Virus record (IMG/VR): IMGVR_UViG_3300034355_001196
Coordinates: 1-64,000 of that record
Source: a virus
Length of the DNA stretch: 64,000 nucleotides
Direction: 5' to 3' (one strand)
Every line of letters starts with the position of its first letter. Positions within the stretch are counted from its first letter, which is position 1. Positions 1 through 64,000 of the stretch are shown piece after piece. The notes under the pieces are model-generated. The model was not told the origin of the DNA and did no database searches. It saw only the letters and a list, made by a program, of their open reading frames with translations. A program made the translations under genes and the position numbers.

Positions 1-147
1 TATAGCTTCTTCTGCTGCTTCTATAGCAAACATATCATATTGATACTCATTTGAGATAACGGTAACCTTAAACAAGTCATCGCATGAAATTCCAGGCAAT
101 AACCGTTCAAGAAACGGTTGAAACGCTTCTATAGTATAAAAGAACAT
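1..147 (-). CDS. Unrecognised protein, N-terminal part only
   Basis: An open frame of 49 codons starts at the ATG ending at 147 and runs off the left edge. It begins MFFYTIEAFQPFLERLLPG and has no motif I recognise. Its ATG directly follows the TAA of the gene at 148-1305, so the two are probably translated from one leftward message. Function cannot be judged from this fragment. Confidence 0.6.
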   Translation of the reverse strand, partial: MFFYTIEAFQPFLERLLPGISCDDLFKVTVISNEYQYDMFAIEAAEEAI

Positions 148-1305
148 TTATATTGGGCCGATGATTTTTGGATTGTTAGGAATTAACGAAGTATCATCCG
201 TGATGACATCTGCTGATGATAACCATTCTAAGTTATCATCAGCGACATGTATTAAAGGGGCAAAGCTAACGTAAGAAATAGAATTTTTAGAAACTTCTAA
301 AGTAATAGAGCCATTATTTGAATAAAGTCGTAAATGATAATCTACATCTGAAAGATTATTAAAATCAACAAAAGCTGAATAAATTCTATCAATAACAGAA
401 AATGGAGGATACGCTAATAAAAATCTAAAGTTATTCAAATCAGTGTAAATAACATTGCTTGAAAAATGATTTCCATTTGGATACAAATTCAAAATTTGAT
501 TAGCAGGTAAAGATAAAGTATCTAAACATGTATAAACATCATAAGTATCATTTCCATATTCAATAGTAGAAACATTTGTCCATGAAGTTTGATTTTCTAA
601 ATTAGAAACTAATAAAGTATTACGAGTAAAAGTTATTGGATTAGATAAAACAATATTTTGATTTTGATAAACTATTACTTTTACTACTGAACTAATTGAA
701 TAAGAAGTATTGAAAACTACTTGATAACCATTTTGACCATTATAGTTTAATCTATAATCATTGATTAGCGTTCCTTCAATTAATTCAACTCCATTCAAAA
801 AAACTTTTACAATATCTGAAGATGTAAATCGCAAAACCTTTTTACTTGATGTAGAGTCAGGGCCAGAAACAGAATTGAAAGTAGAAGAAATAAAGTATGT
901 AAATTCATCAAAAGTATTTACTTCAGATTGTTGAGTAGCAAACGAAATTGATAAAGAAGACGGATTGTTGTTTATTGACGGATTTTGACGTTTGACTGCT
1001 AAAGATAAAGCCAAAGAACTAGAAGATGCTAAAGTAACATAAAGATTTTGTTCAGAACTATTTATAGTTGAAGATGTTTGATTTCTACTAATTTCAAAAC
1101 GAGAAATCCAATCAGGAACGCCGTCGACAGGGGCAGAAGCCAAAACATTACGCAAACTTTTAGTAGCTATAGGTAATAACTTCCCACTACAGTTCAAAGT
1201 AATTGAACATAGGTTTATGAAGCTGTGTAAAGACGAAGCCTCAACATCTTTTGTTCTATTACATGTATTGCATTTATAAGTAACGAATTTTTTATTTGCA
1301 GCCAT
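148..1305 (-). CDS. Putative structural protein with N-terminal zinc ribbon
   Basis: A 385-residue protein. Residues 12-39 hold two cysteine pairs (C12-x2-C15 and C33-x5-C39) that could form a zinc ribbon. The rest is rich in Ser, Thr, Asn and alternating hydrophobic residues, as in beta-sheet phage tail or baseplate proteins. There is no signal peptide or membrane segment. It is followed by only 2 nt after the gene at 1308-1508, in a leftward run near packaging genes. A virion role is inferred from composition and context only. Confidence 0.55.
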   Translation of the reverse strand: MAANKKFVTYKCNTCNRTKDVEASSLHSFINLCSITLNCSGKLLPIATKSLRNVLASAPVDGVPDWISRFEISRNQTSSTINSSEQNLYVTLASSSSLALSLAVKRQNPSINNNPSSLSISFATQQSEVNTFDEFTYFISSTFNSVSGPDSTSSKKVLRFTSSDIVKVFLNGVELIEGTLINDYRLNYNGQNGYQVVFNTSYSISSVVKVIVYQNQNIVLSNPITFTRNTLLVSNLENQTSWTNVSTIEYGNDTYDVYTCLDTLSLPANQILNLYPNGNHFSSNVIYTDLNNFRFLLAYPPFSVIDRIYSAFVDFNNLSDVDYHLRLYSNNGSITLEVSKNSISYVSFAPLIHVADDNLEWLSSADVITDDTSLIPNNPKIIGPI

Positions 1306-1307
1306 TA

Positions 1308-1508
1308 TTATTCTGATGGATGTATTACATAAAGGTCTTCAGGTCTTACCCATTTGAACCATAAACCTGCATCAAGAGCAGGAGTTATTTCAACTATAGT
1401 CTGCTCTTTAGCTCGCAGATTTTTGCCAATAGTTTTAACTGCCGTTCGACCAGTTTGACGGACTTCTAAACCGTCATAGACATAACATAAATCTTTATCA
1501 ATTACCAT
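1308..1508 (-). CDS. Small conserved-looking protein, function unknown
   Basis: A 66-residue protein with a compact beta-rich sequence (VYDGLEVRQTGRTAVKTI, then WFKWVRPEDLYVIH). The Trp/Tyr-rich end resembles small SH3/KOW-like barrels, but this is only an impression. Its start overlaps the end of the exonuclease gene by 11 nt, so it is probably translated after it. No function is assigned. Confidence 0.55.
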   Translation of the reverse strand: MVIDKDLCYVYDGLEVRQTGRTAVKTIGKNLRAKEQTIVEITPALDAGLWFKWVRPEDLYVIHPSE

Positions 1509-2103
1509 CAGTTAAAGCCATCTCAACTAAGTCTCGCATAAACTTTACAGCAGCAATTGTCATGAACACATCAGCCAATGCATTATGTGTATCACGGTCG
1601 CCAACTCCTGTTATTTCGAACAAGTGGTCTGATTTATATGTCACAAAATTGACAAAGCTAACACCTGCAGTATCAATCTTCACATTATGAACATGAAACA
1701 TCATGTTATGTGGAACTAACATCTGACGCATAAACAATAAGTCATAATCGACATTGTGACCCATGACCATGATTTCCGGATTAGGTCCAAAATACTTCAA
1801 CAAAAATTCGACAATTTGCACAACCGCATCTTCGTTAGACAGCCCGTGTTCTTCCAGATATGCTTGTGAAAGTCCGTGTATTGCTTCAGCTTCAGCAGAC
1901 CATTTGTATCGGCTTGCATCAAACTTCATCTCAAGATAGAGAGAATCCACAACATCTAACGTTCGAGTGTTGAACACTGCCATACCCAAACTTAGTGCTT
2001 GATGGTCAATAGAACTATCACCGCCCCACGTTGAACCTGAAGTCTCAAAGTCAAGGCAAAGACCTAACTTAGGGGCACGAGATGTATAAAGTTGCAAAGT
2101 CAT
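1498..2103 (-). CDS. DnaQ-like 3'-5' exonuclease (DEDDh family)
   Basis: A 201-residue single-domain nuclease. Exo I is LCLDFETSG with Asp18 and Glu20. Exo II is MGHNVDYDLLFMRQ with a central Asp. Exo III is DTHNALADVFMT, giving the His and Asp of the DEDDh subtype. Such enzymes remove nucleotides from DNA or RNA 3' ends; no polymerase domain is attached. It could serve as a DexA-type exonuclease in host DNA breakdown or in repair. Family assignment is secure; the substrate is not known. Confidence 0.85.
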   Translation of the reverse strand: MTLQLYTSRAPKLGLCLDFETSGSTWGGDSSIDHQALSLGMAVFNTRTLDVVDSLYLEMKFDASRYKWSAEAEAIHGLSQAYLEEHGLSNEDAVVQIVEFLLKYFGPNPEIMVMGHNVDYDLLFMRQMLVPHNMMFHVHNVKIDTAGVSFVNFVTYKSDHLFEITGVGDRDTHNALADVFMTIAAVKFMRDLVEMALTDGN

Positions 2104-2154
2104 ATAAAGTTAAACCTAATAAAAGTAGTATAGGTTCAATTATATCAGGTGTTG

Positions 2155-2784
2155 CTACGAATGTAAATGGTTCAAAAAGTCAGTAACAAGTTCAACACGT
2201 TCTGTTCTTCCTTCGCAGAAGACATCCAACTTAGCATAAAAGTTCTTAGTTGCTGGACGACGTATAGCATCACCATATAAAGTAGAATATGAAATCAGCA
2301 AGTTTTCAAATTGAGCTCTACTTTGTTCATCAGCACGATTCGGGTCAAGTTCAAATGGAATGTTTGGATGAGCATGTACGATGACTAACCCGTTGTAGAT
2401 ACGTTGAGCTTCAATACATCTTGCTTTGAAATCTGCAAACCAGGTACGTTGTGCTTCAGAAGTTCTATTTAGACGAGATACCCAAATCTCAGTATAAGCT
2501 GCAATATCGAAGAATGACCTTTCAGTCAAAACGAGTTTGGAATCTTCTGCTTTAGCTAAAGCACTATCATGACTCCATTTGTATTCAAAAACTTTTTCTT
2601 GATAATCTTTCATTTTGTAGAAAGATGTCAATACTTCTTGAAGATTTTCTACACCGAGTTCTTCTTGAACAGCACGAGATACTTTGAATGTATCTACTGT
2701 AAATTGAGAATTTGCTGATAATCCCTCAAGAATTGCGGATTTTCCAGAACCGTGAGTTCCGCTAACTGCGACTAAAATTGACAT
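2155..2784 (-). CDS. P-loop kinase / nucleoside-kinase-like protein
   Basis: A 209-residue protein with a Walker A motif at residues 9-16 (GTHGSGKS), followed by a helical region and a LTERSFFDIAAYTEIW segment resembling the substrate-binding DRS-like motif of thymidylate and deoxynucleoside kinases. That suggests phosphorylation of a nucleotide or similar small molecule. Other P-loop folds such as AAA_28 are possible. It sits upstream of the DnaQ-like gene with a 51-nt gap. The kinase fold is likely; the substrate is unknown. Confidence 0.7.
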   Translation of the reverse strand: MSILVAVSGTHGSGKSAILEGLSANSQFTVDTFKVSRAVQEELGVENLQEVLTSFYKMKDYQEKVFEYKWSHDSALAKAEDSKLVLTERSFFDIAAYTEIWVSRLNRTSEAQRTWFADFKARCIEAQRIYNGLVIVHAHPNIPFELDPNRADEQSRAQFENLLISYSTLYGDAIRRPATKNFYAKLDVFCEGRTERVELVTDFLNHLHS

Positions 2785-2817
2785 ATGAAAAGATACTCCA
2801 GAAATAAGTGTTGCGAA

Positions 2818-3255
2818 TTACATGAGAAGTGCTAAGTATAACAAGCTCTCATCAATTGCGGTAACCCATTTAGAAGTTCCTGCAGTATTTCCTATCTGCA
2901 CCATCAACATGCTTGTAGTAGTATTATACCACATTTGACCTTTTGCGATAAAAGTTGGAGCAGTTGGACCAACCTGACATGCGCAAGACTGTGAAAGTAT
3001 CCAAGCTGTCCCATCCCAGACTTTCAGTTGTTTTAGCGTCTTACTGTACCATTGTTGTCCGTAAACAGGATGAAGAGGCGCAGTATCAGAAGCAAAGTTT
3101 TCAAGTATTTTCAAAAAATTTGTTTGATGTATTTGCCCATGATTTGGAACTCCACGACCAACAAAGGTCAATGAAGTTGAAGTATCATCTGTAGTAAGCG
3201 GCGCAAGAGGTATATCTGCGACCGAAGTATCAGCATGTTTTATTTGATAAGTCAT
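2818..3255 (-). CDS. Virion surface/fibre-like protein with Trp-rich repeats
   Basis: A 145-residue protein. It contains two imperfect copies of a repeat typical of phage fibre and neck proteins: GQQWYSKTLKQLKVWDGTAW near residues 65-85, and GQMWYNTTTSMLMVQIG near 106-122. The same repeat occurs in the N-terminal half of the gp13-like neck protein at 29594-31108 (GQVFYNP..WNGAAWIP), which links this gene to virion decoration. No signal peptide. A late-type box lies 47 nt upstream of its ATG. Confidence 0.6.
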   Translation of the reverse strand: MTYQIKHADTSVADIPLAPLTTDDTSTSLTFVGRGVPNHGQIHQTNFLKILENFASDTAPLHPVYGQQWYSKTLKQLKVWDGTAWILSQSCACQVGPTAPTFIAKGQMWYNTTTSMLMVQIGNTAGTSKWVTAIDESLLYLALLM

Positions 3256-3301
3256 GTTAATTTAGCTCCATCTATAGAAAGCGAGTATTTGAATATAATA
3301 A

Positions 3302-3310
3302 TATTTATTA
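3302..3310 (-). promoter_or_regulatory. Candidate T4-type late promoter
   Basis: Read on the minus strand this is TAATAAATA, close to the T4 late box TATAAATA, 47 nt from the ATG at 3255. Similar boxes at comparable spacing precede other virion genes here. The box is short and AT-rich, so a chance match is possible. Confidence 0.4.
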
Positions 3311-3724
3311 ATGTTGAGCCTTCGTTACAAGGCTTATCCATTTATTCAATGCCATTTCAGGATTATGATAAAGTTCCAAATCTTCATTTGCCTCAACGAT
3401 TGCAAGTTGACGTAATAGCCATTCTGCTAACTTGACTTGTTCATCATCTTTCAGACCTTTGATATCATCAAGTAATTCCTTAGGAGTTGGATTCTCATAG
3501 ACATAACGAGGTTTCATTGCACTATGAGATTGTTGGAACTGAAGAATATCATTCTGCGGATTGACTGGTGAAAACTTGAACAATTGAACAAGTTGTGCAA
3601 TCAGAACAGTTTGTGCAGTGTTAGTGATTTTGCCTGCGTTTCTTACTTCGTCAAGAAGCATAGTCATATGTATAGGAGTGCTTGACTCACTGATAACATG
3701 TGGTTTGATGTCGATAAGTTTCAT
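3308..3724 (-). CDS. Unknown protein near the terminase
   Basis: A 138-residue, mostly helical, acidic protein. It begins MKLIDIKPHVISES, loosely like the capsid-targeting starts seen elsewhere in the window, but it lacks the ACQREL end tag. It lies downstream of the large terminase beyond a 358-nt repeat-bearing gap. I considered a small terminase role and rejected it, because a better gp16 candidate lies at 15622-16095. Function unknown. Confidence 0.55.
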   Translation of the reverse strand: MKLIDIKPHVISESSTPIHMTMLLDEVRNAGKITNTAQTVLIAQLVQLFKFSPVNPQNDILQFQQSHSAMKPRYVYENPTPKELLDDIKGLKDDEQVKLAEWLLRQLAIVEANEDLELYHNPEMALNKWISLVTKAQH

Positions 3725-4082
3725 GATAGATGTTCTCTCTCTCTTTATATAAATGTTTGATTTACTATTTACACCTAAGCCATAATCTATGCAAGCTAAA
3801 AAACTGACAGACTATATAATTGATTTCGCTCGTGTCTAAGCAGTTGATTTTATTACTCGAAAAACTGACAGACTAAGGGTATATATTATATTCAGTTGTC
3901 TCTCTCCTCTCCTCTTCAATTTCGTTATTACTAGAAGTTGACGTTTTTCTAAGTAGTTGATTTTATTACTAAAAATATTTATCATTATCTTCGTAACTTA
4001 TTGATTTTATTACTAGTTTTCAAACACATCATTTTCCATGACTAATCACTCGGCAATTTTTTAAGAAAAACGAGGTTTTTCC
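3725..4082. repeat. Non-coding repeat region downstream of terL
   Basis: This 358-nt stretch has no credible gene. It holds two copies of AAAACTGACAGACTA (about 3799-3814 and 3860-3875) and two exact copies of AGTTGATTTTATTACT plus one imperfect copy (3842-3857, 3955-3970, 4000-4014). A pyrimidine-rich TCTCTCCTCTCCTCTTC tract lies near 3900-3917. A late-type box TGATAAATA on the minus strand is at 3976-3984. The repeats could be protein-binding sites for packaging or replication, or a relic of duplication. Confidence 0.6.
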
Positions 4083-5642
4083 TCAAAGCACCATAAAAGG
4101 TATTGCTTCATCACTTTCATCTAATGGAGTGTCAGGTCCAAAGCTATTTACCGCTGGGTTATAATCTTCGGCATTATATTCATATAACAACTTTCTAGCT
4201 TTGTCATCAAACTCACTTACATGCTTTAGCAATCTAATAATAAGTAATAATGCAGACACACTGTCATCAGTAGCTCCAATCTTAGCGGCATAAGAACCAC
4301 CTGAAGCAATAAAGTTCTTAAGTTCAAAGATATTGATTTCAGACCTTATCTCCAATCCGTTCTTTATCTTTTCAACCATAGACTTTAGTTGAAGACAAGC
4401 GAGGATTTTGTTACGATTTGTTGTTTGCATTCCTAACTTGCCAGGCACATCATTGATAAGTTCGGCATACTCAGGTGGATGTTCATCGGTATTATAAAGA
4501 GCACCAATAGCTTCACCAACTCCATTTCGTTCAAATGTCCAGAATACTTCAGGTCGTTTGTTATTCATAGTATGACTTGACATTTTGTTTAGTAACCACT
4601 TTATTCTATCATATAAGTCAGGTATGTTTAGACTATTAGTTCGAAGCTCAGCAACTTGAATAAGTGATGGAAACTCAAACACTTCAACAACACTGTAATC
4701 TCGACCCGAACCCGTTGCAATATCAACACCTACAAGATAAGCAGCATCAGCACGAATGTTTTCCCAGAAAGAAAAGCCCTTGTCAATAAAGATTGGTTGT
4801 TGATGTCTAAGTTCGATAAGACGTTGTGATTGGATAAGAAGAGCATCAGAAGAAAGGAATTCGCAATCAAGTTCTACTCGTACAACAAGTTCCCCTAGTT
4901 TTGCAAGCATTTCTTCTCGATAACCAGATTCAGGACCACGTTCAGGATGTTGAGTATAATGAGCAAAAGTATGACTAAAGCTGTTTAGACCTGCAAGACA
5001 TTCTCTCCACAATCTAGCAAACAAGTCAGTATCACCATTAGGAGTAGTTGTCATAATCAACTTACCACCAGTTGAAAGAGCCGGAGCAATTGAAGCCCAA
5101 ATCTTTTCTTGGATACGAGTTGAAATAAAGCTAATCTCGTCAAGCATTAGAATTGATGGTGAATTACCACGACCAGTTTTTTCTGTAGTTGCTTGTGATT
5201 TGATGATTGAACCATTGTCAAATTCGATTGATGTACGATTGTAGAACTTGACTCCAGGCTTCAACCAATTTGGAAGCTCTTCATATGCAAATTTGATTTT
5301 GGCCATGATGTCTGTAGCATGGTCCATGTTCTTAGATGCTATCACACATGCTTGGTCATCAGTAAAAGCAGAAAGCCAAAAGATGTAGATTGCCGCAGTA
5401 GTTGTCTTACCAAGCTGGCGAGACATTAGTGCTAACGTATCTTTGTTATTGTGAATTGCTAGAATGAATTCTTCTTGATAGTCAAACAGCTCAAATAGAA
5501 CCGTACCTTTAATAGCATGCTGAATTTTGACATAGTTTTTGATGAAGTATATCGGGTCATTCATACACTTCTCAAGTTCTTGGATTTGCCAAGCTTCGTA
5601 TTCAGTTTCTGTATTCGCTCGCTTTAGATAAGGATTTGCCAT
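4083..5642 (-). CDS. terL: Large terminase subunit (T4 gp17 family)
   Basis: A 519-residue packaging motor and nuclease. The ATPase has the characteristic T4-type Walker A SRQLGKTT at residues 74-81, Walker B ILMLDE at 164-169 and a coupling TTTPNG motif near 198-203. The C-terminal RNase H-like nuclease begins at GVDIATGSGRDYS near 305, giving the first metal-binding Asp. T4 gp17 is about 610 residues, so this is a somewhat short but intact form. In T4 it follows the small terminase directly; here fourteen paralogous genes separate them. Confidence 0.95.
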   Translation of the reverse strand: MANPYLKRANTETEYEAWQIQELEKCMNDPIYFIKNYVKIQHAIKGTVLFELFDYQEEFILAIHNNKDTLALMSRQLGKTTTAAIYIFWLSAFTDDQACVIASKNMDHATDIMAKIKFAYEELPNWLKPGVKFYNRTSIEFDNGSIIKSQATTEKTGRGNSPSILMLDEISFISTRIQEKIWASIAPALSTGGKLIMTTTPNGDTDLFARLWRECLAGLNSFSHTFAHYTQHPERGPESGYREEMLAKLGELVVRVELDCEFLSSDALLIQSQRLIELRHQQPIFIDKGFSFWENIRADAAYLVGVDIATGSGRDYSVVEVFEFPSLIQVAELRTNSLNIPDLYDRIKWLLNKMSSHTMNNKRPEVFWTFERNGVGEAIGALYNTDEHPPEYAELINDVPGKLGMQTTNRNKILACLQLKSMVEKIKNGLEIRSEINIFELKNFIASGGSYAAKIGATDDSVSALLLIIRLLKHVSEFDDKARKLLYEYNAEDYNPAVNSFGPDTPLDESDEAIPFMVL

Positions 5643-5676
5643 ATAATATAGATATTAGAATAGTAATTAATATCTA

Positions 5677-5684
5677 TATTTATA
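5677..5684 (-). promoter_or_regulatory. T4-type late promoter for terL
   Basis: A perfect TATAAATA on the minus strand, 35 nt before the terL ATG in the short gap after the first paralog array. It would let the terminase be transcribed independently of the long array upstream. Confidence 0.55.
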
Positions 5685-5687
5685 TTC

Positions 5688-6389
5688 TTATAATTCAGCA
5701 TATTCATCTAAATCCTTTTCAATTAGTTCTCGTTGACATGCAATAAAGTCTCTATTACCATTTAAATGTTTATTTAGAATACTAAGAGCTTCTTTACATG
5801 ATTCACTTTCGTCATTTACATCCCCCGTAAATGCATATACATCTGTTAAAGTTGGAATCTTTAAAAATGATAAAATAGGTCCAACATAATTAGGATTTAT
5901 TCTTATTGTTTCTGCATCCAAAATATGTTTATGAATATTTGAAAAAGAAGCATTTACAAATGCCTCTAGTTGTATTTCTCCATTAGGACAATATTTTGGA
6001 AAATTCTCAAAAGATGTAATTTTACGATACTTAAAAAGATGATATGTTATAAAAACATCCCTATAATCTGATTTACATACTAATTTTTCAGGAAAGTTTT
6101 TGAATGATTTTAATTTTTCTAAACGCTCCAAAATCATATATTTTGCATTTCGGATTTTGAATGGGAATTCACCATTAGCATCTAACATTTCATCATAAAT
6201 TATAAGAGTTCCTAACTGACAATCAACTATCCCAGATGCAGATATTTTGAAACCGTGCAAAGAGTTTTTCTTTGGGTCATTCGGTATAAGTTCTTGACTT
6301 GCCCAATCATTTAATAGGTCTCGAATACGTTGAACGTATTCGCTATTTGAAGCCGTGTCTTCTTGTAAGTATTGTTTAAAGCTCTGCAT
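5688..6389 (-). CDS. Packaged-protein paralog A14
   Basis: A 233-residue member and the last gene of the first array. I start it at MQSFKQYLQED, two codons inside a longer frame, because this matches its siblings and gives the standard 14-nt overlap with the preceding gene. The LQE within this start is a possible prohead-protease site. The middle has degenerate leucine-rich units (SFKNFPEKLV, TSFENFPKY, FSNIHKHI). It ends IACQRELIEKDLDEYAEL. Confidence 0.85.
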   Translation of the reverse strand: MQSFKQYLQEDTASNSEYVQRIRDLLNDWASQELIPNDPKKNSLHGFKISASGIVDCQLGTLIIYDEMLDANGEFPFKIRNAKYMILERLEKLKSFKNFPEKLVCKSDYRDVFITYHLFKYRKITSFENFPKYCPNGEIQLEAFVNASFSNIHKHILDAETIRINPNYVGPILSFLKIPTLTDVYAFTGDVNDESESCKEALSILNKHLNGNRDFIACQRELIEKDLDEYAEL

Positions 6390-7050
6390 ATTCATCTAAA
6401 TCCTTTTCAATTAGTTCTCGTTGACAAGCTACAACATTTCTATCACCATCTAAATGTGTTCTGACAATTCGAATGGCCTCATTTAATTTATCGTATTTTG
6501 CTAATCTAATACTATTAGAAGAAAACCAAACTTGAGTTGGATGAGGTATTTGTAATAATCCTAATAACCCTCCATTAAAATACTCCATTTGATAAATGTG
6601 AATCGCATCACATTTTACTAGCTTTTTGATATTTGTAAAAACTGTATCAACTTGAACATTGATAGACAATAAATGACAAACTACTTGAAATGGAAGTAAT
6701 CTATTCAATCCTATATTACAATTAGCCGAAAACTTATGATGATTAATGACATGCGCAAAGTTCATTTTATACTCAGAGCAAACTGCTTCCATAATCTTAC
6801 CATGCAAATCAAACTGAGCTTTTTCAGATTTCAACCAATTACTATCAGGGTCTATAATAACTACAACAAAACCTTCAGTGCTTACATCTTGAAGTGAAAA
6901 CTTAAAGCCTTTCAACACTGGTGAGACTATACCACGAACTTTTGCTGAAGTTATGTCTGTTATAGGATTTCCTGGAAAGTAATAACAACATTCAAGATAA
7001 ACTGAATTCTGAGTTTCACCTTCTTGCAAGTATTGTTTAAAATTCTGCAT
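6376..7050 (-). CDS. Packaged-protein paralog A13
   Basis: A 224-residue protein starting MQNFKQYLQEGE and ending in the family tag. The middle is not repeat-like. It aligns by eye over most of its length with the gene at 14274-14945: LECCYYFP, LKGFKFSL, DPDSNWLKS, MEAVCSE and CNIGLNRLLPFQV each have counterparts there. The two copies are therefore a recent duplicate pair at opposite ends of the array. It overlaps the previous gene by 14 nt. Confidence 0.85.
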   Translation of the reverse strand: MQNFKQYLQEGETQNSVYLECCYYFPGNPITDITSAKVRGIVSPVLKGFKFSLQDVSTEGFVVVIIDPDSNWLKSEKAQFDLHGKIMEAVCSEYKMNFAHVINHHKFSANCNIGLNRLLPFQVVCHLLSINVQVDTVFTNIKKLVKCDAIHIYQMEYFNGGLLGLLQIPHPTQVWFSSNSIRLAKYDKLNEAIRIVRTHLDGDRNVVACQRELIEKDLDEYAEL

Positions 7051-7705
7051 ATTCGTCTAAATCACGTTCAATTAGTTCTCGTTGACAAGCTACAACATTT
7101 TGACGTTCAGGATTCAAATGCTTATTGATAACATACATCCAATGCAATTCATGATAATCTGATGTTGATAAGTTGATTGCTTTACCTTTCTTAGCTAACC
7201 TAATAATGCCTAATGCCTTTCCGGTAACGTTTTCACAATTACGAATATATAAGTTTCTAAAAGAAGATATAATTTTATCAATTCCGGATAATGAAGATTT
7301 ATTTTCTACATTTACATAAACAGTATCATATGAAATTGGAATTGAAAGTTTAGGAACCTCATGTGAAAAGAATAGATTAACATGGTGGTCTTCATGATTT
7401 TCTCGATAGTTAGAAGAATCACCTGCAAATTCATTCAATACGTCTAAAACATTTTCACGATAATTATCAAAAGCATCAACATTTTTATCTTCAATCAATA
7501 ATTTAATAGAAAATGAAATAGTACTAACTAATATAATACTATCAGTTCCAGTCTTTTCATTGATAAGTTTTTTGAACTGTTGCAAATTTGCTTTCATCTT
7601 CTTACATAAGTCAGTCAATCCGCTAAATTCTAATGTAAGCTCTATCATATGATTTTGTTTTAACTTTGGAATAGCTTCGTGTTCAAATAGTTCTTTTACT
7701 TTCAT
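7037..7705 (-). CDS. Packaged-protein paralog A12
   Basis: A 222-residue member beginning MKVKELFEHE, the Alt-like start type. The middle is an alpha/beta domain without leucine-rich units. It resembles the gene at 10278-10913 (SLSGIDKIISSFRNLYIRNCENVTGKALGIIRLAKKGK against SLSGIHKIIKDF, SENITGGVLGLIKLAKHG). The end is VVACQRELIERDLDEYAEF. Start and upstream stop share one base (TAATG). Confidence 0.85.
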   Translation of the reverse strand: MKVKELFEHEAIPKLKQNHMIELTLEFSGLTDLCKKMKANLQQFKKLINEKTGTDSIILVSTISFSIKLLIEDKNVDAFDNYRENVLDVLNEFAGDSSNYRENHEDHHVNLFFSHEVPKLSIPISYDTVYVNVENKSSLSGIDKIISSFRNLYIRNCENVTGKALGIIRLAKKGKAINLSTSDYHELHWMYVINKHLNPERQNVVACQRELIERDLDEYAEF

Positions 7706-8643
7706 TAAAACTCCGCGTACTCGTCTAGGTCGTTTTCAATTAGATCACGTTGGCACGCAATCCTGTTGCGCCCTGCAAATATATGTTTAGTTAGAATTTT
7801 ACCTAAGATAAGATCAACTTCTTGTGGTGGTTTTGTTTGTCGAACACCTTGTTCTAATCCTTTAATTTTCAAAATAGAAAGAACACCACTTTTAATAGTT
7901 GGGTCAAATTGTAACATGATGCCTATTCTTTTTACTAACTTATCTAAATTGTCAAAAGAAGTAATTTTTGCATTACGATAAATTTGTAGATTACCATCAA
8001 TATCAGAAGCAATATGTTCTAATGATGATAAGTTTTTATTATCCCATATAGCTAAATTTGTTAATTTAGATGGACAACCTTCTAAAGATATTAGATTTTC
8101 ATTGTCACTTATCATCAAATGTTCAATTGTTGGCGGACAACCTTTTAGGGAACGAATTGAAGATTTAAGAACATTGAGATAAATTGTATCTTTTGGGAAT
8201 TCAATTTGAGTTAAGTCAGGGCCCATTTCTCCAGATAATATAATTGTTTTATTTTCTTCTTTCTTAGCTAATTTTTTTTCAGCTATGTCTTTCAGCTTTT
8301 TTAAACAGTTGATATAACGAACATATAGATTAGGAACGGGAATAGGCGAATTCATCTTAGTGGCTCTATCAGCATGTGCTGCCTGAGCTCTTATCTGTCC
8401 ATTAGAATAAATCGAATAATCCATAGTTCCATTTTTCAACTTGAATGTTAAAGTTCCGTTTTTTAGTTTTATAGCAGAACTGATATCAAATGTTTTTGAA
8501 AGTATTTCTTTATATTCGTTTGATTGTTTGACTTTATTTAGAGTATCAGCTAAATCAACCGGGTCAATAGGCGGCAAATCTTTAACAGCAGGTATCGAAA
8601 CACCGGCTTCTTTTAGTAATGGAAATAGTTCATTTAGTTTCAT
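7705..8643 (-). CDS. Packaged-protein paralog A11, leucine-rich
   Basis: At 312 residues this is the longest member. It starts MKLNELFPLLKEAG and has the clearest repeats of the first array: SIRSLKGCPPTIEHL, LISLEGCPSKLTNL, LSSLEHIASDIDGNL and ITSFDNL, each about 20 residues, between residues 150 and 245. The N-terminal domain (DLADTLNKVKQSNEYKEI) matches that of the gene at 9355-10281. Ends IACQRDLIENDLDEYAEF. Overlaps its upstream neighbour by one base. Confidence 0.85.
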   Translation of the reverse strand: MKLNELFPLLKEAGVSIPAVKDLPPIDPVDLADTLNKVKQSNEYKEILSKTFDISSAIKLKNGTLTFKLKNGTMDYSIYSNGQIRAQAAHADRATKMNSPIPVPNLYVRYINCLKKLKDIAEKKLAKKEENKTIILSGEMGPDLTQIEFPKDTIYLNVLKSSIRSLKGCPPTIEHLMISDNENLISLEGCPSKLTNLAIWDNKNLSSLEHIASDIDGNLQIYRNAKITSFDNLDKLVKRIGIMLQFDPTIKSGVLSILKIKGLEQGVRQTKPPQEVDLILGKILTKHIFAGRNRIACQRDLIENDLDEYAEF

Positions 8644-9368
8644 TAAAACTCCGCGTAATCGTCTAGATTATTTTCAATTAGTTCTCGTTGGCAGGCAATA
8701 GCATTTTTTTCGTCTGTTTGTAAATGGTTATAGACTATTCCAATTGCTTGGCGAAGTTCATTAGAGTATTTAGCTCTTTCAGTTGCTGGATATGAAATAG
8801 TTCTCAATCCTGGTATCTTTAGCAAGCCTAATATAGAATTAGTCAAAGTATGCGGAACGACAATTTCACCATCACCTTGTCTATTAGGTCTTATTTCTTT
8901 GATGACTTTGTGAATGCCACTCAAAGAAGTAATACCAGTTCCACGAAGTATATATGAAGAAGCTCTTTCAGGAAAATAATCAAGTGATGTGATTTCTGGA
9001 TTGTTGCTAATGCTAAAACGACCACCCACGATTTTAGGACATCCTTTCAAAGAACCTAAACTACAATTTGCTATAAAGAAGTTCCTTTCTATTTGTCCAA
9101 ACTGACATGGCAAATAACGAAGATGAGTTGAACCATTAATACGTGGCAAACATTCTTCATCACCAGATAATAACACAGCCGTAGCATTTACAATACCATA
9201 ATCATACTTTGCATTTTCAAAGTTGCCAGGGTCTAAATCTTCAATGTTATACTTCTTTAGAACTCGATGACCATTTCTAGTAATCCAGTCGATAATATCT
9301 TCTTCCGGCCAAAAGTCGAAATCGTTGTTAGCCTGTTCTTTTAATAAGTATTGTCTAAAACTCTGCAT
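8643..9368 (-). CDS. Packaged-protein paralog A10, leucine-rich
   Basis: A 241-residue protein. The start chosen is MQSFRQYLLKEQ, seven codons inside a longer frame, restoring the 14-nt overlap used by its siblings. The middle carries leucine-rich units (SLGSLKGCPKIVGGRF, EITSLDYFPERASSYI, GITSLSGIHKVI) near residues 105-170 and is most like the gene at 27479-28117 in the other array. The tag is IACQRELIENNLDDYAEF, with Asn and Asp replacing the usual Asp and Glu. Confidence 0.85.
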   Translation of the reverse strand: MQSFRQYLLKEQANNDFDFWPEEDIIDWITRNGHRVLKKYNIEDLDPGNFENAKYDYGIVNATAVLLSGDEECLPRINGSTHLRYLPCQFGQIERNFFIANCSLGSLKGCPKIVGGRFSISNNPEITSLDYFPERASSYILRGTGITSLSGIHKVIKEIRPNRQGDGEIVVPHTLTNSILGLLKIPGLRTISYPATERAKYSNELRQAIGIVYNHLQTDEKNAIACQRELIENNLDDYAEF

Positions 9369-10281
9369 AATCATCCAAGTCGTTTTCAATTAGTTCACGT
9401 TGACATTTGATAGCACTTCGTTCACTAGAGAATAAATGCTTAGAAACAATTTGAGCAACTAAACCAAATTCTCCATCTTCTGTTTTTCTACCATTTATAG
9501 TAAATGCAATTGAAGTACAATCTTTTACTTTGAAAAATGCTAAGACCCCAGTTTTGACTGGCGGTAAAGTAAATCCTTGACACCTCGGAATATGCTTATG
9601 AACGTCAGAGAATGAAGTGATTGGATTACCATACGCTTGAATAAACTGAGCATGCTTTGGAAATCCTTCAAAAGATGTTAGCTTATTATTAGCAGCATTA
9701 AACAATCTACATTGTTCAGGACCACCAACTAAAGGCGAAGTCAGTTCATTGTTGTTACAATAGAAATCCCCACCTACTGAGAAATCCCCCGCCGCATTAA
9801 GTTCAGGTGCTCCTTCTAAGGTTGTAAGATTATTGTAAGAACAATTGAAGTTTGAAATCTTATTTGGATAAATTCTGCCTTTTAGCGTAGTAAGACTAAG
9901 ATTACGCACATCATCTTTAGCATTCTTTAGACGTTTTGCAAACCAATTCACAAAATGGGTATGTATTGTATCTAAACAGTTCAGATACATTTGTAATGAA
10001 CCGTCTGGACCCGCACCATAACCCGCTTTACCCCAAATAGAGGCGTAAGAATTTTTGACTTTGATATCACCTGCATAATTGACAAAGTATTCTCGTGGTT
10101 CTTTTAGATAGGTATCTTTAGTCACTATTTGCAAAGAACCATTCTTTCTTTGTATTTTCGTGGAGTTCAAGTCAAAGTACTTCGAGAAGTCCTTAAACTC
10201 TGGAGTTTGTTCTAATTGGTCAATGACCGCTGAATAGTCTGCACCTTTAGATGCTTCATTTAACAATTCTGATATTTTCAT
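9355..10281 (-). CDS. Packaged-protein paralog A9, leucine-rich
   Basis: A 308-residue member starting MKISELLNEA. It keeps the most canonical phage leucine-rich repeats in the family: NFNCSYNNLTTLEGAP, DFYCNNNELTSPLVGGP, NAANNKLTSFEGFP and GNPITSF between about residues 140 and 225. It may therefore be closest to the ancestral form. Its N-terminal domain pairs with the gene at 7705-8643. Tag IKCQRELIENDLDDYAEF. The overlap with the upstream stop is ATGA. Confidence 0.85.
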   Translation of the reverse strand: MKISELLNEASKGADYSAVIDQLEQTPEFKDFSKYFDLNSTKIQRKNGSLQIVTKDTYLKEPREYFVNYAGDIKVKNSYASIWGKAGYGAGPDGSLQMYLNCLDTIHTHFVNWFAKRLKNAKDDVRNLSLTTLKGRIYPNKISNFNCSYNNLTTLEGAPELNAAGDFSVGGDFYCNNNELTSPLVGGPEQCRLFNAANNKLTSFEGFPKHAQFIQAYGNPITSFSDVHKHIPRCQGFTLPPVKTGVLAFFKVKDCTSIAFTINGRKTEDGEFGLVAQIVSKHLFSSERSAIKCQRELIENDLDDYAEF

Positions 10282-10913
10282 AGTTCTGCGTACTCGTCTA
10301 AATCCTTTTCAATTAGTTTTCGTTGACATGCAATGACATCACCCGAGTTTAAATATTTTAAAACAATGTTAGCCCATTCAGGATTTGGAGTATTGATTTT
10401 TATTACTCCATGTTTTGCTAACTTTATCAAACCCAAAACACCACCTGTAATATTCTCAGAATTATTGATTTCTAAATAACTAAAATCTTTTATTATTTTA
10501 TGAATACCAGATAATGAAGTTTTATTAAGGTTCTGAATAAAGATATTCGGAAACTCAATTGGTATTGGTAATGAAGGAACCTGTTTGTCAAATGTTAAAT
10601 GAACTATATGCGACCCTGAATCTTCACGAATTTCAGTGATATCAAAAAACGCTTTAAGAACAGCATTGACATCATCTATGTAATTCGCAAAATCATTCAC
10701 CTGATGTTCTGGAACTTCAAGGCTAATATCAAATGTACCTTTACCAACTTGAATAATTGAACTCAATCCGGTTTTTTTGTCAATAGCATCAGTTATCTTT
10801 TTAGGATTTTCATTGAGTTTTGTTAAAGTAGTAGTTAGAGCATTATACGACAGCCATAAGTCTATAAAATAATCTTTTCTAACTGAGGTTTCAAATAGTT
10901 CTTTTATTTTCAT
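10278..10913 (-). CDS. Packaged-protein paralog A8
   Basis: At 211 residues this is the shortest of the first array. It begins MKIKELFET and has an alpha/beta middle (YFIDLWLSYNALTTTLTKL, then beta-strand-rich SIIQVGKGTFDISLEV). It ends VIACQRKLIEKDLDEYAEL, with Lys in place of Glu in the tag. Closest sibling is 7037-7705. The TAATG junction with 10913-11569 couples the two genes. Confidence 0.85.
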   Translation of the reverse strand: MKIKELFETSVRKDYFIDLWLSYNALTTTLTKLNENPKKITDAIDKKTGLSSIIQVGKGTFDISLEVPEHQVNDFANYIDDVNAVLKAFFDITEIREDSGSHIVHLTFDKQVPSLPIPIEFPNIFIQNLNKTSLSGIHKIIKDFSYLEINNSENITGGVLGLIKLAKHGVIKINTPNPEWANIVLKYLNSGDVIACQRKLIEKDLDEYAEL

Positions 10914-11569
10914 TAAAATTCCGCGTATTCGTCTAAGTCTTGTTCAATCATTTCACGTTGACATGCAACTATATCTTGATTTTCTGATTTTCTATAACTA
11001 GTAATAATTTTAACCCATTCAACAGTTTTAAACTTATTACCCCAATCTGCATTATTTAGAATGAGTTTGCCTTTGATTTTCAATAACCCTACAACACTAT
11101 CGCTAATCATATTAGCATATTCAATTCTAAATAATTCATCTGCTTTAATAAGTTTATCAACACCTGCTAATGAAAGAGCTGTATTACTATTTGAGTTCAA
11201 ATAGATAACCGGCCATTCAATTGGGCTATTTGGCATATTGTCAATAAAGACAATAGGAAATGATGAACCTTCGTTATAAGGGCTTTTATCGATTTTGTTA
11301 AAGCTTTCGACTACTTCGCGAACTCTTTCTAATTGATGTTCAATATTAGTTTTGTTGAATGGAAGTTTTCCGTTCAAAGTTATTCGTACTTGGTTACTTG
11401 ATGATGGTTTATCGACAAGTTTAACTTTTACGCCAGTAAGATTAGCTTTAATCAAAGCATCTCGAATAGCAATTACTTTTGGTGCAAAATGTGTTTCAAA
11501 CGATAACTTTATTTCAAAAGTATCGGTTCTATTACTTGTTGCTTCATTTAATAATTCTGATATTTTCAT
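10913..11569 (-). CDS. Packaged-protein paralog A7
   Basis: A 218-residue protein with start MKISELLNEA and a non-repeat middle: FEIKLSFETHFAPKVIAIRD, then strands and a helix LERVREVVESFNKI. The conserved second half SLAGVDKLIK..SVVGLLKIKGKL is present. The tag is IVACQREMIEQDLDEYAEF, with Met and Gln substitutions. The start overlaps the upstream TGA by 4 nt. Confidence 0.85.
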   Translation of the reverse strand: MKISELLNEATSNRTDTFEIKLSFETHFAPKVIAIRDALIKANLTGVKVKLVDKPSSSNQVRITLNGKLPFNKTNIEHQLERVREVVESFNKIDKSPYNEGSSFPIVFIDNMPNSPIEWPVIYLNSNSNTALSLAGVDKLIKADELFRIEYANMISDSVVGLLKIKGKLILNNADWGNKFKTVEWVKIITSYRKSENQDIVACQREMIEQDLDEYAEF

Positions 11570-12207
11570 AATTCTGCGTACTCGTCCAGGTCGTTTTCAA
11601 TTAGTTTTCGTTGACATGCAATCCAATCATTGGCTGTTTGATAACTATTTATGATAGATATAGCTTTTAATAAAGTATTATAACCTTCTTTCCATCTATC
11701 AGTTGAAGCAGTAGAAAGTAAAGGAATATTTTTCATCTTCAATACACCTAATAAGTTTGATTGAACTGATACAGGAACATAAATCTTACTGCAACTCTGA
11801 ATATGTTTATGAATATCTTTGAATGAAGTGATAGGATTATCAATCAAATCTAAAGAACCACTTATATTATAAGGAGCACCTTCAAGTGAAGTAATATTAT
11901 TTTTATAACAATTTACAGCACCATGAACCGAGTTTGGAAAGTTTTTGAATGAAACTATTTGTCTATCTTCAATATCAAAATCACCTAATACTACGTCAAG
12001 TTTATATTTTAGTTCATATCCATTTTCAACTTTATCAGCGAAAGCTCCAAATGCCGTATCAGATTGCGATAAGTCTAATTTAGAATTAGCATATAATATG
12101 CCCATTTTATTTAGATTGATAGTACCTTGAGTAAGCATTCTCAATTGCTCTGCTACTTTATATGGTATTTGTTCTTCTTCCTGTTCAAACAATTCTTTTA
12201 TTTTCAT
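11566..12207 (-). CDS. Packaged-protein paralog A6, leucine-rich
   Basis: A 213-residue member beginning MKIKELFEQEEE. Two well-formed leucine-rich units occur near residues 90-135 (NCYKNNITSLEGAPYNISG, LDLIDNPITSFKDIHKHI). The second half has NLLGVLKMKNIPLL, the family's conserved hydrophobic strand. Ends IACQRKLIENDLDEYAEL. The TAATG junction lies upstream. Confidence 0.85.
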   Translation of the reverse strand: MKIKELFEQEEEQIPYKVAEQLRMLTQGTINLNKMGILYANSKLDLSQSDTAFGAFADKVENGYELKYKLDVVLGDFDIEDRQIVSFKNFPNSVHGAVNCYKNNITSLEGAPYNISGSLDLIDNPITSFKDIHKHIQSCSKIYVPVSVQSNLLGVLKMKNIPLLSTASTDRWKEGYNTLLKAISIINSYQTANDWIACQRKLIENDLDEYAEL

Positions 12208-12872
12208 TAAAACTCCGCATACTCGTCTAAGTCATTTTCAATTAGTTTTCGTTGGCACGCAATGGTGTTGCCATTAGGTAAGAATTCATTGAGAATATCA
12301 ATTGCTCTTTCGAAATCGTCAATACTTTCACTTGATATCCAAACAGTTTTAAGGTTTTTGATTTTCAAAAATCCTAATATCGGACTTGGCTTATTCCCAG
12401 AAATATAAATCTTATCAGCTTCTAAGATATGGTTATGAACATTAGCGAATGATAAATTTTGAGCTTCCCATAAATTCAATACTCCTTTGGAATACTTTGG
12501 AATACTTTCTAAAGAAGTAAGCTTAGGGAAATTTACTCCCTCTAATTTTAGAGCATCAATCTTTGAGCTTTTAGGAGTTTCAATATACTCTGGAAAGTTT
12601 TTGAATGAAGAAAGTGCAGACGTATAAACGTGAATACATTTAGCTCGGGTAATCTTGAATGGAAGAGTTCCTTCTGGCGTTAGCATTCTTTCCGTAATTT
12701 GAAATTTTGGCATATTGCATGAAACTGTTCCATCTTTAGCGACTACAAATTTGTCATAGTAATCATGCGGAAAAGTTTGCCAACTTCGCCATTCATCAAT
12801 AATAGCAAGTACTTCATCCTTAGACATTTGTTGATTACTAGATGTTTGTTCAAATAGTTCTTGTATTTTCAT
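12207..12872 (-). CDS. Packaged-protein paralog A5
   Basis: A 221-residue protein starting MKIQELFEQ. The layout SFKNFPEYIET, TSLESIPKYSKG, SFANVHNHI, PILGFLKIKNLK is nearly superimposable on the gene at 14945-15622 (SFKNFPEQIEH, TSLEGCPKYCRG, SYANVHKHI, PMLGFLKIVNLK), marking another duplicate pair. Tag IACQRKLIENDLDEYAEF. Confidence 0.85.
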   Translation of the reverse strand: MKIQELFEQTSSNQQMSKDEVLAIIDEWRSWQTFPHDYYDKFVVAKDGTVSCNMPKFQITERMLTPEGTLPFKITRAKCIHVYTSALSSFKNFPEYIETPKSSKIDALKLEGVNFPKLTSLESIPKYSKGVLNLWEAQNLSFANVHNHILEADKIYISGNKPSPILGFLKIKNLKTVWISSESIDDFERAIDILNEFLPNGNTIACQRKLIENDLDEYAEF

Positions 12873-13564
12873 TAAAACTCCGCGTACTCGTCTAAATCTT
12901 TTTCAATCAATTCGCGTTGACATGCAATGGCATCTCGTTTAGAACTTGCTAAATGTTTATTTAGTATCTGTTGCCACTTATCACCATGGTCTGTAACTGA
13001 ACTCAATCCATTTATCTTTAGAAATCCAAGAATAGGACCTTTATACGGATATGGAAATTTAACACCTTCAACATAATCGATATGTTTATGAACATTTGCA
13101 AAAGATAGTTTCGGAAAATGAGAAAAATCTGCGGAACCATTAATATGTCGAGGCACACCTTCTAATGAATGAATATTAGGCCCTTTCATTGTGCTATTAA
13201 CTCCGAATATGTTCAGCATTGTGCCATTACTATTATTAAGAACTTTATCTGGAAAGTTTTTAAACGTTGTCATTGCATTAACACCATAAACATCAAGTGA
13301 AATACATGATATAAACTTGAATGGAAGCTCTCCGTTCTCAAACATCCATTCATAAAGTTTTAGATTTTCGCTCAAATGCTCTACACCATAACCTCCACCT
13401 TTATATGGAACTATTTTATATTTTCCGAATGGTGGATACCATGAAGAATATGTTGCAGCTTTTTCAGAAGCAATTTTGGTTCGCCATTTATGTATCTTAG
13501 CCATGATAGCAAATTCTTCCGGATGCTTCTTTACTGCTTCATTTAACAACTCTCCAATTTTCAT
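12872..13564 (-). CDS. Packaged-protein paralog A4
   Basis: A 230-residue member with start MKIGELLNEA. The N-terminal third is aromatic-rich (ATYSSWYPPFGKYKIVPYKGGGYG). It is followed by TFKNFPDKV, HSLEGVPRHINGS, LSFANVHKHID and PILGFLKINGL. Ends AIACQRELIEKDLDEYAEF. The ATGA overlap joins it to 13561-14277. Confidence 0.85.
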   Translation of the reverse strand: MKIGELLNEAVKKHPEEFAIMAKIHKWRTKIASEKAATYSSWYPPFGKYKIVPYKGGGYGVEHLSENLKLYEWMFENGELPFKFISCISLDVYGVNAMTTFKNFPDKVLNNSNGTMLNIFGVNSTMKGPNIHSLEGVPRHINGSADFSHFPKLSFANVHKHIDYVEGVKFPYPYKGPILGFLKINGLSSVTDHGDKWQQILNKHLASSKRDAIACQRELIEKDLDEYAEF

Positions 13565-14277
13565 AGTTCTGCGTACTCGTCTAAATCCTTTTCAATTAGT
13601 TCTCGTTGGCACTCAATGATGTTTCTTTTACCTTTTAAATGTTCAGTAACAATAGCACAAGCTTTTTCTTTATTAGTTGTAGCATTTTGTAATGTTGGAC
13701 CATTAATTTTTTGCAAGTTTGGTATTTTCAGAAAACTTAGTAATGGGCCAACATAATCACGGTCAATAGCAACAACAGAACAACTTTTGATATACTTATC
13801 AACATTAGAAAAATTCACTTTTTCTAGCATGCTCATATCAATACCACCCTGAACTTCTGGAGTAATTCCTTCTAACGAAGTGATATGATCATATCGTTCA
13901 TCATTTGAATAAACCCCTCCAAAGTTAAGTGACCAATCAAATCTTCCAAATCCTACTTTATTTCTATAATCTCTAAGTATTTCATTAGGAAAGTTTTTGA
14001 ATGACTTAATTTTTGGAGTTCCAACTGATAACTTATAACAACTATGGATTTTGATTGGTAATTCTCCATTTTCATCTAACATGTAGTTTCGAATTACTAA
14101 TGCTCGTCCTTTATGAATAAGATGATTATCTGGGGTTAGCTCGAAGTGACCAAAAGCAGATTCTGAAAATTGCGGATTAGCTTTTATTTCTTCTCGCCAT
14201 TGTTTAATAATGGCTCTAACTCGTTTTGTTTCTTCTGAAACTTTAGGTGCTTCTTGAAGTAGTTCTCGTATTTTCAT
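13561..14277 (-). CDS. Packaged-protein paralog A3
   Basis: A 238-residue protein beginning MKIRELLQEA. Degenerate repeats run SFKNFPNEI, TSLEGITPEVQGG, NFSNVDKYI, then PLLSFLKIPNL. The tag is IIECQRELIEKDLDEYAEL, with Glu before the Cys. A 4-nt ATGA overlap with the preceding gene indicates coupled translation. Confidence 0.85.
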   Translation of the reverse strand: MKIRELLQEAPKVSEETKRVRAIIKQWREEIKANPQFSESAFGHFELTPDNHLIHKGRALVIRNYMLDENGELPIKIHSCYKLSVGTPKIKSFKNFPNEILRDYRNKVGFGRFDWSLNFGGVYSNDERYDHITSLEGITPEVQGGIDMSMLEKVNFSNVDKYIKSCSVVAIDRDYVGPLLSFLKIPNLQKINGPTLQNATTNKEKACAIVTEHLKGKRNIIECQRELIEKDLDEYAEL

Positions 14278-14945
14278 AGTTCTGCGTACTCGTCTAAATC
14301 CTTTTCAATTAGTTTTCGTTGACATGCAACGAGATCACGATTTTTTGATGATAAATATGTTTGAATAATGTTCCAAGCACTAGCTAATTCCGGGTACATT
14401 TTTCCGTTTATACTAAGTCTTACTGTAGTTGACGGGTTAAGTTTCAATAAACTTAATAAGCCCCCACCTTTGAAATTATGAAAGTCATTTAATTGTAATT
14501 GGAAACAATCTAATACTTTATGTATTCCAGTAAATTTGATATCTGGAGTTATTGTCAATTTAAAGAACTCACATTCAACCGGAAAAGTTGGGATATAGTT
14601 ACTATAGATATTACAAAATACTTGAAATAACTGATTATTGATAACGTCAATATAATTTTCACCAATAGCATCACAAACAGCTTCCATTACTTTATCATGA
14701 AACTTGAATTGATTTGCTTTTGATTTTAGCAAATTACTATCAGGACTTTTTATTTTGATATTGAATGAGTGTTCGCTAACATTCTCTATTGAGTATTTAA
14801 ATCCTTTTAAAAGATTATATACAGCTTTTCTAATCAATGTTTTAGAAAGTTTATCATAACCGTTAACTGTAAATGGAAAATAATAAACGCATTCTAATGT
14901 GCATTCTTTGACAGTATCTTCTGATAATAGTTCTTTAATTTTCAT
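14274..14945 (-). CDS. Packaged-protein paralog A2
   Basis: A 223-residue member with start MKIKELLSED. It shares its non-repeat middle with the gene at 6376-7050 (LECVYYFPF, LLKGFKYSIENV, SPDSNLLKS, MEAVCDA), although that gene has the other start type. The pair therefore shows that start types and middles have been exchanged. Ends LVACQRKLIEKDLDEYAEL. Confidence 0.85.
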   Translation of the reverse strand: MKIKELLSEDTVKECTLECVYYFPFTVNGYDKLSKTLIRKAVYNLLKGFKYSIENVSEHSFNIKIKSPDSNLLKSKANQFKFHDKVMEAVCDAIGENYIDVINNQLFQVFCNIYSNYIPTFPVECEFFKLTITPDIKFTGIHKVLDCFQLQLNDFHNFKGGGLLSLLKLNPSTTVRLSINGKMYPELASAWNIIQTYLSSKNRDLVACQRKLIEKDLDEYAEL

Positions 14946-15622
14946 TAAAACTCCGCGTACTCGTCTAAATCATTTTCAATTAGTTTTCGTTGGCATGCAA
15001 CAGAATCTCCTTTTGGTAGATACTCATTGATAATCTCTGCTGCTTCAGCTAATTTTCCATTTTCTGAATATAAGTGTCTAATTTCTTTAAGATTGACTAT
15101 CTTTAGAAATCCTAACATTGGGCCAACATATTCTTCATTTATAGAAATCACATCTGCAGCTAAGATATGTTTATGAACGTTAGCATATGATAGATTTTTT
15201 GCTCGTGATAATCTCGCGTGACCTCTACAGTATTTTGGACATCCTTCTAAAGATGTAAGATGAGGGAAGCTAGGTGCTAACATGTCAAGACACAAAAGAT
15301 TGCCAGAAATTCGATGTTCAATTTGTTCAGGAAAGTTTTTGAACGAAGAAAGATTATTTGCTCTAACTGCGACATACTTAGCACGAGATAACTTGAACGG
15401 AAAGGTTCCTTCAGGAGTTAGCATTTCATTCACTATTTCTAGCTTATCAAGTTTACGTTCAGCAGAACCATCAGAAGCTACTTGGAAACCATGTATAGAA
15501 TCACCATTGTTAAAACCTTCCTTTAGCCAACCCTTATCAACCCAGTATTGAATTAACTCACGGACTTCTGGATTAGTCATTTGTTGAGTACTTGATGTTT
15601 CAAATAATTCTTTTATTTTCAT
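14945..15622 (-). CDS. Packaged-protein paralog A1
   Basis: A 225-residue protein, first of the array and joined to the small terminase by a TAATG overlap. It starts MKIKELFET and has repeats SSFKNFPEQI, HLTSLEGCPKYCRG and LSYANVHKHI. It ends SVACQRKLIENDLDEYAEF. A typical virion morphogenesis neighbour here would be terL; its replacement by this gene marks the array boundary. Confidence 0.85.
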   Translation of the reverse strand: MKIKELFETSSTQQMTNPEVRELIQYWVDKGWLKEGFNNGDSIHGFQVASDGSAERKLDKLEIVNEMLTPEGTFPFKLSRAKYVAVRANNLSSFKNFPEQIEHRISGNLLCLDMLAPSFPHLTSLEGCPKYCRGHARLSRAKNLSYANVHKHILAADVISINEEYVGPMLGFLKIVNLKEIRHLYSENGKLAEAAEIINEYLPKGDSVACQRKLIENDLDEYAEF

Positions 15623-16095
15623 TAGTCTAACGAATCCTTGTTTTTGTTACGTAACATTTCTAATATCTGATTTCTATCCGCGACAACGATGTTGTTCCCA
15701 GAAATATTTGTATTATTTCCAAATGGAATAAATGGAGCAGTCTTTCTTTTGTCATTTTTAGTTCTTGCTTTAAGAGCCGTTGCATTCAACGCAGTATTGA
15801 GGTACTGTGCCGCCACTTCTGCATTCCTTGCAGCATATCGAGGTTCTACTATTTCAGTAAGTGCTGTTTGGTTTTCATAAGCATCCATAGCAGCTTCAAA
15901 AATACTCTCAATCTTATTGTTGATATCAATATCTTCTGCATCATCTTGATATGATTGGGCAACCGTTTGTTGAGGAACAGCAATCATATCATCTTCATAT
16001 GAAGATGATGAACTTGTAGTCATATCATAAGTTGAACCTGGTTCAATGTTGAAGATATCTTCAAGCGGATGTTTTTTTAGATTTTCTTTTATCAT
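15622..16095 (-). CDS. terS: Small terminase subunit (T4 gp16-like)
   Basis: A 157-residue protein. The outline resembles T4 gp16: a short N-terminal LEDIFNIEPG segment, an acidic/serine linker, a central helical pair (residues about 55-110) for oligomerisation, then NISGNNIVVADRNQILEML, comparable to the gp16 NIQNATVFMGSPTELMDEI end. It would recognise DNA and stimulate the large subunit. Position after the gp4-like gene supports this. Identification rests on layout and remembered similarity, so it is moderately sure. Confidence 0.7.
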   Translation of the reverse strand: MIKENLKKHPLEDIFNIEPGSTYDMTTSSSSSYEDDMIAVPQQTVAQSYQDDAEDIDINNKIESIFEAAMDAYENQTALTEIVEPRYAARNAEVAAQYLNTALNATALKARTKNDKRKTAPFIPFGNNTNISGNNIVVADRNQILEMLRNKNKDSLD

Positions 16096-16636
16096 TTGTT
16101 GGCGCTCTTGTTATAGATGTCTTACTTGCAGTTTTCGGTTTTCTTGGTGCTACAGGTTTCTTAGTTCCATTGGCAGCTAGCTTTTTGACTTTTGGTGCTT
16201 TCTTCTTTGCAGTTCGTGGCATCATTCGATAGATATCAACTTCAGTGATGACCTTGAATTTCATTCCATTGACCTGGCAAAACCTTTCAGCGGCAATCCA
16301 CTTCGCTTCATTGACCATAAGTGCAACTCTATCATAAGCTGACTTAGCATGTTCAGCACTTGCTTCTTTCAACGGTTTTACTTCAACTATCCATCTTTCA
16401 ACTTCTTGATTTGTATTTATCATCTCAAACATAAAGTCAGGATAATACCGATGGACTCGTCCATCTTTTGGAGAAATGTAAGGTATTGCAACTTCTTCAC
16501 TATTCCATCTAGTAACACTTATAGAACTATCAAAGAACTTCATGACAGTTAGTTCCCATGAAGAACGAAAGAAGATTTGAGCAGCATTTCCAAAATACTT
16601 TTGAGGATTGCGCGGAATAAAACGACCTTGAGCCAT
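16061..16636 (-). CDS. Head-completion nuclease-like protein (T4 gp4 family)
   Basis: A 191-residue protein. Residues 1-120 match the gp4-type head completion protein: MAQGRFIPRNPQKYFG, FRSSWELTVMKFFD, IPYISPKDGRVHRYYPDF and WIVEVKP. The PDF and EVK elements form a PD-(D/E)xK-like nuclease core. A basic Lys/Pro/Thr-rich tail (about 140-191) is likely disordered or DNA-binding. In T4 this protein finishes filled heads before tail joining. It overlaps the small terminase gene by 35 nt. Confidence 0.8.
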   Translation of the reverse strand: MAQGRFIPRNPQKYFGNAAQIFFRSSWELTVMKFFDSSISVTRWNSEEVAIPYISPKDGRVHRYYPDFMFEMINTNQEVERWIVEVKPLKEASAEHAKSAYDRVALMVNEAKWIAAERFCQVNGMKFKVITEVDIYRMMPRTAKKKAPKVKKLAANGTKKPVAPRKPKTASKTSITRAPTNDKRKSKKTSA

Positions 16637-16640
16637 AATC

Positions 16641-17909
16641 TTATTCTTCTCTTATTTTCCTAAACATTTCATCAGATGTTTGAGTTCCTACTGGCGGTGA
16701 AGTTTTCCCCATGTTAGACACCGAGTCACTTATCCATCGTCCAGCACTTGATGCTGAGTTAGAGATAGCTGAACTTAAACCGCCAGTTACACCAAATAAA
16801 GTATTACGAGTAGTATTGGTAATCTGACGTGAAGCTCCAAAGACAACATTTCGTGCTGCTTGTCCAAGAATTGGAATTTTGATGTTACCTACTATTCCAC
16901 TTGCTACTTGATTGACTGCTCCTCCTACAACACCTGATAACACATTACCTAACCATCCTCCACCTCCACCAAATCCTCCAGGACCGGCACTATCACCGTA
17001 CCAATGAGGAGAAGGAAAACCAATGTTTTGAACTGGGATTTCTGGACTAAACATATCAGACCCTGGAGCAGCATATTCTGAACGACCTGTGACTTGTGTC
17101 GGTTGTCCAATTGACAAAGCATCATAATCAAATCTTATAGTGGCATGGTTACCAACATCTCCACCTTCATTATCAGCAGAGTCATAAGAAATGTCAAGGA
17201 TACGTGGATTGACAAACCAAAAAGTATTCAATTGTGTAGCATGTCCAAAGTACTGAATAAGACGAATAGAACGAAATGGATTGATAGCATCATCAGGTAA
17301 AGCACCTCGCGCAGCAGAGTCAATCTGCGTTCCGTCACGTGATTTGGAAAAAGCCATACCACTGCTTTCCATCATAGCTAATGACTTTTCTGGTGTCCAT
17401 GAACGAGCCGCTGGTGAATGAGCACGAAGATAAGCAGCAAAGAACGCATGAAAAGTATCTGCGATATCGTCAATCAACGTCATTGACAAAGGTTCATGGT
17501 TGATTGTCTTCAAAACCTTTGTCTTATAGTTATACATATTGACAGCTTCATAATCAAAGTTCAATTTAGGTCTATCAATATTTTTGATAACATATTGAAA
17601 TACGTCTTTTCTTCCGCCTATCAGTTCAGTAAAGTTAGGATTCATTTCGAACAATACACGAAACATAAACCTATGTTTCGGTTGATACGTAATTAAATCC
17701 TGCGCATAGTTAGCAGGTCGCCATATTCCTTTTTGGTCTGGTCTAAAATGCGGGTCTAAACCTCCAAAACTCGAAGTCCTTGCGGTAATCATGTCAGAAA
17801 ATGGAGCACGAGTAAACTGGTCGACCGCTGCTCCAAATTTGTTATAAGCTGCTTGTTCGAGCTGTATCCCTGCTCCACTGACTATTTTGCTAAAATCAAT
17901 TGCTGACAT
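16641..17909 (-). CDS. Baseplate tube-initiator-like protein (T4 gp54/gp48 type)
   Basis: A 422-residue protein. Residues about 60-250 have the tail-tube-like core seen in gp54-type baseplate proteins (KHRFMFRVLFEMNPNF, VIKNIDRPKLNFDYEAVNMYNY, TKVLKTINHEPLSMTLIDD). The C-terminal 130 residues are Gly/Ser-rich and hydrophobic (GGFGGGGGWLGNVLSGVVGG), resembling a flexible tail. It lies directly before the tail tube gene, as expected for the protein that nucleates the tube. Which of gp48 or gp54 it equals is unsettled. Confidence 0.7.
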   Translation of the reverse strand: MSAIDFSKIVSGAGIQLEQAAYNKFGAAVDQFTRAPFSDMITARTSSFGGLDPHFRPDQKGIWRPANYAQDLITYQPKHRFMFRVLFEMNPNFTELIGGRKDVFQYVIKNIDRPKLNFDYEAVNMYNYKTKVLKTINHEPLSMTLIDDIADTFHAFFAAYLRAHSPAARSWTPEKSLAMMESSGMAFSKSRDGTQIDSAARGALPDDAINPFRSIRLIQYFGHATQLNTFWFVNPRILDISYDSADNEGGDVGNHATIRFDYDALSIGQPTQVTGRSEYAAPGSDMFSPEIPVQNIGFPSPHWYGDSAGPGGFGGGGGWLGNVLSGVVGGAVNQVASGIVGNIKIPILGQAARNVVFGASRQITNTTRNTLFGVTGGLSSAISNSASSAGRWISDSVSNMGKTSPPVGTQTSDEMFRKIREE

Positions 17910-17951
17910 TTATATAAGTTCCTTGTTTTCTGGTAATACATGTACTAAATG

Positions 17952-17960
17952 TATTTATCT
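17952..17960 (-). promoter_or_regulatory. Candidate late promoter for the gp54-like gene
   Basis: The minus strand reads AGATAAATA, 43 nt before the ATG at 17909, matching the spacing seen for terL and the sheath gene. Confidence 0.45.
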
Positions 17961-18000
17961 TTATTTGGAAAACTAATATTTACTAATAATATAAACAAAA

Positions 18001-18038
18001 AAGGGGAGAATACTTTATTGGTATTCTCCCCCCTTCTA
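18001..18038 (-). terminator. Rho-independent terminator after the tail tube gene
   Basis: On the minus strand, GGGGAGAATAC pairs with GTATTCTCCCC around a short loop, followed by TTTTTTGTTT. It lies 13-50 nt past the tube gene stop. It isolates the tube transcript from the gp54-like gene, which has its own late box. Confidence 0.85.
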
Positions 18039-18050
18039 TGAGTATGAAAC

Positions 18051-18644
18051 TTACAACAAGAAACCAGCTGTAGCATTTATACCATCAGTTCCAACTACGC
18101 CATTATTCAATTCTTGCCATGCATGGTCATATTTGATTGATAATTGGATTTGAACTTGGTCAGCTGACGAATAGTCAAGGTCTCCATAAGTTGCTTCTTT
18201 TATCCAAGCACCTTCCATTTTCCATTGTTCCGCAATAGCTTCATTACCATCAAGCATTTGAAGAACTACACCAAATTTGTAACCTGATGCAGTCGCTGCA
18301 GTATTCAAAAATTGACCTGAAGCATGGTCAGCACCAATCAAACGCTGTTGTCTTTCTAATTGAGCTTGAACAGCAGAAGATGCTAAACCTGTCAAGTCAT
18401 CTTCCAAAGTTACTTGGAAATCTGACCAAGAATGCTTTCCTGCAACAAATGAGATTGAATTGTAACGATGTAATGGGACTTCATCAAATGTTAATGTTGG
18501 ACGATTACATGTAACAACCTGTCTTGTTAGGTTTGTGCCGTCGTTCAACATACCTACGAATTGAACTTGAAATCTATTACGGTGTTTAGGATGAAGAATA
18601 CCGTTACCAGATAATGGTATCCCTGTTTGTGATAAAGTTGCCAT
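18051..18644 (-). CDS. Tail tube protein (T4 gp19 family)
   Basis: A 197-residue protein with the gp19 plan. It has an N-terminal HPKHRNRFQVQFVG strand, RQVVTCNRPTLTFDEVPLHRYNSISFVAGKHSWSD (target-joint-like loop, written here as two adjacent segments), and a C-terminal beta-sandwich strand VQIQLSIKYDHAW. T4 gp19 is 163 residues, so this has a modest insertion (around 95-125). It polymerises into the inner tube inside the sheath encoded at 39899-41863. A strong terminator follows. Confidence 0.85.
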   Translation of the reverse strand: MATLSQTGIPLSGNGILHPKHRNRFQVQFVGMLNDGTNLTRQVVTCNRPTLTFDEVPLHRYNSISFVAGKHSWSDFQVTLEDDLTGLASSAVQAQLERQQRLIGADHASGQFLNTAATASGYKFGVVLQMLDGNEAIAEQWKMEGAWIKEATYGDLDYSSADQVQIQLSIKYDHAWQELNNGVVGTDGINATAGFLL

Positions 18645-18704
18645 AAGTAAGCTCTCCTTTGAAATTGAATTATATATATAAAGAATTATATTTCTATATG
18701 AGAG

Positions 18705-18713
18705 TATTTATCA
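18705..18713 (-). promoter_or_regulatory. Late promoter for the tail tube gene
   Basis: TGATAAATA on the minus strand, 61 nt before the ATG. The same nonamer precedes the + strand gp13-like and gp14-like genes at 29539 and 35908. Confidence 0.5.
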
Positions 18714-18754
18714 TTAGAGCCTTCTAATTCTCGAAATATGTATGTAACCCTACA

Positions 18755-18762
18755 TATAAATA
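18755..18762 (+). promoter_or_regulatory. Late-type box before the endonuclease-like fragment
   Basis: A perfect TATAAATA on the + strand, only 7 nt before the ATG at 18769. If used, the message would be nearly leaderless, so the box may instead be fortuitous. Confidence 0.3.
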
Positions 18763-18768
18763 GAGTAT

Positions 18769-19080
18769 ATGGAAATCAAATCTCAAATAGAACAATCTTT
18801 ATTAGTATCTAATAAGAAAAAGTTGAACTCAAGAAAGACTGAATATCTTGAGTCTATTGACCCTGACTTATTCGAAAGTATTCTACGTGAGACACTTTTT
18901 CTTCCAAAAGAAGCTACACTTCATGAACGGATTTATTGCATATTGAATAATATTGATGATATGCCATTATGCCAGTTCTGTGGCAATAAACGGTCTTATG
19001 TATTATACAGAGGCTATAGAACAACTTGTGGAAAAGCAAGTTGTGGACTACATTTAAGATATCAAAATAAAGAGGGATAA
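18769..19080 (+). CDS. Truncated homing-endonuclease-like zinc-finger protein
   Basis: A 103-residue protein. The layout (EYLESIDPDLFESILRE, LHERIYCILNNIDDMPLCQFCGN, TTCGKASCG) is the N-terminal helical plus treble-clef zinc-finger part seen in large phage VSR/PD-(D/E)xK homing endonucleases. The nuclease domain is absent, since a stop follows at 19080. It is rightward, against the flanking genes, consistent with an inserted element that has decayed. Assignment is by motif impression. Confidence 0.6.
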   Translation: MEIKSQIEQSLLVSNKKKLNSRKTEYLESIDPDLFESILRETLFLPKEATLHERIYCILNNIDDMPLCQFCGNKRSYVLYRGYRTTCGKASCGLHLRYQNKEG

Positions 19081-19086
19081 AAACAC

Positions 19087-19296
19087 ATGAATAACTTTTC
19101 AGCAGAATATTTAGAAAAACTAAGTCAAGATTATGAATTCGTCGCAAAATCATTAGGGTTTTTTAAAGAAAACTATAACTTTTACGCCAGAGTAAACGGT
19201 CTCGACAATATCAATAATGCAATAGGAAAAATGGAAGCAGAGAAACTCGAACTTGCTGTTAAGATAGACTTTTTGACTAACTTGTTAAACTCTTAG
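19087..19296 (+). CDS. Small coiled protein, unknown
   Basis: A 69-residue helical protein (FSAEYLEKLSQDYEFVAKSL, IGKMEAEKLELAVKIDFLTNLL). It starts 6 nt after the preceding gene's stop and converges on the second paralog array, sharing four bases with the end of the gene at 19293-20042. It may be a remnant accompanying the endonuclease-like fragment. Confidence 0.5.
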   Translation: MNNFSAEYLEKLSQDYEFVAKSLGFFKENYNFYARVNGLDNINNAIGKMEAEKLELAVKIDFLTNLLNS

Positions 19297-20042
19297 AACT
19301 CTGCGTATTCATCCAAGTCATTTTCAATTAGTTCGCGTTGGCACGCAATGGCGTTTCGAGATTTAGCATACTTGCTTAGTATTTTGCATACTAAATCAAA
19401 TTCTTTAGCTTTAGAACCATCTGGGTCTGACTTCCATTGGTCAAAACTGGTTCTTTGTTCTATTGAAACCCAATGTCCTTTGATTTTGAATATTGATAAG
19501 ACAGGTTTTTTATAGGCAGCATCAAATCCAAGATAGATAGTATGAATTACTTCAACGTGATATTGAACCTCTTTGAGAGGAACATCACCAATGTCATATA
19601 GAACTAAGTCAAGACATTTTGTTTTTGCATCTCCAAATGTTTTGAGATTAGGACATTGAATGCTGAGCTTCCAATGTACTTGAGTATAAAGATAATCTAA
19701 GGTGGTTAAGTTCTTTGAGTCAATAACCATTTCATGTCTTATTGTATCAGGACAACCTTGAAGAGTAGTAAGACCATTTTCAACACCGGAAATAGTTTCA
19801 AAGTAACTCATAATTGAAAACTTGACAGGTAGTACGTATTGCTTACCATTATCTAACTTTAGACACGAAATAAAATATCCATGAGGCGCAGAAGTTGAAT
19901 AAGTACCATTCTTATTCCTCTTTACACTTCCTCTAAAGTAATCACTTACATTGACATTAACATATGCTGGATTAGACGGGTCTTGCCATGGAGCAAGGTT
20001 TTTGGCAGATGCTTCTGCTAGATATGTTTTAAAACTCTGCAT
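19293..20042 (-). CDS. Packaged-protein paralog B13
   Basis: A 249-residue protein, last of the second array. It starts MQSFKTYLAEA, the start most like T4 internal proteins. It belongs to a subgroup marked by NLAPWQDPSNP near residue 16, with leucine-rich pieces LTTLQGCPDTIRH and NLTTLDYLYTQV. Ends AIACQRELIENDLDEYAEF. It converges on the rightward gene at 19087-19296. Confidence 0.85.
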   Translation of the reverse strand: MQSFKTYLAEASAKNLAPWQDPSNPAYVNVNVSDYFRGSVKRNKNGTYSTSAPHGYFISCLKLDNGKQYVLPVKFSIMSYFETISGVENGLTTLQGCPDTIRHEMVIDSKNLTTLDYLYTQVHWKLSIQCPNLKTFGDAKTKCLDLVLYDIGDVPLKEVQYHVEVIHTIYLGFDAAYKKPVLSIFKIKGHWVSIEQRTSFDQWKSDPDGSKAKEFDLVCKILSKYAKSRNAIACQRELIENDLDEYAEF

Positions 20043-20688
20043 ATTCGTCTAAATCCTTTTCGATAAGTTCACGTTGAAAACCAATGACATCCTGTGTAGG
20101 ACGATGCTTTATCAGCATTTCGTCAATCTTATGATGTAAATCTCCAGACGATCTTGAATAGAGATACATATCAACGCTCATAGGTATTTTGCATAATGAC
20201 AAGATATGACCTTTCAGCTTTTGAATATCGTTAATGAATAGTTCTTGAACTTCTGGTCCTATGAGCTTGTCTAACCCGGTAAGACCAATGGAATTTTCTT
20301 GACAATTGATAGTTACTCTTTCAGTAATAACTTTGAATGATGGAACACCATCGAAAACTAATTCTGATTGACCATGAGCAATAGGATCTTCATCTTTATT
20401 ATTAAAATCATTAACTGTTTCTTCAACTGTTTGAATAATGTCATCATGTATATCCGGTAGTTCATGAATATAAGATGCCACAATCTTTGGTATTTTAGTC
20501 AAAATAGCTTCTTTATCAATATGAACTTCAGCTTGAGGATAGACAAACTTGATGTTTTTGACTATCCTTTGTCTAAGATTTTCTGATGGAAGATTTTCAA
20601 GAGAAAGGTCTACAACATATGTTCCACTACTAACTCTGCCTTGTGTCGTCATCGGTAATTCATTCTCAAATAGTTCTTTTATTTTCAT
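20029..20688 (-). CDS. Packaged-protein paralog B12
   Basis: A 219-residue member. I use the inner start MKIKELFENE (17 codons inside the longer frame), which gives the TAATG junction with the upstream gene. The middle is alpha/beta (TYVVDLSLENLPSENLRQRI). The tag reads VIGFQRELIEKDLDEYAEF: the usual Ala-Cys is Gly-Phe, as also in the gene at 21412-22056. Confidence 0.85.
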   Translation of the reverse strand: MKIKELFENELPMTTQGRVSSGTYVVDLSLENLPSENLRQRIVKNIKFVYPQAEVHIDKEAILTKIPKIVASYIHELPDIHDDIIQTVEETVNDFNNKDEDPIAHGQSELVFDGVPSFKVITERVTINCQENSIGLTGLDKLIGPEVQELFINDIQKLKGHILSLCKIPMSVDMYLYSRSSGDLHHKIDEMLIKHRPTQDVIGFQRELIEKDLDEYAEF

Positions 20689-21425
20689 TAAAACTCCGCA
20701 TATTCGTCTAGGTCTTTTTCGATAAGTTCTCGCTGACATTGTATAATACTAGAACTATTATACTTATTTAGTATTTTTAACACTTCTACTACTTCAGTTA
20801 GAGACGTTCCATTAATTGTCATAATTGAACCCCATGTCAATTTAGCATTACATTTCAACAATGATAACAGCGGTTTTTGTTTGATTAGGTGTAGAGCGGT
20901 GTTATAGAAACGAATTTGTGGAACTGCAAAATGTTTGTGTAAATCTCTAAGCGGTGCTTTCCCAATACTTCCAATTTTTAGTTCTTGTGCAATCGAAACT
21001 TTTCCACAATCAAAACTTTTCAAGTTAGGAGTATAGAGATATAACGAATCTTTGATAACTGGAGTACAATGTTCTAATGTTTCTAATGACGGAACACTTA
21101 TATTCAATTGGTCGCATGCATCAGGAATTCCCCAAAGTGATTTGAAATTTGAACCATCTGCAACATTTATTTCAAACTTCTTAGCAGTTCTGTACTTTAC
21201 CATGAGTGCAGTTTCACCATGACCGTATCCGCCAATGTCGCCATATACCCCATTAGGCGAATAGTCCGACTTAGTGACAGATACAGTTCCGTCTTTATTC
21301 ACTTTCCATCCAGACATATTAGCATAATTTTTCATATAGTACTGAACTTTCTCAGGGTCAGTAATATGCCAAGGGGCAAAATTGGTTGCTAACTTTTCAG
21401 CAAGATAAGATTTAAAATTCTGCAT
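20688..21425 (-). CDS. Packaged-protein paralog B11
   Basis: A 245-residue protein starting MQNFKSYLAEK, followed by the NFAPWHITDPE subgroup motif. The degenerate leucine-rich section includes SLWGIPDACDQLNI and SLETLEHCTPVI. Ends IIQCQRELIEKDLDEYAEF. It overlaps the upstream stop by 14 nt. Confidence 0.85.
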   Translation of the reverse strand: MQNFKSYLAEKLATNFAPWHITDPEKVQYYMKNYANMSGWKVNKDGTVSVTKSDYSPNGVYGDIGGYGHGETALMVKYRTAKKFEINVADGSNFKSLWGIPDACDQLNISVPSLETLEHCTPVIKDSLYLYTPNLKSFDCGKVSIAQELKIGSIGKAPLRDLHKHFAVPQIRFYNTALHLIKQKPLLSLLKCNAKLTWGSIMTINGTSLTEVVEVLKILNKYNSSSIIQCQRELIEKDLDEYAEF

Positions 21426-22056
21426 ATTCGTCTAAGTCACGTTCAATTAGTTCTCGTTGAAAGCCAATAGTATCTTTACTCCCATTATAGTATTTATGTA
21501 AAATGTCATTAACAATTTTAAGGTCGCTAAGTAATTCATCTGGACCATTTATCATGATGCTATCAAAACCTTTTACTTTTAGAAGCGATAGTATTCCAAT
21601 TGATTTAGCCGGTGCTTCAAAACGAATGTCCAATTGAAATGCACTTGAACCTTCTATTAGTTTTTCGATACCTTTAACAGACTCTTGGTTAGTATAGATA
21701 GTAGTCAAATGATTTTGAATGACCATCTTGAAAGCAGGTGGCCAATGACATTCAATATGACTGTAAGCGTCAACAGGTTCAAAGTGGTCAGTAACTATGT
21801 CATGTATATCACCTAAGAAATCAACAGTTTCAAAAAGATGTTGCGGAACATCGTGTATTTTGACAATTATTGAATCAAAAATAGAAGTGAACTCTATTGT
21901 ATTAGAAAGGTTGTATTCTTCCTTGATAAATTTTGTAATTAGGAATACTAGAGTTTTACGTTTGCCGACAGAAATAGGACCAGCAAAGTCAATTTGTACA
22001 TTGACAATTGGTAAGTGTCCAGCACTTTCTAATAAGTATTCTTTAAAACTCTGCAT
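21412..22056 (-). CDS. Packaged-protein paralog B10
   Basis: A 214-residue member starting MQSFKEYLLES. The middle is not repeat-like (VNVQIDFAGPISVGKRKTL, DSIIVKIHDVPQHLF). The second half has SVKGIEKLIEGSS and SIGILSLLKVKGF. The tag is TIGFQRELIERDLDEYAEF, lacking the Cys. Confidence 0.85.
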   Translation of the reverse strand: MQSFKEYLLESAGHLPIVNVQIDFAGPISVGKRKTLVFLITKFIKEEYNLSNTIEFTSIFDSIIVKIHDVPQHLFETVDFLGDIHDIVTDHFEPVDAYSHIECHWPPAFKMVIQNHLTTIYTNQESVKGIEKLIEGSSAFQLDIRFEAPAKSIGILSLLKVKGFDSIMINGPDELLSDLKIVNDILHKYYNGSKDTIGFQRELIERDLDEYAEF

Positions 22057-22837
22057 ATTCGTCCAAGTCGTTTTCTATTAGTTTACGTTGGCATCCAATA
22101 ATATCAGGGTTGTTTGACGCTAAGTATGTATTGACTATTCTAGTTGCTTCAACTAATTCTTCGTTTACTTTAGTTTTATCAGAAAAGTAAAGTTGAATAC
22201 CAAACATATTTCGTGTAGGCTTTTTAATTTTGAATATACTAAGTAATCCTTTTCCAACTAAAGTTTTTGCTGCGGCATTAGACAATGTTATGTTATTTAC
22301 TATTTTGAAATGTTGTCCGATAGTTCTAAACAATTCATAGTCAAATTCGTAGTCAAGCACTAATCTATGACATGTAATTTGACATCCTTGACCCCATTCT
22401 TTCAACTTTAGACAATCGGTCAATATCAATGCCTCTTTAACTTCACATGCAAATCCTTTGAATGAAGTAATTTGTGAAAGTTGTATGTTTAAACTCATTC
22501 CGACTTTATTAGGTCCATATTCTAATGTAGTCAATTTCCTAGTATTGAAATCTTTTATACTAACTCTACCTGGGCAATTGATATTGTTATACTTTACAAG
22601 TAGTCCAACTTCACCATTATCAACAGGTCCGATTTCACGAATAGCGAAGAATTGCTCTCCTCGAACAGAAATACTTCCATTCTTTAGGAATACGAATGTA
22701 GTTGGCAAATATTTATTTCCATAATGTTCAAGATAAAACTCATGAAGTACTTCCTTAGTTGCTTCTGGAGTTGTTGGGTGCCAAGGTGCCAAGTTCGTTT
22801 GCTTAGCTTCAGCAATAAAGTTCTTAAAATTCTGCAT
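22043..22837 (-). CDS. Packaged-protein paralog B9
   Basis: A 264-residue protein beginning MQNFKNFIAEA. Its FIAEA is identical to the cleavage-site region I recall for T4 internal proteins. The NLAPWHPTTPE subgroup motif follows, then LTTLEYGPNKVGM and ITSFKGFACEV. The start sits seven codons inside a longer frame and restores the 14-nt overlap. Tag IIGCQRKLIENDLDEYAEF. Confidence 0.85.
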   Translation of the reverse strand: MQNFKNFIAEAKQTNLAPWHPTTPEATKEVLHEFYLEHYGNKYLPTTFVFLKNGSISVRGEQFFAIREIGPVDNGEVGLLVKYNNINCPGRVSIKDFNTRKLTTLEYGPNKVGMSLNIQLSQITSFKGFACEVKEALILTDCLKLKEWGQGCQITCHRLVLDYEFDYELFRTIGQHFKIVNNITLSNAAAKTLVGKGLLSIFKIKKPTRNMFGIQLYFSDKTKVNEELVEATRIVNTYLASNNPDIIGCQRKLIENDLDEYAEF

Positions 22838-23492
22838 ATTCGTCCAGGTCGTTTTCAATTAGTTCGCGTTGGGCAGCAATAGTGTCATGGGATTTTGCAT
22901 ATTTATTTAGTATTTCAATCCAGTGTTCATTTTTTCCTAATACTGAATGTAATGATTTTATCTTCAACATACTCAACACGTTAGTGACTTCTCCTACTAT
23001 ATGTTCAAACCTGAACACTTGAGTATCAGGGAAATGTTTGTCAAAGTTGCTAAGTGAGATACTTTTATTACGTTTCAAATCAAATACTATGACTGGATAA
23101 TGTATGATAGTATTAGGATTGACCGGACCAAAGAACCATACACTTGGATTGACTTCATCTAGTGTCAATCCACCGCTTAGCTCACGATTAGAAAAATTCG
23201 CTGCTTCAGTCGCTATTTCTTCTAACTCATCTTGTACATAATGTCGATTGCTTAGTTTAATTTCAACTTGTAGATTGTCATCTCTATTGAAACCCCAATC
23301 AATATCTTTCATACCTAAATGACTTTTAAGATCGTTGACAAACTTTTCAACTTCATTATCAAAAGCATCGCGATTTCTATGATTTCCCATAGCTTCGCCA
23401 AAAGTTTCTTTGTTCTCTAGTTCTAAGACAAGCCATGGGAAAACAAATGGAGATTCATTTTCTTTTAGTAAGTATTGTTTAAAGCTCTGCAT
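22824..23492 (-). CDS. Packaged-protein paralog B8
   Basis: A 222-residue member starting MQSFKQYLLKEN. The non-repeat middle includes FPWLVLELENKETFGEAMGN and IDWGFNRDDNLQVEIKLS. The tag is TIAAQRELIENDLDEYAEF, with Ala in place of the Cys. The layout matches the genes at 24128-24832 and 26148-26834. Confidence 0.85.
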   Translation of the reverse strand: MQSFKQYLLKENESPFVFPWLVLELENKETFGEAMGNHRNRDAFDNEVEKFVNDLKSHLGMKDIDWGFNRDDNLQVEIKLSNRHYVQDELEEIATEAANFSNRELSGGLTLDEVNPSVWFFGPVNPNTIIHYPVIVFDLKRNKSISLSNFDKHFPDTQVFRFEHIVGEVTNVLSMLKIKSLHSVLGKNEHWIEILNKYAKSHDTIAAQRELIENDLDEYAEF

Positions 23493-24126
23493 ACTCGTCT
23501 AAATCCTTTATAATAAGTTCGCGTTGGCATTCAATAATATCGTTATTATTTTCAAAATGTCTATGAACAATCTTAAACCATTCTGGTTCATTACTCATTG
23601 CCCATTCAAGATTTTGAAGATTTGTCATTTTCAACAATCCTAATACTTGCCCAGTGACTTTAACCGCGGCACTTACGTATAAAGCCAAATCTTTAGGATT
23701 TATAGCTTTATGAATATCATGTAAAGATACTTCAGCACCACCATTTACTGTAAAGTTAAGAGCCACCTTAGGATGCTCAATTTTAAATGGGGGTATGATA
23801 TTAAAGATACTTACAAACTGTTCTTTTAACTTCAAGGGTTTAGTAATAATATCTTTGTAATAGTTATTTAGCAGACCAAGCAGTTTTTTGTCAAAAGCAC
23901 TAATACCTTCTGTACTACCTTCAGTTGCATTTGTGATTGGTACTTTAAAAGCAAATTCTTTATCTCGGTATTCTATAGAAACTATTCTATTCTCAAATTG
24001 ATTATGTAACAGATTGCCGATTGCATTTTCTATTGTTTCTGAAGTCGAGGGTAATGAAGAATTTGGTAGGTTACCGGGAACCTTACAATAAACATAATAG
24101 GTAATTCTTTGTGCGCCATTTGACAT
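23479..24126 (-). CDS. Packaged-protein paralog B7, start signal lost
   Basis: About 215 residues. The usual start position reads MRSYNMSNGAQ, so the MQSF start sequence is broken after four residues. I favour the inner ATG (MSNGAQRITYYVYCK), which has GGAG 7 nt upstream inside the preceding gene's last codons. This is the only member without a recognisable capsid-targeting start. The tag IIECQRELIIKDLDEYAEL is intact. Confidence 0.75.
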   Translation of the reverse strand: MSNGAQRITYYVYCKVPGNLPNSSLPSTSETIENAIGNLLHNQFENRIVSIEYRDKEFAFKVPITNATEGSTEGISAFDKKLLGLLNNYYKDIITKPLKLKEQFVSIFNIIPPFKIEHPKVALNFTVNGGAEVSLHDIHKAINPKDLALYVSAAVKVTGQVLGLLKMTNLQNLEWAMSNEPEWFKIVHRHFENNNDIIECQRELIIKDLDEYAEL

Positions 24127-24127
24127 G

Positions 24128-24832
24128 TTATAACTCCGCATACTCGTCTAAATCTTTTTCAATTAGTTCACGTTGACACGCGATGAAGTTTTTATCGGCG
24201 TCGAAATGTTTCATTACAATTTCATACCAAGGAGGTATCTTTTGAGAACGTGGCCAAATTGTAATATGCTTCAATTCTTTTAACTTTAATAATCCTAATA
24301 CATTAGAATTTATTTTATTAATCGCATTATAGAAAATAATTTTTTTGCAATGAGGCATTTTCTTATGAATATCTTTTAGAGATATTGAAGGAGAATGATC
24401 TAAGTAAAATTCGATATATGGCCAATCAGTATAAACATTTGGACCAAGTTGTTCTCTAAAAGATATGTATGTATTGTCTTCATCACGGTGAAATATATCG
24501 GTTCCTAAAAGCTCATCAACTATTTCAGTGCATTTTTTACGTATTTCTCTAACATGATTAGCATGTAAGTTAGTCTCATCTAGTTCATATGTAATAAGCA
24601 TTTCATCAGCTCCGAAAAAAGCTTCAACTTCATTATGTCCAAAGTAATCTTGAAGATGAGATGTTATCCATTTTTCGAAAGTAATATGTGGATTATCGTC
24701 ACCATCACCGTCAGTAATCCATTGCTCAACCTCAGACGTAAAGATACCAGTGCTAATATCAATGTACGCGTTAGTGGGAAGTTCATGATTAATAATTTCT
24801 TCTTTCAATAAGAATTCTTTAAAACTCTGCAT
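24128..24832 (-). CDS. Packaged-protein paralog B6
   Basis: A 234-residue protein starting MQSFKEFLLKEE. The middle is acidic with no leucine-rich units (VEQWITDGDGDDNPHITFEKW, VEAFFGADEMLITYELDE). The second half has SISLKDIHKKMPHCK and SNVLGLLKLKELK. Ends IACQRELIEKDLDEYAEL. A 14-nt overlap lies upstream. Confidence 0.85.
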   Translation of the reverse strand: MQSFKEFLLKEEIINHELPTNAYIDISTGIFTSEVEQWITDGDGDDNPHITFEKWITSHLQDYFGHNEVEAFFGADEMLITYELDETNLHANHVREIRKKCTEIVDELLGTDIFHRDEDNTYISFREQLGPNVYTDWPYIEFYLDHSPSISLKDIHKKMPHCKKIIFYNAINKINSNVLGLLKLKELKHITIWPRSQKIPPWYEIVMKHFDADKNFIACQRELIEKDLDEYAEL

Positions 24833-25496
24833 ATTCGTCTAAATCCTTTTCGATAAGTTCACGTTGACAAGCTACAATATCTTTTGACTCTGACCTTAAG
24901 TATTTGCTAATAATTACTTGAACATCTCGGTGTTCGCTTGAACATTGGCCAAAAAACAAAGCTTGAAGTTTTGGAATCTTTAATGCCCATAAGACACCAC
25001 CTTTCCATTGATTAGAAATTGTTAAAGTGCCATCTATGTATTCAAAATGTTTGTGAGCATTAGACCAATCAAGATTATGACACAAGCCTAATCCAAGGTT
25101 TCCATCAATTCGTTTTGAAATGCCATCTAACTTTGTTAGAAGTGGATGCGCACAGGTAGTCACGATAGCAGTTCTTCCATACATCTTATCGCCGGTGAAT
25201 GATACATCTGGTGGAAATCCTTCAAATGATGATAATCTATTGGCACCCAATTCAATCTGACCACACTTTATCATTTTGAAAGTTAGCTTACCGGCATCAG
25301 GTCCATCTTTAGGAATAAGAGTATTCTTTAAGTTCCAACGTCCATCAATTGATACCATACTATTAACAACGCTAAATTTCCCAAAGCTGACTGGCATCGG
25401 ATGTGATGCATACTTACCTTTACGAATCGCATTTATTTCGAGTCGTACAGCTTTATCTTCGGCAGTTTCTTCAGTTAGTAGTTCAGAGATTTTCAT
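24819..25496 (-). CDS. Packaged-protein paralog B5, leucine-rich
   Basis: A 225-residue member with the Alt-like start MKISELLTEE, unusual in this array. Repeats: LSSFEGFPPDVSF, LTKLDGISKRIDGN and DWSNAHKHFE, then GVLWALKIPKLQ. Ends IVACQRELIEKDLDEYAEF. An ATGA overlap joins it to 25493-26161. Confidence 0.85.
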   Translation of the reverse strand: MKISELLTEETAEDKAVRLEINAIRKGKYASHPMPVSFGKFSVVNSMVSIDGRWNLKNTLIPKDGPDAGKLTFKMIKCGQIELGANRLSSFEGFPPDVSFTGDKMYGRTAIVTTCAHPLLTKLDGISKRIDGNLGLGLCHNLDWSNAHKHFEYIDGTLTISNQWKGGVLWALKIPKLQALFFGQCSSEHRDVQVIISKYLRSESKDIVACQRELIEKDLDEYAEF

Positions 25497-26161
25497 AGTT
25501 CTGCGTATTCGTCCAGGTCGTTTTCAATAAGTTCTCGTTGGCATTCAATAAAATTTCCAAGTGGTAAATATTTGTTGATAATATTACAAGCATTTCTTAA
25601 ATTCACTTTAATTTTTACTTCATCTTGAGATTTACCAGAATGGTGGTCAATAAATCCTACATGCTTCAAGTCTCTAATTTTTAGTAATGATAATAAGGGC
25701 CCTTCATATAAAGCACTAGTTATTAACCATCCATCAAGTCTTTTGACATACTTATTGAAATTTGTAAAATCAAAGTTTCTAATTCTTGATGTATCAAGTC
25801 TATTACTAATATCTGATGGAAATCCATCAAGAGATTGTATTTGGTTACCTGTAGAAAATTCAATACCACCTTCGCCAACTATTTCAGGAAAGTTCTTGAA
25901 CGTCTTAGGAACATTCCATATTACTAATCGAAGAGCTTCTGCAATTGGAAATAGTAATTCATCATTGTCATCAAACATGCAATGCTCAATAATTAAAGGT
26001 TTCTTCAAATAGATTTTTCCATTCTTAACTGCATGTCGTGGAAATTTATTCGGAAACCTACATCTGCCAAGTTCTCCACTCTTATACTTTCCAATCATTT
26101 CACGGATTTGTTTATCATCCGGATTAGAAGCTTCAGATAAGTATTGCTTAAAGCTCTGCAT
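25493..26161 (-). CDS. Packaged-protein paralog B4
   Basis: A 222-residue protein. The start MQSFKQYLSEA lies seven codons inside a longer frame and gives the 14-nt overlap. The layout TFKNFPEIV, QSLDGFPSDISN, FTNFNKYVKRL, PLLSLLKIRDLK is close to the terminase-side leucine-rich members. Tag FIECQRELIENDLDEYAEL. Confidence 0.85.
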   Translation of the reverse strand: MQSFKQYLSEASNPDDKQIREMIGKYKSGELGRCRFPNKFPRHAVKNGKIYLKKPLIIEHCMFDDNDELLFPIAEALRLVIWNVPKTFKNFPEIVGEGGIEFSTGNQIQSLDGFPSDISNRLDTSRIRNFDFTNFNKYVKRLDGWLITSALYEGPLLSLLKIRDLKHVGFIDHHSGKSQDEVKIKVNLRNACNIINKYLPLGNFIECQRELIENDLDEYAEL

Positions 26162-26834
26162 AATCGTCCAAGTCAAGTTCAATTAGTTTTCGTTGGCAAG
26201 CTATAAAGTCTTTTCCTGTATCGAAATATTCCTTTACAATGTTAAACCATTGAACTTTAGCTGAAGCATATAATGTTATAGCATTCTTTATCTTTAGTAA
26301 TCCTAATACATTTTGTGTTATATTAGAAGAGTCACCCATAGAAATCTGTTTAGCAGATAATATGACTTTATGTATATCTTGTAAGGATTTGACACTTTCT
26401 TCAATGATAACGTGATTGACTTCAACTGTAGTCGTTTTATCAAAGTTATCTTCTAAGATAACTACTGGCATTTCAGAAGATACTGGTTCAAAGTCATTCT
26501 TATAAATTTCATACTTATCTGCTAACTTGATAAACTTTGTTGCTATAGTATCAAGTTGCGGTTTAGTATAATGAGTATGGGGTTCAAGAACTAAATGAAA
26601 CGTTACTCTATCAACTCCAAAATGATAGACTTCTTTTACTTTAGGAAGATTTGCTTTTTCACAGAGTTCAGATAATTCACGAATAATTATATTGTTTCGC
26701 TGAAAAAGCTGTTCTCTATTATACTTTGGAGAAATGTAATCATCTCCACGTACTTTTATTTGAAGAAGCAATGGGCGAATTGGTTCTACCCAATGATCAT
26801 TGCCTTCTGCTAAGTATTCTTTAAAACTCCGCAT
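26148..26834 (-). CDS. Packaged-protein paralog B3
   Basis: A 228-residue member starting MRSFKEYLAEG. The non-repeat middle is VEPIRPLLLQIKVRGDDYISP and VDRVTFHLVLEPHTHYTKPQL. The second half is SLQDIHKVILSAKQI and QNVLGLLKIKNAI. The tag is IACQRKLIELDLDDYAEL. Confidence 0.85.
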   Translation of the reverse strand: MRSFKEYLAEGNDHWVEPIRPLLLQIKVRGDDYISPKYNREQLFQRNNIIIRELSELCEKANLPKVKEVYHFGVDRVTFHLVLEPHTHYTKPQLDTIATKFIKLADKYEIYKNDFEPVSSEMPVVILEDNFDKTTTVEVNHVIIEESVKSLQDIHKVILSAKQISMGDSSNITQNVLGLLKIKNAITLYASAKVQWFNIVKEYFDTGKDFIACQRKLIELDLDDYAEL

Positions 26835-27492
26835 ATTCGTCTAAGTCTTTTTCAATGAGTTCTCGTTGGCAAGCAATAGCATTTCTATTGCCTTGCAAAT
26901 AAGGATTGACAATTGAATACCATCGTGGGCTATTACTTCCAAAAGGACCTGCGCCAATAATATTGACTGGCATTTTTAGTTTGAGCAAACTAAGTATTCC
27001 CCCTTTTATCATATTTGCTTTATAAAGTCTGAACTCATCACACTTTAGAATAACTTTATCTAAGTTAGAAATCGATTGACCTTCTTCACACCAATATGAA
27101 ATGTTACCATCATTTATACTTAGCTTAAAATTTGGAAATCCAAAACAAGATAACTCAGCTGTAGAAAATTTTACTTGTAATTCAGGTGAAATCTTAGTCG
27201 TAAAAAACTCATTCACAGTTGAACTAATAGTATCACGTAACTTTTGAATAGTTTCTGCTTGACACTGGATTTGTTTTGTTATCTTAAACTTCAAATCAAT
27301 TCCATAAGTAGTACTGAGATAACTTGAAATATCATAACCTTTCTTTTTTGCTACTTTTATTATCAAATTTTTAAGCTCAGATTCTAAAGAATATGGAGAA
27401 TATTCAATTTTGACTTTAGTTTCAACAAACATCCCAAGTTGAATATTTGAATCAGTTTCTACTTCTTGTAAGTATTCTTTAAAACTCTGCAT
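26821..27492 (-). CDS. Packaged-protein paralog B2
   Basis: A 223-residue protein. The chosen start is MQSFKEYLQEVE, 22 codons inside a longer frame. The middle is helical and strand-like (VKIEYSPYSLESELKNLIIKV, written in the sequence near residues 22-42). The second half has SISNLDKVILKCDEF and GGILSLLKLKMPV. Ends AIACQRELIEKDLDEYAEF. Confidence 0.85.
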   Translation of the reverse strand: MQSFKEYLQEVETDSNIQLGMFVETKVKIEYSPYSLESELKNLIIKVAKKKGYDISSYLSTTYGIDLKFKITKQIQCQAETIQKLRDTISSTVNEFFTTKISPELQVKFSTAELSCFGFPNFKLSINDGNISYWCEEGQSISNLDKVILKCDEFRLYKANMIKGGILSLLKLKMPVNIIGAGPFGSNSPRWYSIVNPYLQGNRNAIACQRELIEKDLDEYAEF

Positions 27493-28117
27493 ATTCGTCC
27501 AAGTCGCTTTCAATAAGTTTACGTTGACAAGCAATAGCATCATGTCGATTTGCTTCACAATATTTAGTTACAATTTTGCATGCTTCCTTTAGTTCGTCAG
27601 AAGCAGTTGATAATGGCGAAACCTTCATTAGGTTTTGTATCTTAACAAAGCTTAGTAACCCTTTAGTTTCTTCAGGTATTGAAATTGAATAGACTTTTTT
27701 GACCACTTTTTCAATACCTTTGAAATTGATAATACCTGTATTATGCAGATAGATATCTTCAGCTTCTTCAGGTAAGTATTCAACTGAAGTAATGTTCTTA
27801 CCCTTTACATTGAACTGTCCACCCACAAATTTTGGTACCCCTTTCAAGTCAATCATATCATTTGCTAATACATGAACATCTTTAGTACATTCTCTAAAGT
27901 TGATTGGCAATACACACTGCTTCCCTTTGTACCAGACCAAATCACTTCCAGAAATTGATAAACTCCAATGACATGTGATACTCATATCTTTATGAATTTC
28001 ATAATTCCCCTGACCAATGCCATGAGCTTTCATCCAAGCATTGATTTGAGACTTCTTAGTATAGAAAGTCGATTCGCGTTCTTCTTTTAGTAAGTATTGT
28101 TTGAAAGTATTAGACAC
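27479..28117 (-). CDS. Packaged-protein paralog B1, leucine-rich
   Basis: A 212-residue protein, first of the second array. It starts MSNTFKQYLLKEE, a variant start whose first codons overlap the end of the LysM-like gene by 8 nt. Repeats: MIDLKGVPKFVGGQF, NITSVEYLPEEAEDIYL and IINFKGIEKVV. Closest to 8643-9368 in the first array. Tag AIACQRKLIESDLDEYAEF. Confidence 0.85.
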   Translation of the reverse strand: MSNTFKQYLLKEERESTFYTKKSQINAWMKAHGIGQGNYEIHKDMSITCHWSLSISGSDLVWYKGKQCVLPINFRECTKDVHVLANDMIDLKGVPKFVGGQFNVKGKNITSVEYLPEEAEDIYLHNTGIINFKGIEKVVKKVYSISIPEETKGLLSFVKIQNLMKVSPLSTASDELKEACKIVTKYCEANRHDAIACQRKLIESDLDEYAEF

Positions 28118-28322
28118 CTGGCCCTTCCTCCATTACAGGAATCAAAAAGCTTTCACCTGCTTTAGGAACTCGTAAGCCATTGACTTCATTGAACTTGTCC
28201 ATTAGCTGCTTCAAGATTTCGCCATGAATGTACTTATTCTTATAACGAATAGCTGCTTCAATGGTCATACCAGGCATGAACAGGAAGGGTTCGTAACCAG
28301 AAATTGTTATTTGGCATTCCAT
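28110..28322 (-). CDS. Small LysM-like protein
   Basis: A 70-residue protein. The central part (PGMTIEAAIRYKNKYIHGEI, then NGLRVPKAGESFLIPV) resembles the LysM-like fold of small phage tail and baseplate proteins. No signal peptide is present, so a virion role is more likely than cell-wall targeting. It overlaps the upstream gene by 16 nt. The similarity is weak. Confidence 0.5.
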   Translation of the reverse strand: MECQITISGYEPFLFMPGMTIEAAIRYKNKYIHGEILKQLMDKFNEVNGLRVPKAGESFLIPVMEEGPGV

Positions 28323-29491
28323 TTATTGAAGCTCTCAATGTTGATTGAATCGACCACGATTGAAGATTTGTCAAGTTTCATATAAACTTTAATTGCGGAA
28401 GGAACCCTAAACTTTTCCATTGCAACTTCTAAAGCTTCTTCATCATTAGGGTATTCGTTTCTAATATTTTTGCGATATTCACTTAATGCTTTCCAATAGT
28501 TATGATACTCATTACTCTGTGAGTCTAACTGGTATTCAATGTGACTACGATTATGTTCAGCAACTTGTTTAGCACGAAGGTAATCAAAGTCTAAACGGTT
28601 GTACTTCAATATGTACGGAAGACCATTAATTTTGATTTTGTCCAAGAACCCTTCATTCTTTATTAAGTCAAGAAATTCTTCTGGAGTATCTGCTGCTGGA
28701 GCTTTATGTTCTTTGTAAGTATCTAAACGAGCGTTCAACTTAGCTTTCATCATGCTTATCCAATTTCTCATACCTTTTTCAGTAGATAAATCTTCTTTAG
28801 GCGGAGTTATTAAATGAGCATACTTAGCATCAATCTCACGAGCTTTTTTGCGTCGAGCATTTAGGGCAGTTCGTTCTTCATCGCTTCTGATAACTTTTAC
28901 TTTGATTGAACCTGTTTTACCATAAATTTCTTTTTGACCTTTCATTAATGCAATAAGTGCTTTATATAGTTTTCCTTCTGAACCTTCAGATGTTTTGAGG
29001 TCTTCAAGTTCCGCTTTCTTGAAGGCAGCCATAATTTCAGAAGATTGATTCATCAAATCATGGTCATCTTTGAAAAAGTTTTGCCAAGAACATGCCCAAA
29101 TGTAAAGTTCTTTGTTGTCATGTCCAGGATGAGGTGGAAGTTTCAAAAGCGATAGCACTTGTCTATCATCAAATAGTATTACTACGCCCTTGACAGTTTC
29201 ATCATCTTTAATTAGACGATGCAGTTCAGCTGCACTTTTAGCGTTTGGAACTTCATCTATCTTTGCATATTGTCCTAAGAACGACGGGAACTTATGTTTA
29301 GTAGTACGAGAATAATTAACGCTTCCGCCATAATATCGTCCTCTTTCATATTCAAGTGAAGTTTTTAGAACCTTTAGTAAATCAGGTTCAATGAAAGAAA
29401 GATTCTTCAAATCTTCAAATAGAAGTTCAAAGAAATTATCTTCTTCTATAATAACTTTATTAGTAGAAGAAAAGAGTTCAAATATTTTCAT
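28307..29491 (-). CDS. Large unknown protein with a capsid-targeting-like start
   Basis: A 394-residue protein, mostly helical and Lys/Glu-rich. It begins MKIFELFSSTNKVIIEE, which matches the MKIKELF start type, but it lacks the ACQREL end tag. It sits at the head of the second paralog array and is divergent from the neck gene at 29594. It may be another capsid-packaged protein that shares only the targeting sequence. No enzymatic motif recognised. Confidence 0.7.
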   Translation of the reverse strand: MKIFELFSSTNKVIIEEDNFFELLFEDLKNLSFIEPDLLKVLKTSLEYERGRYYGGSVNYSRTTKHKFPSFLGQYAKIDEVPNAKSAAELHRLIKDDETVKGVVILFDDRQVLSLLKLPPHPGHDNKELYIWACSWQNFFKDDHDLMNQSSEIMAAFKKAELEDLKTSEGSEGKLYKALIALMKGQKEIYGKTGSIKVKVIRSDEERTALNARRKKAREIDAKYAHLITPPKEDLSTEKGMRNWISMMKAKLNARLDTYKEHKAPAADTPEEFLDLIKNEGFLDKIKINGLPYILKYNRLDFDYLRAKQVAEHNRSHIEYQLDSQSNEYHNYWKALSEYRKNIRNEYPNDEEALEVAMEKFRVPSAIKVYMKLDKSSIVVDSINIESFNKWNAK

Positions 29492-29538
29492 GAGAGTACA
29501 AACCGATATAAGTTAGATTATAGTGATAAGTTATTTAT

Positions 29539-29547
29539 TGATAAATA
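29539..29547 (+). promoter_or_regulatory. Late promoter for the gp13-like gene
   Basis: TGATAAATA on the + strand, 47 nt before the ATG at 29594. The adjacent TTATTTATTG gives a weaker CAATAAATA in the opposite direction, so this 100-nt gap may fire both ways. Confidence 0.5.
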
Positions 29548-29593
29548 GTTTATACGTATCATCCAATAACTTTATCGTGGACATATTACTCAT

Positions 29594-31108
29594 ATGACAA
29601 CAATCAATGACAATAACGAATTTTCAACTGCTGAACTTTGGGCTGAAGGGCGAGCAGTCACTCTTACCTTAACTCGCCCTACTCCAACGACAGTTCAATT
29701 GTCTTGGACAATTCCAACATCAACCATTGCTTATAAAGGTCAAGTCGTTCTTCTTTCGACCTCTCCATTAGAAGTTGCTCAACAACCTGTCGATGGTGTT
29801 CGTTACACGAGTTCAACTGACTTATTAGTTGCAGCTGATACAATAGGTGGCGCTCAAGTAGTATCTGCAAATTATTGGATATTTCAAGACCCTCTTACTA
29901 CTCAATCGGTTACTATTACTAATGCTGACCCTAACGAAGTCTATTACGCATCTATTCATATATGTACTAATGTCATTCAGTACTATCCATTTGGTTCAAA
30001 ATCATATGCACTAGATGGGTCACGAGCTGAACATAATGTTGATGGATATACTGGTTCAATTCCTCAATCAACAACACCTCCACTCAATCCAACAGTTGGA
30101 CAGGTCTTCTATAACCCTGTGTCAAATTCTGTATCAATGTGGAACGGTGCTGCATGGATACCTGCAAGTGCAGGTACAGTCAAAACAGGTCATGCTTTTC
30201 CAACCTCTCCAATTGCTGGTGAGTTCTTCTATAACTTAAACACACATATCTTATATGTATGGAATGCGGTTCAATGGATACAAGCTAACGTTGACCAAGT
30301 GGGAACCCCTTCATATGATAAGGTTCCAATCGGCACGACAGGTTCGTTAGACGAACGAGTTCGATTGGTCAATGTATTGAAAGCACAACTTGGTTGGCCT
30401 TCAGTATGTGTCGAATTGAAGGAAGAAAATTTTGAGACTGCTATCGACATTTCACTATCTGAGTTTAGAAGACGTGCTGATAATGCATATGAAAGAAGAC
30501 ATATTTTCTTTACTGTTACAGCTGGACAAAATGCTTATTACATGAATGACCCGACAGTTGGAACTGATAGAATAGTTGACATCTATAAAGCTCATCGTGT
30601 TAGCACTATCGGTTTGAATGTATTGGGTGGAGATAATGGTATCTATTCGCAAATCTTTTACAATCAGTTTTTCTATGGAAGTCAGATTGATATTCTTTCA
30701 ATTCACTTAGCTCAACAACTTGCAGAAGAGTATGGTAAAATCTTTGCAGCAGATTGGCCATTTGAATGGAATGAAGCTAAGCGAGAATTTAATATACTTC
30801 GCAAAATCTATAAAGATGAGAAAGTAGTATTAGAATGCTTTATGGAACGTTCTGAGCAAGAGTTATTGACAGATAGATGGGCTAAGAATTGGATACGCGA
30901 CTGGGCATTAGCGAAATGCTGGGAGATGTTAGGGATGAACCGTTCTAAGTTTGGTACGTTACCTGGAGCAGGTGGTGGATTGACATTAAATGGTGACATG
31001 TTACTCCAGAAGTCAGAAACCATGTATACAGAACTTATGAGACAGATGAACGATTTTGAAGTTGGCAACAACGTAGGTGGCGGAAATGTTGCTTTCTTAT
31101 TAGGCTAA
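29594..31108 (+). CDS. Neck protein (T4 gp13-like) with N-terminal FN3-like extension
   Basis: A 504-residue protein. The C-terminal half (about 240-504) follows gp13: DERVRLVNVLKAQLGWP, FETAIDISLSEFRRRADNAYE, RWAKNWIRDWALAKCWEMLG and GGLTLNGDMLLQKSETMY. Residues about 15-140 look like a fibronectin type III domain (VTLTLTRPTPTTVQLSWTIP). Two Trp-rich fibre repeats lie at about 165-230. T4 gp13 is 309 residues, so this is an enlarged form that probably displays extra domains at the neck. The downstream family gene overlaps its end by 4 nt, convergently. Confidence 0.75.
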   Translation: MTTINDNNEFSTAELWAEGRAVTLTLTRPTPTTVQLSWTIPTSTIAYKGQVVLLSTSPLEVAQQPVDGVRYTSSTDLLVAADTIGGAQVVSANYWIFQDPLTTQSVTITNADPNEVYYASIHICTNVIQYYPFGSKSYALDGSRAEHNVDGYTGSIPQSTTPPLNPTVGQVFYNPVSNSVSMWNGAAWIPASAGTVKTGHAFPTSPIAGEFFYNLNTHILYVWNAVQWIQANVDQVGTPSYDKVPIGTTGSLDERVRLVNVLKAQLGWPSVCVELKEENFETAIDISLSEFRRRADNAYERRHIFFTVTAGQNAYYMNDPTVGTDRIVDIYKAHRVSTIGLNVLGGDNGIYSQIFYNQFFYGSQIDILSIHLAQQLAEEYGKIFAADWPFEWNEAKREFNILRKIYKDEKVVLECFMERSEQELLTDRWAKNWIRDWALAKCWEMLGMNRSKFGTLPGAGGGLTLNGDMLLQKSETMYTELMRQMNDFEVGNNVGGGNVAFLLG

Positions 31109-31803
31109 AAAGTAGCATACTCGTCAAAATCGTTTTCAATAAGTTCACGTTGACACGTAATTACATCTTTTGATTTCATATGACTATTGACAATATCTGA
31201 CAGAGTTCGTAAAGCATTTACTCGTTCATTAGGAGTGCCAACTTCAGATACACCAAATTCATCATTGAAACTAATTCCTATTAGTTTTGGTATTTTTAGT
31301 ACTCCAAGAATTGCATATCCAAGAGTACTTGGTAAAGGTAATCGTTCAGCAATAAAGCCATCTTTACCAAAGTACTTATCAATGCCAGATAAAGAATGTA
31401 ATGATTGACATCTTGATAAATCTAATCTTCCATTGATTTTCTTTGGAATGCCTTCAAAAGAAGTTAGATTTCCTTCAACAATCACATCGCCATCCACGGA
31501 AGAAAGTAATCGATAAAACTCGTTCTTCTGACTATCTGGAATACAGGAATCAATATTACCACGAACTTTTTCAAATGTTATAAGTTGTTTTTGTTGAACT
31601 CTTGATGGAACATTATATTGCCAATTATTAAAAGCGGTACCCACATAATTATCATACATTGTTTTGACAGAAATCCTCATCCCTGAGGAAAATGTCATCT
31701 TACTGACATTCGGTTCACTGTCTCCAAAGTATGATTGAGAATAGTCAGGCTCAAATTGACCTAAAAACAATTCTCTAAACTTATCCATCGATAACGAACT
31801 CAT
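31105..31803 (-). CDS. Packaged-protein paralog C2, solitary
   Basis: A 232-residue protein outside the two arrays. It begins MSSLSMDKFRELFLGQFE; the inner Met (31788) would give MDKFRELFLGQFE, closer to the Alt-like start. Leucine-rich pieces: NLTSFEGIPKKINGR and LHSLSGIDKYF, then YAILGVLKIPKL. The tag VITCQRELIENDFDEYATF has drifted at four positions, consistent with isolation from the arrays. Confidence 0.8.
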   Translation of the reverse strand: MSSLSMDKFRELFLGQFEPDYSQSYFGDSEPNVSKMTFSSGMRISVKTMYDNYVGTAFNNWQYNVPSRVQQKQLITFEKVRGNIDSCIPDSQKNEFYRLLSSVDGDVIVEGNLTSFEGIPKKINGRLDLSRCQSLHSLSGIDKYFGKDGFIAERLPLPSTLGYAILGVLKIPKLIGISFNDEFGVSEVGTPNERVNALRTLSDIVNSHMKSKDVITCQRELIENDFDEYATF

Positions 31804-31804
31804 T

Positions 31805-32101
31805 TTAGTCGATAATTGAAAGCTCTAATTTTGGGAATTCTAATTCAGGTAATGGAGGATTGATAACATTAGACGGTACATCAGATTCAGGTGTTTCAAT
31901 TTTTGGAATAGTTGCATCGTCGATAACACCATCAGTTTTTAGAATCATAGCACTTCCGGCAACACGACGACGGTCAGGATTGTTTGTCATGGTTGATTCA
32001 TTTACTACAGTTGCGGCTGCAGCCGTTTTAGGGGTAACAACTACAGGTTGTGCAAAACAAACGTTAGCACTGATAAGTAAAAGGGTTAGTAAGTATTTCA
32101 T
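31805..32101 (-). CDS. Small secreted protein, unknown
   Basis: A 98-residue protein with a clear signal peptide (MKYLLTLLLISANVCFA, cleavage after residue 17) and a strong AAAGGAGA ribosome site. The mature part is short, Thr/Val/Pro-rich and ends in PPLPELEFPKLELSIID. It heads for the periplasm or beyond. It belongs to a run of exported proteins between the gp13- and gp14-like genes. No family recognised. Confidence 0.7.
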   Translation of the reverse strand: MKYLLTLLLISANVCFAQPVVVTPKTAAAATVVNESTMTNNPDRRRVAGSAMILKTDGVIDDATIPKIETPESDVPSNVINPPLPELEFPKLELSIID

Positions 32102-32138
32102 AATTAAGTTCTCCTTTGTGAGAAATGTGGTTATAAGT

Positions 32139-32633
32139 TTATTCAGGTAATACGATTAGCAGTGTTCCTTCAGGCAAAGTATTCAATTTTTGATAGAAGA
32201 AATCAGAATCAACATTGATACATCCACCGGTAATACGGTTATCATCTATTTGCGGACTTTTCAATCTTTCAATTCTTTTTTGGTCAGGATTCCCCTTCCA
32301 AAGTGGATGAATAGCTGCAACTGCATTCTGACCTTTGATAAAAACTAGCATATCTTCACCTAATCGCCATGAAAAAGTTTTAGATGTTTTGAACGAACCT
32401 GATGGAGTGACATAGTTCGTTTTAGACGGATAATCATATACATTCATATCTAGCTTATCAGATTTCACTTTACCAAATAAAGCTGGTTGAGTAATTTTTT
32501 GACCAGTTTCAGGATAAAATACTGATATCGTTGCTTGTTTTTTATCCGCGATAATAACAGGATCTTTGTCAGTAGAGGCTGTTACTAACTGCGAAAAGCT
32601 AATCGTTATCAAAAAGGCAAATACTGATTTCAT
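32139..32633 (-). CDS. L,D-transpeptidase-like (YkuD) exported protein
   Basis: A 164-residue protein with signal peptide (residues 1-19). The YkuD signature is present: YVTPSGSFKT at 74-83, His109 in AVAAIHPLW and catalytic Cys138 in RITGGCINV. Such enzymes cross-link peptidoglycan or attach lipoproteins to it by a cysteine mechanism. A phage copy could reshape the infected cell's wall. It is coupled to the upstream lipoprotein gene by an ATGA overlap. Confidence 0.8.
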   Translation of the reverse strand: MKSVFAFLITISFSQLVTASTDKDPVIIADKKQATISVFYPETGQKITQPALFGKVKSDKLDMNVYDYPSKTNYVTPSGSFKTSKTFSWRLGEDMLVFIKGQNAVAAIHPLWKGNPDQKRIERLKSPQIDDNRITGGCINVDSDFFYQKLNTLPEGTLLIVLPE

Positions 32634-33214
32634 AGTTCTAATGTATCTTTTTCTTCTGGAGTTTGGATATCTTCTTCAAGAGTATCACAGGTTAAACGAT
32701 TAGTAGTTTTTTCATAATCTGCATCACGAACTCTCATTTCATTGATATAACCCGATGGGGGTATTGCAATTGCAACATCGTCAAAAGCCCAAATAGTTTG
32801 AGTCATTTTACCGATTTTGATAAATGCATTTTTGTCAATTAAGAACTCATATGGAAGAGAAGTTTCAAATGTAAAATCTTGTAATCTCCAATCTATAGTA
32901 ACACATTTTGGAGTAGAAGATTTATTATTTCCATTGATAACCCATACATCGAGTTTAACACCACGATGTTCAATTGGTGCTGAACGAACAGCTTCAATAA
33001 CTACATCATCTTCTTCTTTTACCTTTACATAGTCTGCAGTTTTTTCAGATACAAACGGGTCTTCTTTTTTCTTCTGAGCGTTTTTGACTTTATTGATTTG
33101 ATCATATTCTAATTTTTCAGCATCGTATTCTTGTATAGTCATACAACCTGTACTTAAGAATATGCTAATACCTATTACTAACAACAACGATGAATGTTTA
33201 AACATTTGATTCAT
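32630..33214 (-). CDS. Lipoprotein, unknown function
   Basis: About 194 residues from MNQMFKHSSLLLVIGISIFL. The lipobox LSTGC marks it for lipid attachment and membrane anchoring. The next segment is charged (KNAQKKKEDPFVSEKTADY), then a beta-rich domain with two Cys. The start is uncertain: an upstream frame reaches 33235, and an inner Met (33205) sits 11 nt after GAGG. It pairs with the YkuD-like gene, perhaps as a periplasmic partner. Confidence 0.75.
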   Translation of the reverse strand: MNQMFKHSSLLLVIGISIFLSTGCMTIQEYDAEKLEYDQINKVKNAQKKKEDPFVSEKTADYVKVKEEDDVVIEAVRSAPIEHRGVKLDVWVINGNNKSSTPKCVTIDWRLQDFTFETSLPYEFLIDKNAFIKIGKMTQTIWAFDDVAIAIPPSGYINEMRVRDADYEKTTNRLTCDTLEEDIQTPEEKDTLEL

Positions 33215-33318
33215 AACCTCTGTAGGTATAAACAAAAACTGCCGGTTATCAGACCGAAATCCAACACCAGCAGTTTGTATTGTGTCTAAGATTTAAAACT
33301 TACCGGTAAGTCTTATTC

Positions 33319-33948
33319 TTAGTAAGTGCGTGAAGCTTGAGCTTGTTCAAGTTGATTCAAGATTTCTTGAGTACGTTTTGCAACTTCATCTTGGTCATCA
33401 CGAACAACTGCATCAGTAGCAGGAGCAGGCACTTCTTTTACAACTTCAGCAACAGGTGCTGGAGCAGGAGCAGGAGCCGCTACAGTATAGATACCACCGT
33501 CTTCAGCACAAGGACGGCCAACACGTTTAAATGCTTCACGAACTAAATCGCTGTCACACATAATTTCTTTAGCAGCTTGAACATCGCCGAAAGTTTTAAT
33601 CTCACGAGCATCTAAACGACGTACGCAAGCTGAATCTCTCCAGGTTGTACCAAAGCTGAAAGAACCACCAGAAAAACCACCACCAACTGAAGTTGAACCC
33701 ATACAGGTTTCAGTCAAAGTAGTTGTCAAAGCAGGAGCAGCAGCAAAGCCAACAGCTTTTGACATATCAGAAGCAGCAACATTGTTTACGCTGTTATCAT
33801 TACCTAAACCTGCACCACGACCTTCACCACCAACTGCAACACCGGCACTTTGAGTTTGATTCGATCTTGCTTCAGAACCTGAGTTCACATCCGCAAAGCT
33901 AGTTGCAGAAATACACAACAAAGCGATAATTGCGATTATTTTTTTCAT
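33319..33948 (-). CDS. Secreted Gly/Ser-rich protein with Cys domain
   Basis: A 209-residue protein starting at MKKIIAIIALLCISATSFA, a textbook signal peptide preceded by AAAGGAA; I reject the longer frame to 34014. The mature protein has a Gly/Asn-rich section, then a Cys-containing domain (TCMGSTSVGGGFSGGSFSFG, CVRRLDAREIKTF, IMCDSDLVREAFKRVGRPC), then a Pro/Ala linker and a helical end. It resembles phage-encoded exported proteins of unknown role. Confidence 0.75.
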   Translation of the reverse strand: MKKIIAIIALLCISATSFADVNSGSEARSNQTQSAGVAVGGEGRGAGLGNDNSVNNVAASDMSKAVGFAAAPALTTTLTETCMGSTSVGGGFSGGSFSFGTTWRDSACVRRLDAREIKTFGDVQAAKEIMCDSDLVREAFKRVGRPCAEDGGIYTVAAPAPAPAPVAEVVKEVPAPATDAVVRDDQDEVAKRTQEILNQLEQAQASRTY

Positions 33949-34060
33949 GTCATTTCCTTTAAAAAAGATTATTTGAATAAACAGTGGGTGAGTATAAAAA
34001 ACATACTCACCCACTATTCAATTTACACCGCTAAGCAGTTAGTATAATCAAAAGTTCGTA

Positions 34061-34720
34061 TTAACGAACGATTGAGAATACTTCACCTTCTTCTACAGCG
34101 AAACCTAATGAACCAGCTTGACCTAAGCTAAACGCTTCGTTAGAAGTACCACCTAAAGTAGCAGCAGAAGTACTTACAGTGTCACCACGTCCGTCACGAG
34201 TACCCCAAGCAATGTTGCCAGCAGAGGTTTCTTGACCAGCTATACCAAAACCATTTTCGTTTGTACCAGCACCGCTTACAGAACCTACAGCAGCTTCGCT
34301 TTCAGCACTCAAAGAAGGGTGATGATAACGATTAGCAGCATTAGCTTCAGCAGAACCACCTTGAACAGCAACAGCACTAGTTCCAGCATCTACATAAGCA
34401 TGTCCAATTGCATCTGATTGGCTAGCAGCCAATACACCGGTTGAACCTGAAGTAGCAGCCAAAGTTCCAACAGAACCGTGACCAGCTTCAGCAACTGCAG
34501 TTGCAGTGTTTTGAGCGCCTGCACCTACGATTTGGTTTGAATAAGCTGCACCGTTACCTACAACAGCGATTTCACTACCGGAAGAAACAGAAACACCTGA
34601 GAATGAAGAAGTGTCAGTTGAAGTCACACCGTGACCATAGTGACCATAACCTTCTGCAAACACAGCGCCAGCAGCCAAAGTAGCGATTACAGCAGTTAAC
34701 ATTTTGATTGAAGTTTTCAT
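34061..34720 (-). CDS. Secreted Ala/Gly/Ser-rich protein
   Basis: A 219-residue protein with signal peptide (MKTSIKMLTAVIATLAAGAVFA) and ribosome site AAAGGAAAA. The mature part is low-complexity (Ala, Gly, Ser, Thr, Val), like secreted filament-forming or surface-coat proteins. Its composition differs strongly from the Lys/Ile-rich paralogs nearby. Extracellular or periplasmic location is likely; function unknown. Confidence 0.7.
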   Translation of the reverse strand: MKTSIKMLTAVIATLAAGAVFAEGYGHYGHGVTSTDTSSFSGVSVSSGSEIAVVGNGAAYSNQIVGAGAQNTATAVAEAGHGSVGTLAATSGSTGVLAASQSDAIGHAYVDAGTSAVAVQGGSAEANAANRYHHPSLSAESEAAVGSVSGAGTNENGFGIAGQETSAGNIAWGTRDGRGDTVSTSAATLGGTSNEAFSLGQAGSLGFAVEEGEVFSIVR

Positions 34721-35054
34721 ATTGAAGTTTTCCTTTGATAATTTTAAGTAGAAAAACTATTCATATTATCCTTCTCTCAATTACTCCACATCCATGAAAT
34801 TTGATTTCATTTCTCAACCGATTTCAAGAGATAAGACAACATAAATAGTGTTATATTATTCTCCTCAGAATTACTAAAATAGTTTAGTATTCTCATCGCA
34901 TAGAAACTATTTTCTCCTCAGTTCAACTCATCGTGCATTGTTGGGAATAGGTATTCACATACATATCCAACTGTATCCATATCGTGCATATCAAAAATAT
35001 GCCTCACTAAAATAATCATTGCGACTATTTTTCCTACATTTCCTTTTGAATCCC
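34721..35054. promoter_or_regulatory. Intergenic region with inverted repeat
   Basis: This 334-nt gap has no credible gene. AAAATAGTTT (34876-34885) and AAACTATTTT (34904-34913) form a 10-bp perfect inverted repeat with an 18-nt loop, flanked on both sides by TTCTCCTCAG-type sequence. On the minus strand it forms the leader region of the secreted gene ending at 34061, so it may be regulatory. Confidence 0.4.
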
Positions 35055-35429
35055 TTACTTAGACTTGCGATTCCTTGAAATTGTTACAAACCCAACTAAT
35101 GCAGAACCAAATAACCATACTGCACCTGGCACCGGAACTGACGGAACAATTGGGCCACCATTTCCATTACCTACACCGTTATTACCACCACCATTTCCAC
35201 CGGTTTGCAAATTGCCACCATTGTTATTGCCATTGTTTGTTTGGATTTGAGTATTACCTGCAAATGGTTGTTTGAAAATTTGTTCATTATGTTCATCATG
35301 ACGATTGTTATCATGATGATTTTTATCATGACGATTTTTATCATGCTTTGATGCCATTACATCAGTAGTTAATACTAATGCAGATAAAGCAGCAGTTACT
35401 AACAACGAATTTCTTACCACTCGTCTCAT
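35055..35429 (-). CDS. PEP-CTERM/VPXXX-type sorted secreted protein
   Basis: A 124-residue protein. It has an N-terminal signal peptide (RNSLLVTAALSALVLTTDVMA). A His/Asp/Asn-rich middle (KHDKNRHDKNHHDNNRHDEH) is probably metal-binding or disordered, and is followed by a Gly/Asn-rich linker. The end VPVPGAVWLFGSALVGF-VTISRNRKSK is the VPxxx-WLFGSAL-basic form of the PEP-CTERM signal. Exosortase cleaves such signals to export proteins to the cell surface or matrix. The host therefore probably has an exosortase. This is unusual in a phage. Confidence 0.8.
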   Translation of the reverse strand: MRRVVRNSLLVTAALSALVLTTDVMASKHDKNRHDKNHHDNNRHDEHNEQIFKQPFAGNTQIQTNNGNNNGGNLQTGGNGGGNNGVGNGNGGPIVPSVPVPGAVWLFGSALVGFVTISRNRKSK

Positions 35430-35480
35430 CTCATCTTTACTCCTCGAACTTATGTGGTTATAAAAACATTTAGTAGATAT

Positions 35481-35510
35481 ATTATAAACTAATTTTTTGC
35501 AGACTGTATA
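35481..35510 (-). promoter_or_regulatory. Sigma70-like promoter P1 of the PEP-CTERM gene
   Basis: Minus strand: TATACA, 18-nt spacer, TATAAT. It is the nearest of three tandem promoters facing the gene ending at 35055. Confidence 0.5.
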
Positions 35511-35559
35511 AATTTTTTCAATCGCTTTAAAATCAGTTTTTACAACATTTGTTAGATTT

Positions 35560-35588
35560 ATTATAATCTAGTTTTTTGTCGATGTAAA
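35560..35588 (-). promoter_or_regulatory. Sigma70-like promoter P2 of the PEP-CTERM gene
   Basis: Minus strand: TTTACA, 17-nt spacer, TATAAT. Second of three tandem promoters about 80-130 nt apart. Confidence 0.65.
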
Positions 35589-35687
35589 CATTTATTTTTG
35601 TGGAACTTTGTAAGAATGTTTTACAATAAAAAACTTGATTATTTCCGTTGAAGCAATTTTGTAAATGTTTCAACAGAATATGTGTCT

Positions 35688-35715
35688 ATTATAACAAGTT
35701 TTCGCCTGATGTAAA
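35688..35715 (-). promoter_or_regulatory. Sigma70-like promoter P3 of the PEP-CTERM gene
   Basis: Minus strand: TTTACA, 16-nt spacer, TATAATAGACACATATTC. The downstream extension matches the early promoters at 43999, 49953, 50913, 56220 and 58558. Confidence 0.7.
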
Positions 35716-35729
35716 TAGTAGATGATGTA

Positions 35730-35774
35730 GTAAAGCAACAATGTTGTAAAGTCCGTTTAGCATTGTTGCCTTAC
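35730..35774. other. Hairpin-forming inverted repeat
   Basis: GTAAAGCAACAATG (35730-35743) pairs with CATTGTTGCCTTAC (35761-35774), 13 of 14 positions, with a 17-nt loop. It lies between the leftward triple promoter and the rightward gp14 late promoter, in a 525-nt stretch without genes. A second GAGA..AGTTT/AAACT..TCTC fold follows near 35775-35822. It could be a small RNA, a regulator-binding site or an insulator. Confidence 0.5.
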
Positions 35775-35907
35775 GAGAAAGTTTGACTTCCGTGAGCACT
35801 TTAAACTCGCGCTCTCGTCTCCTCAGTTTGATTACACCTACTCTATCCATTTTACACTAAAATCCGTAATGTGTATCGAGTCGATGCTATTTTATTTATA
35901 GAAGTTG

Positions 35908-35916
35908 TGATAAATA
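35908..35916 (+). promoter_or_regulatory. Late promoter for the gp14-gp15-like operon
   Basis: TGATAAATA on the + strand, 39 nt before the ATG at 35955. Confidence 0.55.
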
Positions 35917-35954
35917 GCTCTATCATCTAAAACATTGTAGAATAACCACATAAC

Positions 35955-37739
35955 ATGGCCGAAATTACTCCTTATGTTCCACCTGCAGACTTTTGCTTCG
36001 GCGATTGGACGATGCAGAATGATTGTACTAAGCTTGATGAAAAGTTTACTGAGAACCTGATTGCCGAAAGCCTTGAGATAGCAGGTGCCCCAATCAACAT
36101 TTTCAAGCTACTTGGAGTTCACGAACAAGGCCGATTGATAGACCTAACTGGTCAGGGTTACCCACTTTCAAGTGGTGCTGGGGCAGGGTCTGATGCGTCT
36201 AATGCATTTGACATTAGCTCAACTTCGTGGCATTCTGCTCAAGTTGGGTCACTAGTTGTATCGACTCCAGCGTATCTTGGCTACAACTTTGGAACAGTCA
36301 AATCAGCGATTACGGGTCAAGCATCAAGTGCTCCACCTGCTAAGCTTTCGCATCACATCACAACTCTTAAAATCCAACAAGGACCACTTGCTCAAAACCG
36401 AGCATTACAAGTCCGTGTTGATAGAGCGACAGGCGAGCTAAAAGCGTCTAACACATTCATTGGTTCTGGCAACGGACTTTTGGTCAATATCCAACCTGGC
36501 TTCAATCCGTCTGAATGTACCATCTTGGTTACTGCATTAACGCCTACTTCATTTTCAGTCTTTAGCTCAATTCGTGGTCCTCAGCCTAATGCAACTGTTG
36601 GAGTTCATTATGCTAATCAAGATGTTCGCTTTACCATTCAACCAGGCAGCATTCCGTTCAGTGTAGGTGATACCTTTACGATAAAACTTGAACTCAATTG
36701 GCTTCGCGTAGACATTGTCAATCTACCAAATAGTGCAAATGTTGAAACTATTGCAATAAGACCTAGTGTGCCTTCACCTTTTTGGCGAATAGTTCCGTTG
36801 ATGTTCAATGGAGGAATCACTGACTATTGGGAAGTCATAAAGCTTGAACTGATAGACTATCAATCAACAAACATCAACAACATTCAAGACACTTTGTTCC
36901 TTGAAAATCGTGATAGAGACTATGCACAGAACTCCATCACACTCAAATGTCAATACCAACCGTTTGATAGCATTGGCGACCTTGGCAAGTTTGGCTTTTC
37001 AATCCTTGACCAATATGTCTTTACGTGTTCATTCGCTCGTATGGTCCAACTGTTAGGAAGACCCGTTGTAACAGGCGATGTCATTGAAGTGACACCTGAA
37101 CTTGCATATGACCATAACTTGATGCCTGTTAAAAAGTATCTTGAAGTCACTGACACTGGATGGAGTGCTGATGGTTATTCTGCTCAATGGAAACCAATGC
37201 TTTATCGCTTCCAAGCAATTCAGCTTATTCCTTCTATTGAAGTACGAGACATTCTTCCAATGCCAGAAGAAGCTGTTCAACGCGTAAGCGATGGTTCTTT
37301 CTTCGAGTCTATCACTCAAATTGAAACGACTTCATTACGTGCAAGCGAAACGACTAAAGTCGAGTCCCAAGCAGCAGTTCCTGAAGTTGGTGAAGACATT
37401 ACTGATTTAGACACTCGTATCCCTGAACCATGGAAAGATAAGATAGCTCCTCAGCAAACGAATATGTATGTTGAGAACGGACTTCCACCAAACGGAGAAC
37501 CTTATGGTGAAGGTTACAAACTTCCAGACATCACGGTTGCAACTGATGGTGAATACTATCGCCTCAACTATGAAAGTTCTACAAACATCCCTGCTCGTCT
37601 CTATAAGTTTAGCGCAATCAAAAATCGTTGGTTGTATGTTGAGACTGATAGACGAGGAGAATATTCAAGTCATAAACCCTCGGTTCGTAATGCTCTTATT
37701 AGCCTTGGAAGAAGAACTTTACAGGATACTGACATATAA
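35955..37739 (+). CDS. Neck protein (T4 gp14-like, enlarged)
   Basis: A 594-residue protein. The start region (FTENLIAESLEIAGAPINIFKLLG) is comparable to the gp14 VAESIQMRGVECYYVP region. The later part FARMVQLLGRPVVTGDVIEV with YLEVTDTGWSADG resembles the gp14 core that contacts the portal and tail. Residues about 80-290 are an inserted beta-rich domain absent from the 256-residue T4 protein. The gp15-like gene follows with a TAATG overlap, as expected for the neck/terminator pair. The C-terminal part is disordered-looking. Confidence 0.65.
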   Translation: MAEITPYVPPADFCFGDWTMQNDCTKLDEKFTENLIAESLEIAGAPINIFKLLGVHEQGRLIDLTGQGYPLSSGAGAGSDASNAFDISSTSWHSAQVGSLVVSTPAYLGYNFGTVKSAITGQASSAPPAKLSHHITTLKIQQGPLAQNRALQVRVDRATGELKASNTFIGSGNGLLVNIQPGFNPSECTILVTALTPTSFSVFSSIRGPQPNATVGVHYANQDVRFTIQPGSIPFSVGDTFTIKLELNWLRVDIVNLPNSANVETIAIRPSVPSPFWRIVPLMFNGGITDYWEVIKLELIDYQSTNINNIQDTLFLENRDRDYAQNSITLKCQYQPFDSIGDLGKFGFSILDQYVFTCSFARMVQLLGRPVVTGDVIEVTPELAYDHNLMPVKKYLEVTDTGWSADGYSAQWKPMLYRFQAIQLIPSIEVRDILPMPEEAVQRVSDGSFFESITQIETTSLRASETTKVESQAAVPEVGEDITDLDTRIPEPWKDKIAPQQTNMYVENGLPPNGEPYGEGYKLPDITVATDGEYYRLNYESSTNIPARLYKFSAIKNRWLYVETDRRGEYSSHKPSVRNALISLGRRTLQDTDI

Positions 37740-38491
37740 TGATTACAGAATACTTTTATGCAAAACAACTAAGAAGCTACATTCGTCAATTTTGCGGTAT
37801 CTTTACAGGACTTACTATTGTCACTGGCATTGGAGAGACCGGCGAACCTTCAACATATCGCGTTCCGATAGTAGTTGGAAGTAGAGATAGAGTTGTAGCT
37901 GCAATTATGTCAGGTAATACTCAAAACAAACCTTTCAGTATTCCTATGATGTCAGCGACATTGTCTGGATTGGACTTATCTCCTGAACGTCGCAAAGGAG
38001 TTGGCGTAGTTGATAGAAAAGTTTACCTTCCAACTGGTGGCGTATTTCCTGATGACTTACGCTTGAACAAACGTATCATGCCTATTCCGTATAATGCAAA
38101 TATGGAACTTGCTGTTTATGCTAGTAACACTGAACAAATGCATCAGATGATTGAACAAATTCTAATGCTATTTGACCCAGTTCTACAACTTCAAACTAGC
38201 GATGCTCCTTTTGATTGGACTAAGATTACTAGCGTTGAATTGACAGGTATCAATAATGAAGAGAATTATCCGATTGGAACAGAAAAAAGAATTATAGTTT
38301 GGTCGTTCAACTTTTTAGTTCAAATCTACTTATCGGCGCCAATGGATATTAGAGATGAAATTATTCGTGAAATCAATATACGTATTGGGAATATGAATGG
38401 CATGGCACTAGATGAAGTTGACGCTGACGGCGAATTACAACCGTTCCAAGAAGTCTATGGACCTGTTCTTAACATTCATTATGAAGAATAG
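37739..38491 (+). CDS. Tail terminator / sheath stabiliser (T4 gp15-like)
   Basis: A 250-residue protein. It matches gp15 in order: N-terminal YFYAKQLRSYIRQFCGIFTG, IRVPI-type motif YRVPIVVGSRDRVVA, then MELAVYASNTEQMHQMIEQI and LMLFDP, and KRIIVWSFNFLVQIYL. gp15 hexamers cap the finished tail and bind the neck. The start overlaps the preceding stop by one base. Confidence 0.85.
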   Translation: MITEYFYAKQLRSYIRQFCGIFTGLTIVTGIGETGEPSTYRVPIVVGSRDRVVAAIMSGNTQNKPFSIPMMSATLSGLDLSPERRKGVGVVDRKVYLPTGGVFPDDLRLNKRIMPIPYNANMELAVYASNTEQMHQMIEQILMLFDPVLQLQTSDAPFDWTKITSVELTGINNEENYPIGTEKRIIVWSFNFLVQIYLSAPMDIRDEIIREINIRIGNMNGMALDEVDADGELQPFQEVYGPVLNIHYEE

Positions 38492-38497
38492 TATAAC

Positions 38498-39340
38498 CTA
38501 CTCAGCCCATCCGCTTTCATCTAAATCATTTTCAATCAATTCTCGTTGACAAGCAATCATACTTCTTTCTTCTGACTTCAAATGTTTGTTGATAATAGTA
38601 TTAGCTAGTTTATATTCAGGTGGTATCTCTGTAGATAAATCTATCGGATAGATATTAAATCTAGTAATCTTTTTCGATTTGAATACACTTAATGGTTGGA
38701 TATTGTCTTTACCAATTTCAATATTACCTATGCCAAGGGTTTTAAGATTTGGACATTTTTTCAAAATTGCGGTAATGTCTGAAAACTTTCCAATTCGTAA
38801 CCATGTCAAAGTATTAGGAAGCCCATCTAATCCAATGATATCGCTAACATCCATAGATTGTACTGGCGGACATCCAACAAAAGACTTGATAGGTTTCTTT
38901 GAGTCGATTTGAATATCATAAAACCCTGAAGAATCTGTTCCTGAAATATGTTTAGGACATCCTTCAAAATCTTCAATTTCTACATTCAATAGAACCATAG
39001 GACCTAATACAACATGTGGTAATCCAATCATTGAACCGAGTTCCAAATGACTGACTTCTAATTTTCCTGGAGCAGTATTGAATTGAACAGGAAGTAACCA
39101 CTTTCCATTATATTCAACTAAAGATTCTTTTGGTCCATTACCAAATAAATTTCCTAATATAAGGTCTTTACGAGTTGGATGAACTTCAAGTTCTTTAGAA
39201 ATCTGAGCTTCAATTTTAGCATCCTTTAACCACTTTTCTATTTCTTCCTTAGTTTGATACATCCAAGGTTTAAGATTTGGTTGAAAAGCTGATTTACTAG
39301 AAGCAGCTGGTACTTCAGTCAATAGGTCTTGCAATTTCAT
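38498..39340 (-). CDS. Packaged-protein paralog C1, solitary
   Basis: A 280-residue protein opposing the gp15-like gene. It starts MKLQDLLTEV (Alt-like type) and has NLKPWMYQTKEE, linking it to the LAPW subgroup of the second array. Leucine-rich pieces: LPHVVLGPM, EDFEGCPKHISG and IIGLDGLPNTLTWL. The tag is frayed: IACQRELIENDLDESGWAE, so the final Tyr-Ala-Glu-Phe is lost. A late-type GAATAAATA lies near 39373-39381. Confidence 0.8.
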   Translation of the reverse strand: MKLQDLLTEVPAASSKSAFQPNLKPWMYQTKEEIEKWLKDAKIEAQISKELEVHPTRKDLILGNLFGNGPKESLVEYNGKWLLPVQFNTAPGKLEVSHLELGSMIGLPHVVLGPMVLLNVEIEDFEGCPKHISGTDSSGFYDIQIDSKKPIKSFVGCPPVQSMDVSDIIGLDGLPNTLTWLRIGKFSDITAILKKCPNLKTLGIGNIEIGKDNIQPLSVFKSKKITRFNIYPIDLSTEIPPEYKLANTIINKHLKSEERSMIACQRELIENDLDESGWAE

Positions 39341-39372
39341 AACGAAAAATAGTAGTAGTTAAAATATACTAC

Positions 39373-39381
39373 TATTTATTC
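39373..39381 (-). promoter_or_regulatory. Candidate late promoter for paralog C1
   Basis: Minus strand GAATAAATA, 33 nt before the ATG at 39340, overlapping the end of the small lipoprotein gene. Confidence 0.35.
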
Positions 39382-39712
39382 ACTTCTTCCACCCACGTTC
39401 CCGTTCATAGTTATCTCTAAAATACTCTGGTGGAGTATATGTAAAATGTGGTAAGTCTTCGCGTGCAGTTTGCGGTAATTGAACCAATGATTTTACATAA
39501 CCATCAGCTCCAACTCGAATGCCATTGTACTTTGACAATTCTTCGTATGTCATAGCTGGTTCATCAGAACCATAAATGTATTGAACATTACTATATTCCA
39601 TTCGACCATAGCCATTACTTCCATAACCTCCAGAAGTAGACATACATCCGGTGAAAGCAATTGAAGAAGTAAGTGCTAAAGCAATAACTTTGTTGACTGA
39701 TGAAGTGTTCAT
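39380..39712 (-). CDS. Small lipoprotein, unknown
   Basis: A 110-residue protein with a signal peptide and lipobox (ALTSSIAFTGC, Cys22). The mature part is Gly/Tyr-rich at first, then polar, ending FRDNYERERGWKK. Its promoter at 39747-39774 belongs to the palindrome-associated early class. No family recognised. Confidence 0.7.
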   Translation of the reverse strand: MNTSSVNKVIALALTSSIAFTGCMSTSGGYGSNGYGRMEYSNVQYIYGSDEPAMTYEELSKYNGIRVGADGYVKSLVQLPQTAREDLPHFTYTPPEYFRDNYERERGWKK

Positions 39713-39746
39713 GTGATAAAGTCCTCCTGTTCTAGAATATGGTTCT

Positions 39747-39774
39747 ATTGTATAACAGTTAGCAAAAATGTAAA
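39747..39774 (-). promoter_or_regulatory. Early promoter with upstream palindrome
   Basis: Minus strand: TTTACA, 16-nt spacer, TACAATAGAACCATATTC. The imperfect palindrome TGATTACCGGTTATCA (39785-39800) lies 10 nt upstream of the -35 box. Confidence 0.65.
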
Positions 39775-39842
39775 TAGCTAAAAGTGATTACCGGTTATCA
39801 GATTTATAAAAAAGATATTTTTTGCTAAAAAAGTTGGATAAG

Positions 39843-39851
39843 TCATAAATA
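39843..39851 (+). promoter_or_regulatory. Late promoter for the tail sheath gene
   Basis: TCATAAATA on the + strand, 47 nt before the ATG; an AATAGGAGAA ribosome site follows. Confidence 0.55.
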
Positions 39852-39898
39852 ATATATCAAACAAATTACAATTTCAAATATGAAATAGGAGAATTCTT

Positions 39899-41863
39899 AT
39901 GTCAATGGTTAGTCCAGGTGTTTCAGTTACTATTACTGATCAATCTTTTTATATACCGGCTTCTGCTTCAACAGTTCCGCTAATTTTTATCGCAACTCGT
40001 GCAAATAAGCTTCAACCTGATGGTGTTCATATTGCAGCAGGTACTAATGAACATAGTGTAGTTCGTACGATTACATCTATTGGGCAATCAGTAGAAACTT
40101 ATGGTATTCCATATTTCTGGAAAGATAATAGTGGAGCTGGAGAACCTGCACAGTATCATGGCGATTGCCGAAATGAGTATGGATTGTTTGCATTGAACCA
40201 ATTCTTAGGAATAGGTAATCTTGCATATGTAGTTCGTGCTAACATTGACTTGACTGATAGTCCTCGTCAATTTATTTCGGCTGGTATTCCTGTATATGAT
40301 GCAGGCTCATATAATTATGTAGGTGTTGGTAATGGTACTCTTTCAGCTATATCTGTGCCTTCTGCATTGAAAGAACCAGAATCATTTACTTTAGTATGTA
40401 TTGGCTTACAAGGAACCGATACTATTGGTAACGAATCATTTACAATCACCGGTTCAAAATCAGGAATGATTGGTGTAGCTAAAGCCAATGGTACTGCATT
40501 TGTTCACAGTAATATACAGTTGACAATAACTAATGGCGCTACCGTATTCAAGCCGGGTGATTACTTTGAATTCAATACTGTTTACGCAGCTAAAAAAGGT
40601 ACATCAGCAATGACTGGTCTTGCGTATACTGACTTTACTGTTGGACCAATGACAGGTAATGGTACGTTGATTGACTTAGTTCCTGAAGCTAATGCTGTTG
40701 AAGAAAACTTTATTGTTGAGTTTCTTGATGCAACAAACTTCAAAGTTATCGGATATCATCCGGTGACTAACGCAATTACAACAACTGGTCAATTCGGCAC
40801 AGTTGGTGGTTCTACCCCATTCATTGACGTTGCAGGTAAAATATCGTTTACTATTTTAGCAGGTTCGACTGCTTTTGCTGCAGGTGACGCATTTGCAATA
40901 GAATTTGATCAAGTTCAAAACATGAATCCTCTTGGTTTTGATGATGCAACTCGTCGTCTTGCAATTAGAACTGCACTTCAAGCTGAAATCAATAGTAACC
41001 AAGATGTAAGATCGGAAATCTTTGAATACAACTTGATTCTTTGCCCTGGTTATCCTGAAGTTGTTGATGAGCTTGATTCATTGAATGATAGTATTAGTAA
41101 TGAAGCATTTGTGATTGCTGATGTTCCTGTAACTAAAACTCCAGAACAAGCTGCTAACTGGGCTAATACTTCTGAGCGTATCAAAAAATCTACGATTGCG
41201 TATTACTATCCATGGTGCTTATCTTCTAATCTTGACGGTTACAATGTTCTTGTGGCTCCATCAGGAACTGCATTAAGAACCTTTGCATTTTCTGATAATG
41301 CTTCAGAACTTTGGTTTGCTCCAGCCGGTCTTCGTCGTGGTACAGTATCTGGAGTTGAAAGTGTAGGTTATGTTACCGGAACATTAGGACTTCCAACAAC
41401 TTACGTTCAAGTCAATTTGAACCAAGGTCAACGTGATGCATTATATGACTTCTTCAAGAACATCAATCCAATCGTGTTTTTCCCAACTCGCGGCTTGGTT
41501 ATCTGGGGTCAAAAAACTTCATACAACGCTACTTCTGCTCGTGACCGTATCAATGTTGAAAGATTACTATGCTACATTCGTCGCTCATTACGTAAAGCGA
41601 GTATGCCATTCTTGTTTGAACCAAATGATCAACCAACTCGTGATGATATCAAAGCAATGATTGATGGGTTCCTTGGTGATATTATGATGAGACGTGGATT
41701 GTATGACTTCGTAACATTATGCGATAGTAGCAATAATACTCCAGCTAGAATTGATAGAAATGAACTTTGGGTTGACATTGGAATAAAACCAATGAAAGCT
41801 GTAGAATTTATTATCATTCCAATTCGAGTATTGTCTACTGGTGCTAAGATGGGAACTGCCTAA
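39899..41863 (+). CDS. Contractile tail sheath protein (T4 gp18 family)
   Basis: A 654-residue protein; T4 gp18 is 659. The N-terminus (SPGVSVTITDQSFYIPASASTVPLIFIATRA) and the C-terminal core (NINPIVFFPTRGLVIWGQKTSY, RINVERLLCYIRRSLRKASMPFLFEPND, WVDIGIKPMKAVEFIIIPI) are typical of T4 sheath proteins. It polymerises around the tube and contracts during injection. A perfect bidirectional terminator follows 5 nt after the stop. Confidence 0.9.
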   Translation: MSMVSPGVSVTITDQSFYIPASASTVPLIFIATRANKLQPDGVHIAAGTNEHSVVRTITSIGQSVETYGIPYFWKDNSGAGEPAQYHGDCRNEYGLFALNQFLGIGNLAYVVRANIDLTDSPRQFISAGIPVYDAGSYNYVGVGNGTLSAISVPSALKEPESFTLVCIGLQGTDTIGNESFTITGSKSGMIGVAKANGTAFVHSNIQLTITNGATVFKPGDYFEFNTVYAAKKGTSAMTGLAYTDFTVGPMTGNGTLIDLVPEANAVEENFIVEFLDATNFKVIGYHPVTNAITTTGQFGTVGGSTPFIDVAGKISFTILAGSTAFAAGDAFAIEFDQVQNMNPLGFDDATRRLAIRTALQAEINSNQDVRSEIFEYNLILCPGYPEVVDELDSLNDSISNEAFVIADVPVTKTPEQAANWANTSERIKKSTIAYYYPWCLSSNLDGYNVLVAPSGTALRTFAFSDNASELWFAPAGLRRGTVSGVESVGYVTGTLGLPTTYVQVNLNQGQRDALYDFFKNINPIVFFPTRGLVIWGQKTSYNATSARDRINVERLLCYIRRSLRKASMPFLFEPNDQPTRDDIKAMIDGFLGDIMMRRGLYDFVTLCDSSNNTPARIDRNELWVDIGIKPMKAVEFIIIPIRVLSTGAKMGTA

Positions 41864-41868
41864 ATTAG

Positions 41869-41899
41869 AAAAAAAGGGGGATTTAAATCCCCCTTTTTT
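41869..41899. terminator. Bidirectional rho-independent terminator
   Basis: AAAAAAAGGGGG, an 8-nt ATTTAAAT centre and CCCCCTTTTTT form a perfect palindrome. It serves the rightward sheath gene and the leftward gene ending at 41902. Confidence 0.9.
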
Positions 41900-41901
41900 A
41901 T

Positions 41902-42390
41902 TCATAAAGATTTGTTTTTGCAGGTAAAGTACTTTTGTAAAAGCTGAACTAGTTTTACATCATTTACTGGAAATGAAGCAGTTTCAGCAGTTCTTCCACC
42001 AACCATTCTTTCTATTGAAGAAGTAGTTTCACCATGTTTTAGGATAAAGCTATGGTCGTTATCTTGAAATAATTTCGGTGCAATATCATATACGATTGAA
42101 GGTAGTAGAATACCAATGGCAACATATTCTTCAGTATTCTCATCATTACTACTTTCAACAATATAAGAGCCGTTTGATAAATTAGTAAGTTCTTTGAAAA
42201 TGTTTGCCATTGCAAACTTATTATTTCCTGCAGAAGCTAATGAAACAAATCGATGAAAGTTCATCCAACCTGAAATAGCTTGACTCGGTGTATGAGTATT
42301 TTGATAGACTAATTTGCTGATTATCTTTTCAGCATGTGCTGCAACTATTGACATTGAAATAGTTGAATTGAATAGGATGAATAGTTTCAT
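41902..42390 (-). CDS. Probable exported protein, unknown
   Basis: A 162-residue protein. The start MKLFILFNSTISMSIVAAHA looks like a signal peptide with cleavage near residue 20. The rest is mixed alpha/beta with no recognised motif. It is enclosed by terminators (41869-41899 and 42437-42470), so it is a separate transcription unit. Confidence 0.6.
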   Translation of the reverse strand: MKLFILFNSTISMSIVAAHAEKIISKLVYQNTHTPSQAISGWMNFHRFVSLASAGNNKFAMANIFKELTNLSNGSYIVESSNDENTEEYVAIGILLPSIVYDIAPKLFQDNDHSFILKHGETTSSIERMVGGRTAETASFPVNDVKLVQLLQKYFTCKNKSL

Positions 42391-42436
42391 ATGGTTTTAT
42401 GTTATGATAGTGAAGAACAGATCTATTTACATAAAC

Positions 42437-42470
42437 AAAAAGGAGGAGAGATTTTACTCTCTCCTTCTTT
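42437..42470 (-). terminator. Terminator of the metalloprotease gene
   Basis: On the minus strand, GAAGGAGAGAG pairs with CTCTCCTCC around a short AT loop, followed by TTTTTGTTT. Confidence 0.8.
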
Positions 42471-42485
42471 CGTTAGGTTATTGAT

Positions 42486-43931
42486 TTATTGAACTTTTTT
42501 AGGCATGAAGTTTGCAATTTTTGGAGCAGTAATTTTCAGAGTTCTTGTTGCATCTGCTACGTCTCTTACGCCTAAGTAAAGTTTTGTACCATTATTCAAC
42601 GTTACACCAATTACATCAGGATTTGAATACTTAGCCTTACGATTGAAGCAATAGCTCATAATATCTGCAATTCCACAGTTTGAACCACCATAGCCATACT
42701 TATAGTTATGAGCATAACCATAAGAATCTTCATAGACACCTTTCACAGAACCTAAACCAAATTCTTCCATGGTTTCTTTATTGTGAACAACCCCCATGAT
42801 ATGACCTACTTCATGAATCATCGTATCTCCATAGCAACCATAACCACCATCAGAACCCCAATCAACAACAGCATTTGCAACATTTGCATTAAAAGCGGTT
42901 TGATTTGCACCATTCAACAATGCTTGGCCACAGATTACATGTGATTGTTTGAATGGACGGATAAAGACGACCAAGTCAGCACCAACTCTGGCTCTCATGT
43001 CTCGTACAGGTTTCCAAATACCTAAACCTTGTTGCATTTTAGATGGAACACCAGTTGTTGGTTCAGTATCCGCATACGGTACTTCAATTTTACCTACAGT
43101 TCTAAAGGCTACATTTGGCATGCCACTATCACTAAATGCTTTGGTCATTGCAGGTGTCATTGACGCAACATAAGTATCAATTCGTGGTTTGAATGAAGTG
43201 CTATATGCATACAGCAAATCAATTACTATTGGCGCATTTGCAACAGGTGTAGGAGGAGGGGCAACATAGGTAAGTGCGCCTGTAACAGTATCTCTATATA
43301 CTTTTGTGCCATCAGGTTTTACGCCTATGTAAACCACCGCATCCAATGATGTGTGGTTATGCGCAACTTCAGTATCACCTTTTACTGTTGGCATTTTAAC
43401 CCCGGACTTTTGTTGGCTAATCAACCAAGCTTCAGGATTTGATTCATCACCTTGAGTTTCGATGGCATAGGTGTCTTCATCAGTATAAATCGAACCGAAT
43501 ACATCACCAGTTGGACCCATTGAAATAATTGCACCATCGCCATCAACAGTGTTACCCATCCAGGTAACAACACCATTTGCATCAGTCACTACGCTTTCAG
43601 TCGTATATTCGACATCTTCGCCAATCAGACCTAATGTAGTTTTGTCACCGACTTTTTGGGATAAAAAGTGACTTTTATCCAATTCAACTTTTGCCAAACC
43701 TTTAGCATCAAACGGGTTATAGACTTCCGGAATTGTTCCACCGACGTGACGAACCGGACTATACACTGATGGCATCTCACCGATACCATATGTATGAATT
43801 GTTTTGACTACTTTACCTTCAACAATGTGTTGAACTGTGCCAGTAGGAGTAGAAGTTTCATTAGCACTAACTGCACTAATACCTAATGTTGCAATTGCGA
43901 CTGCAACAGCCATTGTAGTTTTTCTCAACAT
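42486..43931 (-). CDS. Secreted zinc metalloprotease (reprolysin/M12-like)
   Basis: 481 residues from MLRKTTMAVAVAIATLGISA, chosen because GGAG lies 6 nt upstream. A signal peptide is followed by a propeptide-like 200-residue region and a Pro linker. The catalytic domain has HEVGHIMGVVH (His373, Glu374, His377, His383) and the Met-turn IADIMSYC, typical of metzincins. It would digest proteins outside the cytoplasm, perhaps surface or matrix proteins. The early promoter at 43999-44026 and its own terminator make it a single-gene unit. Confidence 0.8.
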   Translation of the reverse strand: MLRKTTMAVAVAIATLGISAVSANETSTPTGTVQHIVEGKVVKTIHTYGIGEMPSVYSPVRHVGGTIPEVYNPFDAKGLAKVELDKSHFLSQKVGDKTTLGLIGEDVEYTTESVVTDANGVVTWMGNTVDGDGAIISMGPTGDVFGSIYTDEDTYAIETQGDESNPEAWLISQQKSGVKMPTVKGDTEVAHNHTSLDAVVYIGVKPDGTKVYRDTVTGALTYVAPPPTPVANAPIVIDLLYAYSTSFKPRIDTYVASMTPAMTKAFSDSGMPNVAFRTVGKIEVPYADTEPTTGVPSKMQQGLGIWKPVRDMRARVGADLVVFIRPFKQSHVICGQALLNGANQTAFNANVANAVVDWGSDGGYGCYGDTMIHEVGHIMGVVHNKETMEEFGLGSVKGVYEDSYGYAHNYKYGYGGSNCGIADIMSYCFNRKAKYSNPDVIGVTLNNGTKLYLGVRDVADATRTLKITAPKIANFMPKKVQ

Positions 43932-43998
43932 GATATTCTCCACAGAATAAACTAAGATTGGTTCATCCTTAACTTCTTTATTTCCGTATCTTGAGTCT

Positions 43999-44026
43999 AT
44001 TATAACCTTTTTTGATTAGATGTAAA
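43999..44026 (-). promoter_or_regulatory. Early promoter of the metalloprotease gene
   Basis: Minus strand: TTTACA, 16-nt spacer (ending AGG), TATAATAGACTCAAG. It lies inside the short gap behind the MazG-like gene. No clear upstream palindrome. Confidence 0.7.
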
Positions 44027-44038
44027 TAGTCCGGGACT

Positions 44039-44350
44039 TTATAAACTGTTATCTACTTCACAAATATAAGGCAAATAGATTTCCAACTTTTCTAACTTCT
44101 TTTGCTTCATTTTTTCAATAAGCTCATCATCAATTGTCAGAACGGTTTGATTTTTGAGTACTTCAAGTACTGCATAAACATCGCCTATTTCTTGATGCAA
44201 AAGCTCGATATTTGACAAAGAATTTGGGTCTTCTGGATTTCTGCTATAAGCTCCAAAGCGACTGATTTTTGATGCTGCTTGGATAACTTCAGCACATTCT
44301 TCCTGAAGGCACTGAAGAACTAATCCTGTACTTCTACGTTTTGAATTCAT
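44039..44350 (-). CDS. MazG-like nucleotide pyrophosphohydrolase
   Basis: A 103-residue protein with the MazG-fold metal-binding pattern: LQEECAEVIQAASKI followed 35 residues later by HQEIGDVYAVLE (ExxE and ExxD). Such enzymes hydrolyse NTPs, dNTPs or alarmone-like nucleotides to monophosphates and are common in phages. It overlaps the next upstream gene by 4 nt. Confidence 0.75.
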   Translation of the reverse strand: MNSKRRSTGLVLQCLQEECAEVIQAASKISRFGAYSRNPEDPNSLSNIELLHQEIGDVYAVLEVLKNQTVLTIDDELIEKMKQKKLEKLEIYLPYICEVDNSL

Positions 44351-44610
44351 AACAATGGATGGTCAAAAGTTTTATACACTCGACGCTCATCATTATTACG
44401 TATCATATGGTCATCATATGCTTTTGCTAAAGTTTCAAGGTCCCGCTTTTGAAATGATGGAGCAAGCGGTTCGTTATACCACACAGGCTTGTAATTGTTA
44501 GACTTATCTACCAACTCCAAGAAGGTTTTGAAGTAAGTGTATTTCCCAGCAAACTCATCTAATTGACGAAGTTTGCCAGGAGTCATATATGTTAGGTCGG
44601 AGAAGCTCAT
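44347..44610 (-). CDS. Small protein, unknown
   Basis: An 87-residue charged helical protein (GKLRQLDEFAGKYTYFKTFLE). It sits between the MazG-like and lipoprotein genes with 4-nt overlaps at both ends, so all three are translated as a unit. No family recognised. Confidence 0.6.
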   Translation of the reverse strand: MSFSDLTYMTPGKLRQLDEFAGKYTYFKTFLELVDKSNNYKPVWYNEPLAPSFQKRDLETLAKAYDDHMIRNNDERRVYKTFDHPLL

Positions 44611-45452
44611 TTTCGACGGCTTGATGATGAAGAAGAACTTGATGAAGATTTAGGAGGACTTACTCGTATTGGAGCAAATGTGCTTGAAGGTTTTGAAGCC
44701 GGTTTTGAAGCTACTGATGGTGGAGTAGTAGACTTAGTTGAAGTACTTCCACCAAACAAAGACCAGCTTGAAGAAGGCTTTTTAGCTACTGGAGCTGGAG
44801 CCGGTGGAGGCGTAACTTGAACTGGTTTGAACTGAGTTGCCGTAGTTGCTGCTTGCGTACTAGTAGTTGGCGGTACTACTTGTATCGGTTTGAATGATTG
44901 AGTAGCAGTAGCTGTTGCAGGTGGAGTAGTCACAGGTTTAGGTGTCGCTTGATTAGGAGCAATGTTAGTCGGATTAGCAAACAATGGCTGAATTTTTTGA
45001 CCAGGTATCAATTGATTTGTGTTCTTTTCTGGAACCAATTGAGGTACTGATGGATTAGTCGTTTGTGGAATACCACGCACCTGAGGTGTCACCCAAGTTC
45101 TACGTTGTGGTGTATTGTAGTAACGGTCATAGTAATCAGGCTGGTTCATATACTCAGGATGATATTGATAGCTTTGATACGATGGTCTGTTCCACCAATG
45201 ATTAGCAGCAGCCCCAGCAGCAAAAGCTGCTACAGTTCCTAACCAATTAGTATCAGATGATTGTGGTCGTCCAGCTTGTTGATAAGCAGCCATACATTGA
45301 GCCGGTTGAAAGCCCATTGACATACATGGTTGAAGAGCTGCCATCGTATTAGCATCATATTGGTGTTGGTCACTACATGCACCAATGATGATAGACAATG
45401 CTGCAACGACTGCCATAAGTTTGATATTTAGAGTATTCATATTTGATTTCAT
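44607..45452 (-). CDS. Pro/Gln/Thr-rich lipoprotein
   Basis: 281 residues starting MKSNMNTLNIKLMAVVAALS; I reject the upstream 33 codons, which are encoded partly by the CT repeat. The lipobox IIGAC marks a membrane lipoprotein. It has a Cys-containing segment (LQPCMSMGFQPAQCMAAY), a Tyr-rich section, then long Pro/Thr/Gln/Ser repeats ending in poly-Ser and RRK. A low-complexity surface or periplasmic protein of unknown role. Confidence 0.65.
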   Translation of the reverse strand: MKSNMNTLNIKLMAVVAALSIIIGACSDQHQYDANTMAALQPCMSMGFQPAQCMAAYQQAGRPQSSDTNWLGTVAAFAAGAAANHWWNRPSYQSYQYHPEYMNQPDYYDRYYNTPQRRTWVTPQVRGIPQTTNPSVPQLVPEKNTNQLIPGQKIQPLFANPTNIAPNQATPKPVTTPPATATATQSFKPIQVVPPTTSTQAATTATQFKPVQVTPPPAPAPVAKKPSSSWSLFGGSTSTKSTTPPSVASKPASKPSSTFAPIRVSPPKSSSSSSSSSSRRK

Positions 45453-45460
45453 ACCGTATT

Positions 45461-45482
45461 GAGAGAGAGAGAGAGAGAGAGA
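45461..45482. repeat. (GA)11 simple repeat
   Basis: Eleven GA units, read as CT on the coding strand, lie just before the lipoprotein start. Such tracts can vary in length by slippage; here it would alter leader length rather than frame. Confidence 0.8.
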
Positions 45483-45487
45483 AGTTT

Positions 45488-45613
45488 TTAGATGATTGGA
45501 AAGGTTCCGCGTTTTGCTAACATATATCCACCCATTGCAAGTAGTATCCAAATGTTAGAACTGAAAATAGTTGCGGCTAAAAAGCCAAAAGTAAGAGCAC
45601 CAAAGAACATCAT
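45488..45613 (-). CDS. Very small membrane protein
   Basis: 41 residues, MMFFGALTFGFLAATIFSSN then WILLAMGGYMLAKRGTFPII. Two hydrophobic segments suggest a double-spanning inner-membrane peptide. The ribosome site AAAAAGGTG lies about 10 nt before the ATG. It fills an otherwise empty gap. No family recognised. Confidence 0.55.
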   Translation of the reverse strand: MMFFGALTFGFLAATIFSSNIWILLAMGGYMLAKRGTFPII

Positions 45614-45637
45614 AATTTTCACACCTTTTTCTACTGT

Positions 45638-46123
45638 TTATAAATCGGTTTCAATATTGAGTGTTTCCACTTCAACATTTTTGTTAGTATATTGTATCAC
45701 ACTTCCGGGCACACAGTCATCAATCAACACCATCTTTTTAGAAGTCTGTGACATTGCATGCTTCAAAAATGAGAAGTACTTACCATTGATTTGCATGAAT
45801 TCTAATGGACATGTGTAGTTGAACAAGAATTCATATGGCTTGCAAAGCACCATCATTTCATCAACTGATGGGTATTCAATGATGGGTAATCCAAAACACT
45901 GTTCAATTCTTTCCTTCATACCCGAATAGTCGAACTCTTCCTTTTCTTTTTGGGTCCAAATAGCAAAAGACCAAATGTTCAAGAAAGTTGGCTTGACATC
46001 TTGTAAGTAGTCTTTGATTTTAGACACATGCTGAATGAACAAACCATCATCCCAATTATTGATGACAGTTCCTTCAAGGTCTAACCAAACTTCTAATGCT
46101 TGACTATCGCTACAATAGTTCAT
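45638..46123 (-). CDS. HAD-superfamily phosphatase-like protein
   Basis: 161 residues from MNYCSDSQALEV, preceded by GGAGATACTA. Motif I is WLDLEGTVINNW, with Asp at the nucleophile position but Glu at the usual second Asp. Motif II is LNIWSFAI and motif IV is MVLIDDCV. The Asp-to-Glu change may weaken phosphatase activity or shift its chemistry. Related phage proteins act on nucleotides or nucleic acid ends; the substrate here is unknown. Confidence 0.65.
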   Translation of the reverse strand: MNYCSDSQALEVWLDLEGTVINNWDDGLFIQHVSKIKDYLQDVKPTFLNIWSFAIWTQKEKEEFDYSGMKERIEQCFGLPIIEYPSVDEMMVLCKPYEFLFNYTCPLEFMQINGKYFSFLKHAMSQTSKKMVLIDDCVPGSVIQYTNKNVEVETLNIETDL

Positions 46124-46337
46124 TAGTATCTCCGCCATCATTCGGTATCGGTTTATTAGTTGGGCAGTCTTTCATCCAGACAATATGAGTATTGCTCGTT
46201 GGATGAAGTTGCACGACACATTGTTGAAGACCTGCTTTAGCCATGCTTATCCTTTCATAAGTTTCTAGAAAGGAACCTCCAAAGTAAAACGCTGCAAATC
46301 CAAAAACTATCAATACTATCATTGCTTTATCGGTCAT
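46110..46337 (-). CDS. Small single-span membrane protein
   Basis: 75 residues starting MTDKAMIVLIVFGFAAFYFGG after AAAGGA. One N-terminal membrane segment is followed by KAGLQQC..WMKDCPT. The same pattern (NAGLQEC..WLKECPT) occurs in the gene at 56264-56491, so the two are paralogs. The paired Cys could be oxidised outside the cytoplasm. Function unknown. Confidence 0.6.
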   Translation of the reverse strand: MTDKAMIVLIVFGFAAFYFGGSFLETYERISMAKAGLQQCVVQLHPTSNTHIVWMKDCPTNKPIPNDGGDTNELL

Positions 46338-46554
46338 TTCCAAGTCCTTTATAAGGTTCTAATCCAACTTGTTCTCGCATTTGAGCAAGCAGTTTGTTTA
46401 GGGGTTCAAGCTTCATACAACGACAACAACTAATATAAATCGGATGAAATATCGTACCACTATCTGATTCTTCTACTACATCTAAGAAATCAGTAAAGAA
46501 TGTACGAACTAATCGTGTTAGTTCGTCTGTTGATTGTTCTACGTTATCGCTCAT
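46327..46554 (-). CDS. Small protein, unknown
   Basis: A 75-residue acidic helical protein with a Cys-Cys-x-Cys cluster (YISCCRCMKL). Its start overlaps the preceding gene's stop by 4 nt. No family recognised. Confidence 0.55.
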   Translation of the reverse strand: MSDNVEQSTDELTRLVRTFFTDFLDVVEESDSGTIFHPIYISCCRCMKLEPLNKLLAQMREQVGLEPYKGLGNDR

Positions 46555-46886
46555 AATCCTACAAACCTCATATTACACTGTGTTGAACAGAAAGCATAAC
46601 GACTATCAAACCTTGCTTCTGCTTCTGGAATTCGTTTGCCGCATTCAGCGCATTCACACATTCCATCAAACTCTTCATACTCAGCACCGATGCCATTAGT
46701 AGGAAACTGTTTGACAGTAGGGTCAACGATGGTTCCATCTGGTTTCTCACACCACCAATGATCTTGCTTACCCCACATTGGGCAATGATAAAAGCCACGA
46801 ACTAATCGAAGTGATGGGTCTTCAGCACAAAGCTCTTCTGCATATTCTTTGCACTTGCCACGATATTGTAAGTAATCAAAACTCAT
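46551..46886 (-). CDS. Zinc-ribbon protein
   Basis: A 111-residue protein. The C-terminal half has CECAECGKRIPEAEARF and AFCSTQCNM, four Cys in a ribbon. The N-terminal half is Trp/Cys/His-rich (YHCPMWGKQDHWWCEKPDG). It is small and probably zinc-binding, with a role in nucleic acid or protein binding. Confidence 0.6.
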   Translation of the reverse strand: MSFDYLQYRGKCKEYAEELCAEDPSLRLVRGFYHCPMWGKQDHWWCEKPDGTIVDPTVKQFPTNGIGAEYEEFDGMCECAECGKRIPEAEARFDSRYAFCSTQCNMRFVGL

Positions 46887-47209
46887 ATAGGGTCATCCTT
46901 ACGAGGACATTTGAAATGTGCTCTAAATTGAGCATTTGTATCAAAGATTTCATCGATATCGCGTTCTTCAATATCAAAATACTTTAGAACTTCTTCACGA
47001 ATTTTAGCATTAGCTACATCACTTTCTGTTGGAGAACCACCTAGAACATAATCATGACTCAATTGCATTCTGCAAATACCAATCGTCGTTTGAATTGCTT
47101 CTTTGATGACAGTATAAGCAAAATCTTTGACATCTTGAGCTTCCCATAGTTCATCAGGTAAAGCCCATTTAGCAAATTCTTTTTCAATTAGATGATGGAG
47201 GTTGTTCAT
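46883..47209 (-). CDS. Protein of unknown function
   Basis: A 108-residue helical protein (HHLIEKEFAKWALPDEL, KDFAYTVIKEAIQTTIGI). It overlaps the zinc-ribbon gene by 4 nt. A similar opening layout is common in small phage early proteins, but no family is recognised. Confidence 0.55.
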   Translation of the reverse strand: MNNLHHLIEKEFAKWALPDELWEAQDVKDFAYTVIKEAIQTTIGICRMQLSHDYVLGGSPTESDVANAKIREEVLKYFDIEERDIDEIFDTNAQFRAHFKCPRKDDPI

Positions 47210-47414
47210 ATTCTAAGTTGTTTGATACCGTAAAATTGCGAAGACTAACGTAATACTTTTGCTTGAAGTTTTCAGCGTCAGCACGAGTTGTAAAAGCCAT
47301 AACCTGAAGCCCAGTTGTAGTGTCATTGATTGTAGAAACTACAATGTTAGTAGCTCCGGCAAATTCATCAATTCCTAAAAGAACTTCGTTTTCGAATCTA
47401 AGATAATAAGTCAT
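47184..47414 (-). CDS. Small protein, unknown
   Basis: A 76-residue beta-rich protein (YYLRFENEVLLGIDEF, GLQVMAFTTRADAENFKQKY). It overlaps the downstream gene by 26 nt. No motif recognised. Confidence 0.55.
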   Translation of the reverse strand: MTYYLRFENEVLLGIDEFAGATNIVVSTINDTTTGLQVMAFTTRADAENFKQKYYVSLRNFTVSNNLEYEQPPSSN

Positions 47415-47429
47415 ATTATAACACCTTTC

Positions 47430-47687
47430 CTAATGACATGTTTGACAATTTTCGCAGTTTGTATTTATTACTGCTATAAGTCCGTCAAGTTCATCTTTAC
47501 GTAATGTGACACTAAAACCTCTCAGCTTTACTTCTATCGGGTCACCCATTGGAGCAACACGAATAATCATAAAGTCTATACCTGGAGTAAAACCAAATGA
47601 AAGTAGCTTCTTCCGATATGTCTTACTAATTGTTGGTTTGAAACCAATCAGCTTGAATGATTGACCAACATCAGAAGCTATCATCAT
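47430..47687 (-). CDS. FeoA-like protein
   Basis: An 85-residue protein. FGFTPGIDFMIIRVAPMGDP followed by IEVKLRGFSVTLRKDELDGL fits the SH3-like FeoA domain, which normally regulates the FeoB ferrous-iron transporter. The C-terminal CENCQTCH adds a metal-binding-like cluster not standard for FeoA. No FeoB is nearby. A phage copy could modulate host iron uptake or DtxR-like regulation. Confidence 0.75.
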   Translation of the reverse strand: MMIASDVGQSFKLIGFKPTISKTYRKKLLSFGFTPGIDFMIIRVAPMGDPIEVKLRGFSVTLRKDELDGLIAVINTNCENCQTCH

Positions 47688-47969
47688 TTAGGCAAAGTAA
47701 GTGATTTCAACCGGGTGAAGCTCAATTTTTTCTTTTATACGAAGTTCTTCAATAACTTCAAGAGCTCGTTCATAAGTGGGAAGACCTACACGAGAACAGT
47801 CTTCATTTTCAGATGATATGATATCTGTCCAATGATAAATGTTGTCATTTCCAAGTTCTTTGGTTTGAGCATAATACACATAATCATATTCATCAACAAA
47901 GCTATTATAGCCAATAGCTTTCTGAACTATACGATATTTAGCATCTTCAGACTTCACTGGTTCTGGCAT
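47688..47969 (-). CDS. Protein of unknown function
   Basis: 93 residues starting MPEPVKSEDAKYRIVQKAIG, preceded by CGGAG at 7 nt; a longer frame to 48002 is rejected. Acidic, mixed alpha/beta. Its start overlaps the end of the next upstream gene by 23 nt, so the two are probably coupled. Confidence 0.55.
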   Translation of the reverse strand: MPEPVKSEDAKYRIVQKAIGYNSFVDEYDYVYYAQTKELGNDNIYHWTDIISSENEDCSRVGLPTYERALEVIEELRIKEKIELHPVEITYFA

Positions 47970-48711
47970 TGATTTGCTCCGATAAAAATTGTTGGACTTC
48001 ACCTAAGAACTCATGAATACCACGCAAGTTCTTTTGCCAACGTAGCACCATAAACTTTTCATAATCGCCATCAAATGGAACACCATAACCGTGTTCAATT
48101 TGTTCATATGTTTCGTACTTCTTCAACCAGTTCTTTATGTCATGTAAAGCTCTATCAGTTTCTAACTGAGTTGCTTTTGGAAATGCATAATGATACAAGC
48201 CGACATTTTCAGATTGAGCAAACCACCACCCACATTGATTGTAAAACCATTCAGCAGCTTCTAACCATTCAGTTCTACATTTAGTAGCAAAGTTTGTTTG
48301 AAAGATTGTTGAATAGTTTTTTTGAAAGTTTGGATATGGAACCCATGGATATATTGTGCTTTTGACCCATTTCTTGATTTCTGGATGATTGATTCGATCG
48401 CTATCAAGAACATAGATTGGTTTAGCACCTTCCGCCGGCATTGAGTATTCTTTTGTTATCCATCTTACTTCAGTATAGCCATAATACATATCTTCATTTG
48501 AAATGAAAGATAATGCATACTCTTTATCGAACTCTTTATATGTCAAATGTTCTTTCAAGATTCCGTTTGTAGAAACTCCATTACCATTTACATTGAATAA
48601 CTGGTCAAATACTCGAAGCTTTACTCCATGCAATGTAGTATCACGAAACAAAGACGGAAACTTTTGGAGCATGTAAAGAACATATTCATCAGGTGTAAAG
48701 AATTGTGTCAT
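47947..48711 (-). CDS. Protein of unknown function
   Basis: A 254-residue Trp/Tyr-rich protein (WVPYPNFQKNYSTIFQTNF, WLEAAEWFYNQCGWWF). No catalytic motif is evident. It overlaps the next upstream gene by 4 nt. The density of aromatic residues suggests a compact globular enzyme-like fold. Confidence 0.6.
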   Translation of the reverse strand: MTQFFTPDEYVLYMLQKFPSLFRDTTLHGVKLRVFDQLFNVNGNGVSTNGILKEHLTYKEFDKEYALSFISNEDMYYGYTEVRWITKEYSMPAEGAKPIYVLDSDRINHPEIKKWVKSTIYPWVPYPNFQKNYSTIFQTNFATKCRTEWLEAAEWFYNQCGWWFAQSENVGLYHYAFPKATQLETDRALHDIKNWLKKYETYEQIEHGYGVPFDGDYEKFMVLRWQKNLRGIHEFLGEVQQFLSEQINARTSEV

Positions 48712-48911
48712 TTGGATACCTCATTTAGCTTACGTTCCGTATTGGCTCCAATAGCAAACCATTCATCACGAGTATTTTCAACCCATGAAGTAAAATGAGC
48801 TAATGTAATCTGTCCATTGACAATCATTTGGAATAATGCATCTTCTCGAAGGTCAATCACGCGAACAGTTCTGAACTTCATATTTTCGTCTGGAATTCGG
48901 ATAGTGCTCAT
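48708..48911 (-). CDS. Small protein, unknown
   Basis: 67 residues (STIRIPDENMKFRTVRVIDL, WVENTRDEWFAIGANTERKL). Part of a chain of small leftward genes with tight overlaps. No family recognised. Confidence 0.5.
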   Translation of the reverse strand: MSTIRIPDENMKFRTVRVIDLREDALFQMIVNGQITLAHFTSWVENTRDEWFAIGANTERKLNEVSK

Positions 48912-48913
48912 CG

Positions 48914-49099
48914 TTAGCTTTCCTTTTTCTTTGAGCTGTAAATTGCAATTTCTTCGTTAGTTGCAGAACGGGATTCGATAATTTCTTGGTCAGGAGCCAT
49001 GTTTCTAAAATGCATTTCGGCTCTTTCAGTTGAACTATCAAAGAATACCATAGTCTTTTGTTCAGACCTTACCAAGAACGGTTGAAAATCATGCAACAT
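48914..49099 (-). CDS. Small protein, unknown
   Basis: 61 residues (MLHDFQPFLVRSEQKTMVFF, then STERAEMHFRNMAPDQEIIE). It overlaps the upstream gene by 11 nt and is polar throughout. Confidence 0.45.
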   Translation of the reverse strand: MLHDFQPFLVRSEQKTMVFFDSSTERAEMHFRNMAPDQEIIESRSATNEEIAIYSSKKKES

Positions 49100-49271
49100 T
49101 TTGAAATGTCCTTCCTTTTGAATTGAATCTCATTGGAACCTTGAACATCACAGGTTCAATACCGTTTGATGAAATATAACCGTGACAATGAAACTTGTCA
49201 TCTGAAAGAAAGAATGTTTGATTGTATTTAGCATCAGCACCTTTGAAGGTTGTTTCTTTGACAGTAATCAT
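49089..49271 (-). CDS. Small protein, unknown
   Basis: 60 residues, beta-rich (YNQTFFLSDDKFHCHGYISS). Overlaps 49268-49483 by 4 nt. No family recognised. Confidence 0.45.
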   Translation of the reverse strand: MITVKETTFKGADAKYNQTFFLSDDKFHCHGYISSNGIEPVMFKVPMRFNSKGRTFQNVA

Positions 49272-49483
49272 TTTGGAACTCCATCACCAATACCATAAGA
49301 TTCTACCCAAGGGTCTTTAGTATCCAACATATGTTGATACAATTTGCAAACTAAATGTTTGTTGATTTCAATGATAGTTCCATCTTCATCAGTAACGTGC
49401 AGAAATCTCCAATTGACTTGTGCCCGGTCTTTCAGGATTTCAACTTCACCATTTAGTTCTAATCTGTTAATTTTTGCTTTCAT
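49268..49483 (-). CDS. Small protein, unknown
   Basis: 71 residues starting MKAKINRLELNGEVEILKDR, with AAGGAG at 7 nt upstream. Short beta-strand pattern followed by a helix (KHLVCKLYQHMLD). No family recognised. Confidence 0.55.
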   Translation of the reverse strand: MKAKINRLELNGEVEILKDRAQVNWRFLHVTDEDGTIIEINKHLVCKLYQHMLDTKDPWVESYGIGDGVPK

Positions 49484-49504
49484 CGTAATTCTCCTTAGCA
49501 ACAA

Positions 49505-49915
49505 TTATACTACTTCAACAAAAGTTCTTTTACCAACAGTGAACACTAAAGGTTGGAGTAATATAGTAAATTTTTTTGAACCTCTTGGTTTCAAACCAAA
49601 ACAAAACTGTTTGTCAAGAGTCAAAATAAATTCATCATTAGTTTTTGTATCACGAAAAACTTTTGTATCTTCACCTTTTGTAACTGAAGTTCTTCTTGGA
49701 TTTAGAACTTCATTAGCTAAGTCCAAAATGTATTGGAGTTTTGATGGTTTATTGGGCCAGCTTTTAGCAGCAAAAGATTCCAACATTTCATCATCTAAAA
49801 CATCAGCATATTTCAGTTCTTCAATTAGTTCTTTGACTAAAGGTGAAGCTGCAGTTTTAACGTTTGAAGTTGAAATGGTTGAAACTAATGTTTGGATTGA
49901 AGTGGTGGTAGTCAT
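49505..49915 (-). CDS. Protein of unknown function
   Basis: 136 residues. Ser/Thr-rich start, then helical LVKELIEELKYADVLDDEML and a beta-rich C-terminal domain (EFILTLDKQFCFGLKPRG). It is the first gene after the early promoter at 49953-49980. Confidence 0.55.
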   Translation of the reverse strand: MTTTTSIQTLVSTISTSNVKTAASPLVKELIEELKYADVLDDEMLESFAAKSWPNKPSKLQYILDLANEVLNPRRTSVTKGEDTKVFRDTKTNDEFILTLDKQFCFGLKPRGSKKFTILLQPLVFTVGKRTFVEVV

Positions 49916-49952
49916 CGTAATTCTCTCTCTACGTTTGTTTGAATATGGGTCT

Positions 49953-49980
49953 ATTATACAACATCCAAAGTAGATGTAAA
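49953..49980 (-). promoter_or_regulatory. Early promoter with upstream palindrome
   Basis: Minus strand: TTTACA, 16-nt spacer, TATAATAGACCCATATTC. The perfect palindrome TGATAACTAGTTATCA (49999-50014) is 18 nt upstream and overlaps the stop of the gene at 50012. The sequence 49931-49980 is repeated exactly at 50891-50940. Confidence 0.8.
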
Positions 49981-50011
49981 TAGACCCAACATCAAAAATG
50001 ATAACTAGTTA

Positions 50012-50575
50012 TCAAATTTTACCTTTATTTGCAATCCATTTTTCTGCAGCGGCAATAAACTTAGGATTAGCATTTACAAATGCTTCATGCCAATCAGTAT
50101 CATGAACTGGTTGTACCCCAATAAATTCGGTTAGCATTTCAAATCTGTACGGCCGCCCAACTTTCAATAGGTTGGGATTTGAAATGAATAGCTTTGTAGA
50201 TTCAGCAATTGTTTCCCAAATGTTAGGCTCATATGAAGATACCTTTGATTCCTTTTTGCGAACTTTTGGTACATACTTATCATAATCACGTTGTATGTTG
50301 AAATGTATGATATGCCCAAGCTCATGACACAAAACTCCAATAGGAGTAAGGTCAGCTTTATAGCCGGGATATGACCATTTGAAGCCTGGTGTTTTTGTAG
50401 CAACAGCACATTTTTTGATATTGATTTTGATAGTTCTTTTTGTTGCTTGTCCGTGTGCAGGCAGCGTATCAACAACTTTTATAGTAGGTGTTGGTATTTG
50501 CGGATTCAAAATCAGAAAATCTTTTAGTAAGATTTGAGCTTCTGCAAAAAGCTCAAGTTTTGTTTTTCCGATCAT
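50012..50575 (-). CDS. SprT-like metallopeptidase-domain protein
   Basis: 187 residues. I use MIGKTKLELFAEAQ as the start, since GGAG lies 7 nt upstream within the preceding gene's end. The zinc motif is LCHELGHIIHF (His84, Glu85, His88), as in SprT/zincin-like folds. T4-type phages often carry such genes; they are thought to act on DNA-protein crosslinks or other proteins. It is a cytoplasmic protein with no signal peptide. Confidence 0.7.
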   Translation of the reverse strand: MIGKTKLELFAEAQILLKDFLILNPQIPTPTIKVVDTLPAHGQATKRTIKINIKKCAVATKTPGFKWSYPGYKADLTPIGVLCHELGHIIHFNIQRDYDKYVPKVRKKESKVSSYEPNIWETIAESTKLFISNPNLLKVGRPYRFEMLTEFIGVQPVHDTDWHEAFVNANPKFIAAAEKWIANKGKI

Positions 50576-50576
50576 G

Positions 50577-50879
50577 TTATGCTCCAACATAAATTGGAGT
50601 GCCAACATGAACTGGGTGTTCAGAAATATCTTGCTCGATAATCAATGCGCATTTGCCAAAGTTTTGCCATACTTTGAATGCAACATAGTTTTTGACAGGT
50701 TCTTCAATTTCAGCAAGCTGACCTTTTACATATTCGAGAATGTTATTTGGGTCGTCAGTTTTTACACTGCCGCCGATCCAAGAAGTTGTGGTTTCAACTG
50801 CGTCAGATGGAACTTCTTCAGTTTTTACCAAAAATTGAATGTATTCAATTTCGTATTCATATGATTTAGAGGCAGCCAT
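50577..50879 (-). CDS. Protein of unknown function
   Basis: 100 residues starting MAASKSYEYEIEYIQFLVKT, with GGAG at 6-7 nt; 15 upstream codons are rejected. Alpha/beta with a Cys (GKCALIIEQDI). Lies directly upstream of the SprT-like gene, whose start is coupled to its end. Confidence 0.6.
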   Translation of the reverse strand: MAASKSYEYEIEYIQFLVKTEEVPSDAVETTTSWIGGSVKTDDPNNILEYVKGQLAEIEEPVKNYVAFKVWQNFGKCALIIEQDISEHPVHVGTPIYVGA

Positions 50880-50912
50880 TGTAGTTCTCCACGTTTGTTT
50901 GAATATGGGTCT

Positions 50913-50940
50913 ATTATACAACATCCAAAGTAGATGTAAA
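50913..50940 (-). promoter_or_regulatory. Early promoter with upstream palindrome
   Basis: Identical to the promoter at 49953-49980: TTTACA, 16 nt, TATAATAGACCCATATTC. Palindrome TGTTAACCAGATAACA (50951-50966) is 10 nt upstream, adjoining the terminator of the cytochrome gene. Confidence 0.8.
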
Positions 50941-50966
50941 CGGTTGAAAGTGTTAACCAGATAACA

Positions 50967-51001
50967 AAAAAGGGAAGAACTTTTACATTCTTCCCCCTTT
51001 T
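50967..51001 (-). terminator. Terminator of the cytochrome gene
   Basis: On the minus strand, GGGGGAAGAATGT pairs with GTTCTTCCC, followed by TTTTTTG. Located 23-57 nt after the stop at 51024. Confidence 0.85.
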
Positions 51002-51023
51002 CATTTTCACAAGGACTTACTTG

Positions 51024-53207
51024 TTATGGAGCTAACTTGGTTTCAAAGGTAGCCGGAGCAGCACGTCCATTACGTCCAGTTGCAGGAAGAACTAAGAAGT
51101 TATCCACTGCATCATTGGTATTTGGTTTAGCTGTTATAGTATGACCATTAGGAATAGTCAACGAAGGATGGTCAAACGGAGCAGCTTCACGAGCAACACG
51201 ATTATCAGTTAGCATCAACATAAAGTTCGTGATGTCAGTAAAGTCAGTTGCATCAAATCCAAGCACCTTGATTTCAGGATGTAAGTTTGGATTGTTGAAC
51301 AAACCACCATTGTTATATAACATCATCACTTCGTTCAAATTCTTAGCAGAACCATTATGGAAGTATGGAGCAGTCAAACTAACATTACGTAATGATGGAG
51401 TTTTGAATGAACCATCAGTTCTAGCAGGTGATAAAGCTGGAGTCATAACAAGTGGAACACCATTGACATCAACAAAGTTAGTAGCAACATTGAATACATC
51501 AACTGTATTTGGAGGAGCACAAGCACCACCATTCGCAGGAGTCACTAAGTCAGTTGGGCATGAAGCTAAACCAAAAGCATTTTGCCATTGTTGTGAAAAT
51601 GCAAGAGGATTTCCCCAAGGATCATTACCACCAAGACCACGGTCAAATGCAATTGGAGTCACACCAATATCATAGAACCCTAAGTCATAAGAACCAAATT
51701 GTAAAGCTGGGTCAAACACTGGAACAACCGCTTCTGCAACAACTGCACCTGGTAAGAACGGCATTGGTTCAACCATAAAGCCATTTGGAACTGCATTCGG
51801 GTCAGTTATATTGACACCAATTGGAGCAGGAGCTAATGCAGTAAATGTAGCTGATGAGAACTCAGGACCATTATGACAGAAGATACAAGCACCATTCTTT
51901 TGTGGAATAGGAGCAAGAGTTACAGGGTCAACACCAACTTGCGGATTCAATGGACTAACTGCTCCCATGAACAAATCGAAACCACGTGATTGACTTCTGT
52001 TCATACCAATGAATGTTCCATTAGGACGACGAATTAGCTGAGGAGCAGTTCCCACTGGAACGGGATTACCAGCAACAGTAATAGGTTGTCTTACACGTAG
52101 TAAGTTATCATATGGAGAATTACCAGAACGTAAGGTATCTTCATAAGCTTGAACTGCTAAACCGAAGAACAATGGAAAGTTGGCTTCATCAAGTGGAATG
52201 TTTGATGGATTGACACCTGTCCAGAATACTGGTTGGAAAGCTCTTTGAATAAGAGTTCTGTATAATGGTTTGTTAGTTCTGAAAGTTGATAAAACACTAT
52301 CAGTAGCACTAATTGTTTGGGTATTCAAAATCTTTCTACCAACAAGCTTAGTACCAACAGTCGTAAAGGTTCTACCTGCACAGCTCATTTCCAAGTCAGA
52401 TAATACAGGACCAACTGCTTGAGAAGCAAGTGATGCATTATCAATAACGAGTTTGACTTGTGTTGGAACACCACCAACTGGAGTCATCCATACTTTAGAG
52501 TTTTGGTCACGTAGTCCAAATGGATTTGCTCCATTGAAGACTTTGTTTGCACGACCATCCCAGAAGTTTCTGACATAGAATGTAGCATTGATTGAAGATG
52601 GAGTATTACGAGGTTCTACACGACGAACGTTGATACCATTCACAGATGCTTCATCAAGAATTCTTGATGTACAAGTATCGCCATCTAAAAGTGGATCATT
52701 TCCAACAAAAGTTCCGTTCAAAGTACCAGCAGAACTGATAACATCATCAACTACAGTAGCAGATAACTTAGTTGGATTGGCAGGATCATTTGGAGCACCA
52801 AATACCCAAAGAGGAAAATCGCTAACTTTCAGTTGAGCATTAGGACCAACAGTTCCACCAGGAAGAGCATCATAAGTATGGTTGTTATGATTGAAACCTG
52901 GATTGATTTGATTGATTGTACGACTATCAGCACCTGCTGCAAAGTGACAAGAAGCACAAGCCATACCGTCAGAACCAACTGCAGTATCCCAGAATAATGC
53001 TTTACCTAGTTGAACCAGTGCAGCATTGTTACGGGTAATTGAAGTGATACCGTTGAGCTGTGAAACACCATCAATTGTGACGGTCATTGGAGGTTTGACC
53101 GCAGTATTTAGAGGAGTTGGTTGAATGAACAACACTGCCTCAGACACAATCGGCAAACTAAAGAGTCCTACTGCTGACGCGAGCAGGAATATAGCTTTTG
53201 ATTTCAT
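51024..53207 (-). CDS. Exported di-haem cytochrome c peroxidase / MauG-like protein
   Basis: 727 residues. Signal peptide [24 protein letters not shown]. Two c-type haem sites: CASCH at 84-88 and CIFCH at 441-445. The family signatures [20 protein letters not shown] and [19 protein letters not shown] (near residue 640) identify it as CCP/MauG. Typical members are about 350 residues; a large insert separates the two haems. It should be exported and matured by the host cytochrome c machinery, then reduce peroxide or oxidise a partner. Rare in phages. Confidence 0.85.
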
Positions 53208-53424
53208 ATGAATATACCTTATAAGGAGTTATACTAAAGGGAGTATATGAAATAAACGCATAACGTAAGTATGTTCTATCACACTCCACTAAGAGTATCT
53301 TTATCATCAGGTATAATAGTTCCACTTATTGTTACAAGTACTATTTCATACAGGTTTTACAAATAACGCTCCATGAAAATCATCCTAATGTTCATGGAGA
53401 ATCATTCATTCTTTTTACAGAATT
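53208..53424. other. Intergenic region with hairpin
   Basis: A 217-nt gap between the cytochrome start and tRNA-Gln. CTCCATGAA (53369-53377) and TTCATGGAG (53391-53399) form a 9-bp hairpin 25 nt after the tRNA 3' end, with no T-run; it may aid tRNA 3' processing or attenuate transcription. I see no confident promoter for the cytochrome gene. Confidence 0.45.
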
Positions 53425-53499
53425 TGGCAAGCACGGCTGGAATCGAACCAACATTGTCAGAGTCAAAGTCTGATGTACTAACCGTTGTACGACGTGCCT
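53425..53499 (-). tRNA. tRNA-Gln (TTG)
   Basis: Acceptor AGGCACG/CGTGCTT, anticodon loop CTTTGAC in a TCAGA/TCTGA stem, T-arm GTTGG-TTCGATT-CCAGC, and an encoded CCA. Confidence 0.9.
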
Positions 53500-53607
53500 A
53501 AATGTTCTTGTTTGAAGAACCTAGAGACACATTATACACATTAGGTATTATACGTCAGTAAGTTCTTCGATAATCTGTTGTTGCTGTCGATTCATAGTAT
53601 GTGTGCT

Positions 53608-53874
53608 TTATTTGTATTGAGTTTTGTTGAACAATCTGTCCAATTTTTCGTTTGTATCTTTTGCATACTGAGCAGCAAGGTTAGCAGCTTGTTCAGCAGC
53701 ACCGGCACGAGCAGAAGCTTGAGCAGCCAAAGCTTTAGCTTCAGAAGCTGAATTAGAAGCAGCAGCTACTTTTGGAGCTAATGCATCGATTTGACCTTGT
53801 AAGTTTTCAATGTCACCATTAGTTGCGCAACCAGTTAGAGCGAAGATGGTAAAAAGTAATGCAATTTTTTTCAT
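53608..53874 (-). CDS. Lpp/OprI-like alanine-zipper lipoprotein
   Basis: 88 residues. Signal peptide and lipobox MKKIALLFTIFALTGC (Cys16), then a continuous heptad coil (IENLQGQIDALAPKV, Ala-rich SASEAKALAAQASARAGAAE) ending KLDRLFNKTQYK with a terminal Lys. This is the plan of the abundant outer-membrane lipoproteins Lpp and OprI, which tether membrane to peptidoglycan. A phage homologue may alter envelope spacing or block receptor sites; the YkuD-like gene at 32139 could act on its terminal Lys. Confidence 0.75.
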   Translation of the reverse strand: MKKIALLFTIFALTGCATNGDIENLQGQIDALAPKVAAASNSASEAKALAAQASARAGAAEQAANLAAQYAKDTNEKLDRLFNKTQYK

Positions 53875-53910
53875 TGTGTATCTTTCCTATTGTGTTGATA
53901 TAATTTAGTA

Positions 53911-53963
53911 TTTATTGACTATTCTTATGCAAGTATTAAAAATGCATAAGAATAGTCAATAAA
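53911..53963. repeat. 21-bp perfect inverted repeat
   Basis: The 21-nt arms 53911-53931 and 53943-53963 are exact reverse complements, with an 11-nt loop. It overlaps the end of the small ORF at 53925-54074 and precedes the Lpp-like gene. The + strand right arm is followed by TTTTTT. Confidence 0.85.
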
Positions 53964-54074
53964 TTTTTTACAGTGTTTTTCTTTACGTTTGTATTGCTTG
54001 GATTTATCTTCTTCAACTTTAGCACGATTGAAGCGACAACAATACTTCGCTACTATGTTATTTATTTTCTTCAT
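53925..54074 (-). CDS. Very small basic protein
   Basis: 49 residues, MKKINNIVAKYCCRFNRAKV then Lys-rich EEDKSKQYKRKEKHCKK. A strong AAAGGAGAGAG ribosome site precedes the ATG. The last residues are encoded by one arm of the inverted repeat. Lys/Arg-rich with three Cys; might bind nucleic acid. Not recognised. Confidence 0.55.
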   Translation of the reverse strand: MKKINNIVAKYCCRFNRAKVEEDKSKQYKRKEKHCKKFIDYSYAFLILA

Positions 54075-54092
54075 TTACTCTCTCCTTTCAAG

Positions 54093-54169
54093 TGGAGTCG
54101 AAGACGAGACTTGAACTCGTAGTATTCAGTTTTGCAGACTGATGCACTTACCAATTTTGCTACTTCGAC
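54093..54169 (-). tRNA. tRNA-Cys (GCA)
   Basis: Acceptor GTCGAAG/CTTCGAC, anticodon loop CTGCAAA in a TCAGT/ACTGA stem, T-loop TTCAAGT, and CCA encoded. Confidence 0.9.
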
Positions 54170-54175
54170 AAATTC

Positions 54176-54667
54176 TTACCATTTTACCATAGTTCTTAAC
54201 ATTGCTTCATCTGCATCTATTGCTTCTGCCTTCAAGTATAACTTTTCTGGAGCTTTACTGAAGTACAAAAATAGAGCAGGACATAACCAACCACTAATAC
54301 CTGGAGTCCAATGTCCAGGAACATGCCAACGATACCAGTTGCCATGGATATTTCCGCTATAGTCTAATCCCTCTTTAACCCAATCACCAATCAATTGGTG
54401 ACCTTTGAAAGGCTTATCACTAAATGACATCTTGAACCCATTCTTAGCAGAGGGAATGTCTCTGACTAAGAAATCAATTGCTTCATCAGTACCGGAAATA
54501 AAGGCTTCCCATTTGAGCCCAGTTTCTTTGTCATCAAATACCCAAATGTCATAACCTTCAATTTCCTTGCCGTCTTTGTCATTCATTACCCATGCAGAAC
54601 CTGATAGCTTATATGGATAAAGAACGCGAACTTGTTCTTCCTTCTTCTTACAAAATGGCCAAAACAT
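54176..54667 (-). CDS. Protein of unknown function
   Basis: 163 residues. Starts MFWPFCKKKEEQVRVLYPYK; a Trp/Gly/Pro-rich C-terminal half (NWYRWHVPGHWTPGISGWLC) ends with a helix. It is the first gene of a short unit between tRNA-Cys and tRNA-Thr. No motif recognised. Confidence 0.6.
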   Translation of the reverse strand: MFWPFCKKKEEQVRVLYPYKLSGSAWVMNDKDGKEIEGYDIWVFDDKETGLKWEAFISGTDEAIDFLVRDIPSAKNGFKMSFSDKPFKGHQLIGDWVKEGLDYSGNIHGNWYRWHVPGHWTPGISGWLCPALFLYFSKAPEKLYLKAEAIDADEAMLRTMVKW

Positions 54668-54683
54668 TTAGTACCTTATAGTA

Positions 54684-54759
54684 TGGAGCCTCGTATCTGA
54701 TTCGAACAGATGACCTATTCATTACTAGTGAATTGCTCTACCAACTGAGCTAACGAGGC
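54684..54759 (-). tRNA. tRNA-Thr (AGT)
   Basis: Acceptor GCCTCGT/ACGAGGC, D-arm TAGCTCAGTTGGTAGAGC, anticodon loop CTAGTAA in an ATTCA/TGAAT stem, and CCA encoded. The A34 anticodon AGT is unusual for bacterial-type threonine tRNAs. Confidence 0.85.
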
Positions 54760-54765
54760 AATAAT

Positions 54766-54840
54766 TGGAGCTCCCACCCGGAACTGACCCGAGAACCGCG
54801 GGTTACAAAGCCGCCGTTTTTCCCGTTAAACTATAGGAGC
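54766..54840 (-). tRNA. tRNA-Thr (TGT), anticodon stem imperfect
   Basis: Acceptor GCTCCTA/TGGGAGC, anticodon loop TTTGTAA in a GCGGC/CCCGC stem with a C-C mismatch at its top, T-stem CTCGG/CCGGG, and CCA encoded. The loop reads TGT if the mismatch is accepted. Confidence 0.7.
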
Positions 54841-54869
54841 ATATTTTTTATTTATAGTCTTATTCTAAT

Positions 54870-54945
54870 TGGTCGTGAAGCTTGGATTCGAACCAAGGAC
54901 ACAAGCATTATGAATGCTTTGCTCTACCGACTGAGCTACATCACG
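54870..54945 (-). tRNA. tRNA-Met (CAT)
   Basis: Acceptor CGTGATG/CTTCACG (one T-T mismatch), D-arm TAGCTCAGTCGGTAGAGC, loop TTCATAA in an AAGCA/TGCTT stem, and CCA encoded. It could be elongator Met, or Ile if the C is modified to lysidine. Confidence 0.85.
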
Positions 54946-55126
54946 ATTGTTCTTTTACCCAATCCAAAAACTCTTCAGCTCCATCACGTTGCATTATAGC
55001 TGCATCATCATATTGCAAAAGTGGTTCATTACCTTTTCTTTCATGAGTATCTTCAAATGTTTGTAACATTGACTGAAGTTCTTCAATTGTATATCTTACT
55101 TCTTTCTTACGTCTTACTCCACCCAT
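54941..55126 (-). CDS. Small protein, unknown
   Basis: 61 residues (GGVRRKKEVRYTIEELQSML, then EEFLDWVKEQS). A charged helical peptide whose stop lies 5 nt inside the tRNA-Met gene. No family recognised. Confidence 0.5.
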   Translation of the reverse strand: MGGVRRKKEVRYTIEELQSMLQTFEDTHERKGNEPLLQYDDAAIMQRDGAEEFLDWVKEQS

Positions 55127-55127
55127 G

Positions 55128-55460
55128 TTATATCAATCCTTCTTCCAAAAGAACTAATGCTATATCATAACGATACATATAACGAAGTTCTCGCATTGTG
55201 CAATTACAGTATGGATGACTACCTTGAGGACCCATACAACAACAAGCATCAGAATAAGGCTGCAACATTAGTTCTTGAAACATATCTAGTTTCATCTGTT
55301 TTGATGCATAAATCTGTGTCATAAATTCAAAATTTTCTTTGAAATATTGAACCAAAGATGCCAATAATTCGGGAGTCACCGGAAACTTATTCTCGATTTG
55401 CTCCACTTCCCGTAGTGTATCAGCCATCGTTTTCAATTGGAAGACTTCTTGATAGTTCAT
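55128..55460 (-). CDS. Protein of unknown function
   Basis: 110 residues, helical, with a Cys-rich segment (YSDACCCMGPQGSHPYCNCT) that could bind metal. Directly abuts neighbouring genes on both sides. Confidence 0.55.
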   Translation of the reverse strand: MNYQEVFQLKTMADTLREVEQIENKFPVTPELLASLVQYFKENFEFMTQIYASKQMKLDMFQELMLQPYSDACCCMGPQGSHPYCNCTMRELRYMYRYDIALVLLEEGLI

Positions 55461-55461
55461 C

Positions 55462-55782
55462 TTATTTCTCTACTTTGTAAAAGTTTCGACCATCTTTCGT
55501 TTCATACCCATAATGTTCCAACACTCGAGCCATATTAGTTCGACCAACAGGATTTGACGTCACTAATTGAACATGGTCTGGAACAAAACCTCTATACATC
55601 AAATGACACAATACATCATAGCCATTCATTGCTTCACCTAAATCATGGTCAAGACAAAGACATTCAATTCGGTCAAAATTTTCCATTACCATTTTGATGC
55701 CATCACGAGCATTCTTTGCAATCAATTCACAATTGAGTTCTCGGATATCATCAATGATTGCCCAAACTTTATTATCGCTCAT
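55462..55782 (-). CDS. Cyclic-phosphate processing Receiver-like protein
   Basis: 106 residues from MSDNKVWAIIDDIRELNCE, placed just after the upstream stop. The Receiver-like fold of phage and NAD-capping-type cREC proteins shows: IIDDIRE, ECLCLDHDLGEAMNGYDV (metal-binding Asp-His-Asp) and VQLVTSNPVGRTNM. Comparative work has proposed that this family processes cyclic nucleotides or RNA 2',3'-cyclic phosphates. Phage copies may counter cyclic-nucleotide defence signals. Confidence 0.7.
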   Translation of the reverse strand: MSDNKVWAIIDDIRELNCELIAKNARDGIKMVMENFDRIECLCLDHDLGEAMNGYDVLCHLMYRGFVPDHVQLVTSNPVGRTNMARVLEHYGYETKDGRNFYKVEK

Positions 55783-55783
55783 C

Positions 55784-55999
55784 TTAGTTATTTCCACGTT
55801 GAATAGTAAAAGACGGATATGTTTCTCGAACTAGTTCTGATAAGACTTCTTTCAAGTCAGTAATATCTGTTGAAAGTTTGATACGTTCTAAAAGTTCATT
55901 TCGCTTTTGTTCTTTCTTCAAGTATTGATGAGCAGTTGGCAAACTAACACCATACTTCTTACTCACTTCTTTTACTCGTTCAGCACAAATCTTACTCAT
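55784..55999 (-). CDS. Small helix-turn-helix-like protein
   Basis: 71 residues from MSKICAERVKEVSKKYGVSL. The span KEVSKKYGVSLPTAHQYLKK looks like a helix-turn-helix, followed by a helix and a short tail. A longer GTG-initiated frame (to 56059) is possible. It may regulate nearby early genes. It lies immediately before the cREC-like gene. Confidence 0.55.
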   Translation of the reverse strand: MSKICAERVKEVSKKYGVSLPTAHQYLKKEQKRNELLERIKLSTDITDLKEVLSELVRETYPSFTIQRGNN

Positions 56000-56040
56000 C
56001 TTTCTATGTTCCACTTTTTTGCTATAAAGAGTATTTGCAA

Positions 56041-56219
56041 GGAGATACTGGGTTTTCACCAGTATGGTGGCTTGGTTATGCTTCTATAGAAAGCGGCCAC
56101 ATTACATCCCGAATAACTTAGCTGATAAGAACCACCAAATCTACCAATGTTATCGATAAGTTGGAATCGTTCACCAACTGTATCTCCCGCAAATACTCCT
56201 TCTTTTTGAATATGTGTCT
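56041..56219 (-). other. Possible short coding region without a clear start
   Basis: The minus-strand frame reads GVFAGDTVGERFQLIDNIGR, continuing to a stop near 56045, and looks protein-like. The only AAGGAG ribosome site lies inside it and no in-frame ATG, GTG or TTG fits. It may be a decayed gene, or an ATT-started peptide behind the promoter at 56220. Confidence 0.3.
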
Positions 56220-56247
56220 ATTATAAACAATTTTTAGCAGATGTAAA
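56220..56247 (-). promoter_or_regulatory. Early promoter with upstream half-palindrome
   Basis: Minus strand: TTTACA, 16-nt spacer, TATAATAGACACATATTC. The half-site TGATAACTACTTCA (56259-56272) is 11 nt upstream and includes the stop of the gene at 56264. Confidence 0.75.
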
Positions 56248-56263
56248 CGGTTATTTTTGATAA

Positions 56264-56491
56264 CTACTTCACATTTTCACTATCTACTACAATCGGACCA
56301 ATTTGACTCGTAGGACATTCTTTCAACCATGCAGTTACAATTCCAGCCGAACCAACTACTGCGTATTTGCATTCTTGCAAACCAGCATTGACTTTGATTG
56401 CTTCGCCAGCTTGAACTAATAGTGCTATACATAATCCGATAGTAGCCCCAATTCCAGCCAGCCATATCCACATTTTATGTTCACTTTCCAT
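56264..56491 (-). CDS. Small single-span membrane protein
   Basis: 75 residues starting MESEHKMWIWLAGIGATIGL, with GGAG at 8 nt; the longer start at 56518 lacks a ribosome site. One membrane segment, then NAGLQECKYAVVG..WLKECPT. It is paralogous to the gene at 46110-46337. Confidence 0.6.
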   Translation of the reverse strand: MESEHKMWIWLAGIGATIGLCIALLVQAGEAIKVNAGLQECKYAVVGSAGIVTAWLKECPTSQIGPIVVDSENVK

Positions 56492-56510
56492 TCTATTGTC
56501 TCCGAGTTCT

Positions 56511-56939
56511 CTATTCATGTTTTAGTTTTGCATCTTCAAATTTGACCAACAATCTTGATGTATCCCCATCAGTTGGTCGCTTTACCAAATAACGTGCTGG
56601 GCTATGTTCGCAAATTCCAGTAATGACACCATGAATCAATTCAGTTCCTACTTCAAATGGAGGTTCAATCTTGTTGTCTTCTACCCACTTCTGTCTTGCG
56701 TTAGTCAATGCACATTCTGCAATCCAATGCAGTTCTTCAAGTTCATTGACGTCGTCAATAGTAAGGTCCCAACCATAACTGTCCAATTCTTTAGCAATCT
56801 TGAATCCATCCGGTCCGTAAGACATGTAAGCCTTGACCAAAGTATTCAAATCACATTGAAACACTTCTTTAGCAAATTGAGCAAATGCTTCTGTCAGCAT
56901 TTCTTTAGTTTCTTTTGGAGCAGGTGGATATTGGTTCAT
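56511..56939 (-). CDS. Protein of unknown function
   Basis: 142 residues, acidic, helical N-terminal half (MLTEAFAQFAKEVFQCDLNT) and a short barrel-like C-terminal part (GTELIHGVITGICEHSPARY). First gene after tRNA-Val in the leftward direction. No family recognised. Confidence 0.6.
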   Translation of the reverse strand: MNQYPPAPKETKEMLTEAFAQFAKEVFQCDLNTLVKAYMSYGPDGFKIAKELDSYGWDLTIDDVNELEELHWIAECALTNARQKWVEDNKIEPPFEVGTELIHGVITGICEHSPARYLVKRPTDGDTSRLLVKFEDAKLKHE

Positions 56940-56960
56940 TCACAATCCTCTATCAATGTT

Positions 56961-57037
56961 TGGTACCTGAAACTGGGTTCGAACCAAGTGACCTCCGACT
57001 TGTAAGGACGGCGCTCTCCCAACTGAGCTATTCAGGC
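56961..57037 (-). tRNA. tRNA-Val (TAC)
   Basis: Acceptor GCCTGAA/TTCAGGT, D-arm TAGCTCAGTTGGGAGAGC, anticodon loop CTTACAA, T-loop TTCGAAC, and CCA encoded. One T-T mismatch in the anticodon stem. Confidence 0.85.
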
Positions 57038-57045
57038 TTTATGTT

Positions 57046-57141
57046 TGGAGTCGAGATGCAGATTTAAACTGCGTCGGACATTTATGGAATCCCCAATCAT
57101 GCTCTTATTGATTCGTACCAGCACCACTGGACTCTCTCGAC
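57046..57141 (-). tRNA. Class II tRNA-like gene with aberrant anticodon loop
   Basis: 96 nt. Acceptor GTCGAGA/TCTCGAC, T-arm CGCAG-TTTAAAT-CTGCA, a long variable arm and an encoded CCA fit the Leu/Ser class. The anticodon region AATCA-ATAAGAGCA-TGATT has a nine-base loop. Taking the only T as T33 gives anticodon AAG (Leu). It may be a decayed Leu tRNA or one with a tRNA-like processing role. Confidence 0.55.
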
Positions 57142-57152
57142 TTGATTTAGTT

Positions 57153-57181
57153 ATTATATCACTAAAAGTACTACAAGTAAA
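57153..57181 (-). promoter_or_regulatory. Sigma70-like promoter for the class II tRNA-like and tRNA-Val genes
   Basis: Minus strand: TTTACT, 17-nt spacer, TATAAT. It overlaps the 3' end of the small membrane-protein gene at 57154-57267. Confidence 0.6.
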
Positions 57182-57267
57182 ACAATTATTCCAACGAAGA
57201 CAAATGCTAAGTCTCTAAACAAGTTTCCAAATAAAGCTCTTACCCATTCATTTCGCGATGCTTTCAT
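57154..57267 (-). CDS. Very small membrane protein
   Basis: 37 residues, MKASRNEWVRALFGNLFRDL then AFVFVGIIVLLVVLLVI. A strong single-span C-terminal membrane helix and a basic N-terminus. Ribosome site GTAGGAG lies 6 nt before the ATG. Too short for family assignment. Confidence 0.55.
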   Translation of the reverse strand: MKASRNEWVRALFGNLFRDLAFVFVGIIVLLVVLLVI

Positions 57268-57279
57268 ATTACTCCTACT

Positions 57280-57636
57280 TTATAAGGTGGCCTCGCTGGT
57301 AGGATTTGAACCCACGACCGTAGGGATAGAAGCCCTCTGCTCTATTCCAACTGAGCTACAGCGAGTTTGTTCTTCGACTTTCAATAGTTCATATCGTTCA
57401 ACATCATACATTGACTCAAACCAAATCGTAAACACTACAGGCAATTGGTATTGTGCTAATTGCTTTGTAACCCATTCAATGTTGTCATTTCGGATAACAC
57501 GACCTGTCTTTAAGCACAATGCAATTGCAGTATTACAGAAGTAATAGTAAGTTCTAAACCGTATCAGAACTATGCCAGCTTCTCGAGCTGTATTTTCTGC
57601 TTCATGTGAAACTGTGCCTCGTTGAAATCCACTCAT
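57280..57636 (-). CDS. Protein of unknown function overlapping tRNA-Arg
   Basis: 118 residues. The first 90 look like a real protein (IVLIRFRTYYYFCNTAIALC, QYQLPVVFTIWFESMYDVE). The last 25 or so codons run antiparallel-free through the whole tRNA-Arg gene on the same strand, giving TVVGSNPTSEATL, the usual translation of a tRNA T-arm. The end probably extended by loss of an original stop. Confidence 0.5.
   Translation of the reverse strand: MSGFQRGTVSHEAENTAREAGIVLIRFRTYYYFCNTAIALCLKTGRVIRNDNIEWVTKQLAQYQLPVVFTIWFESMYDVERYELLKVEEQTRCSSVGIEQRASIPTVVGSNPTSEATL
57288..57365 (-). tRNA. tRNA-Arg (TCT)
   Basis: Acceptor CTCGCTG/CAGCGAG, D-arm TAGCTCAGTTGGAATAGAGC, loop CTTCTAT in an AGGG/CCCT stem, T-loop TTCAAAT, and CCA encoded. 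Confidence 0.9.
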
Positions 57637-57664
57637 CGTCTATTCTCTCTATCTCTAAAACTTT

Positions 57665-57734
57665 CAGTCTGTAAGTGAGTCGAACACTTCCTACATCGTT
57701 CATAGCGACGGGTCTAGAATCCGCTAGACAGGCT
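57665..57734 (-). tRNA. tRNA-His-like gene (ATG)
   Basis: Acceptor AGCCTGT/ACAGACT with one mismatch, D-arm CTAG-CGGATT-CTAG, anticodon loop CTATGAA in a CGTCG/CGATG stem, T-arm AAGTG-TTCGACT-CACTT. No CCA is encoded, and A34 is unusual. Possibly functional, possibly decaying. Confidence 0.55.
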
Positions 57735-57906
57735 ATAATGGTTTTGATTGAACCGTTACTTCATACTTTTGATATAAATCTTCAGTCCAAATCGTTACTT
57801 CAAAATTGTATTCCGAACCGACTGCATGTGTAAATTCCACACGAACATCTTTAGGATTTACGTTATGTTGGATTGCCATCATTTCTTGAACTGCTTTATT
57901 CTTCAT
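57733..57906 (-). CDS. Small protein, unknown
   Basis: 57 residues, MKNKAVQEMMAIQHNVNPKD then beta-rich VRVEFTHAVGSEYNFEVTIW. Its TAG overlaps the first bases of the tRNA-His-like gene. No family recognised. Confidence 0.55.
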   Translation of the reverse strand: MKNKAVQEMMAIQHNVNPKDVRVEFTHAVGSEYNFEVTIWTEDLYQKYEVTVQSKPL

Positions 57907-57915
57907 CTTAGTTTC

Positions 57916-58275
57916 TCACCATTGTAATTCAAACCAGTATTCAGTAACTGGTGTTTCAATAAAGTTATCATTTTCATCTACAATAACACCGAGACCGCCC
58001 CGCCGCTGACCATAATGATTTTTGCATTGATCGTGAAATCCAAATCCAATAGCTTTCACTTCACTTCTAATCTTTTCTTGAAATGGCGTTAATATCACCA
58101 TACCACGAGCATCAATATTAGGTTCAAATTTAGAAGGAAACTCTTTGGTCAAGTTCAAAACTCGCCCACCGTTAGTAGCATGTTCCCTAACTTTCGTATC
58201 TAATTTGTCAAGAAATTCTTTGACAACAGTATTGCTAACTTTGGTAAGTTCAACGGCTTCTCTTGCAGTAATCAT
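57916..58275 (-). CDS. Protein of unknown function
   Basis: 119 residues from MITAREAVELTKVSNTVVKE, with GAGAGGGGG as ribosome site; the upstream 14 codons are rejected. Helical N-terminal half, then FGFHDQCKNHYGQRRGGLGV. No family recognised. Confidence 0.6.
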   Translation of the reverse strand: MITAREAVELTKVSNTVVKEFLDKLDTKVREHATNGGRVLNLTKEFPSKFEPNIDARGMVILTPFQEKIRSEVKAIGFGFHDQCKNHYGQRRGGLGVIVDENDNFIETPVTEYWFELQW

Positions 58276-58294
58276 CTTAGGTTCCCCCTCTCTT

Positions 58295-58522
58295 TTATAG
58301 TGAGCAATGATAAACAACTAACTTTTGGTACTTCAGTGGGAATTCAGGAAACTTGTTCTTTACCCAATCCAATGAAGTAAATCCTGTAGGATAACCATGA
58401 ATTGTCAAAGTAAACTCACGAGACAATTCATACTTCTTATTAGTTGTTGCAAGCTCTTGAATAAACTTTCTAATCTCATTAAGATTGGGTTGGCCATTAT
58501 CAAACTGAAATGTTGTACTCAT
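58295..58522 (-). CDS. Protein of unknown function
   Basis: 75 residues (LNEIRKFIQELATTNKKYEL, then YPTGFTSLDWVKNKFPEFPL). First gene downstream of the early promoter at 58558. No family recognised. Confidence 0.55.
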   Translation of the reverse strand: MSTTFQFDNGQPNLNEIRKFIQELATTNKKYELSREFTLTIHGYPTGFTSLDWVKNKFPEFPLKYQKLVVYHCSL

Positions 58523-58557
58523 CGTAGTTCTCCATACGTTTGTTTGAATATGGGTCT

Positions 58558-58585
58558 ATTATAAACAGTTTTCTAGATTTGTAAA
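58558..58585 (-). promoter_or_regulatory. Early promoter with upstream palindrome
   Basis: Minus strand: TTTACA, 16-nt spacer, TATAATAGACCCATATTC. The element GTGATAACTACTTCAC (58595-58610) is 9 nt upstream and includes the stop of the gene at 58607. Confidence 0.8.
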
Positions 58586-58606
58586 CAACTAAAAGTGATA
58601 ACTACT

Positions 58607-58759
58607 TCACAAAAATGCAGCTAAGATTTCACCAACGAGCTCTATCAAACCGCCCAAGATTTCTAATGAACCTTCTGTCTTATGACCTCGGCTCAATCTG
58701 ATAATACCCCAAACTACTAACAATCCTGCTACAATAGCTAATCCACTAATTACTGGCAT
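58607..58759 (-). CDS. Very small membrane protein
   Basis: 50 residues from MPVISGLAIVAGLLVVWGII; an upstream 18-codon extension is rejected. One strong membrane helix, then RLSRGHKTEGSLEILGGLIE. It overlaps the preceding gene by 14 nt. Confidence 0.55.
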   Translation of the reverse strand: MPVISGLAIVAGLLVVWGIIRLSRGHKTEGSLEILGGLIELVGEILAAFL

Positions 58760-58904
58760 TGACAATATCCTGTAATGCTTGCATTCCTGTACGTATTGCA
58801 AAGTTAACAACATCCAAATCTATCCAAGTATCTTCAGTATCAATTCCATCTTGGATGTCTTTTTCCAATTGCTTTCGCGTATTCCATAACTGAGATAAGC
58901 TCAT
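58746..58904 (-). CDS. Small protein, unknown
   Basis: 52 residues from MSLSQLWNTRKQLEKDIQDG, with AGAGG about 10 nt upstream. An upstream start (58943) is possible but would overlap the previous gene by 20 nt. Acidic and helical. Confidence 0.5.
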   Translation of the reverse strand: MSLSQLWNTRKQLEKDIQDGIDTEDTWIDLDVVNFAIRTGMQALQDIVNASN

Positions 58905-58923
58905 CTGACCAACACCTCTATCT

Positions 58924-59187
58924 TCAACGCTGTACTTTAGCATATGTCACCATTCGTTTCAATTGAATAAGTTCAGCTTCAAAGTCATAACCATCTTGCA
59001 AAAAGCGACCTCTATCATTGCTGAAATAAAGCAAACCATTTTCTATGTCTAGTCTAAGCAGCATTGGCCGTGGGTGTTCTCGTGTCATATGCAATGCTAA
59101 TACACTAGATGCATGATGTTCCACATCTTCAACAAGTATTGCTATTTGCTTTACTGGTTGTATCTGAACTAAAGTACCTTTCTTCAT
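58924..59187 (-). CDS. Protein of unknown function
   Basis: 87 residues, beta-rich (MKKGTLVQIQPVKQIAILVE, LRLDIENGLLYFSNDRGRFL). Overlaps its upstream neighbour by 4 nt. No family recognised. Confidence 0.55.
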   Translation of the reverse strand: MKKGTLVQIQPVKQIAILVEDVEHHASSVLALHMTREHPRPMLLRLDIENGLLYFSNDRGRFLQDGYDFEAELIQLKRMVTYAKVQR

Positions 59188-59432
59188 TCTTCAGTTTGGC
59201 TTTTATACACTGTCAATAAAACAAATTGCTCAAAACTATAATGCTCAAAGTACTCATAGTACTTTGTTAAGTATTCTTCAAGAGCTTTTTCAGCCTGCTC
59301 AATTGAATTGAATAAACCATCATTCAATTTGAACTCATCATATTGAGGTCCATAAATGTGAGTATCTACTTGAGTCAAATCACCGTTTTCATCCAATACT
59401 TTCCACAAATATTTTTTACAAAACATTTTCAT
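59184..59432 (-). CDS. Protein of unknown function
   Basis: 82 residues, acidic (GPQYDEFKLNDGLFNSIEQA, YYEYFEHYSFEQFVLLTVYK). First gene after the promoter at 59461. Confidence 0.55.
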   Translation of the reverse strand: MKMFCKKYLWKVLDENGDLTQVDTHIYGPQYDEFKLNDGLFNSIEQAEKALEEYLTKYYEYFEHYSFEQFVLLTVYKSQTEE

Positions 59433-59460
59433 TTACTCCTACATTTTCGAATATGTAATT

Positions 59461-59489
59461 ATTATAACTACAAGCGACAAAAATGTAAA
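59461..59489 (-). promoter_or_regulatory. Early promoter with upstream palindrome
   Basis: Minus strand: TTTACA, 17-nt spacer, TATAAT, then TACATATTCGAA. The palindrome AACTGGTTAACAGTT (59502-59516) is 12 nt upstream. Confidence 0.65.
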
Positions 59490-59530
59490 TCATCAAATGT
59501 AAAACTGGTTAACAGTTTTCACATATTATC

Positions 59531-59606
59531 TGGCAGGCGGCTTCAGATTCGAACTGAAATCCCACGGCTTTGGAGGCCGGAATACTAGCCGTTGTACTAA
59601 CCACCT
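59531..59606 (-). tRNA. tRNA-Trp (CCA)
   Basis: Acceptor AGGTGGT/GCCGCCT, loop CTCCAAA in a CGGC/GCCG stem, T-loop TTCGAAT, and CCA encoded. Confidence 0.9.
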
Positions 59607-59613
59607 ATATCTT

Positions 59614-59689
59614 TGGTGGACCCGGATGGAATCGAACCATCGACACCATGCTCTTCAGGCACGTGCTCTTCCTACTGAGCTACAGGTCC
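59614..59689 (-). tRNA. tRNA-Phe (GAA)
   Basis: Acceptor GGACCTG/CGGGTCC, D-arm TAGCTCAGTAGGAAGAGC, loop CTGAAGA in a CGTGC/GCATG stem, and CCA encoded. The gene upstream ends 10 nt inside it. Confidence 0.9.
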
Positions 59690-60222
59690 AAATTCTTTTT
59701 AAAAATAATTTTTTCAAACATTTCTATTGCATTATCTCTTTTAATCCATTCTCCAGTTTCTTTAAATATTTCTGGATGATGTAAAATCTTTTTCTCTGCA
59801 GTAATCCTATCTAATACAAACTCATATTTTAATACTTTAAATCTTCTTAGCGGATCATAAGTTTGATAAGAATTTAACCTCGAGGGAAGGTCAATAGTCA
59901 TACCAATCTTATAATGATCGGGATATACTATATTCTCAATGAGATAAATCATTCCAGATTTCATATCATGAAATTTTGCATCTCGTTGAAAATTAAGTTT
60001 TAATAAATTTAATCCTGCTAATCGTCGTGCATATCTAGTATTAGAATTTTTATGTGTTCCTTTATTTGTTTTTCCAGCAATATTACCATAGTGAGTAATG
60101 TAACTTTGTAAATGATATTCATTTATTTGAAATATTCCACTATATGGAATTATTCCAGAATACATCATCTGTCCAATTACAATTTGTTCTAAAGCGGTTG
60201 CTGGTTTCATTTTACTACTCAA
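59680..60222 (-). CDS. GIY-YIG/T5orf172-like nuclease
   Basis: 180 residues. The second half has GMIYLIENIVYPDHYKIGMT, IDLPSRLNSYQTYDPLRRFK, VLDRITAEKKILHH and WIKRDNAIEMFEKII, the T5orf172/MUG113 branch of GIY-YIG nucleases. The N-terminal half has ISTHYGNIAGKTN-type DNA-contact residues. It lies between two tRNA genes and is probably a homing-type mobile nuclease. Its promoter is at 60242-60270. Confidence 0.75.
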   Translation of the reverse strand: MSSKMKPATALEQIVIGQMMYSGIIPYSGIFQINEYHLQSYITHYGNIAGKTNKGTHKNSNTRYARRLAGLNLLKLNFQRDAKFHDMKSGMIYLIENIVYPDHYKIGMTIDLPSRLNSYQTYDPLRRFKVLKYEFVLDRITAEKKILHHPEIFKETGEWIKRDNAIEMFEKIIFKKNLDL

Positions 60223-60241
60223 AGTTTGTTAGACTAAAGAT

Positions 60242-60270
60242 ATTCTAACACAAAAACTTTTAAAAGTAAA
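60242..60270 (-). promoter_or_regulatory. Sigma70-like promoter of the GIY-YIG gene
   Basis: Minus strand: TTTACT, 17-nt spacer, TAGAAT. It lies 20 nt before the ATG and lacks the palindrome seen in the phage's other early promoters. Confidence 0.5.
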
Positions 60271-60280
60271 ATTATTTTGA

Positions 60281-60356
60281 TGGTGAGACGCTCGGGGCTT
60301 GAACCCGAAACCCTCGGATTAAAAATCCGATGCTCTACCTATTGAGCTAGCGTCTC
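60281..60356 (-). tRNA. tRNA-Lys (TTT)
   Basis: Acceptor GAGACGC/GCGTCTC, loop TTTTTAA in a TCGGA/TCCGA stem, T-loop TTCAAGC, and CCA encoded. Confidence 0.9.
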
Positions 60357-60401
60357 ATTCGTTTTTCATTCTAAGTTGATTTACCGTGCCAACTTAGTCC
60401 G
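60355..60401. ncRNA. Nested stem-loop upstream of tRNA-Lys
   Basis: TCATTCG pairs with CGAATGA, enclosing an internal hairpin CTAAGTTG/CAACTTAG with an 11-nt loop. It directly adjoins tRNA-Lys and the second structured element, in a 190-nt stretch without genes. Confidence 0.45.
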
Positions 60402-60421
60402 AATGAATGAGAGCTAAATTG

Positions 60422-60511
60422 ACACTAAAGTTTAACGCACCATCGTTGATGATGGTGGCATCTAAATCGCTTGCTCATAAATGTCTTCATGTGATTTATT
60501 ACCTTTAGTGT
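60422..60511. ncRNA. Multibranched structured RNA candidate
   Basis: ACACTAAAG (60422-60430) pairs with CTTTAGTGT (60503-60511), closing about 90 nt. Inside, CACCATC and GATGGTG form a 7-bp hairpin with a 6-nt loop, and weaker TAAAT/ATTTA pairing is possible. The layout is cloverleaf-like but has no tRNA D- or T-loop signature. The strand is not determined. Confidence 0.5.
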
Positions 60512-60546
60512 GTTGAAATGATTTATACTACGTGTTATTTATTTAT

Positions 60547-60993
60547 TTATAGACTTTTTATTTTTTCTTGTAATAAAGAAAAACTTTTTACTAAAGTCTC
60601 AAACCTTTCTTTTAGTTCAGCCTCATCTGGCATTGAAAAAGGTTTATGATTATCAAGTTTTATTAGCTTGACAGTATCCGCATCTACAATTTGATAATGT
60701 ATTATGAATTCAGAAACATAATCTCCAAACTCATATTTCTTATATCGATTCTGTTTGATATAAGAAGGAATACCAATATGATAATGCCACAAATGAAACT
60801 TATTAGCATATTCAGCTTTAGCTAAGAAATCTCGTTTATTTGTATTTGCTTCATTAGAATTTTTATTTCTACCTTGCAAACCCTCAAAACCTTTAGTTTC
60901 TAGATGTTGAACAAAATCATAAATTTTATCAAAATCAGCATCATTCTGTCTAGCTAACCAAGCATTGAACTTTTTACTATATTGCACATCCAT
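60547..60993 (-). CDS. Possible RelE/HigB-like toxin
   Basis: 148 residues. The centre FHLWHYHIGIPSYIKQN, then VSEFIIHYQIVDADTVKLIK and LDNHKPF, resembles the beta-sheet core of RelE/ParE/YafO-like mRNA interferases. Its start shares one base with the end of the smaller upstream gene. That arrangement fits a toxin downstream of its antitoxin. The identification is tentative. Confidence 0.5.
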   Translation of the reverse strand: MDVQYSKKFNAWLARQNDADFDKIYDFVQHLETKGFEGLQGRNKNSNEANTNKRDFLAKAEYANKFHLWHYHIGIPSYIKQNRYKKYEFGDYVSEFIIHYQIVDADTVKLIKLDNHKPFSMPDEAELKERFETLVKSFSLLQEKIKSL

Positions 60994-61226
60994 TATGCAT
61001 CAGCCTCAATTTCGCCTTCTGCACATTTTCTAACCCAGTCTCTCATTTGTTCTCGGGTCAATCCTTTTGGAACAGTGAAAGAAGGTTCTTTTATTATCTG
61101 TTCAATCTCAGCTTGCCAATTTGCAGTCTCTACTAAGAATTCTTCAGCTGAAGCACCTGGCTTATGGGCCATCATGCCAAGAGCTTCATATGTTTTTATT
61201 TGTTCTTCAGTCATCAGTTCAGTCAT
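60993..61226 (-). CDS. Possible antitoxin partner
   Basis: 77 residues, acidic and helical (TEEQIKTYEALGMMAHKPGA, LTREQMRDWVRKCAEGEIEA). It lies immediately before the toxin-like gene. The promoter ahead contains two palindromes that could be operators. No classical antitoxin DNA-binding motif is clear. Confidence 0.5.
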   Translation of the reverse strand: MTELMTEEQIKTYEALGMMAHKPGASAEEFLVETANWQAEIEQIIKEPSFTVPKGLTREQMRDWVRKCAEGEIEADA

Positions 61227-61251
61227 GTCTGCTTCTCCTTAATTTTGAGAT

Positions 61252-61280
61252 ATTATACCTTTTATATATGTTATTGTATA
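61252..61280 (-). promoter_or_regulatory. Promoter of the toxin-antitoxin-like pair
   Basis: Minus strand: TATACA, 17-nt spacer, TATAAT. The palindrome ATTGTATACAAT (61273-61284) overlaps the -35 box, and TGATAACTGGTTATCA (61298-61313) lies 17 nt upstream of it. The first could be an autoregulatory operator. Confidence 0.6.
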
Positions 61281-61320
61281 CAATATCTTCACGTAACTGA
61301 TAACTGGTTATCACTTTATT

Positions 61321-61440
61321 TGGAAGCGAGTGTAGGAATCGAACCTACCTAGACGAGCTACACAGGCATTAAACTTTTATAAATAGGTTAGCTGGTATTT
61401 ACGAGATATCAGCAACCTGAGCTAGAGTTTCAGGCTGTCC
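61321..61440 (-). pseudogene. tRNA remnants
   Basis: The minus-strand 3' end has a proper T-arm (GTAGG-TTCGATT-CCTAC), an ACTCGCT acceptor arm and CCA, but no AGCGAGT partner exists nearby. Upstream, GCCTGAAACTCTAGCTCAGG resembles the first half of the tRNA-Val gene at 56961 with a small insertion. This looks like two decayed tRNA pieces. Confidence 0.5.
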
Positions 61441-61470
61441 CTATACATTTATTTATGCTAGAGAAAAAAC

Positions 61471-62262
61471 ATGAAAAACTTTAAATATTCAACCAAATGT
61501 TCTTGTATTATATGTAATCAAGAAACTACTACGCAAAGTTTAAATAAACATTACGAAAGTCATTTAAAACCAATTATTACTAAGACTTGTCCTAAATGTA
61601 AATCTATTCATTCTAATCATGGAATCTTTTGTTCTAGAATTTGCGCAAATTCTAGAACACCTTCAGAATTAACTAAACAAAAAACTGCAAATACTTTAAA
61701 AGAAATCTTTTCGGTTAATCCACCAATTAAAAAATATCCAGAGTACACACCAATATCTTTTTGCACTAACTGTTCAAAACTTTTTATTGGATTGAAATCC
61801 ACATGCTCCCAAGAATGTTTAACGGCAAGACTACAGTCAGCCGGCAAAAAATCAGCTTCAGTTCAAATCAAACGCTCAAGAGATGAAATTACTCTATATG
61901 AGCTATGTAAATCTTATTTTTCTAATGTTGAACATAATCAACCAATTTTTGAGGGTTGGGATGCTGACATTATTATTCATGATATCAAAACTGCTATTCT
62001 CTGGAATGGCCCATGGCATTATAAAGATTTAGGTTTTAACAATCATTCACTCAAACAAGTTCAAAATAGGGATAAACTAAAAATAAATATCATCAACAAA
62101 ATGGGATGGAAATCTTTAGTCTTTGAAGATCGTTATTATACTCCAAAACAAGCTTTTAGTTTTTTAATTTCTCAAATATCTCAAATATCTAAAGAAGCGG
62201 GTGCTGGATTCGAACACAGCGTCCACGAGGGTTATGAGCCCTGTAATCTACCACTGATATAA
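61471..62262 (+). CDS. VSR-like homing endonuclease with zinc fingers
   Basis: 263 residues. Three Cys-rich modules lie at residues about 10-35 (CSCIICNQETTTQSLNKHYE), 39-58 (CPKCKS..CSRIC) and 93-112 (CTNCSK..CSQEC). A PD-(D/E)xK/VSR-like core follows: WDADIIIHDIKTAILWNGPW, HSLKQVQNRDKLKINIINKM and VFEDRYYT. It stands against its neighbours in orientation and sits in the tRNA cluster, as homing endonucleases often do. Its last 20 or so codons are complementary to the CAT tRNA-like gene. Confidence 0.75.
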   Translation: MKNFKYSTKCSCIICNQETTTQSLNKHYESHLKPIITKTCPKCKSIHSNHGIFCSRICANSRTPSELTKQKTANTLKEIFSVNPPIKKYPEYTPISFCTNCSKLFIGLKSTCSQECLTARLQSAGKKSASVQIKRSRDEITLYELCKSYFSNVEHNQPIFEGWDADIIIHDIKTAILWNGPWHYKDLGFNNHSLKQVQNRDKLKINIINKMGWKSLVFEDRYYTPKQAFSFLISQISQISKEAGAGFEHSVHEGYEPCNLPLI

Positions 62263-62267
62263 CCCGC
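62196..62267 (-). tRNA. tRNA-like gene (CAT anticodon)
   Basis: Anticodon loop CTCATAA in an AGGG/CCCT stem and a T-loop TTCGAAT with one extra base in the T-stem. The acceptor has six clear pairs (GCGGGT/ACCCGC) and no CCA is encoded. It could be tRNA-Met or Ile(CAU). The VSR-like gene ends inside it on the opposite strand. Confidence 0.6.
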
Positions 62268-62289
62268 ATTTTTATTTAAAAGGTTTTAT

Positions 62290-62361
62290 CTCCGGGGCAG
62301 GGAATCGAACCCCGCTCACACGGTTTAACAGACCGGCCGCACACCTTGTGCGTTCCCCGGA
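62290..62361 (-). tRNA. tRNA-Asn (GTT)
   Basis: Acceptor TCCGGGG/CCCCGGA, loop CTGTTAA in a CCGGT/ACCGT stem, T-loop TTCGATT. No CCA is encoded. The acceptor stem is extended outward by a 9-10 bp inverted repeat (62281-62289 with 62362-62371). Confidence 0.85.
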
Positions 62362-62396
62362 GATAAAACCTCTTCTTTATCAATTTTGTTAGAACT

Positions 62397-62425
62397 ATTA
62401 TACACCAAAAATTTGTCAGTGTAAA
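62397..62425 (-). promoter_or_regulatory. Promoter for tRNA-Asn
   Basis: Minus strand: TTTACA, 17-nt spacer, TATAATAGTTC. It lies 35 nt before the tRNA 5' end. No palindrome upstream, because the gene at 62429 ends there. Confidence 0.7.
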
Positions 62426-62428
62426 TAT

Positions 62429-62653
62429 TTATTTATACTTTTTACTAAATTTATTTCTGTAGTACTTCAATGTTGCTTTTGGATGTAAAAGTATTCCACC
62501 GATTGTAGCAATAGCCAACATTGGAAATGCTAATACCCACTTGTACCAAGGTGTTGGCTTACCGTTAGAATGTTTACGACCTATGTTCTTAGCGAAATCT
62601 ACCACACTTGCTAATGTCCATACAAGTATAACAATTATTACCAAAGAAATCAT
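62429..62653 (-). CDS. Small membrane protein
   Basis: 74 residues. Two hydrophobic segments (ISLVIIVILVWTLASVVDFA and YKWVLAFPMLAIATIGGILL) separated by a basic loop, with a Lys-rich end. Shares one base with the panD gene upstream. Confidence 0.6.
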   Translation of the reverse strand: MISLVIIVILVWTLASVVDFAKNIGRKHSNGKPTPWYKWVLAFPMLAIATIGGILLHPKATLKYYRNKFSKKYK

Positions 62654-62997
62654 TATGATTCTACCTTCAGGTTTTTATCATCAACAAAAACTACTTTTGG
62701 TCGAAACTCGTCAGTTCGTTTGACTTGTCCATACGCACAAATGATAATCAAATCATTCACCATTCCAAGTCGTGCAGCAGAACCATTCAATGCTATCATA
62801 CCAGGAACTTCACTTGGAATAGCATATGTAATGAATCGCTCACCATTGTTGATGTTGTATATATGGATTTGTTCATGCTCTTCAATACCACTTGAATACA
62901 TCAAGTCTTTATCAATTGAGCATGAACCATGGTAATCCAAGTTAGCTTCGATTACTGTAGCTCGATGGATTTTAGACTTCAATACAGTAATTAGCAT
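62653..62997 (-). CDS. panD: Aspartate 1-decarboxylase
   Basis: 114 residues, full length for the family (E. coli PanD is 126). All key residues align at their E. coli numbers: Lys9, the self-cleavage site Gly24-Ser25 (DYHGSCSID) and Arg54, Thr57 and Tyr58 (RFITY). After self-cleavage Ser25 becomes the pyruvoyl group that decarboxylates aspartate to beta-alanine for pantothenate and coenzyme A. It is a metabolic gene rarely reported in phages. No other pantothenate gene is visible. Confidence 0.92.
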   Translation of the reverse strand: MLITVLKSKIHRATVIEANLDYHGSCSIDKDLMYSSGIEEHEQIHIYNINNGERFITYAIPSEVPGMIALNGSAARLGMVNDLIIICAYGQVKRTDEFRPKVVFVDDKNLKVES

Positions 62998-63019
62998 ATG
63001 TTATGTTTAGAGAGTTTCA

Positions 63020-63541
63020 TTATTGAGTGTATTTTTCATATGCCAAGATTTTTTCTTTAGTAATTGGTTTACTAGAAACTACATAAACCGTATCTCCAGA
63101 CCAAGTAAAAGTTTTCCATTGATAATTTAGCTTAGATGCCATTTTTTTTGCAACTCGCAAATATAAAGATGTTCGTTTCAATAATTCTTTATTTGAGGAT
63201 GAATGTATTTGTTTAGCACTAAAATACCATGTATCAATTTCTTTATCATTTTGACAAATATCAATCACTGTTGCTAAAATTCCGCTAACACCATCTGCAT
63301 TGAACTTATTGATTGCTTTGAAACCTGCTTCATCCGAAAAAAAGCTAACTTCTGCAATTTTTTCTTTATCCATTGGAATTACTTGAGTAGCTACAATAAG
63401 TATTGGATTTGATTTTATTTCATACCATTTAGCAACAATATCTTTATAAGATTTTGTTTCAATCAGTTCATAATCTAAAGGTTGAGATAAACTTTCATCT
63501 AAAGTCAAATCTCCAAAATGATAGACTTCTTTTAACTTCAT
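63020..63541 (-). CDS. Protein with capsid-targeting-like start, unknown
   Basis: 173 residues. Begins MKLKEVYHFGDLTLDESL, partly like the Alt-type start with a possible LDE cleavage site. The rest is alpha/beta (PILIVATQVIPMDKEKIAEV, WKTFTWSGDTVYVVSSKPIT). It lacks the family end tag. Function unknown. Confidence 0.55.
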   Translation of the reverse strand: MKLKEVYHFGDLTLDESLSQPLDYELIETKSYKDIVAKWYEIKSNPILIVATQVIPMDKEKIAEVSFFSDEAGFKAINKFNADGVSGILATVIDICQNDKEIDTWYFSAKQIHSSSNKELLKRTSLYLRVAKKMASKLNYQWKTFTWSGDTVYVVSSKPITKEKILAYEKYTQ

Positions 63542-63762
63542 ATTGTTTCAGTAGAAGTATCTTTTGATGCACCACTAGTTTTTACTTCTTTACCAATCTG
63601 GCTATACTTCGCATGATGAGCTGCTTCACGAATTGCAGTAATCATCAGCTTTCTCCAGACTTTGTCAGTTGAAGAACTAACCTGTTTTGGTATCTTCACT
63701 TTGACTTGAGGTTTAGCTTTCTTTACTACTTTTTCTTGTACTGCTGGTTTTTTTGCTGCCAC
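63538..63762 (-). CDS. Small basic protein
   Basis: 74 residues, Lys/Ala-rich start (MAAKKPAVQEKVVKKAKPQV) and a short helix. It overlaps the next gene by 4 nt. Might bind DNA. Confidence 0.5.
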   Translation of the reverse strand: MAAKKPAVQEKVVKKAKPQVKVKIPKQVSSSTDKVWRKLMITAIREAAHHAKYSQIGKEVKTSGASKDTSTETI

Positions 63763-63774
63763 TTTTTGATTCCC

Positions 63775-64000
63775 CTATTTAGGATGATTTATTAAAACTG
63801 CCCAACTTGAACCACGCGGTTCTGTTTCAAACCCACATTCTTTTAGTTGTCCTCGCAACCATTCAGCCACTTCTTCTTGTGACTTACCAAGAAACCATGG
63901 ATTATTTTGCACTGTCATTGCAACTTCAAACATGATATCAATTAGTTGTTGTTCATTATTCGTTTTACCTCGTCCAACTGAACCACTATTTGCTACACCC
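63775..64000 (-). CDS. Unrecognised protein, C-terminal part only
   Basis: A frame open from the right edge to a TAG at 63775-63777; 74 codons are visible. It contains QQLIDIMFEVAMTVQNNPWF and EEVAEWLRGQLKECGFETEP. The start lies outside the window. No family recognised. Confidence 0.6.
   Translation of the reverse strand, partial: GVANSGSVGRGKTNNEQQLIDIMFEVAMTVQNNPWFLGKSQEEVAEWLRGQLKECGFETEPRGSSWAVLINHPK

Follow-up and report, generated by a model that had tools for sequence, protein, structure and literature searches.

Candidate head-cargo proteins of a large T4-like phage: a paralogous family with a T4-type leader, variable middles and a phage-specific C-terminal end

Phage T4 delivers into its host a handful of proteins that weaken restriction. 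The T4 genes ipII and ipIII (NC_000866) start with MKTYQEFIAE, and T4 genetics (PMC9026906) assigns positions 4 and 7 to targeting and positions 8 and 10 to processing; the same text describes the T4 IPs as basic and Alt as cut at its C-terminus. Large families of head proteins are also described in giant phages: SPN3US has a 20-member family of head paralogs (family B; PMC5694885) and phiKZ-type phages have inner head paralogs (family A; PF12699), but in the portions of these descriptions available neither a T4-type leader nor a common C-terminal signature is mentioned. Phage P1 has head-associated defence-against-restriction proteins, DarA/Hdf (PMC12810830), for which the accessible text describes no paralog array. 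Bacillus phage G is likewise an example of one domain multiplied in a jumbo phage: it has a zinc ribbon in about 35 copies, for which a role as transcription factor or DNA-binding protein has been suggested and no leader is mentioned in the excerpted description (PMC7824862). With 20 and about 35 copies in SPN3US and phage G, the assertion of an earlier note on this DNA, that no described system is known with so many packaged paralogs and a shared C-terminal tag, needs care as regards the number; the pairing of a leader with a common end is not mentioned for either phage in the portions available. A literature search, limited for subscription papers, found no description of such a family.

The proteins analyzed here resemble T4 Ip1, Ip2 and Ip3 in having an N-terminal leader of about ten residues in register with that of T4 and a putative L/I-x-E cut site, in being encoded in a genome with an S77/gp21 protease, and in placing different predicted mature parts behind a common leader. 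They differ in that there are tens of paralogs with one common C-terminal domain bearing a phage-specific signature, in that the genes are overlapping cassettes inside the head/tail module, and in that their pI ranges from 4.9 to 8.8, so that they are not uniformly basic as the T4 IPs are. A profile of the C-terminal domain found no match in T4; the members would work like the T4 IPs but, judging from this profile comparison, appear to fall outside the IP protein families.

The window, that is the whole stretch analyzed, comprises 64,000 nucleotides of virus record IMGVR_UViG_3300034355_001196 (positions 1 to 64,000). The claimed 29 genes were all found as open reading frames on the minus strand, in array 1 (5688-15622, m01 to m14), array 2 (19293-28117, m15 to m27) and two single places (m28 and m29); m14 and m27 are the first genes of arrays 1 and 2, and m15 is the last gene of array 2. 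Six of the starts (6389, 9368, 20688, 22837, 26161 and 27492) are shifted inward. The two arrays interrupt the terminase/neck/tail module: on the minus strand, the gene for the terminase large subunit (4083-5642) lies directly downstream of array 1, a terminase small subunit-like gene (15622-16095; weak PHROG match, E 5e-5) directly upstream of it, with head closure (16061-16636) also upstream, and tail tube-like genes (16641-18644) separate the arrays; an Ad2-like head-tail adaptor gene (29594-31108) is on the plus strand. The family does not end with the window. A longer contig, G001, which is 99.98-100% identical to the window, carries 32 members, and the total may reach 36 with four further members from other contigs, two of the four being linked only via a contig that overlaps G001 and diverges from it at a repeat and the other two only through co-occurrence in samples. 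A single large T4-like phage may therefore bear about three dozen related members.

The resemblance of the common start to T4 leaders, which had been noticed before, was borne out: an [L/I]-x-E motif ends at residue 8-12 in 27 of the 29 members, the two without it being m21 (23479-24141) and m28 (31105-31803). In a looser window (residues 5-16) the motif occurs in 27/29 members and in 29/182 other genes of at least 90 aa, with a Fisher p of about 2e-16 that overstates independence, since the members are paralogs. Starts of the MQSFKQYLAE type, such as MQSFKQYLQE of m01, align in register with MKTYQEFIAE (aromatic residues at 4 and 7, L/I at 8, E at 10), and the MKIxELLxE and MKIxELFE starts follow the pattern of the T4 leader but are one or two residues shorter. 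Among members of other phages chosen for a clear start the site is present in 27/29, a count that leaves aside partial or duplicate genes, the two core-type fusions, L133:7827 and L144:2159 (site absent), and L133:9474 and L120 c1 (site present). More distant phages show a less regular leader: 26/40, 20/34, 9/11, 4/4 and 1/2 of their members have the site even when the start is chosen permissively. Within arrays, leaders of this kind also head two enzymes, a protein kinase (phrog_15752, E 2e-15) and a RimK-type ATP-grasp enzyme (PF08443, E 5e-22).

The middles had been thought to range from leucine-rich repeats to unrelated alpha/beta folds. They are indeed varied, forming 13 components at BLAST E<1e-3, but they are not all unrelated, since 17 fall into a leucine-rich (LRR) class and 12 into a second class, a grouping that rests on alignment and one model per class because BLAST leaves the 13 components. 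The LRR class comprises m01 (5688-6389), m04 (7705-8643), m05 (8643-9368), m06 (9355-10281), m09 (11566-12207), m10 (12207-12872), m11 (12872-13564), m12 (13561-14277) and m14 (14945-15622) of array 1, m15 (19293-20042), m17 (20688-21425), m19 (22043-22837), m23 (24819-25496), m24 (25493-26161) and m27 (27479-28117) of array 2, and the single genes m28 and m29 (38498-39340). The second class comprises m02 (6376-7050), m03 (7037-7705), m07 (10278-10913), m08 (10913-11569), m13 (14274-14945), m16 (20029-20688), m18 (21412-22056), m20 (22824-23492), m21, m22 (24128-24832), m25 (26148-26834) and m26 (26821-27492). AlphaFold2 models of m14 (me0c0ec3469cc) and m07 (m74ec6abab376), with mean pLDDT of 91.3 and 87.6, are predicted to contain an LRR-like and an alpha/beta domain, respectively; the first ten residues have low pLDDT (56 and 44), and the C-terminal end is ordered. 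The matches listed for the m14 model are filled by LRR chains, the best with Z 7.8, rmsd 5.3 and 165 aligned residues, and with Z below 8 this may mean no more than a common arrangement of the fold. The predicted LRR fold would serve as a binding surface, as is presumed for the bacterial LRR proteins IpaH3 (Z 7.0 against the m14 model), YopM and the internalins, which have a different delivery route and to which no sequence relation was found.

Searches for named relatives returned little. Both models are matched by BFVD entries A0A8D4. In scans of 10 of the 29 members nothing exceeded the Pfam cut-off (the best LRR_4 scores were 15.9 and 10.7 bits, where the curated threshold is 27), and PHROGs gave only phrog_21719, of unknown function (m06, E 7.7e-6; m04, E 1e-4). 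The consensus of the C-terminal domain found no named relative at E<=10 among 50,697 phage records, and in a pattern scan of contigs of bacterial genomes none of 131 matching stretches was confirmed as a member. The Vibrio phages SRILMA and TDDLMA were rejected as relatives: their match (down to E 3e-10, for m06) lies in LTSLEGAP-type repeats, and the SRILMA protein examined carries neither leader nor tag. Weak scores of the C-terminal profile with SCTP-2, PA5oct, RAS14, RaK2 and LR756501 (E 0.002-0.23) were not trusted.

The common end had been described as an 18-residue tag. The tag or a slight variant of it does terminate all 29 members, and a DNA pattern for it (up to 3 mismatches) matched 28 times against 0.22 expected from shuffled sequence, but it is not a short tag, being the ordered end of a common C-terminal domain of about 88 residues. 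It is predicted to be ordered in both models, and the idea of an unfolded tail was dropped. Because the next gene overlaps it, the identity of its final residues is in part constrained. In m21, LIE of the tag is replaced by LII, making this gene, which lacks the leader motif as well, a natural double exception. Sister phages have orthologous arrays with a different end signature: nearly all paralogs within a genome share the same three key residues, and these are different in 12/12 ortholog pairs tested, with one partial gene and the duplicates or partials of L133, L137, L134 and L141 set aside. An orthology signal just upstream, at -17/-16, was sought and is not borne out by the residue table, agreement at -17 being 50% among orthologs versus 51% and 31% within genomes and -16 being mostly C throughout. 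We also considered the tag as a second gp21 site, since the window has L-I-E and L-D-E; this is unsupported, because the sisters have D instead of E at -10 and -5 (13/13) and the site is thus not conserved in them. L-I-E does recur, however, in a third phage and throughout most of the family in a 197-kb record, and T4 Alt is cut at its C-terminus, so that the idea lacks support but may still hold.

G001 encodes an S77/gp21 protease (E 5.9e-25) that is 54% identical to that of XacN1 and is accompanied by gp23 (PF07068, E 3.6e-96) and gp20 (PF07230, E 1.2e-89). Three members are flanked by this protease on one side and, on the other, by the gene occupying the scaffold position, for which Pfam gave no match; the third phage has one member between its portal and gp21 genes and another after gp21. 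The protease was sought and absent in the window's own record, a 70-kb fragment; it is present in three of the eight records of that set, which are mostly short fragments. Whole-record searches of 16 records, each picked as already matched in a prior scan, gave the highest counts in a 360-kb record (40 members) and the 197-kb record (34 members), both of which encode the protease, found in 3/9 of the records searched overall. Other large viruses bear similar sets of up to 40 with their own end signatures. The T4 late promoter TATAAATA was tried as a marker of late expression and was uninformative (8 matches against 7.06 expected).

These observations make it likely, in our judgement, that the members are head cargo packaged by the leader, trimmed by gp21 and ejected, with variable and constant domains encoded in exchangeable cassettes. 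Loading into the head by a T4-type leader, as the earlier note had proposed, is well supported insofar as genes can tell: the leader, the co-encoded gp21-type protease and the gene position together strongly suggest head packaging. The leader would bind the prohead core and so target the protein to the capsid, the S77/gp21-type protease would cleave after L/I-x-E, and the mature protein, consisting of a variable N-terminal domain (LRR solenoid or alpha/beta) and the constant C-terminal domain, would remain with the DNA until ejected into the bacterium. There the probable ligands of the variable domains are host proteins, with targets in defence or takeover the most likely, and the C-terminal domain probably touches one common partner, because the key end residues are shared by nearly all paralogs within a phage but change from phage to phage. 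The analogy with T4 Ip1-Ip3 (PMC12373910) makes injection and an action against host defences plausible. The genes are interchangeable cassettes whose ends and starts overlap in a few fixed ways, single cassettes being gained, lost or swapped between strains at or near the junction. At 13 of 25 junctions one stretch of 14 bases, read in two frames, encodes both the end YAE[F/L]* and the next start M[Q/R][S/N][F/Y], and 98%-identical strains differ by a single whole cassette. Against head cargo stand the two members without the site, the less regular leaders of distant phages, the non-basic pI, the position of the largest array of the 360-kb record (about 280-306 kb) away from gp21 (194.8 kb), and the low dN/dS of m12, m11, m05 and c1 (0.075-0.146). 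With such values point-by-point arms-race evolution is not seen, and none of the pairs tested showed strongly diversifying selection.

Alternatively, the members may be prohead core proteins (scaffold fillers) of the kind of T4 gp67/gp68, or form an inner body; they would then be packaged and processed because head size or DNA organisation requires them, and would not act on the host. The three members between gp21 and the scaffold-position gene and the large number per genome fit this, as does a prohead-core-like N-terminus that replaces the leader in two proteins from the sample of the third phage (L143 and L144; E 9e-6 and 1.5e-5 among 746 ORFs), although that N-terminus speaks for head cargo as well. 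We regard the core reading as unlikely, since whole cassettes vary in copy between nearly identical strains, the modelled folds are LRR-like and alpha/beta domains and not a repeated filler, and the arrays contain enzymes with the same kind of leader. Still less probable, in our estimate, is a role in the cytoplasm late in infection, for example as LRR decoys, assembly chaperones or superinfection factors, the likeness to the leader being incidental to a conserved translation-coupling junction. The overlap with the upstream end does set the first four residues at the 13 junctions, and many members of distant phages lack the site; however, the overlap does not reach residues 5-10, which contain the cleavage motif and are nevertheless conserved, L-x-E is retained through one- and two-residue spacing shifts between orthologs (e.g. 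m05, m14, m17 and m18), and m14, m29 and m27 have the leader without an upstream member, m27 having a GTG start, the leader FKQYLLKE and no overlap upstream.

Two readings concern the uniform end. It may be a mere product of gene conversion or cassette exchange at junctions, with no function as a signature, which we put at somewhat less than an even chance. In c1 of a near relative (gp21 98% identical) the N-terminal 14 residues are identical and the middle is 92% identical, but the last 17 residues are only 41% identical, with DNA identity dropping over about the last 80 bases and different genes downstream; gene-end stretches of 46-124 bases also match by 72-94% between different cassettes. 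On the other side, the choice among synonymous codons within the end varies almost as much as expected from codon usage (0.40 versus 0.45), so that recent DNA-level homogenisation alone does not explain the uniform end. More tentatively, T4-like jumbo phages may carry capsid-borne polymorphic effectors whose C-terminal signature is a private code of the lineage, read by one partner. Each cassette would then join a packaging leader that can be removed to a variable domain for recognition and the constant C-terminal domain, and new cassettes, brought in through recombination in or next to the end/start overlap, would adopt the resident code. The failure of positions -17/-16 to follow orthology led us to weight the former reading up and the latter down.

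Related giant phages appear to bear 30-40 candidate injected proteins each, and cassette-like units come and go in their arrays. If the members are indeed ejected head cargo, they would be a ready source of new counter-defence proteins, findable by leader plus C-terminal signature, and the evolution of an injected arsenal could be traced strain by strain; the phage-specific signature raises the question of what, if anything, reads it. Outside the arrays, m29 is placed between the sheath stabilizer (37739-38491) and tail sheath (39899-41863) genes, both on the plus strand, and occupies the orthologous place in sister phages, with a higher dN/dS of 0.61.

All 29 ORFs that the earlier note had placed in two arrays (5688-15622 and 19293-28117) and singly at 31105-31803 and 38498-39340 were found there, every one on the minus strand, and the DLDEYAE pattern with up to three mismatches occurred 28 times in the window against a shuffled mean of 0.22. 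The window belongs to an IMG/VR record of 70,310 bases and is matched across its full length, at 99.98-100% identity, by the related contig G001 (118,937-base record), which has 32 members. Another contig, G002 (113,509-base record), has 26.3 kb in common with G001 at 99.9-100%, capsid genes included, then splits from it at a repeat and contributes two extra members; this ~290-base repeat lies at window 3798-4080 and at G002 37161-37451 and 88112-88268, and the parting is either a true rearrangement or an assembly joint. One more member pair is common to four contigs (G005, G006, G007 and G009) that overlap neither G001 nor G002, and window-phage contigs are also present in two of their samples (3300035188 and 3300044974). 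The phage therefore has at least 32 members, perhaps 36 in all.

These genes lie within the terminase, neck and tail module. Array 1 is flanked by a terminase-small-like/head-closure pair and terminase large, array 2 is upstream of tail-tube-like genes, and the single members are located beside an Ad2-like adaptor and between sheath stabilizer and sheath. The order in G001 (locus L025) is portal, S77/gp21 protease, a small protein starting MKPEKSMKELFE, three tagged members, two small proteins (one with L-F-E close to its start), one ORF, a scaffold-position gene without a Pfam match, and major capsid protein. The gene at L025:16438-17202, near the capsid gene, encodes a candidate packaged protease of 254 aa: its start, MKVRELFLTE, is leader-like and it contains an HELTH motif, typical of zinc peptidases; Pfam gave no match at 0.01. 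Beside possible TerD and TerC relatives, L035:1432-1854 (G002:74880-75221) encodes another S77-type protease, a short one (E 1.6e-8).

The shared end, described in the earlier note as a short tag, is instead a domain of ~88 residues. In both AlphaFold2 models (m07 and m14) order is low in the leader (pLDDT 44 and 56, residues 1-10) and high over the last 20 residues (block means 86-98), most of which are helical. The model of m14 resembles an LRR protein and that of m07 has a ferredoxin-like part at its N-terminus, and no chain reached Z 8 for either in structure comparison; these fold statements rest on models of two of the 29 members. Because all members have the C-terminal domain in common, to call their folds unrelated was too strong.

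Sister phages, located via gp21 and then a DNA pattern for CQEELIDN, carry orthologs of the window members at similar positions: head closure and terminase small are followed by an array, one member adjoins terminase large, and the counterpart of m29 is placed between the sheath and stabilizer genes. For 15 of the 18 members compared, one window member stood out as the best match (alignment score >150). We tabulated the ends of 31 window-phage members (the 29 minus m29 plus three beside gp21), 13 sister members and 12 ortholog pairs, leaving out the m29, L120 and L122 pairs. Position -14 is R in 31/31 window-phage and E in 13/13 sister members, position -10 is E in 30/31 and D in 13/13, and position -6 is D in 31/31 and K in 13/13. 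Position -16 is mostly C in all sets, and at -17 orthologs agree no better than paralogs (50% vs 51% and 31%). At -14, -10 and -6 none of the 12 pairs agrees, so that, as read from these alignments, the end signature goes with the genome and not with the gene.

Neighbouring members are joined by a few types of overlap. The 25 within-array junctions comprise 13 overlaps of 14 bases, seven of 1 base (TAATG) and five of 4 bases (ATGA), compared with three, 27 and 32, respectively, among 535 non-family same-strand neighbours from G001, most of G002 and XacN1. The 14-base junction, TATGCAGAGTTTTAA, reads YAEF* in one frame and MQSF then K one frame on, which accounts for the alternation of MQ with MR, S with N and F with Y in those starts, and for much of the F/L variation at member ends. 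Its Tyr codon is TAT in 13/13 cases and in only 2/12 other junctions (p about 2e-5; elsewhere in member genes, TAT 180 vs TAC 50); TAC at the remaining 10 avoids an extra ATG. Overlaps of 1, 4 and 14 bases recur in the sister lineage.

Whole cassettes appear to be gained or lost at or near such sites. One of two sister contigs, 97.6-98.0% identical to each other, has a whole cassette more than the other between terminase small and the following member, where the end of the upstream gene and the leader start are repeated; further on, the match of the two contigs stops ~20 bases into the next leader, followed by an m09-type gene in one and an m04-type gene in the other. In the near relative L120, gp21 is 98% identical and the member gene c1 has an identical start and a 92% identical middle, but its last ~80 bases and the following genes differ. 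Between strains, dN/dS was 0.075-0.146 for three array members, 0.133 for c1 and 0.61 for m29; the former four fall within the range of seven structural genes (0.04-0.35). Thus selection constrains the proteins, whose variety is owed mainly to cassettes. Endonuclease-like genes, recognized by eye from an AHHI.PKC motif, are close to the arrays or to the ortholog of m29 in sister phages (L131:1-237, L133:5450-6577, L137:6809-7744) and may drive cassette exchange.

That the domain is constant while its signature is specific to each phage suggests a single common partner. The main alternative explanation of the shared signature is gene conversion, or an exchange of cassettes, at the junction, and it may act together with a partner. 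Synonymous codons of the end, counted with m29 and its shifted end, vary almost as much as codon usage would predict (0.40 vs 0.45), an argument against recent conversion as the sole cause.

At the other end of the proteins, L/I-x-E ends at residue 8-12 in 27/29 window members; with a looser window (residues 5-16) it occurs in 27/29 members vs 29/182 other genes. The MQSFKQYLAE-type leader is in register with MKTYQEFIAE, the start of T4 ipII and ipIII (translated from NC_000866), in which residues 4 and 7 count in targeting and 8 and 10 in processing, gp21 cleaving after L/I-x-E (PMC9026906). The site is present at 8-16 in 27/29 other-phage members chosen for a clear start, a set omitting partial and duplicate genes, two core-type fusions, L133:7827 and L144:2159 (without site) and L133:9474 and L120 c1 (with site). 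In the most distant phages the share is lower (26/40, 20/34, 9/11, 4/4 and 1/2, with permissive start choice). m21 (23479-24141) has neither a leader core nor the E in LIE, as if it were decaying; its 14-base overlap is retained. A short motif following the leader, approximately N-[LF]-A-P-W-[QH] or N-L-K-P-W, is common to m15, m17, m19 and m29 (19293-20042, 20688-21425, 22043-22837, 38498-39340), and the L018 pair has the form THYPWQ.

By analogy with T4 (PMC9026906, PMC12373910), the leader would bind the prohead core, gp21 would cleave the leader-bearing member, and the members would be ejected from the head. T4 Ip1-Ip3, sharing only the leader, each block a different GmrSD restriction enzyme (PMC12373910); dozens of members could therefore meet very diverse defence. 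Leader-directed head packaging is already known, and so is a large head paralog family, that of SPN3US with 20 members (PMC5694885). The literature searched yielded no family that combines such a leader with a common, lineage-specific C-terminal domain in arrays of overlapping cassettes.

Judged by the major capsid protein, the closest named relatives are XacN1 (55%) and the Stenotrophomonas phages RAS14 and CM1 (57% over 81%). One regular expression found leader-like starts in 6/572 XacN1 genes (one protein present twice), 8/517 of RAS14, 9/398 of PA5oct and 28/192 of G001; with the C-terminal profile, XacN1 was not matched at all, and the only matches in RAS14 and PA5oct are not trusted. A third phage (terminase 53%, gp21 61% identical) has at least 19 member places, provided that four contigs from a single sample belong to the same phage (G010, 13 and an overlapping fragment; G011, G012 and G013, two each). 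Its member ends mostly resemble FACQEELIEAGFEDFAQL, its overlaps are of 4 bases, and two members flank gp21. In two of its proteins a prohead-core-like N-terminus replaces the leader; T4 gp67 itself matched the prohead-core model only at E 0.33, so that the link to gp67 is drawn from the XacN1, RAS14 and L125 proteins located beside portal or gp21.

A wider scan gave 72 loci, including copies from the window's own phage. Among 16 records chosen from these loci, and hence matching by choice, a 360-kb record had 40 member places and a 197-kb record 34; both are among the three records, of nine searched, that encode an S77 protease. Their common ends, for example CQxELIDAGLEEYAKL (360-kb) and ECKAELIEKGLSEYAKL (197-kb), are record-specific and more variable than in the window, and overlaps are mostly of 4 bases in the former and of 4 and 14 in the latter, where stabilizer, head-closure, tube and terminase genes are once more bordered by arrays. 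Enzyme domains were also seen behind leaders: a RimK-type ATP-grasp domain (PF08443, E 5e-22) after MKLIDFITE in sister array 2 (L133:8617-9477), and in the third phage a protein kinase domain (phrog_15752, E 2e-15) after MKVHELFEE (L150:5952-6518), within an array and directly 3' of two LRR members with a 4-base overlap.
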